Of a DNA stretch of 20,152 bases, positions 1 to 20,152 are shown piece by piece. Both the position numbers and the translations under genes were made by a program. A model generated the notes under the pieces. The model did not search any database, had not been told where the DNA came from, and saw only the letters and a program-made list of their open reading frames with translations. Each line of letters opens with the position of its first letter. Positions within the stretch are counted from its first letter, which is position 1. The stretch is taken from the IMG/VR virus record IMGVR_UViG_3300005513_000034, positions 1-20,152 of that record. One strand, 5' to 3'. This stretch comes from a virus.

Positions 1-1
1 G

Positions 2-1105
2 TACGACGAGTCAGCGGGTGACGCACTGATGCTCAGCATCTTGCATCGTGGCAACTCCGTCGTTCGGGTCAACATCGTTGGCCGTATCACCGAACTGGCA
101 TACCTCACTTCTCCTTGGAGTAAGTTGGAGGCGTGGACGTATCGCTACATGAATGGCGATGTCATCGAAGACTGGCGAGTAGAAGGCGAAGAAGAAACGC
201 TACTCAATTCGCAGCCGAACCCCGAAGGTCGTGTAACTGCGAATGCGTTCTACGACGTGAAGACACCTCGCAATCGCACTGACTTTTGGGTCAATGTGCC
301 CGAAGACATTCTGAGCTTCCAAGACAACCTGAACTTGTACTTGAGCGACATGCAGTTCGGCATCGCACATCAGATTCAGAAGACGCTCTTTACCGACACT
401 CCGATCACTGAACAAAGCGACTCATCGATCGTTATCCCCATTGCACCGCTGGGCCAAACACCAGCAGCGCAGACATGGGATGACCAAATCACAGTCACGC
501 AAGGCAACGTCGGCGGTCTGGGCGAAACAGTGCTGTTGGACAAGGGCTCTCCCGAGAACCCCTCACCAATGGTCAAGTACGACGGCCCAAACACCGACCT
601 CAAGGCGCTGTATGACGTTATGGCCTCGCAAGTTCGCGACATCGCTAGCGATTGGGGCGTGACGATCAAAGCCACAGATTCACAGAAAGCCAATAGCGGC
701 TTCCAAGTGATCGTTGAGGAAATGGACAACCTGCAACTGCGTGAACAACGCGCGCAGTCAATGCAAAGCGGATTCCGCAAGTTCTACGACATCACACAGG
801 CGATGTATCCCGAACTGCTGACTGGCATGTTGAAGGTCGAGTTCGCGGAGCCAACTCTTCCCGTGAACCCACTTGAACAAGCACAGATGCTGACTTACGA
901 GTTTGCACTGAACTTGAAGTCACCACTGGATGTGTTCCGTGCTGACGGTATGACGGACGAAGACGCCAAGGCAAAGCTGGCCGAGATTCTGGCTGTCAAC
1001 AAGCAGATTGCAGATGCGGCACCCAAGCAAGCCGTTCAGCTTCCAGAACAGCAAAACATGGCACAGAAAGGCGGCAACCCGACTCAGCCGAAGCTGACTC
1101 CTTGA
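2..1105 (+). CDS. Portal protein, C-terminal part (5' end outside window)
   Basis: The frame is open from base 2, upstream of the first ATG at 29, so this is the last 367 residues of a longer protein and not a gene starting at 29. I call it the portal, the dodecameric ring through which DNA enters the head and to which the neck attaches. Support comes from its place directly before a scaffold and capsid gene. The C-terminus also has the portal pattern of a proline-asparagine-rich turn (LPVNPLEQ), a helix, then a 'SPLDVFRADGMTDEDAKAKL' segment and a Gln/Pro-rich disordered tail. The N-terminal clip and wing regions lie mostly outside the window. The alternative, a head minor protein, is less likely. 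The family is inferred from pattern and context. Confidence 0.8.
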   Translation, partial: YDESAGDALMLSILHRGNSVVRVNIVGRITELAYLTSPWSKLEAWTYRYMNGDVIEDWRVEGEEETLLNSQPNPEGRVTANAFYDVKTPRNRTDFWVNVPEDILSFQDNLNLYLSDMQFGIAHQIQKTLFTDTPITEQSDSSIVIPIAPLGQTPAAQTWDDQITVTQGNVGGLGETVLLDKGSPENPSPMVKYDGPNTDLKALYDVMASQVRDIASDWGVTIKATDSQKANSGFQVIVEEMDNLQLREQRAQSMQSGFRKFYDITQAMYPELLTGMLKVEFAEPTLPVNPLEQAQMLTYEFALNLKSPLDVFRADGMTDEDAKAKLAEILAVNKQIADAAPKQAVQLPEQQNMAQKGGNPTQPKLTP

Positions 1106-1118
1106 TCCGCCACTTGAC

Positions 1119-1124
1119 TAAATA
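1119..1124 (+). promoter_or_regulatory. TAAATA motif 1, putative late promoter core
   Basis: TAAATAG lies in the 69-nt gap between portal and scaffold genes, 50 nt upstream of the scaffold ATG. It is one of six copies in the window, all intergenic and on the coding strand. It matches the core of the T4-type late promoter. That it is a promoter is inference. Confidence 0.5.
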
Positions 1125-1126
1125 GA

Positions 1127-1150
1127 TTGCGCGGATTGCAAGCCGCACAA
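1127..1150 (+). other. Stem-loop in scaffold leader
   Basis: TTGCGCGG (1127-1134) pairs with CCGCACAA (1143-1150) with one C-A mismatch and an 8-nt loop. It begins three bases after TAAATA motif 1 and ends 24 nt before the scaffold start. It could be a 5' leader stabiliser or a processing site. There is no T run, so it is not a terminator. Confidence 0.4.
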
Positions 1151-1174
1151 ATTACAAGATGGTGGAGGCCATTA

Positions 1175-1768
1175 ATGACCGATAAGACTGATCCTATTCA
1201 GGACGACGTCGAAGCAACTGCCGGTGGAGACCAGCAAGAAGTTAGCGTTGAAGACCTGAAGTCCCGTATTGCATCCTTGGAGGCAGAAGCTGCCAAGAAC
1301 CGCAACCTCGCCAAGAAGGCGTTCGCTGAACGCGACGAAGCCAAGGCGAAGACAAAGACCGCTCAGGAAGAAGACTACAAGTCACTGTACGAGTCTGAAC
1401 AAGCAGAGAAGACGAAGTACCTGGCGCGCATCAAGAGTTCCGATGTCAAGAGTGCACTAGCGGCACAACTGGCAAAGAACGGGGTGCTTCCAGATGCTGT
1501 TGCCGCTGCTACTAAGCTCGTAGATCAAGAACTGATCGAGTGGGACTTGGAAAGCGGTGTTGACGGAACCAGCGTTACTGCTGCCGTTGCCAAGCTGAAG
1601 CGCGATCACGCCTTCATGTTTGAGCGCAAGGTAGCGGCAACTGACCCAAAGGCTCCGGCTGATGGCGCTGCACGCGACGCTAACGAAATGAAGCGCAGTG
1701 ATTTTGACAAGCTCGATGGCCTTGCTAAAGCAACAGCCGTCAAGAAGGGCATCAAGATCACAGACTGA
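1175..1768 (+). CDS. Head scaffolding protein
   Basis: This 197-residue, highly charged protein lies between portal and major capsid genes, the usual place of the scaffold that guides procapsid assembly and then leaves. Residues about 22-85 are Ala/Glu/Lys-rich and read as a long coiled coil (e.g. LKSRIASLEAEAAKNRNLAK). The N-terminus is acidic. The C-terminus is basic and helical (KKGIKITD), as expected for a capsid-binding segment in scaffolds. I chose ATG 1175 because a GGTGGAGG ribosome binding site sits at 1161-1168; the TTG at 1127 lies inside the leader hairpin and would add a Trp/Arg-rich tail. No separate prohead protease is visible, which fits a P22-like route in which scaffold is released intact. 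Confidence 0.8.
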   Translation: MTDKTDPIQDDVEATAGGDQQEVSVEDLKSRIASLEAEAAKNRNLAKKAFAERDEAKAKTKTAQEEDYKSLYESEQAEKTKYLARIKSSDVKSALAAQLAKNGVLPDAVAAATKLVDQELIEWDLESGVDGTSVTAAVAKLKRDHAFMFERKVAATDPKAPADGAARDANEMKRSDFDKLDGLAKATAVKKGIKITD

Positions 1769-1797
1769 TAGATCATTCAATAAGGAGAGCCATCTAA

Positions 1798-2697
1798 ATG
1801 GCCAATACACTTACCGGGCTGCTGCCCATCTTCTATGAAGCCCTCGACACCGTTGCTAACGAAAAGGTCGGCTTCCTCACTTCCGTCCAACAGGACGCCA
1901 ACGCAGACCAAGTCACACTGGGCCAGCCTATCCGCTCGTTCGTGACTCCTGCTGTCACGCCTACTGACATCGCTCCCGGTGTTACCGCCCCTAACACTGG
2001 CGGTCAGGCTCTGACATACGTTGACCTGCTGATCACAAAGTCCCAGGCAGTTCCTGTCCAGTGGACTGGTGAAGAACAGCTCAGCGTCAAGGCCCAGCTG
2101 GCAAACATCTTCCGCGATCAAGTTGCACAAGCCTTCCGTGGCCTGCGTAACGCGATGGAAGCTGACATCGCTGCTGCTGCTATCGCTGGCGCTGCTGCTA
2201 CGACTGGTACTGCTGGCACAACTCCTTTCGGCGTTGCTGGCGACCTGAGCGATGGCGCTGCCCTGCAGAAGCTGCTGGACGACGCTGGTGCTCCTGACAC
2301 TGACCGTCACCTGGTTGTTAACTCAGCCACGATGAAGAACTTCCGCGGCAAGCAATCCGTGCTGTTCAAGGTCAACGAAAGCGGTACTGCTGATCTGCTC
2401 CGCAAGGGCATCATCGGCGAACTGCAAGGCATGAACATCCACACGTCTTCTGCGCTGAACACTTCCGCTGACAACATCCTGTTCCACAAGAACGCGATCG
2501 TTCTGGCTACCCGTGTTCCAGCAATGCCAGCCGGTGGTGACGCTGCTACTGACGTGACCGAGATTCTCGATCCCGTTTCAGGCATCACATACCAGATCGC
2601 CATGTACAAGATGTACCGCCAGATCCACATCGAAATCGGTGCGGCATGGGGCGTGAAGGTCATCAAGTCTGCTTTCGTGGCAAACCTGCTGGGCTAA
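1798..2697 (+). CDS. Major capsid protein, P22 coat-like
   Basis: This 299-residue protein is the subunit of the icosahedral shell. Its N-terminal half resembles the P22 coat protein family (gene 5 type, HK97 fold). It starts MANTLTGLLPIFYEALDTV, then has NEKVGFLTSV, a valine/proline-rich strand region ending in PGVTAPNTGGQ, and 'ITKSQAVPVQWTGEEQ'. It is shorter than P22 gp5 (430 aa), so the P22 insertion domain is probably absent. There is no long N-terminal delta region, consistent with a separate scaffold upstream. The SD AAGGAG (1782-1787) is 10 nt from the ATG. The TAA stop lies in a small dyad and an intrinsic terminator follows, fitting a very highly expressed gene. Runs of GCT codons make an Ala-rich stretch near residues 121-142. 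Confidence 0.88.
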   Translation: MANTLTGLLPIFYEALDTVANEKVGFLTSVQQDANADQVTLGQPIRSFVTPAVTPTDIAPGVTAPNTGGQALTYVDLLITKSQAVPVQWTGEEQLSVKAQLANIFRDQVAQAFRGLRNAMEADIAAAAIAGAAATTGTAGTTPFGVAGDLSDGAALQKLLDDAGAPDTDRHLVVNSATMKNFRGKQSVLFKVNESGTADLLRKGIIGELQGMNIHTSSALNTSADNILFHKNAIVLATRVPAMPAGGDAATDVTEILDPVSGITYQIAMYKMYRQIHIEIGAAWGVKVIKSAFVANLLG

Positions 2698-2704
2698 GCC
2701 TTAG
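2694..2704 (+). repeat. CTAAG-C-CTTAG dyad over the capsid stop codon
   Basis: This perfect 5-bp inverted repeat has a 1-nt centre and contains the TAA stop (2695-2697) of the capsid gene. The same outer CTAAG/CTTAG arms enclose the tail tube stop codon at 5246-5264. It could be a protein-binding site or part of an RNA end structure. With a 1-nt centre it cannot form this exact RNA hairpin, although an overlapping AAGCC-TTAG-GGCTT hairpin (2696-2709) can form. Confidence 0.35.
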
Positions 2705-2717
2705 GGCTTCCCAAATG

Positions 2718-2743
2718 AAGGGCTCCCAACTGGGAGCCCTTTC
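2718..2743 (+). terminator. Rho-independent terminator after capsid gene
   Basis: GGGCTCCC (2720-2727) pairs perfectly with GGGAGCCC (2732-2739) around an AACT loop. The stem is extended by AA/TT, and TTTCT follows. It lies 21 nt past the capsid stop and upstream of TAAATA motif 2, so it should separate abundant capsid mRNA from the neck genes, with read-through or a new start supplying the rest. Confidence 0.85.
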
Positions 2744-2750
2744 TACGTCA

Positions 2751-2756
2751 TAAATA
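2751..2756 (+). promoter_or_regulatory. TAAATA motif 2, putative late promoter core
   Basis: TAAATAG lies just after the capsid terminator and 24 nt before the ATG of the next gene. This is where a new promoter would be needed. With T4 late spacing, transcription would start near 2762, leaving a short leader that still contains the GGAGG at 2770-2774. Confidence 0.55.
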
Positions 2757-2780
2757 GCCTGACACGCCTGGAGGCAACCC

Positions 2781-3314
2781 ATGACAACTATTGTCGTTGA
2801 GGACGGCTCGCAAGTACCGAACGCGAACAGCTATGTTTCGCTCGCTGACGCGATCACGTACCACACCAATAACGGAAACACCGATTTCACTGCCGCAGAT
2901 GAAGCAACGCAGACTGCCGCTTTGCTGCAAGCCTGCCAGTCAATGGAACTGCTGTACGGCCCCAACTACTTGGGCAACGTCAGCCCATTGAGTCCACAAG
3001 GTCTGCTGCATCCTCGCATGTACTACAAGACGAACACTGGTCGCCTGATCTTCCCATACATGATTGCGCCTAATGTCGTCCAAGCTCAACTTGAAATCGC
3101 GCTGATGCAGATTCAAGGCGTAGACATTTTCCCAATCCGCAGCACAACACAGAACGTCAAGAGCGAGACAACAAAGCTGGGTGAACTTTCAACCAGCACT
3201 GCCTACAGCCGTTCCAACGAAGGTGAACAGTTCCCAGGCTTCCGCAAGATCGACCTAATCCTCGCGCCTGTGATTCGCAACAACAAGACGCAAGGCGTGA
3301 GGATCGGCTTGTAA
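2781..3314 (+). CDS. DnaT-like head-tail adaptor protein
   Basis: This 177-residue protein is first of the neck module. The pattern 'VEDGSQVPNANSYVSLADA' at residues 5-23, a following helix with 'AALLQACQSMEL', and the 'PFPxxR' type C-terminal half (here HPRMYYKTNTG, PNVVQAQLEIAL) match the phage proteins annotated as DnaT-like ssDNA-binding. By position these are adaptor proteins that sit under the portal. The DnaT label is historical and I do not infer DNA replication activity. The SD GGAGG (2770-2774) is 6 nt from the ATG. The stop overlaps the next start (TAATG), so the four neck genes are translationally coupled. Confidence 0.8.
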   Translation: MTTIVVEDGSQVPNANSYVSLADAITYHTNNGNTDFTAADEATQTAALLQACQSMELLYGPNYLGNVSPLSPQGLLHPRMYYKTNTGRLIFPYMIAPNVVQAQLEIALMQIQGVDIFPIRSTTQNVKSETTKLGELSTSTAYSRSNEGEQFPGFRKIDLILAPVIRNNKTQGVRIGL

Positions 3315-3622
3315 TGGACTACGCCGCACTTCAAGCCAGTGCCCTATCGCTCTTGCAGCAGATGGGCACCAAAGTGTCTCTGACCAGCTACCAAACTGGT
3401 TCAAAGCTCAGTACTTACGGCGTCTTTGAGAAGATCAAACAAGACGATACGGGCGCAATGGCAACTGACGTTCGTACTGTGATTCTGCCCGGCAGCATCA
3501 AGACAGCCCCACAGATCGGCGACCACCTGACTATCAACAGTGTGAGCTACTACATCCAGGGCGTTGAGATTCAGAACCCAACTGGCAAGCCTCTGTACTA
3601 CCGCGTGAAGGTGATCGCATGA
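3314..3622 (+). CDS. Head closure / head-tail joining protein
   Basis: This 102-residue, beta-rich small protein lies between the adaptor and the gp10-like protein, the position of the head closure protein (stopper) that seals the portal after DNA packaging. It begins with a helix (DYAALQASALSLLQQMG). A compact beta domain follows, with the signature 'ILPGSIKTAPQIGDHLTI' and a closing strand 'YYRVKVIA', typical of gpFII/HK97 head-tail connector folds. Its start shares one base with the upstream stop, and its own stop overlaps the next ATG (ATGA). No independent SD is obvious, so expression probably depends on coupling. The function is inferred from position and fold pattern. Confidence 0.7.
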   Translation: MDYAALQASALSLLQQMGTKVSLTSYQTGSKLSTYGVFEKIKQDDTGAMATDVRTVILPGSIKTAPQIGDHLTINSVSYYIQGVEIQNPTGKPLYYRVKVIA

Positions 3623-3915
3623 GCACACAAGACGACATCGCTCGCTTGCAAGCGACTATGCAACGACTGCCTGGGGAGATTGCCAAAGAGTTCAAGGCGC
3701 GACTTGACATGCGTACTCCCGTGGATACGGGCGCACTGCGTAATGCCAACACAGTCGAGGTTGTGGACAACAGCATCGTGGTTAGTAATGCGATGCCCTA
3801 CTTTGACTATGTGGAAGACGGCACGCCAAAGATTCGCCCTGTGGGCATGCTAAAGACCACCGAGGCTGAACTGCCCGCAATCGTGCGTGTCGCACTACAG
3901 AGGGCCAGCAAGTGA
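3619..3915 (+). CDS. HK97 gp10-like tail completion protein
   Basis: This 98-residue protein shows the hallmark of the HK97 gp10 family: a charged N-terminal helix, then TPVDTGALRN at residues 33-42, then beta strands ending 'MPYFDYVEDGTPKIRP'. Family members join the finished tail to the head or complete the neck. It overlaps the preceding gene by ATGA and the next by GTGA. The length (98 aa) is slightly below many homologues but the core motif is intact. The family call is firm; the exact neck position is from known gene order (adaptor, closure, gp10, tail terminator). Confidence 0.85.
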   Translation: MSTQDDIARLQATMQRLPGEIAKEFKARLDMRTPVDTGALRNANTVEVVDNSIVVSNAMPYFDYVEDGTPKIRPVGMLKTTEAELPAIVRVALQRASK

Positions 3916-4307
3916 GCTATCTACCTATCCACCAAGCGCTTGATACGCAGTTCCTGACCGTTGATGGTCTGCCTGAGTTCTCAATCGAAGGCGGCCCCAA
4001 CAAACCCGGTGTCGCGTACTGCCGTGGCACTTTGCTGCCTGCACAGACCGATCTACCTACATTCGACGGCAAGTTGCAACGCCAGAACGGCAAGTATCAA
4101 GTGGATGTCTTCTTGAAGACAAGCACAGACTACTACGGAGCATACAGCCTCGTTGACTCAATCGTTGCTGCCTTCCCCCCGAGTTCAGACTTGGTTAAAG
4201 GCGCAACCACAGTTCGTGTATTGAACAGTTATCCCATCACTGTCCAGAACACGACACCCGGCTACTACCGGGTATCAGTAATCGTTGAATGGGAAAGCTG
4301 GATCTAA
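3912..4307 (+). CDS. Tail terminator protein (DUF4128-like)
   Basis: This 131-residue protein should form the ring that ends tail tube polymerisation and contacts the neck, as lambda gpU does. It has a short N-terminal helix and a substrate-like loop 'GLPEFSIEGGPNKPG'. Next come 'YCRGTLLPAQT' and 'NGKYQVDVFLKTSTDYYGAY', then a helix 'SLVDSIVAAFPPSSDL' and final strands 'YYRVSVIVEWESWI'. This matches the tail terminator/DUF4128 pattern, and the gene precedes the tail tube gene as expected. The start is GTG at 3912, overlapping the upstream stop as GTGA. A GAGGG-like purine run just upstream (3900-3904) may serve as a weak SD. Confidence 0.72.
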   Translation: MSYLPIHQALDTQFLTVDGLPEFSIEGGPNKPGVAYCRGTLLPAQTDLPTFDGKLQRQNGKYQVDVFLKTSTDYYGAYSLVDSIVAAFPPSSDLVKGATTVRVLNSYPITVQNTTPGYYRVSVIVEWESWI

Positions 4308-4346
4308 CCGGCCAGAAATTAACAACAAAAGCTCAAGGAGCAAGTT

Positions 4347-5249
4347 ATGACAATCGCACAACGTGGCTCGGCCTACTCAGCATTCATCGTTGAGACAACC
4401 CCCGGTACGACGCCAGCAACCCCCGTTTTCGCCTATCTGGGCACCACGGACAACACACTCACCTACGCGCAAGCAACGGCAGAAGACGACCGCGTACATG
4501 CGGACGGTCAGTCCCGCTACACGCTGTACATGAACCAGTCGCTGACCGGCGACCTGACCATGCCTATCGTGTGGACGCAGCCAGACCACTTCATCGAATC
4601 AGCTTTGCAAAGCTCATTCGCATCAAAGGTCTGCAAGGTCGGCACAACAGTCAAGACTATGACTGTTGAACGCGGCTACAACAGCATCAACCAGTTCCAC
4701 GTCTTTAAGGGCGTGCAAGTGGACAAGATGGAAGTGCAAGCCGGTATCACTGGCACGCCTACCATGAAGTTTAGTTGCGTGGCTCGTTCCTTCCTGCAAG
4801 GAACAGCAACGATCAGCACTTCTGCTGTGACTGACACGTCAACAACTAGCGCAATGAAGACCCAGGCGGGTTACTTCAAGATCGGTGGCGCAACCAATGC
4901 CTATGTTCAGTCTGTGACGCTGACAACTGATCGCGGTCTGGCCGCTCAGTATGGCTTCGGCTCTGCTGCACCTCTCGACTACGCATCAACGAACATCAAG
5001 GTCTCGGGTTCCGTGACTGTGCTGTTCACTGATGACAGCATGCTCCTGAAGTTCCGCAACGGCACAACTGACACGCTGGAATTCCAACTGACTGACGGCA
5101 CAAACACATACACGTTCCACCTCGGCAATGTGTATTACACGGCTGCTCCTACTTCACTTGGTACAAACGCAGCGATCCCCGTGACACTGAACTTCGTTGC
5201 TTCATACAGCTCCGCTGATGCGTCTGCACTGGTCGTGACAACGTCCTAA
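4347..5249 (+). CDS. Major tail tube protein
   Basis: This 300-residue protein should polymerise as hexameric rings to build the tail tube. It has the layout of the phage tail tube family seen in many siphoviruses: N-terminal 'GSAYSAFIVETTPGTTPATP', a long beta-rich body, a tube-type strand 'GVQVDKMEVQAGITGTPTMKF', and C-terminal 'NAAIPVTLNFVASYSS'. It lies between the tail terminator and the chaperone pair. An SD AAGGAG (4335-4340) is 6 nt from the ATG, the best-matched site in the neck/tail region, in keeping with high expression. The 39-nt gap upstream has no TAAATA, so it probably shares the neck transcript. The stop codon is inside an 8-bp perfect hairpin and a terminator follows. Confidence 0.85.
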   Translation: MTIAQRGSAYSAFIVETTPGTTPATPVFAYLGTTDNTLTYAQATAEDDRVHADGQSRYTLYMNQSLTGDLTMPIVWTQPDHFIESALQSSFASKVCKVGTTVKTMTVERGYNSINQFHVFKGVQVDKMEVQAGITGTPTMKFSCVARSFLQGTATISTSAVTDTSTTSAMKTQAGYFKIGGATNAYVQSVTLTTDRGLAAQYGFGSAAPLDYASTNIKVSGSVTVLFTDDSMLLKFRNGTTDTLEFQLTDGTNTYTFHLGNVYYTAAPTSLGTNAAIPVTLNFVASYSSADASALVVTTS

Positions 5250-5264
5250 GTGAATCTCACTTAG
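5246..5264 (+). repeat. Perfect hairpin over the tail tube stop codon
   Basis: CTAAGTGA (5246-5253) and TCACTTAG (5257-5264) are perfect reverse complements around ATC. The TAA stop (5247-5249) is in the left arm. It may protect the 3' end of the tube mRNA or bind a protein as DNA. TAAATA motif 3 begins on the next base. Confidence 0.55.
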
Positions 5265-5270
5265 TAAATA
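5265..5270 (+). promoter_or_regulatory. TAAATA motif 3, putative late promoter core
   Basis: The motif is squeezed between the stop-codon hairpin (ends 5264) and the terminator stem (starts 5272), 43 nt before the chaperone ATG. With T4 late geometry, transcription would start near 5276, inside the left terminator arm, so such transcripts could not form the terminator. Confidence 0.5.
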
Positions 5271-5271
5271 A

Positions 5272-5299
5272 GGGGCGGTCGAAAGTACCGCCCCTTTTT
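5272..5299 (+). terminator. Rho-independent terminator after tail tube gene
   Basis: GGGGCGGT (5272-5279) pairs with ACCGCCCC (5287-5294), followed directly by five T. The loop region CGAAAGT can close as a C-GAAA-G tetraloop with one bulged T, a very stable form. It lies 22 nt after the tail tube stop. It separates the abundant tube mRNA from the less needed chaperone and tape measure genes. Confidence 0.9.
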
Positions 5300-5313
5300 C
5301 ATAGGACGCATAC

Positions 5314-5688
5314 ATGAAGCTCGCAGACCTGCAACCCAAAGACTTTGAATACGAGATCGCCCACCCTGCCACGGGTGCGCCTCTTGGCGTCAAGATTCAA
5401 CTGACCGACCCCACTAGCCCCGTTGTTGTCGCAGCACAGCGCGACTTCCTGACTGCCCTGCGCGCAACCGCTAAGGCTGATCTGCCCGCTGAGGCCGAAT
5501 TGCTGGAACAAGCGTTGATCGTTCGCGCAAAAGCTGCTGTCGCGGGTTGGGAGTCCAAGTTCGATGAGTTCTTCGGTGGCCCATTCAGCAAGGAACTCGT
5601 GGACGCGATCTTTGCAGAGCCCAAGTTCCGTTGGCTGGTGGATCAACTGGCAGGCGCTGCTGCCGACCGCGGCAACTTTTTTCGCTGA
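5314..5688 (+). CDS. Tail assembly chaperone, short form (gpG-like)
   Basis: This 124-residue acidic protein follows the tail tube and precedes the tape measure, the fixed position of the lambda gpG-type chaperone that coats the tape measure during tail assembly. It has 'LADLQPKDFEYEIAHPATGAPLGVKIQLTDP' type beta start and then an Ala/Glu-rich helical part, typical of tail chaperones. It ends N-F-F-R-stop right after a T6 run at 5677-5682. A second open frame continues past this stop as the T-like extension. The start is ATG 5314 with a weak AGGA (5303-5306) 7 nt upstream. A weak SD fits the modest level needed for a chaperone. Confidence 0.78.
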   Translation: MKLADLQPKDFEYEIAHPATGAPLGVKIQLTDPTSPVVVAAQRDFLTALRATAKADLPAEAELLEQALIVRAKAAVAGWESKFDEFFGGPFSKELVDAIFAEPKFRWLVDQLAGAAADRGNFFR

Positions 5689-6052
5689 GCTGGTGAACCT
5701 ACTGGTTCTGCGAGTTGAAAAGCGAGTGGAACTGGACACGCCCTTCAATGATAAGGGCGAAACGCTTCGACAGGCATTGACTGCAACGCGCGAAGCATAC
5801 GGATACGAAGACCCCCGCTTGCATGAGCCACCACTGCCCCTGTTTGTCATGGAGTTGTGGAACGCGTTCTGGAAGTTGGACATGCGACGTGATCGCGGCC
5901 AGTGGGGCAACTCAATGCCCCTGCGCTACGAACAGATAGACGCGTACATGCGCGTCAAGAGCCATCCCCTATTGCCTTGGGAAGTAGAGGCAATCGAGGC
6001 CATGGACTTGGCGCTCTTGAATGCACAAGCCGAGAACAAAAACAATGGCTGA
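5314..6052 (+). CDS. Tail assembly chaperone, +1 frameshift fusion (gpGT-like)
   Basis: Reading 5314-5682 in the first frame, skipping one base in the T6 run, and continuing from GCT at 5684 gives a 245-residue fusion: 123 residues of the short form plus 122 residues ending at TGA 6050-6052. The extension begins A-E-L-V-N-L-L-V and includes 'PPLPLFVMELWNAFWKLDM', with a hydrophobic, helix-rich pattern expected for the T domain that binds the tape measure and tube. The second frame has no good start or SD of its own. The -1 frame stops at 5694-5696, so only +1 (or -2) joins the two. Its stop overlaps the tape measure ATG (6045). The coordinates span both frames. Confidence 0.65.
5674..5708 (+). 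other. Putative +1 frameshift site with downstream hairpin
   Basis: The first-frame codons are AAC TTT TTT CGC TGA. A Phe tRNA on TTT 5680-5682 can slip forward to TTC 5681-5683, its better cognate codon. Eleven bases on, GAACC (5695-5699) pairs with GGTTC (5704-5708) around TACT, a small possible stimulator. There is no SD-like stimulator just upstream as in prfB. Confidence 0.5.
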
Positions 6053-8510
6053 TTCAAATGACATCAAGCTAGTCCTAGACGCAAGTCAGGTCGAGCACGC
6101 AATCACCTCGCTTCAGAAGGTCAGCGACCAGTATGCAAAGGCCGCAAACGAGGCCGATCAGGTCACAGCAGCGAGTAAGAAGCAGAGCGCCGCGCTCAAG
6201 GATGTAGCGGACTCCGCTGATCGAGCAGCTAAGGGCCATGCAGGCGTCAGCCGCGAAGTGGTGGTGCTGGCGCACGAACTGAGCCAGGGCAACGTGAATC
6301 GCTTCGGCGGCTCGCTGATGGTGCTTGCTGAACAGCTTGACCTCGTGAAGTTCGCCATGAGTGGCGCGGGTCTGGCGATCCTTGCTGTTGTGGGCGTCAT
6401 CGGTGCATTCGGATTCGCTGCTGTGCAAAACGCAGTCGAGGCAAACAAGTTCGCGAAGGCACTGCAACTCACAGGCAACTACGCGGCAGTCAGCGCGGGC
6501 CAGATTGAGCAGTTGGCTAAGGCGCAAAGCGCACTCACGGGCCAGTCCACGGGCAATGCAAGCAAGGACTTGCAAGCGGTGGCAGGCTCCGGCTTGTTCA
6601 ATGCTGACCAGCTTGTCGCGGCATCACGCGCGTTGGGCGACTACCGCAGGCTCACAGGTCAGACCGCCGAAGAGGCGATCAAGAACTTCCAGGGCATGGA
6701 GAACGGGGTTGCCAAGTGGGCGGCCAAGCAGAACGAGTCCCTGCACTTCCTTACTCTGAGTGAGTTCGACCACATCAAGAGCCTGGAAGAAACAGGCCAC
6801 GCGGAAGAAGCTGCGACCGAAACCCTCAATGCACTTGCTCAGGCCATCGAGTCACGCGGCACGCCTGTACTTGAGGCACACACAACCGTCTGGGAGAAGT
6901 TCAAGAACGTAGTGCACGAGACGACCGATGCTCTGCACGGCATGTTCAATCCCAACGAGAACATCGAATCCAAGATCAAGGCGATCAACCTTGAGATTCA
7001 GCAAGTAAGGAACGCCAACACTGGCAATCCTGCTGCTGCCGCTGACACCATCCAGGCGCTGCAAGGCATGTTGCAACAGCTCGAACAAGAGCAGTTCCGT
7101 GCGCAGGAGCATGCCAAGGATCAGGCAATCGCCGACCAGTACACAAAGGCTGGTATCGCAGCGAAGAACTACACCGATGAAGTGTTGAAGGCCGCGAAGG
7201 CTGGCAGTGTCTTGAATCTAGAACTCCAGAAGTTCAAGGACGCCGCTAAGGCACAAGCACAAGCAGGCGCACCAATGAGTGAAGCCGACTTCGCAGCCGG
7301 CATCGCGGAAATCAAGAAGCGCTACACGCCCACGCCAGTCAAGGGCACTGACACAGTTGGCGCATCGTTCCAATCCCAGGCTGCTGACCTTGCGAAGCTG
7401 GTCGATGAATACGACCAGTTGAACGGCGCAACCGCAAAGACGCACGTCGCGATGATGCAAGCCGAGATTGACTCGGGCAAGTACAAGAATGCGCTGACCG
7501 ATCAAGTCAAGGCAGAGTTGCTGTGGCGTGCGGCTGCTCAGGACTCACAAGAGGCCCTGAACAAGAAGACCAAGGCCGAGAACGCGGAATACGACGCCGC
7601 CGTCAAGCAACACCTTGCGCAGGCACAACAGATCACCGCGTATCGCGAGTCAATCGTCGAACAGCAAATCAGCCGCGAAGCGATGCTGAAGTACGGCGCG
7701 ACGACCGACGATGCAACAGTCTCAGTCGATAAGCACAAGGTTGCACAGGCCGAACTCGCGCTGCAAATCGCGAAGACAGCCGGCGCGTCCGATGCAGAGA
7801 TTCAGAAGCTGCAAGACAACTTGGCTGCGCAAAAGGAACTGCTGCAACTCGATCAGGACAAGAAGGACGACAACGACAAGTGGGCCGCCGACCAGAAGAC
7901 ATTTACTGCTGGCTGGAAGCGCGCACTCAATCAATACAAGGCCGATGTAGCGGACGCATCCAAGCTCAGTGAAAGCCTCATGTCCACTGCTGCTGACGGC
8001 ATGGGCACTGCGCTTGCGAACTTCGCGAAGACCGGCAAGCTGTCCTTCAGCGGCCTTGTGGACGGCATCATTGACGACCTGGCGAAGTGGGCAGCGAAGG
8101 AACTCGTTGTTATCTCGCTGGAAGAAATCGCAAGCTCAATGGGCTACGCCAACGGCGGCGCATTCCAAGGCGGCACACAAGTGTTCGCAGACGGCGGTGT
8201 CGTCGCATCACCTACCTACTTTGGAATGTCAGGCGGTCGTACTGGCCTGATGGGCGAAGCTGGTCCCGAAGCAATCATGCCGCTGACACGTGGCCGCGAC
8301 GGCAAGCTGGGTGTTGCCGCTTCAGGCAGTGCCGCATCCAACAGCTACAGCATGAACGCCCCTATCACGATCAACGTGCAGGGCGATGCTTCCAACCCCG
8401 CCACGCATCAGCAGCTTGCCCGCACCGTCGTGAACATGATCGACGCGCGCTGGGCAACGCTAACGCAAAACGCAATGCGCTCAGGTGGCGTGATGAACCC
8501 AACGCGATAA
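6045..8510 (+). CDS. Tail length tape measure protein (lambda gpH-like)
   Basis: This 821-residue protein is the ruler that sets tail length and is ejected ahead of DNA. The N-terminus is a charged coiled coil with 'LVLDASQVEHAITSLQKV'. A hydrophobic segment spans about residues 105-128 (GAGLAILAVVGVIGAFGF). Long Ala/Gln/Lys helical stretches follow. The C-terminal part (about 610-690) has the lambda-family tape measure C domain, then Gly-rich 'YANGGAFQGGTQVFADGG' and the conserved GEAGPEAIMPLTRG (about 735-748). I chose ATG 6045 over 6021: 6045 overlaps the chaperone stop by 8 nt and begins M-A-D-S-N-D, while 6021 adds an Arg/Lys tail. No clear SD is seen, so coupling to the fusion protein is likely. 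At roughly 1.5 angstrom per residue its length would fit a tail near 120 nm; that is an estimate from the known rule. Confidence 0.92.
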   Translation: MADSNDIKLVLDASQVEHAITSLQKVSDQYAKAANEADQVTAASKKQSAALKDVADSADRAAKGHAGVSREVVVLAHELSQGNVNRFGGSLMVLAEQLDLVKFAMSGAGLAILAVVGVIGAFGFAAVQNAVEANKFAKALQLTGNYAAVSAGQIEQLAKAQSALTGQSTGNASKDLQAVAGSGLFNADQLVAASRALGDYRRLTGQTAEEAIKNFQGMENGVAKWAAKQNESLHFLTLSEFDHIKSLEETGHAEEAATETLNALAQAIESRGTPVLEAHTTVWEKFKNVVHETTDALHGMFNPNENIESKIKAINLEIQQVRNANTGNPAAAADTIQALQGMLQQLEQEQFRAQEHAKDQAIADQYTKAGIAAKNYTDEVLKAAKAGSVLNLELQKFKDAAKAQAQAGAPMSEADFAAGIAEIKKRYTPTPVKGTDTVGASFQSQAADLAKLVDEYDQLNGATAKTHVAMMQAEIDSGKYKNALTDQVKAELLWRAAAQDSQEALNKKTKAENAEYDAAVKQHLAQAQQITAYRESIVEQQISREAMLKYGATTDDATVSVDKHKVAQAELALQIAKTAGASDAEIQKLQDNLAAQKELLQLDQDKKDDNDKWAADQKTFTAGWKRALNQYKADVADASKLSESLMSTAADGMGTALANFAKTGKLSFSGLVDGIIDDLAKWAAKELVVISLEEIASSMGYANGGAFQGGTQVFADGGVVASPTYFGMSGGRTGLMGEAGPEAIMPLTRGRDGKLGVAASGSAASNSYSMNAPITINVQGDASNPATHQQLARTVVNMIDARWATLTQNAMRSGGVMNPTR

Positions 8511-8534
8511 CTAGAGAACGGAGGCAACTATCGA

Positions 8535-8882
8535 ATGGCAGCACTTCCACTTCAAAACCTAAGCTCACAGAGCACCACGCTCCAGTACGAGTACCGCAAG
8601 AAGGACTACGACCTGGGCGATGGCGTCAGCTATCGCATTCAGGACGGACTTAACGCACAGCGCTGGTACGGCAGCATCGTCTACACGATGCTCAGTCAGG
8701 CTGACTTCCAGACGGTCAAGACGTTTCTTGATGGCATTGGCAGTTGGGGCACTTTCGACTATCAGCCGATCAGTGGTGACCCAACCACATACAAGTACTC
8801 AGTGACAGACAAGCTCCAGATTCAAGACGCGGGCGGCGGTCGTATCGCACTGACCATTCCAGTTCGTCAGGAGTGGGTATGA
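8535..8882 (+). CDS. Minor tail protein, lambda gpM-like
   Basis: This 115-residue tail tip protein belongs to the lambda gpM family (lambda gpM is 109 aa). Visible features are 'RKKDYDLGDGVSYRIQDGLN', then 'LSQADFQTVKTFLDGIGSWGTFDYQP' and a final strand 'GGRIALTIPVRQEWV'. Family members form the ring where the tube meets the tail tip. It follows the tape measure after 24 nt with an SD GGAGG at 8520-8524, 10 nt from the ATG, which is longer than ideal. No TAAATA lies in this gap. Its stop overlaps the next ATG. Position (H then M then L) and sequence agree. Confidence 0.85.
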   Translation: MAALPLQNLSSQSTTLQYEYRKKDYDLGDGVSYRIQDGLNAQRWYGSIVYTMLSQADFQTVKTFLDGIGSWGTFDYQPISGDPTTYKYSVTDKLQIQDAGGGRIALTIPVRQEWV

Positions 8883-9415
8883 CAGTACGCGCAGACCTGT
8901 TCAGCCCCAGCACTTCTGGCGGCCTCGTGGAGCTGTTCACGCTCGACGCATCCAACTTGGCGGGCGGCTACATCTTCCACTTCACGAACGGAGTCAACGA
9001 ATTTGGCAATCCAGTCGTGTGGAATGCCACCACATACGCGCCGCTTCCATGCCAGGGCGACGGATGGGCAAAGACACTCAACGGCTCTGCCCCACGTCCA
9101 ACCTTCACGGTTGACAACACGCAGCGCATCTTCCAAGCGAGTCTCATTGCTAACGGTGCGTTCGTGGGCGCGAAGCTGATTCGCACTCGCCTGCTGGGCA
9201 AGTACATGGACGCAGTTAACTTCAAGGCCGGCAATGCCTTCGCTGATCCCACGAAGGTTATCGCGCAAGAGACCTGGTATGTAGACCAACTGAAGTCGAT
9301 CAACGACAAGACGATTCAATGGGAACTCTGCTGGACTATCGATCGTCCAGGCGTGCAGCTTCCACGTCGCGTGATGTTGAAGGCTCAGTTCCCCGGCCTG
9401 GGCATGAACTCGTGA
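8879..9415 (+). CDS. Minor tail protein, lambda gpL-like, short C-terminus
   Basis: This 178-residue tail tip protein is of the lambda gpL type. Features are 'MTVRADLFSPSTSGGLVELF', a Trp/Tyr-rich strand 'VVWNATTYAPLPCQGDGW', 'FTVDNTQRIFQASL' and 'ETWYVDQLKSIND'. I chose ATG 8879 (ATGA overlap) over GTG 8873, since CAGGAG at 8868-8873 is a good SD 5 nt before 8879. Lambda gpL is 232 aa and holds an Fe-S cluster in a Cys-rich C-terminal domain. This protein ends soon after 'PGVQLPRRVMLKAQF' and has only two cysteines (58 and 151), so that domain is missing. The next gene starts at once with GTGA, so this is not a simple late truncation followed by debris. Confidence 0.82.
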   Translation: MTVRADLFSPSTSGGLVELFTLDASNLAGGYIFHFTNGVNEFGNPVVWNATTYAPLPCQGDGWAKTLNGSAPRPTFTVDNTQRIFQASLIANGAFVGAKLIRTRLLGKYMDAVNFKAGNAFADPTKVIAQETWYVDQLKSINDKTIQWELCWTIDRPGVQLPRRVMLKAQFPGLGMNS

Positions 9416-10143
9416 AGAACTACCACGACTTTGTGCAGCACGTACTCGCCTGCTATCCATTTGAGGCCGTGGGCTTCGTTGTGGACGGCACGTTTGTCCC
9501 CTGCTGCAACACGTCGTGGGAGCCCCTAGATGCCTTTGAATTGCGCCCCGGCGACGTAACTCAGTACCTGGAAGCCTGCGACTACTTGGTGCACAGCCAT
9601 ACGGTCAAGGCTTGCATTTGGCCGCGTCACCAGGGCTTTGAGGTTGACCCCCGCACGCCCAGCAAAGCGGACATGGAAGGCCAGTTGGCAATGGACAAGC
9701 CCTGGATGATCGTCTGTTGTGACGGCATCAGCGTCAGCGAGCCCGTGATGTGGGGCGACCCGCACAACCGCCCTCCACTGCTGGAACGCGAGTTCGTGTT
9801 CAACGTGCAGGACTGTTTGAGCCTAACTGCGGACTACCTGTTCCAGACATACGGCATCCAGTTGCCCGAGTGCCCACGCGATTGGAACTGGGCGCAGAAC
9901 GGTGAACGGCACATCGACAACTTGTGGCAGCAATGGGGCTTTGAGGAAGTGCCACTCAACGAAGCACGCAACGGAGACTTGATTCTGTTCCGTCGCGGCA
10001 CCGAATACACGAATCACATGGGCATGTACCTAGGCGGCGACCAAATGCTGCATCACATGCTCGGCGGCCTGTCCTGCTACGAAAGCGTAGCTCGCTGGCG
10101 AAAGTACATCCACAAGATTGTGAGGCATCGAGACATCAAATGA
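9412..10143 (+). CDS. Tail tip peptidase, lambda gpK-like (JAMM + NlpC/P60)
   Basis: This 243-residue protein has two enzyme-like domains. Residues 1-110 carry a JAMM/MPN metallopeptidase pattern: Glu18, H61-S-H63 and S84-K-A-D87. Residues 125-243 form an NlpC/P60 Cys peptidase: Cys135 in QDCLSL, NGDLILFR at 187-194, His202 in NHMGMYLG and a polar His214/215. Lambda gpK has the same pair; the NlpC part is thought to cut cell wall peptide during tail tip assembly or entry. All expected catalytic residues are present. The loop between H63 and S84 is longer than the usual HxHx7S spacing. The start is GTG 9412 (GTGA overlap with the L stop). The frame stays open back to about 9319, but that lies inside gene L. 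There is no strong SD; translation is probably coupled. Confidence 0.88.
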   Translation: MKNYHDFVQHVLACYPFEAVGFVVDGTFVPCCNTSWEPLDAFELRPGDVTQYLEACDYLVHSHTVKACIWPRHQGFEVDPRTPSKADMEGQLAMDKPWMIVCCDGISVSEPVMWGDPHNRPPLLEREFVFNVQDCLSLTADYLFQTYGIQLPECPRDWNWAQNGERHIDNLWQQWGFEEVPLNEARNGDLILFRRGTEYTNHMGMYLGGDQMLHHMLGGLSCYESVARWRKYIHKIVRHRDIK

Positions 10144-10745
10144 TTACTGCGATTTTCCACGGCACTCTTGCCAAGAAGTTCGGCAAGACCCATAAGTTTA
10201 ACGCCTCAACGGTTTACCTGCTCACGCAAGGCATTGCAACGCAGTTGGGCGACAAGTTCCGTCAGACTATCAAGAACGGTGAATGGACTGTCATCGCCGG
10301 CACTCCGCTCAAGGACAAGAGCAACAGCCTTGAAGACTACGAGGTGCACCAGAAGCTGGCCCCCGACGTCACGGAAGTGCACTACTACCCCGCTGTCTCG
10401 GGCAAGAGCGCACTTGCGCGCGTCATCCTGGGCATTGTGCTGATTGTCGTTGGTATCTTCACCTACAACCCGTACCTGATCGGTATGGGTGCAGCAATGA
10501 CCATCGGCGGTATCGCGGGCATGCTGACCAAGAAGCCCAAGGTGTCGAGTAACAGCAGCGACTCAAAGACCAATTACAACTTCAATGGCGGTACGAACAC
10601 GAACGCGCAAGGCGTTCCCGTGCCCCTTGTGTATGGCCGCGTGCAACGCGCGGGCTCAGTAGTTGTCAGCTACGGCACGAGCATCGAAGTAGTTCCACCT
10701 GCTGATTCATCTGGCAATCCGACCACTACTGGCGTGCAGCCCTAA
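10140..10745 (+). CDS. Tail assembly protein, lambda gpI-like
   Basis: This 201-residue protein is of the lambda tail I family, needed for tail tip assembly but not a known enzyme. The N-terminal ubiquitin-like beta-grasp part has 'TAIFHGTLAKKFGKTHKF' and 'STVYLLTQGIATQLGDKF'. Two adjacent hydrophobic segments follow at about 91-108 and 111-129 (ILGIVLIVVGIF; LIGMGAAMTIGGIAGML). A Ser/Asn linker leads to 'GVPVPLVYGRVQRAGSVVVS', the segment conserved in this family before J. The start overlaps the K stop (ATGA). The TAA stop forms the loop of a small CCC-TAAA-GGG hairpin (10740-10749). The paired hydrophobic segments could be membrane-active during entry; that is inference. Confidence 0.88.
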   Translation: MITAIFHGTLAKKFGKTHKFNASTVYLLTQGIATQLGDKFRQTIKNGEWTVIAGTPLKDKSNSLEDYEVHQKLAPDVTEVHYYPAVSGKSALARVILGIVLIVVGIFTYNPYLIGMGAAMTIGGIAGMLTKKPKVSSNSSDSKTNYNFNGGTNTNAQGVPVPLVYGRVQRAGSVVVSYGTSIEVVPPADSSGNPTTTGVQP

Positions 10746-10755
10746 AGGGGCCAAA

Positions 10756-10761
10756 TAAATA
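10756..10761 (+). promoter_or_regulatory. TAAATA motif 4, putative late promoter core
   Basis: AATAAATAC lies in the 52-nt gap between I and J, 36 nt before the J ATG and directly against the left arm of the J leader stem. With T4 late spacing, transcription would start near 10767, removing five GC-rich pairs of that stem. Confidence 0.5.
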
Positions 10762-10796
10762 CGGGCTACCGGAGTCACTTGGCTCCAAGGAGCCCG
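10762..10796 (+). promoter_or_regulatory. J leader stem-loop holding the Shine-Dalgarno
   Basis: CGGGCT (10762-10767) pairs with AGCCCG (10791-10796), CC (10769-10770) with GG (10789-10790), and GGAGTC (10771-10776) with GGCTCC (10781-10786, one T-G pair) around ACTT. That is 14 pairs with an A bulge and an AA bulge. The J SD AAGGAG (10787-10792) is partly in the right arm and partly in the bulge. On read-through mRNA the SD should be hidden. There is no T run and the ATG is 2 nt away, so it is not a terminator. Confidence 0.65.
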
Positions 10797-10797
10797 A

Positions 10798-13700
10798 ATG
10801 ACAACAACAGCCACCCTCCAAGACCTAGAGACAGCGCGGCTTATCCACGTAATCTCCGAGGGCGAATGCGAGGGCCTAGTTAACCCCACGAGTCCCGGCC
10901 AGTCCATCTTCTTTGATGGCACTGCGCTGACAAACGCCAGTGGTACGCAGAACTACGCCAACGTCACAGTCGTTCAGCGCACAGGCACGCAGGGTCAGGC
11001 GTACCTCCCCGGCTTTAACGCGGTAGAAAACGTCATCGCGGTTAACACCGAAGTTAAGTACGCGAGCCCAATCACACATACGACAACCGCAGCAAACATC
11101 GATGCTTGCGCGGTCACTGTCCAACTGCCAAACGGCTTGCAGAAGGTGGACGACAGCGGCAACTCAGTTGCCGAGGCCGTGTCCTTCAGCTTCTACACGA
11201 AGCTAACTTCGTCAGGCACCTGGGTTCTTGCACTGAGCGAGACCATCAACGGCGTAGCTGAGACGGGCTACGAAGCGCAATACCGCCTCACACGTCCAGC
11301 CGGTACAGGTACGTGGGACATCAAGATGACCCGCGACACGGTGGACACGACGACACCCAACACGGTCGCAGACAAGACTGTCTTTTACTCGATCAACGAG
11401 ATTCAGGAAGTCCAGCTTGGCTATGACAACTGCGCATTGGTCGCATTGACCTACGACGCGAAGACAGCAGGCAATGTCAACGCTACGACGTTCGACTTCA
11501 AGGGCATCAAGGTTGCGGTGCCCAGCAACTACAACCCAACGACCCGCGTTTACTCGGGCATCTGGGACGGCACGCTGTCAGCGACCAAAACATGGACGTT
11601 CGACAAGACGAACAACATGTGGAACGAGTCCAAGACAGGCACGACCTATTGGACTGACAACCCCGTTTGGTGTCTCTATGACCTGCTGACGAATCACCGC
11701 TACGGCCTGGGTGAGTTCGTGGGCAACTACGAGATTGACCTGCCCTCGTTCTACAACGCCAGTGTCTGGTGCGACACGTTGGTGGACGACGGAACGGGCA
11801 GCGGCACGACAGAGCCCCGCTTCCGTTTCAACGCACAGATTACGACAGCCGAAGACTCTTGGAAGCTGCTTCAGAACTTCGCAGGCACGTTCAACGGCGC
11901 GCTGTTGGTCGCAAACGGCTACATCACGTTGATCGTGGACATGCCGACGACAGCCAGTGCATTGGTGTCACGCGCAACCATGAGCAGCGATGGCCCCACC
12001 TACACGGACACAGCGGCCAGCACTCGCAAGTCCGTCGCTCGCGTCTCTTGGAACAACCCAGACAACGCATTCCAGCAGGAACAGGCGGTCTACACCGAAG
12101 CCGACCCAGCGAACAACATCCCATGGATTGTTGACGACGCCACGGCTTGGGGTTGCACGTCACACGGTCAAGCGTTGCGCGTTGCACGTTGGTACGTGGA
12201 CACGCAGCTTCGCAACGTCCGCATGATCACCTACAAGGCACCGCTCAGCGCAATCAATGTGCTGCCCGGCGCGGTCATCAAGGTCGCCGATAGCCGCTTC
12301 GCTTCCACACAGATGGAGGCCATGGTCACTGCGGTAACTGGCACTACCGTCGTGCTTGATCGCCCTGTCACGGTACAGAGCGGCACTTGCACGATTGACG
12401 TGCTGTTGGCTGACGGCAGCACCATTGAGCAGCGCGTCATCACGACAGCGCCTGGTTCAACAAGCACGCTGACTATCGCATCTGCATTCTCTCAAGGCGT
12501 CATCACTGGCCCGGGTTCAACCGCGATCATCAGCGGCAACATTTCGGCTCAGTACTTCCGTGTCACCGACGTAGCGGAAGACACGGACGGCTGGTTCAGC
12601 ATCTCAGCAGTCCAGTACGACAGCACCAAATACAGCCGCGTCGAAACAGGCATCAGCGTTCCCGCCCCTGTGTTCAGCGACATCACGGGCAATCAGACCG
12701 TGCCTGATCTGCCTACTGGCCTCGCAACTGCGATCACGACCAGCACGGACACAGACGGCAAGGTCACGCGCAACATTCAAGTCACATGGAACAAGCCAGA
12801 CACGGCTTCAACTTCCTTGCTGTCTTGGCGTCACGCAGGCCAGGAGTGGAATTCATTCACGAACCTGGATGCGGCACGATTCACGATCAAGAACGTCACA
12901 CCTGATTCCTACGAGATTCAGGTCGCAAGTGTCAGCCAGTACGGCGTGCAAAGCGCAGCCGTATTCACGACTGCAACGGTCAGCCTATCAGGTGCGTCAG
13001 GCACGTCAGCACTTGCACCTGTCACCAACTTGCAAGTAGTGGGTGGCGGCGCATCGTTCAACGCGCCAGACCTGAACATCCAGTGGACGAATCCCACGAG
13101 CAATGCGGGCATGACTCCCGCGCTCAAGGACTTCGTTGTCAACGTCTCGACAACTGGCGGCACTCTGCTTCGCAGCGAAGTGGTTGCAGCGGTCAGCGCA
13201 GGTGCAAATGCCACCTACACGTACAGCTACCAGAAGAATCAAGTTGACAGCGGGTACAGCCCGAACCGCAGCGTCGTTATCAGCGTTGCTGCGCGTGATG
13301 GCCTGAACAACACCACGACGACCACAAGCCGCACGTTCTCGAATGCTGCTCCGGCACTTCCCACTAACGTAGTCGTTAGCAGCGGCGTCGGCACTGTGTT
13401 CGTGAAGTGGGACAAGCCCACTGATGCTGACTATGCGGGCACGAACGTCTGGCTGTACACGACAAGCGGCGCAACGCTTGCGACTTCTAACCTCGCAGCG
13501 CACACGACCGACACGCTGGTGTCTTTGAACCAGGTCTCAGCCGGTGTCGTGCACTACGTGAAGGTTGCGCACTACGACACGTTCGGCAATAGCGACACGG
13601 GCTCAGGCTTGAACATCAGCGCGGAATACAGCGCGACACCAAGCGGCACGGGCATTCCAGGCGTCTCTACCCTGCCCGGCACAAGCTCTGAAGGCACGAT

Positions 13701-15534
13701 CGTTTACGACACAACGGACGGCCAACTGTACGTATGGCACTCAGGTGCATGGTCTACGGTCGTTACCAAGGTTCCCGCATCGGGATTGGTCGGCACCATT
13801 AACAGCGGACAGATTGCTAGCGTTGCCGCATCTGCCATCACGGGTTCGATTGCAGACACGCAGCTTGCCGCGATCAGCGCATCGAAGGTAACGGGCACGC
13901 TCGTTGACTCGCAGATCGCCGCACTGTCGATGTCAAAGCTGACGGGCACGATCACAACAACGCAGATCGGCACGAACACCATTCAGACTGGCAACATCGC
14001 AGCGAACGCGATCACATCGGCTGTCATTGCTGCGAACACGATCCTCGGTTCAAACATCGCAGCAGGCACGATCAGCACAGGCAACCTTGCTGCGTCTAGC
14101 GTCACGACTTCGATTCTTGCAGCGAATGCAGTCACGGCACTGAACCTCGCAGCAGGTGCGGTCACGACCGGCAAGCTGGTTGTCAGCAGCACGCCATCAG
14201 TCAGTGTTTGGTCAGATGCGAACTTCCAAGACACCAGCGCTTGGACGCTCTGCAACTGGGGTGTCTTCCCAACACAAGGCACTGTCACAGACGGTGCATC
14301 GGGCGGCACAACGCTTCGCAGTCCAACGGGTGGCGCAGCGAGTGCATACGGCACGGTCAAGGTTCCTGTTGTCGTCGGCAACACCTATCGCCTGTCCTGC
14401 CGTGCACGTTCCGTTGGTTCAAACGGCACCATGTATCTGCGCTGGAACACAGGCACTGCGGCCACAGGCGCATACAACCAGGTCACGGGCAGCGTTGAAG
14501 GTGTGACCCCTGGCAGTAGCTGGACACGCTACACGACCGATTGGGTTGCCACGACGCCCTATGCATCGCCGATGGTTCTCGTGAACTACACCGGTACTGC
14601 GGGCTACATGGAAGCGCAGGACATCCGCATCGAAGAGCTGATGCCCGGCAACTTGATTGTCAGCGGCACTATCACGGGCTCCCAGGTCGCAGCGAACACG
14701 ATCACAGGCGGCAACATCGCGGCCAACACGATCACCGCTTCCAACATCGCTGCAAGCACGATCACAACGAACGAGATTGCGGCCAACACGATCACAGGCG
14801 GTGACATTGCGGCCAGCACGATCACGGGTTCCAACATCGCAGCGAACACCATTGCTGCGAACAACTTGGTTGCGAACACGATCACTGCTGGTCAGATTGC
14901 AACCGGCACGATCACCAGCACGCAGATTGCAGGCTCGACCATCACAGGCGGCAACATTGCGGGTTCAACGATCACAGGCGGCAACATTGCCGCTAGCACG
15001 ATCACAGCCGGCAACATCGCAGCAGGCACTATCACAGCCACGCAGTTGACGACCAGCAGCGCGGTCATCACGACCAGTGCGCAGATTGCCAACCTGACAG
15101 TGCAGACGCTGAACATCGGCAACAACGCAGTCACGGTTCCCGCTTCTGCATTCTCGTCCGGCTCGATCACCGTATCCAGCTCCATCGATGCACAGACCGT
15201 CACGCTGACCACAAGCGGCGCAACTGTGCAGATCTTCGGCGGCGCAAGCGTGTCAGTGGGCTTCGGCAGCTATTTGGTATCGGGCGCAGGCCCGTACTAC
15301 GACGACTGCACGTGGTCGGCCTCCATCTATCGCGATGGCTCGCTGCTCTACACAGTCGGCGGCCTGCTTTGCACAGCCCCATACAACAGCGGCGCGATTC
15401 TCACGTTGCCTCCGCTGTTCGACACGCCTCCTGCTGGCGGTCATACATACACGATGCGCATTGCCGGTTCAGGCAGTCACAACACGTTCTCGGCTTCCAA
15501 CCGCGGCTTGTCTGTGATGGAGGTTAAGAAATGA
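10798..15534 (+). CDS. Central tail fibre / host specificity protein, lambda gpJ-like
   Basis: At 1578 residues this is the largest gene here; it forms the trimeric tail tip hub and fibre that contacts the receptor. Residues 1-620 are the J hub, from 'ARLIHVISEGECEGLVN' through 'TDNPVWCLYDLLTNHRYGLG' to 'YFRVTDVAEDTDGWFSISAV'. Three fibronectin III-like domains follow at about 635-735, 740-850 and 852-948. Then come 10-residue repeats (1052-1131), a jelly-roll domain resembling CBM 4/9 (about 1132-1281, 'GNTYRLSCRARSVGSNGTMY'), a second repeat block (1292-1421) and a terminal beta-rich head (about 1422-1578) that is the best receptor-binding candidate. Lambda gpJ is 1132 aa; the repeats and CBM-like domain explain much of the excess. 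The SD AAGGAG is 5 nt from the ATG but lies within a stem. Confidence 0.93.
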   Translation: MTTTATLQDLETARLIHVISEGECEGLVNPTSPGQSIFFDGTALTNASGTQNYANVTVVQRTGTQGQAYLPGFNAVENVIAVNTEVKYASPITHTTTAANIDACAVTVQLPNGLQKVDDSGNSVAEAVSFSFYTKLTSSGTWVLALSETINGVAETGYEAQYRLTRPAGTGTWDIKMTRDTVDTTTPNTVADKTVFYSINEIQEVQLGYDNCALVALTYDAKTAGNVNATTFDFKGIKVAVPSNYNPTTRVYSGIWDGTLSATKTWTFDKTNNMWNESKTGTTYWTDNPVWCLYDLLTNHRYGLGEFVGNYEIDLPSFYNASVWCDTLVDDGTGSGTTEPRFRFNAQITTAEDSWKLLQNFAGTFNGALLVANGYITLIVDMPTTASALVSRATMSSDGPTYTDTAASTRKSVARVSWNNPDNAFQQEQAVYTEADPANNIPWIVDDATAWGCTSHGQALRVARWYVDTQLRNVRMITYKAPLSAINVLPGAVIKVADSRFASTQMEAMVTAVTGTTVVLDRPVTVQSGTCTIDVLLADGSTIEQRVITTAPGSTSTLTIASAFSQGVITGPGSTAIISGNISAQYFRVTDVAEDTDGWFSISAVQYDSTKYSRVETGISVPAPVFSDITGNQTVPDLPTGLATAITTSTDTDGKVTRNIQVTWNKPDTASTSLLSWRHAGQEWNSFTNLDAARFTIKNVTPDSYEIQVASVSQYGVQSAAVFTTATVSLSGASGTSALAPVTNLQVVGGGASFNAPDLNIQWTNPTSNAGMTPALKDFVVNVSTTGGTLLRSEVVAAVSAGANATYTYSYQKNQVDSGYSPNRSVVISVAARDGLNNTTTTTSRTFSNAAPALPTNVVVSSGVGTVFVKWDKPTDADYAGTNVWLYTTSGATLATSNLAAHTTDTLVSLNQVSAGVVHYVKVAHYDTFGNSDTGSGLNISAEYSATPSGTGIPGVSTLPGTSSEGTIVYDTTDGQLYVWHSGAWSTVVTKVPASGLVGTINSGQIASVAASAITGSIADTQLAAISASKVTGTLVDSQIAALSMSKLTGTITTTQIGTNTIQTGNIAANAITSAVIAANTILGSNIAAGTISTGNLAASSVTTSILAANAVTALNLAAGAVTTGKLVVSSTPSVSVWSDANFQDTSAWTLCNWGVFPTQGTVTDGASGGTTLRSPTGGAASAYGTVKVPVVVGNTYRLSCRARSVGSNGTMYLRWNTGTAATGAYNQVTGSVEGVTPGSSWTRYTTDWVATTPYASPMVLVNYTGTAGYMEAQDIRIEELMPGNLIVSGTITGSQVAANTITGGNIAANTITASNIAASTITTNEIAANTITGGDIAASTITGSNIAANTIAANNLVANTITAGQIATGTITSTQIAGSTITGGNIAGSTITGGNIAASTITAGNIAAGTITATQLTTSSAVITTSAQIANLTVQTLNIGNNAVTVPASAFSSGSITVSSSIDAQTVTLTTSGATVQIFGGASVSVGFGSYLVSGAGPYYDDCTWSASIYRDGSLLYTVGGLLCTAPYNSGAILTLPPLFDTPPAGGHTYTMRIAGSGSHNTFSASNRGLSVMEVKK
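13951..14190 (+). repeat. 30-bp tandem repeat block 1 in J (8 units)
   Basis: There are eight in-phase 10-residue units with pattern I/V-T-x-x-x-I/L-A-A-x-T/S, starting ITTTQIGTNT and ending VTTGKLVVSS. Looser related units precede it from about 13799. A hydrophobic residue every five positions suggests a stacked beta shaft. DNA identity between units is moderate. Confidence 0.85.
14671..15060 (+). repeat. 30-bp tandem repeat block 2 in J (13 units)
   Basis: There are twelve clear units and one degenerate 10-residue unit, exactly 30 bp each, consensus ITGGNIAANT. Some units are nearly identical in DNA (those starting at 14701, 14941 and 14971 share ATCACAGGCGGCAACAT), which marks recent duplication or ongoing recombination. 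The block follows the CBM-like domain. Confidence 0.92.
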
Positions 15535-16139
15535 AGAACTACGTCGTATTCGATCCTGCGTCGGGAGAAATCCTACGCAGCGGTCATTGCCAGGACTCAG
15601 ACCTGGAACTGCAAGACCCAACGGGCAACGTGATCGAGGCCGAGGGTCGCGACAGCAGCCACTACGTGCAGGACGGCCAGCTTGTGGCCTACACGGACGA
15701 ACAAGCTGCCGCAAAGGCCAATCGTCCCAGCTATCCATGCGAGTGGTCGAACACCAGTTGCACATGGGCGGACTTGCGTGACCTTGATCGCATCAAGCTC
15801 GATCAGTGGGCACTCATTAAGGCCGCTCGTGAAGATGCGCTGAAAGCGGGCTTCACCTGGAACGGAATGAAGTTCCAGAGCGACCCAACATCGCAGCAAC
15901 AGATTCAAGGCGCTGTAGCGGGCGCGCAGCTCGCAGCCACAGCAGGTGCGCCCGTTTCTATCACATGGACGCTCGCGGACAACACAACAACGGTCTTGAG
16001 TGCGCAAGACATGGCCGGCGTGGGACTGGCACTGCTGGCATTCGTGCAATCGCAGTTTGATCGAGGCGTGGAGCTACGCAAGCAGATCGAAGCTGCCTTG
16101 GATGCCGCCTCAGTCCAGGCAATCACCTGGGCTTCTTAA
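15531..16139 (+). CDS. DUF4376 protein, tail fibre assembly-like
   Basis: This 202-residue protein overlaps the J stop (ATGA). The C-terminal part (about 91-202) matches DUF4376, with 'DQWALIKAAREDALKAGFTW', then 'FQSDPTSQQQIQGAV', 'ITWTLADNTTTVLSAQDM' and a closing amphipathic helix. These domains are common at the end of tail fibre operons and are linked to fibre assembly chaperones or fibre tip components. The N-terminal 80 residues are a small beta domain (YVVFDPASGEILRSGHC), perhaps a virion-binding part. The tight coupling to J suggests it acts with J. The exact role is unknown. Its TAA stop is the first three bases of TAAATA motif 5. Confidence 0.75.
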   Translation: MKNYVVFDPASGEILRSGHCQDSDLELQDPTGNVIEAEGRDSSHYVQDGQLVAYTDEQAAAKANRPSYPCEWSNTSCTWADLRDLDRIKLDQWALIKAAREDALKAGFTWNGMKFQSDPTSQQQIQGAVAGAQLAATAGAPVSITWTLADNTTTVLSAQDMAGVGLALLAFVQSQFDRGVELRKQIEAALDAASVQAITWAS

Positions 16140-16142
16140 ATA
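16137..16142 (+). promoter_or_regulatory. TAAATA motif 5, putative late promoter core
   Basis: TAAATAG overlaps the TAA stop of the DUF4376 gene and lies 19 nt before the next ATG. A start near 16148 would leave a 14-nt leader that still holds the GGAGG at 16152-16156. Because TAA is a stop here, part of the match is forced by coding. Confidence 0.45.
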
Positions 16143-16161
16143 GAACAACACGGAGGCACGT

Positions 16162-16524
16162 ATGGCCGCAACTCTAAACATTTCAGTCGATCAGGGATCG
16201 AACCTCACGGTGAACTTTCCGCTTACCAATGCGGACGGTTCCACGTTCGATTTGACCGGCTACAGCGCTCGCGCGCAAGTGCGCCAGACGTTCGGCGCAT
16301 CAACGGCATTGGTCGATGCTTCAACGACCAACGCGAAGCTATCGATTGCGAGCGGCACGGTCACATGGCAGCTCGTTCCTGCTGACACAGCCAACGAGCA
16401 CTTCCCTGCTGCCGACGACGCCAGTATCGATCTGGTCTATGACCTCAAGGTCACATCACCTGGTGGTCAGGTCTACACCGCTGCAAGCGGCACATTTTCA
16501 GTAAACCGCGCAGTTACGCGCTAA
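16162..16524 (+). CDS. BppU N-terminal-like small virion protein
   Basis: This 120-residue protein has a beta-sandwich pattern: 'NISVDQGSNLTVNFPLTNADGSTFDLTGYSARAQVRQ', then 'GTVTWQLVPADT' and 'YDLKVTSPGGQVYTAASGTFSV'. The order 'tolerates input, D-L-T-G-Y/C, x-A-Q-V/I-R' is typical of small phage proteins related to the N-terminal domain of baseplate upper protein BppU, which anchors receptor-binding proteins. The gene starting at 19937 is a diverged relative in the same window. The SD GGAGG (16152-16156) is 5 nt from the ATG. By context it is probably an adaptor for an accessory fibre; that is inference. Confidence 0.6.
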   Translation: MAATLNISVDQGSNLTVNFPLTNADGSTFDLTGYSARAQVRQTFGASTALVDASTTNAKLSIASGTVTWQLVPADTANEHFPAADDASIDLVYDLKVTSPGGQVYTAASGTFSVNRAVTR

Positions 16525-16541
16525 TAACAAGAGGCATCTAA

Positions 16542-16934
16542 ATGTCCAACACGACTTTCACAGATAACGCGCTTCTGAACGCGATGCACGGCAAGGCGAC
16601 ATACACCGCGCCTACCAACCTTTACGTGGGCCTCAGCACCACGACACCAACCGCAGCAGGAACGAACGTCACGGAACCAACGGGCAACGCATACGCACGT
16701 GTCACGGTGCCCGCTACTAGCTTCGGTTCCGCTTCTGCTGGTTCAATCACTAACACAGCAACCGTGACCTTCCCTACGCCAACAGGTACAGGCTGGGGCT
16801 CAATCACCTACGCGCTGGTCTACGACGCGGCAACTGGCGGCAACCTGCTCTGGTATGCACCATACAACCAGTCAGTCCCCGCAGGCGTAACAGTCAGCTT
16901 CGCCGCTGGCACGATGACCTCTACTCTCAGCTAA
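16542..16934 (+). CDS. Gp80-like phage structural protein
   Basis: This 130-residue protein has a pattern seen in Gp80-type phage proteins: an N-terminal 'ALLNAMHGKATYTAPTNLYVGLSTTTPT', then 'TEPTGNAYARVTVPATSF', then 'TFPTPTGTGWGSITYALVYDAATGGNLLWYAP', ending with 'VSFAAGTMTSTL'. It is all-beta and probably a virion or fibre component with unknown partner. A purine run AAGAGG (16529-16534) is 7 nt from the ATG. Its start context CATCTAAATG is shared with the capsid gene. The next gene starts within its stop (TAATG), so the two are coupled. Confidence 0.65.
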   Translation: MSNTTFTDNALLNAMHGKATYTAPTNLYVGLSTTTPTAAGTNVTEPTGNAYARVTVPATSFGSASAGSITNTATVTFPTPTGTGWGSITYALVYDAATGGNLLWYAPYNQSVPAGVTVSFAAGTMTSTLS

Positions 16935-17119
16935 TGAGCGCGATCCTCGACCAGTTCGAGGCTTGTATCGCCTCGAACACTGCGCTGCCAGTTCTGAACA
17001 GCACACAGTGGGCACAGCTTCAAGTTGATGCCCAGGCACTCGATGCCTTTACACAAGATGAACTTCTGACCTTCTGCCGATACAAGGGCCGTGGCTTCGG
17101 AGTTGATCTCAGCTCCTGA
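16934..17119 (+). CDS. Small protein of unknown function (61 aa)
   Basis: I do not recognise this 61-residue protein. It is mostly helical in appearance (ILDQFEACIASNTALPVLN, TQWAQLQVDAQALDAFTQ), with no signal peptide or membrane segment, two cysteines (residues 10 and 48) and a polar C-terminus. I count it as real because its ATG overlaps the upstream stop (TAATG) and the downstream gene starts 8 nt after its own stop. The region also fits between two coding regions without conflict. It could be a small chaperone or linker for the adjacent fibre-like proteins, but nothing in the sequence proves this. Confidence 0.6.
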   Translation: MSAILDQFEACIASNTALPVLNSTQWAQLQVDAQALDAFTQDELLTFCRYKGRGFGVDLSS

Positions 17120-17127
17120 GGTGAGCG

Positions 17128-18114
17128 ATGTCTAACAACACAACACTTAACTCGATGTCTGGTGGCGATGTCATCCAGACAATCGACAACACTGCTGGCG
17201 CTGCTGCTGCCAAGACGCCTGTTACCGCAGTAGCGGATTCCACGGGTGTGAACTTCATGGCCGTCGAAAGCGACGGCTCGATCGATGTAAACATCATCAG
17301 CAACTCGGCAATCCCTTTGGGATCCATGAGCGGCACCAACGGCGCAGCGAATGCATCGGTTGTTCTGTCGAATGGCGGAATCAGCCTCAGCACCGTTGCG
17401 TTCGTGCTGACTGGCACATGGGCAGGCACGCAGGTCTTTGAAGCGTCGGCAGACGGAACAAACTACGTGAGTATTCAATGCGCGGTTCCAAACACTGGTG
17501 CGTTGGTAACTTCAACTACCGCAAACGGCACATGGGTGGCCGACGTTGCGGCCTTCATGTACTTCCGAGTTCGATGCTCGGTCTACACGAGTGGCACTGC
17601 CAGCGTGAACGGCGTTGCGACTGGTGCCACTGGCCTAGTGGGTCTGGATCAGCCACTTCCCGCTGGCTCGAACACCATTGGTATCGTCAAGGCTGCTGGC
17701 CTTGGCTATACGGCCAACCCTTCTGCCGTCGGTAACGGCGCGCAGCAGAACGTGATGCTTGACAAGGTAGGCCGTGTGGTGACTATCGCGGGCCATGTTC
17801 GCGACATGGTGGGCACGCAGTCAACGACGATCACCAGTTCAACCACAACAACCACAGTCGTCACAGCTCCAGGCGCATCCGTGTACGCAGACTTGACTCA
17901 CCTTACGATCACGAATGGCAGTGGCACGGCCACGACTGTGACTCTCAGCGACGGCACGGTCAGCTATTGGTACAACATTCCTGCTGGTGGTGGTCTGACT
18001 ACAAACTTCAATCCACCCAAGAAGGCCACGACAGCCAATGCGGCATGGACGTTGACGTGCGGTACTTCCGTCGCTTCGATCTACTGCAACATCGTCTACG
18101 TCAAGAACCTGTAA
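17128..18114 (+). CDS. Putative virion surface protein (328 aa)
   Basis: This 328-residue, Thr/Ser/Ala/Gly-rich, beta-type protein has two parts. About 80-170 looks like a binding or decoration domain ('FVLTGTWAGTQVFEASADGTNYVSIQ', 'FMYFRVRCSVYTSG'). About 225-328 has 'TTVVTAPGASVYADLTHLTITNGSGT' and ends 'IYCNIVYVKNL', a pattern I know from unnamed phage structural proteins in tail fibre regions. There is no signal peptide or membrane segment. The SD GAGGTGA (17118-17124) is close to the ATG. It is likely an accessory adhesin or decoration protein. The family name is not certain. Confidence 0.6.
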   Translation: MSNNTTLNSMSGGDVIQTIDNTAGAAAAKTPVTAVADSTGVNFMAVESDGSIDVNIISNSAIPLGSMSGTNGAANASVVLSNGGISLSTVAFVLTGTWAGTQVFEASADGTNYVSIQCAVPNTGALVTSTTANGTWVADVAAFMYFRVRCSVYTSGTASVNGVATGATGLVGLDQPLPAGSNTIGIVKAAGLGYTANPSAVGNGAQQNVMLDKVGRVVTIAGHVRDMVGTQSTTITSSTTTTTVVTAPGASVYADLTHLTITNGSGTATTVTLSDGTVSYWYNIPAGGGLTTNFNPPKKATTANAAWTLTCGTSVASIYCNIVYVKNL

Positions 18115-18123
18115 GAGGCTGGC

Positions 18124-18828
18124 ATGGCGATCAGCATTACGGTCAACACCAGCGCATCAGCCTATGGTGTCTACACCACTGGTTCCACTGGTATTTGGGG
18201 GAACTCAGCCGGTGTGTTCAACACCAACCCAGGCAAGTATTACCTGATCAGCTTCATTGCCGACGCTGGTTCCAACATTACACCGAACAGCTTCGCTAAC
18301 ACGCTGGGGCTCGTGAACATCACACTCCTGACATCGAACACTTTGGGCACTGTCAAGCTGTGGATCTACGGTGCGTGGGGAACCAACGTCAATACAACTG
18401 GCGCGTTCTATTGGAGCGTTGCGGCGGCTGCCGGTACACAAGACATTGCATTCACGATTGACGAAGTAACGGGCGCGGCGTTGAAGCCCAACCCGCTTGT
18501 TCAAGCTGTGACAGGAACATCAGGTTCACTGCCCTTTGCGGCATGCGGCACGAACAATCTCGTTATGGCTTGGCAGTTCAACAACGCAGCGACATCAAGT
18601 GGCGTCGGCACTGCGCCAGCGAACTCAACGGTTCTTACGGGTAGACCCGCCGGTGCAGCATCTACGTTCATTCGTTACCACTTCACTACTAACCCCACGG
18701 GAGCAACAGCGTTCGGCACCACCGCGTGGTCAACCATCGGCGTAGAAATCGAAGCTTTTGCGGGTGGGGCTGCGTTCGGCACAGCACCAGCAGTCAGTAG
18801 CGCGTCCATGATGGGCATGGGAGTCTGA
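18124..18828 (+). CDS. Unrecognised beta-rich protein, probable virion component (234 aa)
   Basis: I do not recognise this 234-residue protein. It is beta-rich with alternating hydrophobic residues ('YYLISFIADAGSNITPNSF', 'LVNITLLTSNTLGTVKLWIYGAWG', 'TSTFIRYHF'-like strands) and a jelly-roll look. The C-terminus is Met/Gly-rich (SMMGMGV). The AAGAGG SD (18113-18118) overlaps the upstream stop and is 5 nt from the ATG. The gene is closely packed with its neighbours, so it probably belongs to the same virion surface set. A carbohydrate-binding role is possible but unsupported by any motif I can name. Confidence 0.55.
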   Translation: MAISITVNTSASAYGVYTTGSTGIWGNSAGVFNTNPGKYYLISFIADAGSNITPNSFANTLGLVNITLLTSNTLGTVKLWIYGAWGTNVNTTGAFYWSVAAAAGTQDIAFTIDEVTGAALKPNPLVQAVTGTSGSLPFAACGTNNLVMAWQFNNAATSSGVGTAPANSTVLTGRPAGAASTFIRYHFTTNPTGATAFGTTAWSTIGVEIEAFAGGAAFGTAPAVSSASMMGMGV

Positions 18829-18829
18829 C

Positions 18830-19894
18830 ATGTCGCTTCTGCTGCTCTTTCAAGCTACTTCAACGAGTAGTAGTGTCGCTGCCACATACACAAGCACTGC
18901 AACGGCAGGCCAGACCTACACGGGCACGGCTGCGGCAAGTGCCAGCCTGAGCAACGACGGAACGGGCTCGGCCACCTACACAGGTAGCGCGTCGATCCAG
19001 GCTAGTTTCACCAGCTCCGCGACCAGCTCACAGATCTACGTGGGCACAGCAAGTGCGGCGGCAACGAGCAGCAACTTGGGTACGGCAGCACAGGTCTACA
19101 CGTTGGCAGGAACTGCTACAGGCCAATACAGCAGCGCGGGAACATCCAGCCAGGTCTACACGCTCACGGGCAAGGCAAGCGGCACATACAACGCGGCTGG
19201 CCTTGGCACAGCCACCTACACAGGCACGGCTGTCGCCGGCGGATCGATCACCAACAGCGCAACAGCCAGTCAGGCCTACAGCTTCACAGTGACAGGCGGG
19301 GGTGCCTCGTACACGAACGCTGCCACGGCCAGCCAGGTCTACGTGGGAACAGCCCAAGCAAGCGCTGCAATCACGAGTTCGGGCACAGGTACTACCGCGT
19401 ACACCGCGTCTGCCAAAGCCTCTGCCAGCGCGTCCCAGAGCGCTTCCTGCGCGCAGTCCTATGCGCCCCAGGCGATCGCACAAGCGGTCACGGCAAATAC
19501 GGGCTCGAGTTCAGCAACCTACATGGGCAATGCGACCGCCTGGGCGTCAGTCGTCCAAAGCATCGCGTCCAGCCAGCAGTACAGCGGCAAAGCAGATGCA
19601 GCGGGCCAGTTCGAGAACGACGTACTGGCGAACCAGCTCTACACCCCGGTTGCAGTCGGTGCGATTGCGGACACGCTGGTCGTTGGACTGAACTACCTCG
19701 ATTGGAAGCTGCAACCAGACGGCAGCATCGCGCAAACCCAAGTAGTCCAGACGGGTCAACTGACGATCCACGAGACTTTGGCCGCAAAGATCACCACGTC
19801 TGCAACGCTTGCTGCCAAGGTAACGACTGCACTGTCCCTGCCTTGCAGTGTCACCACATACTTGACACTGCCTGCTATTCATCTGACTGTCTAA
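18830..19894 (+). CDS. Repeat protein with twelve 20-residue units (354 aa)
   Basis: This 354-residue protein is very rich in Ser, Thr, Ala and Gly. After a short hydrophobic start (MSLLLLFQAT) and a partial unit, residues 28-268 are twelve units of 20 residues (one has 21). Their consensus is Q-x-Y-T-G-T-A-x-A-x-x-x-x-x-x-x-x-T-x-S, with Tyr fixed at position 3. Residues 269-315 are non-repetitive (LNYLDWKLQPDGSIAQTQVV). Residues 316-354 are three and a half 10-residue units (TLAAKITTSA type). I know no named family. The regular period suggests a fibrous or solenoid beta shaft, perhaps a side fibre or tail decoration. The MSLLLLF start is too short to be a convincing signal peptide. The ATG is 1 nt after the upstream stop; SD is weak (GGGAG at 18818-18822). 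Confidence 0.65.
   Translation: MSLLLLFQATSTSSSVAATYTSTATAGQTYTGTAAASASLSNDGTGSATYTGSASIQASFTSSATSSQIYVGTASAAATSSNLGTAAQVYTLAGTATGQYSSAGTSSQVYTLTGKASGTYNAAGLGTATYTGTAVAGGSITNSATASQAYSFTVTGGGASYTNAATASQVYVGTAQASAAITSSGTGTTAYTASAKASASASQSASCAQSYAPQAIAQAVTANTGSSSATYMGNATAWASVVQSIASSQQYSGKADAAGQFENDVLANQLYTPVAVGAIADTLVVGLNYLDWKLQPDGSIAQTQVVQTGQLTIHETLAAKITTSATLAAKVTTALSLPCSVTTYLTLPAIHLTV
18911..19633 (+). repeat. 60-bp periodic repeat array in the 354-aa protein gene
   Basis: There are twelve units, each 60 bp (one 63 bp), marked by a CAGGTCTACAC or GCCACCTACAC-like start. The most similar unit starts are near 19091, 19151 and 19334. Identity in the rest of the unit is low except for the Ser/Ala/Thr bias, so the array is old compared with J block 2. 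Confidence 0.8.
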
Positions 19895-19897
19895 ATA
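19892..19897 (+). promoter_or_regulatory. TAAATA motif 6, putative late promoter core
   Basis: TAAATAG overlaps the TAA stop of the 354-aa repeat protein and lies 39 nt before the next ATG. A GGGG-TATAGG-CCCC hairpin (19904-19917) follows, near the expected start site. Part of the match is fixed by the stop codon. Confidence 0.45.
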
Positions 19898-19936
19898 GGA
19901 CACGGGGTATAGGCCCCATTCCTACAGGCGGTCAGC

Positions 19937-20152
19937 ATGGCACTTCCTCTCACCAACAACATTACGTTGTATCGCGGCGACGACTATTCGATGCCCGTCA
20001 CGATCCAAGTCGGCGGCGTCGCGGTCAACCTCACGGGCTGCACGATCACAAGTCAGATCAAGAACACGGCTGACGACCCCACGGCACTGCTGTCCTTCAC
20101 GGTTGGCAGCATCGTTGCTGCAAGCGGTCAGTTCACCCTCTCGCTTACTGGC
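19937..20152 (+). CDS. Second BppU-like protein, N-terminal part (runs off window)
   Basis: The frame is open from ATG 19937 to the end of the window (72 residues). It starts M-A-L-P-L-T-N-N and continues 'ITLYRGDDYSMPVTIQVGG', 'VNLTGCTITSQIKNTADDP' and 'GQFTLSLTG'. This matches the pattern of the 16162 gene (charged strand, then D/N-L-T-G-Y/C, then x-I/V-K/R) but the sequence is well diverged. It belongs with small BppU N-terminal-like adaptor proteins of phage fibres. SD is weak (AGGCGG at 19926-19931). Like its relative, it sits right after a TAAATA motif, so it may begin another accessory fibre unit outside the window. Confidence 0.62.
   Translation, partial: MALPLTNNITLYRGDDYSMPVTIQVGGVAVNLTGCTITSQIKNTADDPTALLSFTVGSIVAASGQFTLSLTG

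Follow-up and report, generated by a model that had tools for sequence, protein, structure and literature searches.

The DNA analysed here, a stretch of 20,152 nucleotides from an uncultured virus (hereafter the window), carries a run of structural genes in which a short element, TAAATA, recurs in the non-coding gaps. Two IMG/VR contigs from the same sample share overlaps of 9,161 and 11,041 bases (100% identical) with the window; joined to it, they give a sequence that runs from -11495 to 35332 in window coordinates.

An integrated prophage of about 40.6 kb

The left end of the extended sequence is bacterial, with about 67% GC, and holds gyrA (84% to a Burkholderiales genome) and pheA; an apparent match of this end to a phage topoisomerase was rejected, as it is the host gyrA. 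At the right end host DNA appears again: positions 33915-34047 match the host proxy and represent the displaced 3' end of pheA. The phage is therefore integrated and temperate, a fact not evident from the window alone. The prophage, of about 40.6 kb, occupies the 3' end of pheA in a Burkholderiales host, with its ends at about -6720 and about 33914. Its gene content comprises an integrase (-6329 to -5352), terminase, portal, capsid, tail and tail-fibre genes, followed by mostly unknown small genes.

The small open reading frames on the right-hand side mostly have no match in Pfam or PHROGs. A search for close relatives, covering 401 genomes from the family to which the host proxy belongs, brought up distant matches at best. 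Outside the structural genes, the matches between the prophage and its relatives are limited to an endonuclease-like gene (33391-33840) and to 28477-28731, which weakly matches a 63-residue protein of contig G802 (27%, E=2e-4). The latter lies in a run of short overlapping genes beyond the window (26761-28731), apparently repeated versions of one small family (MNTTIED..., MNKAPTIS...). Also beyond the window, the right part of the prophage carries cargo at 29977-31805, a glycosyltransferase-like gene and a twitch-domain radical SAM gene (NF033640). The C-terminal part of a 205-residue protein (32240-32857) resembles the H-NS DNA-binding domain by eye; a sequence search of solved structures gave no confirmation.

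A strand-specific hexamer in the non-coding gaps

The window contains six copies of TAAATA (Table 1), all on the + strand, and none of TATTTA. Every window gap longer than 40 nt has a copy, as has the 22-nt gap before the gene at 16162, with gaps and gene starts taken from a home-made gene caller. Four of the six copies read TAAATAG, and two overlap TAA stop codons. All of this had been described in a sequence-only reading of the window, and a recount confirmed the copies, their coordinates and strand, the absent complement and the distances to the next ATG.

Table 1. TAAATA copies and neighbouring features in the window
Feature	Position	Strand	Remark
TAAATA before scaffold-like gene 1175-1768	1119..1124	+	50 nt to ATG; two distant relatives likewise have CTAAATAG ahead of the scaffold gene
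Terminator-like hairpin GGGCTCCCAACTGGGAGCCC + TTTC, after capsid gene, just before the 2751 element	2720..2743	+	direct reading; z -5.3 for 38 nt upstream
TAAATA before head-tail adaptor gene 2781-3314	2751..2756	+	24 nt to ATG; CATAAATA at the matching syntenic place in L009
Perfect inverted repeat CTAAGTGA-ATC-TCACTTAG, abutting the 5265 element	5246..5264	.	lost in L012 although TAAATA is kept
TAAATA before tail assembly chaperone gene 5314-5688	5265..5270	+	43 nt to ATG; conserved in L012, L009, L132
Terminator-like hairpin GGGGCGGT...ACCGCCCC + TTTTT, beginning 1 nt past the 5265 element	5272..5299	+	hairpin analysis
TAAATA before tail tip gene J 10798-15534	10756..10761	+	36 nt to ATG; identical in L012, L013
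Conserved hairpin between element and J start, Shine-Dalgarno between two stems	10762..10796	+	z -4.6
TAAATA over stop codon of 15531-16139, before gene 16162-16524 (phrog_1084)	16137..16142	+	19 nt to ATG
TAAATA over stop codon of 18830-19894, before gene 19937 onward (phrog_1084)	19892..19897	+	39 nt to ATG

These counts are far above expectation. Dinucleotide shuffles of the window (n=100) gave a mean of 1.04 TAAATA and a maximum of 4, with 0 of 100 reaching six, and the composition of the gaps on both strands predicts 0.49 copies in the window where 6 are observed (P=1.3e-5). The part of the prophage outside the window, an unseen test set, holds 11 further copies (9 forward and 2 reverse), all in gaps, against 0.78 expected (P=7.9e-10). 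In a blind ranking of all gap hexamers of the prophage against gap dinucleotides, TAAATA comes first with P=6e-19 and the runner-up reaches 3e-5. Fourteen other hexamers are made of four A and two T, and only ATAAAT is present in more than two copies (6, the number that follows from the six TAAATA with an A in front). Taken over the 40.6-kb prophage, all 17 copies lie in gaps and none in genes, and five of them overlap TAA stop codons. The sequence-only reading had seen no copy inside genes, and this is true for the window as well as for the whole prophage; the weight placed on it has to be reduced, since codon-shuffled genes yield just 0.84 copies in the window genes and 2.4 in the prophage genes, so that the absence alone is weak and non-significant evidence.

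The orientation of the copies is equally telling. Sixteen of the 17 face a gene on the same strand; the exception, at 22328, lies in a convergent gap without a gene to serve. Each of the two divergent gaps has a reverse copy (-2272 and 23563) directed at the leftward gene and a forward copy directed at the rightward one. This agreement of strands, together with the pairs in divergent gaps, argues for an element acting at 5' ends and against a 3'-end or terminator element. Copies that speak against a restriction to late genes are found at -2272 (reverse), 23563 (reverse), 23628, 24473, 25917 and 26738, and all but the first of these precede non-structural genes. Those at 24473 and 25917 are weaker cases with ambiguous gene starts, and at 26738 the Shine-Dalgarno begins 2 nt past the element, so that little room is left for a start site.

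Little besides the hexamer itself appears to be fixed. Of 17 prophage copies, 16 have A, C or G as the preceding base and none has TA before the core, the 10 nt that follow are GC-rich (39% AT), and no other position is clearly conserved, nor is there a conserved -35 or activator site upstream. Matches resembling TTGACA at spacings of 15-19 do not exceed the chance level, either in the prophage or at 25 sites of two relatives, which bears out the earlier remark that no -35 element is apparent.

These properties bear on whether a host sigma factor, sigma70 or another, reads TAAATA as a -10 element without any phage factor. The lysogen already contains the host holoenzyme, and the spread of copies over structural and non-structural regions would fit an element that needs no phage protein. 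Nevertheless, TAAATA makes a poor -10 for sigma70: it ends in A, in the place of the most conserved T that sigma70 requires. Neither a TATAAT-like -10 nor a TTGACA -35 at 15-19 nt accompanies the copies: the prophage gaps contain no TATAAT at all, and one-mismatch versions of TAAATA are rare there, so a spread of -10 variants is missing too. The host proxy genome has 0 TAAATA in 400 kb, a weak test in a genome of about 70% GC. On balance, recognition by a host sigma factor alone is considered unlikely.

An alternative is that the element acts in RNA, as a UAAAUA leader bound by a regulator or nuclease and affecting translation. A precedent is offered by the Start Associated Sequences (SAS) in the non-structural half of cluster K mycobacteriophages, which are 13 bp long, have a Shine-Dalgarno-like part and lie near the start (PMC3203893). 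The two resemble each other as short asymmetric gap repeats found just before genes and co-oriented with them in siphophages, and the strand specificity, the proximity to starts and the hairpins that follow several copies would suit an RNA element. However, TAAATA stands farther from the start and mostly before structural genes, and it has neither the Shine-Dalgarno content nor the fixed small start distance of SAS: the distance varies from 17 to 70 nt to the start codon (more before some capsid genes) and from 2 to 40 nt to the Shine-Dalgarno. A hairpin after every copy was considered and rejected, the mean z being about -1 and carried by two strong sites. Action in RNA thus seems improbable.

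A third possibility, that TAAATA is a phage repressor operator comparable to dispersed stoperators, is still more remote, and we give it very little credence. A separate palindrome, CTAAGTGA-N3-TCACTTAG, does abut the 5265 element, with half-sites in the vicinity of -2272 and 23563/23628. On the other hand, the hexamer is asymmetric, lacks conserved flanks and points at genes, and the relative L012 loses the palindrome and keeps TAAATA. The half-sites, of the form TCACTTRG, stand beside TAAATA copies at -2263, 23555 and 23620, in addition to the inverted repeat at 5246; this repeat (5246-5264) and the half-sites are possible repressor operators in their own right. A dispersed palindrome is also known from another phage contig, IMG/VR 3300035491_000179 (79.6 kb; loci L040 and L115-L118), where many gap copies of CCTGTAAATACAGG or close versions of it occur in either orientation and look like a dispersed operator system.

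Conservation in relatives and specificity among other phages

The prophage has two nearer relatives, L012 (80% DNA identity) and L013 (73%), and three distant ones that came from capsid- and portal-based searches: L009 (39% portal identity, 39% GC), L132 (40%, 36% GC) and L133 (43%, 38% GC). In the nearer relatives TAAATA is kept before J (both) and before the chaperone gene (L012) with changes in the bases just upstream. Enrichment extends to two of the distant ones. TAAATA leads the gap hexamers of L009, with 9 copies against 2.4 expected. L132, which was fetched once the hypothesis was fixed, has 16 gap copies where 3.9 are expected (P=4e-6); in its gaps 16 copies are sense and 2 antisense, in its genes 11 and 11. 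Over the whole G802 contig, on which L132 lies, the hexamer ranks 8 among gap hexamers (P=7e-6). L133 taken alone is not significant (3 against 1.5 expected). The sequence-only reading had named a lack of enrichment in relatives as a possible refutation, and L009 and L132 both display the enrichment; neither did the hexamer prove equally frequent in genes and gaps across the full prophage (0 and 17 copies).

The positions are conserved as well as the numbers. Among comparable orthologous gaps, 20 of 22 contain TAAATA. In the genomes that have the gap, this applies to portal (3/3), scaffold (4/4), adaptor (3/3) and chaperone (3/3), and to both terminase small subunit gaps with room for it; the two misses are the prophage gaps before capsid (29 nt) and tail tube (39 nt). 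The scaffold gap has CTAAATAG in three of four genomes, and the adaptor gap has TCATAAATA in two. At 23 of 25 sites in the relatives an A stands directly before the core, so that NATAAATA is the fuller form there, a constraint that the prophage does not share. In L132, a small hairpin such as GTAGCA...TGCTAC is located a few nucleotides after several copies (for example 3158, 4906 and 5311), at what would be the extreme 5' end of the predicted transcripts.

Outside this group the signal is scarce. The identical blind script ranks TAAATA first in the T4 late region (17 against 3.75 expected, P=5e-7) and 30th in lambda; no enrichment is seen in HK639, Caulobacter DMCA, Salicola CGphi29 or phiPSA1. 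Of 53 loci examined, only T4 and L009 have TAAATA as the top gap hexamer, and in loci picked by about 30% identity of the tail tip protein J (L019-L070) the gap enrichment is not convincing. A literature search for TAAATA together with late promoter found no paper in the collection searched.

A candidate minimal promoter and the factor that would read it

The observed element, which is strand-specific, restricted to gaps, conserved at orthologous gaps and devoid of a -35, is best explained as the core of a minimal, -10-only promoter in a siphophage lineage, read by RNA polymerase with a specificity factor. We assign this reading a probability of roughly 0.77. T4 late promoters have the sequence TATAAATA and are recognized by gp55 together with gp33 and the gp45 clamp, and temperate siphophages are taught to be lambda-like, with one late promoter and antitermination. 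In T4, gp55 reads positions -13 to -6 without a -35 (PMC2988020), and CTAAATA in Aeh1 is an example of variation in the bases that precede the core (PMC1524935). With T4 as precedent, it is likely that transcription starts at TAAATA, and the start would be positioned about 6 nt downstream.

In this promoter model, the polymerase and its specificity factor would recognize the hexamer directly, and leaders of about 13-45 nt would carry the Shine-Dalgarno. Many short transcription units would then lie between the structural operons, as opposed to the single long antiterminated late transcript of lambda. At 5265 two kinds of RNA would differ: a transcript reading through from upstream would form the terminator hairpin, while one begun at the element would lack most of the 5' arm, because the hairpin begins 1 nt past the element. 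The conserved hairpin at 10756, with its Shine-Dalgarno between the stems, may occupy an analogous position relative to the start.

The likeness to T4 late promoters is functional and is not a family membership. Common to both are the TAAATA core, the absence of a -35 and many copies before structural genes. L009 and L132 use NATAAATA, while the full octamer TATAAATA is not encountered in the prophage, whose copies lack TA before the core and an AT-rich stretch after it, and also precede non-structural genes. Moreover, the host of these elements is a temperate siphophage without detectable gp55, T4 a lytic myovirus. Of the resemblance to T4 proposed earlier, the core hexamer thus stands, as the blind script on T4 late DNA returns it too, and the leading TA of TATAAATA falls away. 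With lambda and HK639 the prophage shares a similar late gene order, a P22-coat-family capsid and lambda-like tail proteins; in contrast to these phages, where the hexamer is not distinctive, it has its own element in nearly every late gap.

The designation as a candidate late promoter likewise needs amending. A promoter-like, strand-specific element without a -35, conserved at structural-gene gaps, is upheld; its exclusive assignment to late genes is not. "Late promoter" is probably too narrow for the prophage, because copies at 23563 (reverse), 23628, 24473, 25917 and 26738 precede non-structural genes; copies thus stand before the non-structural rightward genes of 23.6-26.7 kb and before two leftward units.

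As to the factor, a phage-encoded one among the unknown proteins of the prophage is favoured, because the hexamer is unchanged between phages of 36% and 57% GC. A gp55-type factor, which the sequence-only reading had considered, was not detected: a profile of 8 gp55 proteins gave no homologue among the prophage open reading frames (best E 4.3, against 7e-83 for the T4 control) and none on the full contigs of the relatives (T4 record 3e-81), the search being complete for the prophage only, because the relatives' contigs are fragments. Since the prophage is essentially complete, a missing contig is no explanation for the missing factor. Pfam Sigma70_r2 found nothing on the prophage contigs, a sigma region-2 homologue is not detectable in the prophage or on the relatives' contigs, and general PHROGs scans of most prophage open reading frames returned no gp33 or gp45 sliding-clamp family among the matches; highly diverged factors could evade such profile searches. 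AlphaFold models (single sequence) of the proteins encoded on either side of the divergent gap at 23.5-23.7 kb had pLDDT values of 46 and 42 and were unusable.

It can be proposed, tentatively and at somewhat less than even odds, that a factor unrelated to gp55 in sequence reads TAAATA without a -35 in this temperate, uncultured siphophage lineage, and that T4-like late transcription either evolved twice or relies here on a factor that diverged past recognition. If the promoter reading is true, a lysogenic phage would be run, in contrast to the textbook scheme, by a six-base, -10-only promoter with the T4 core in nearly every late gap. This raises the question of which of the approximately 25 unknown proteins in a 40-kb prophage reads TAAATA. 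Furthermore, the hexamer may provide a simple handle for promoter annotation in a phage group whose portal protein is without match (two were searched, neither with a match among 50,697 phage records).
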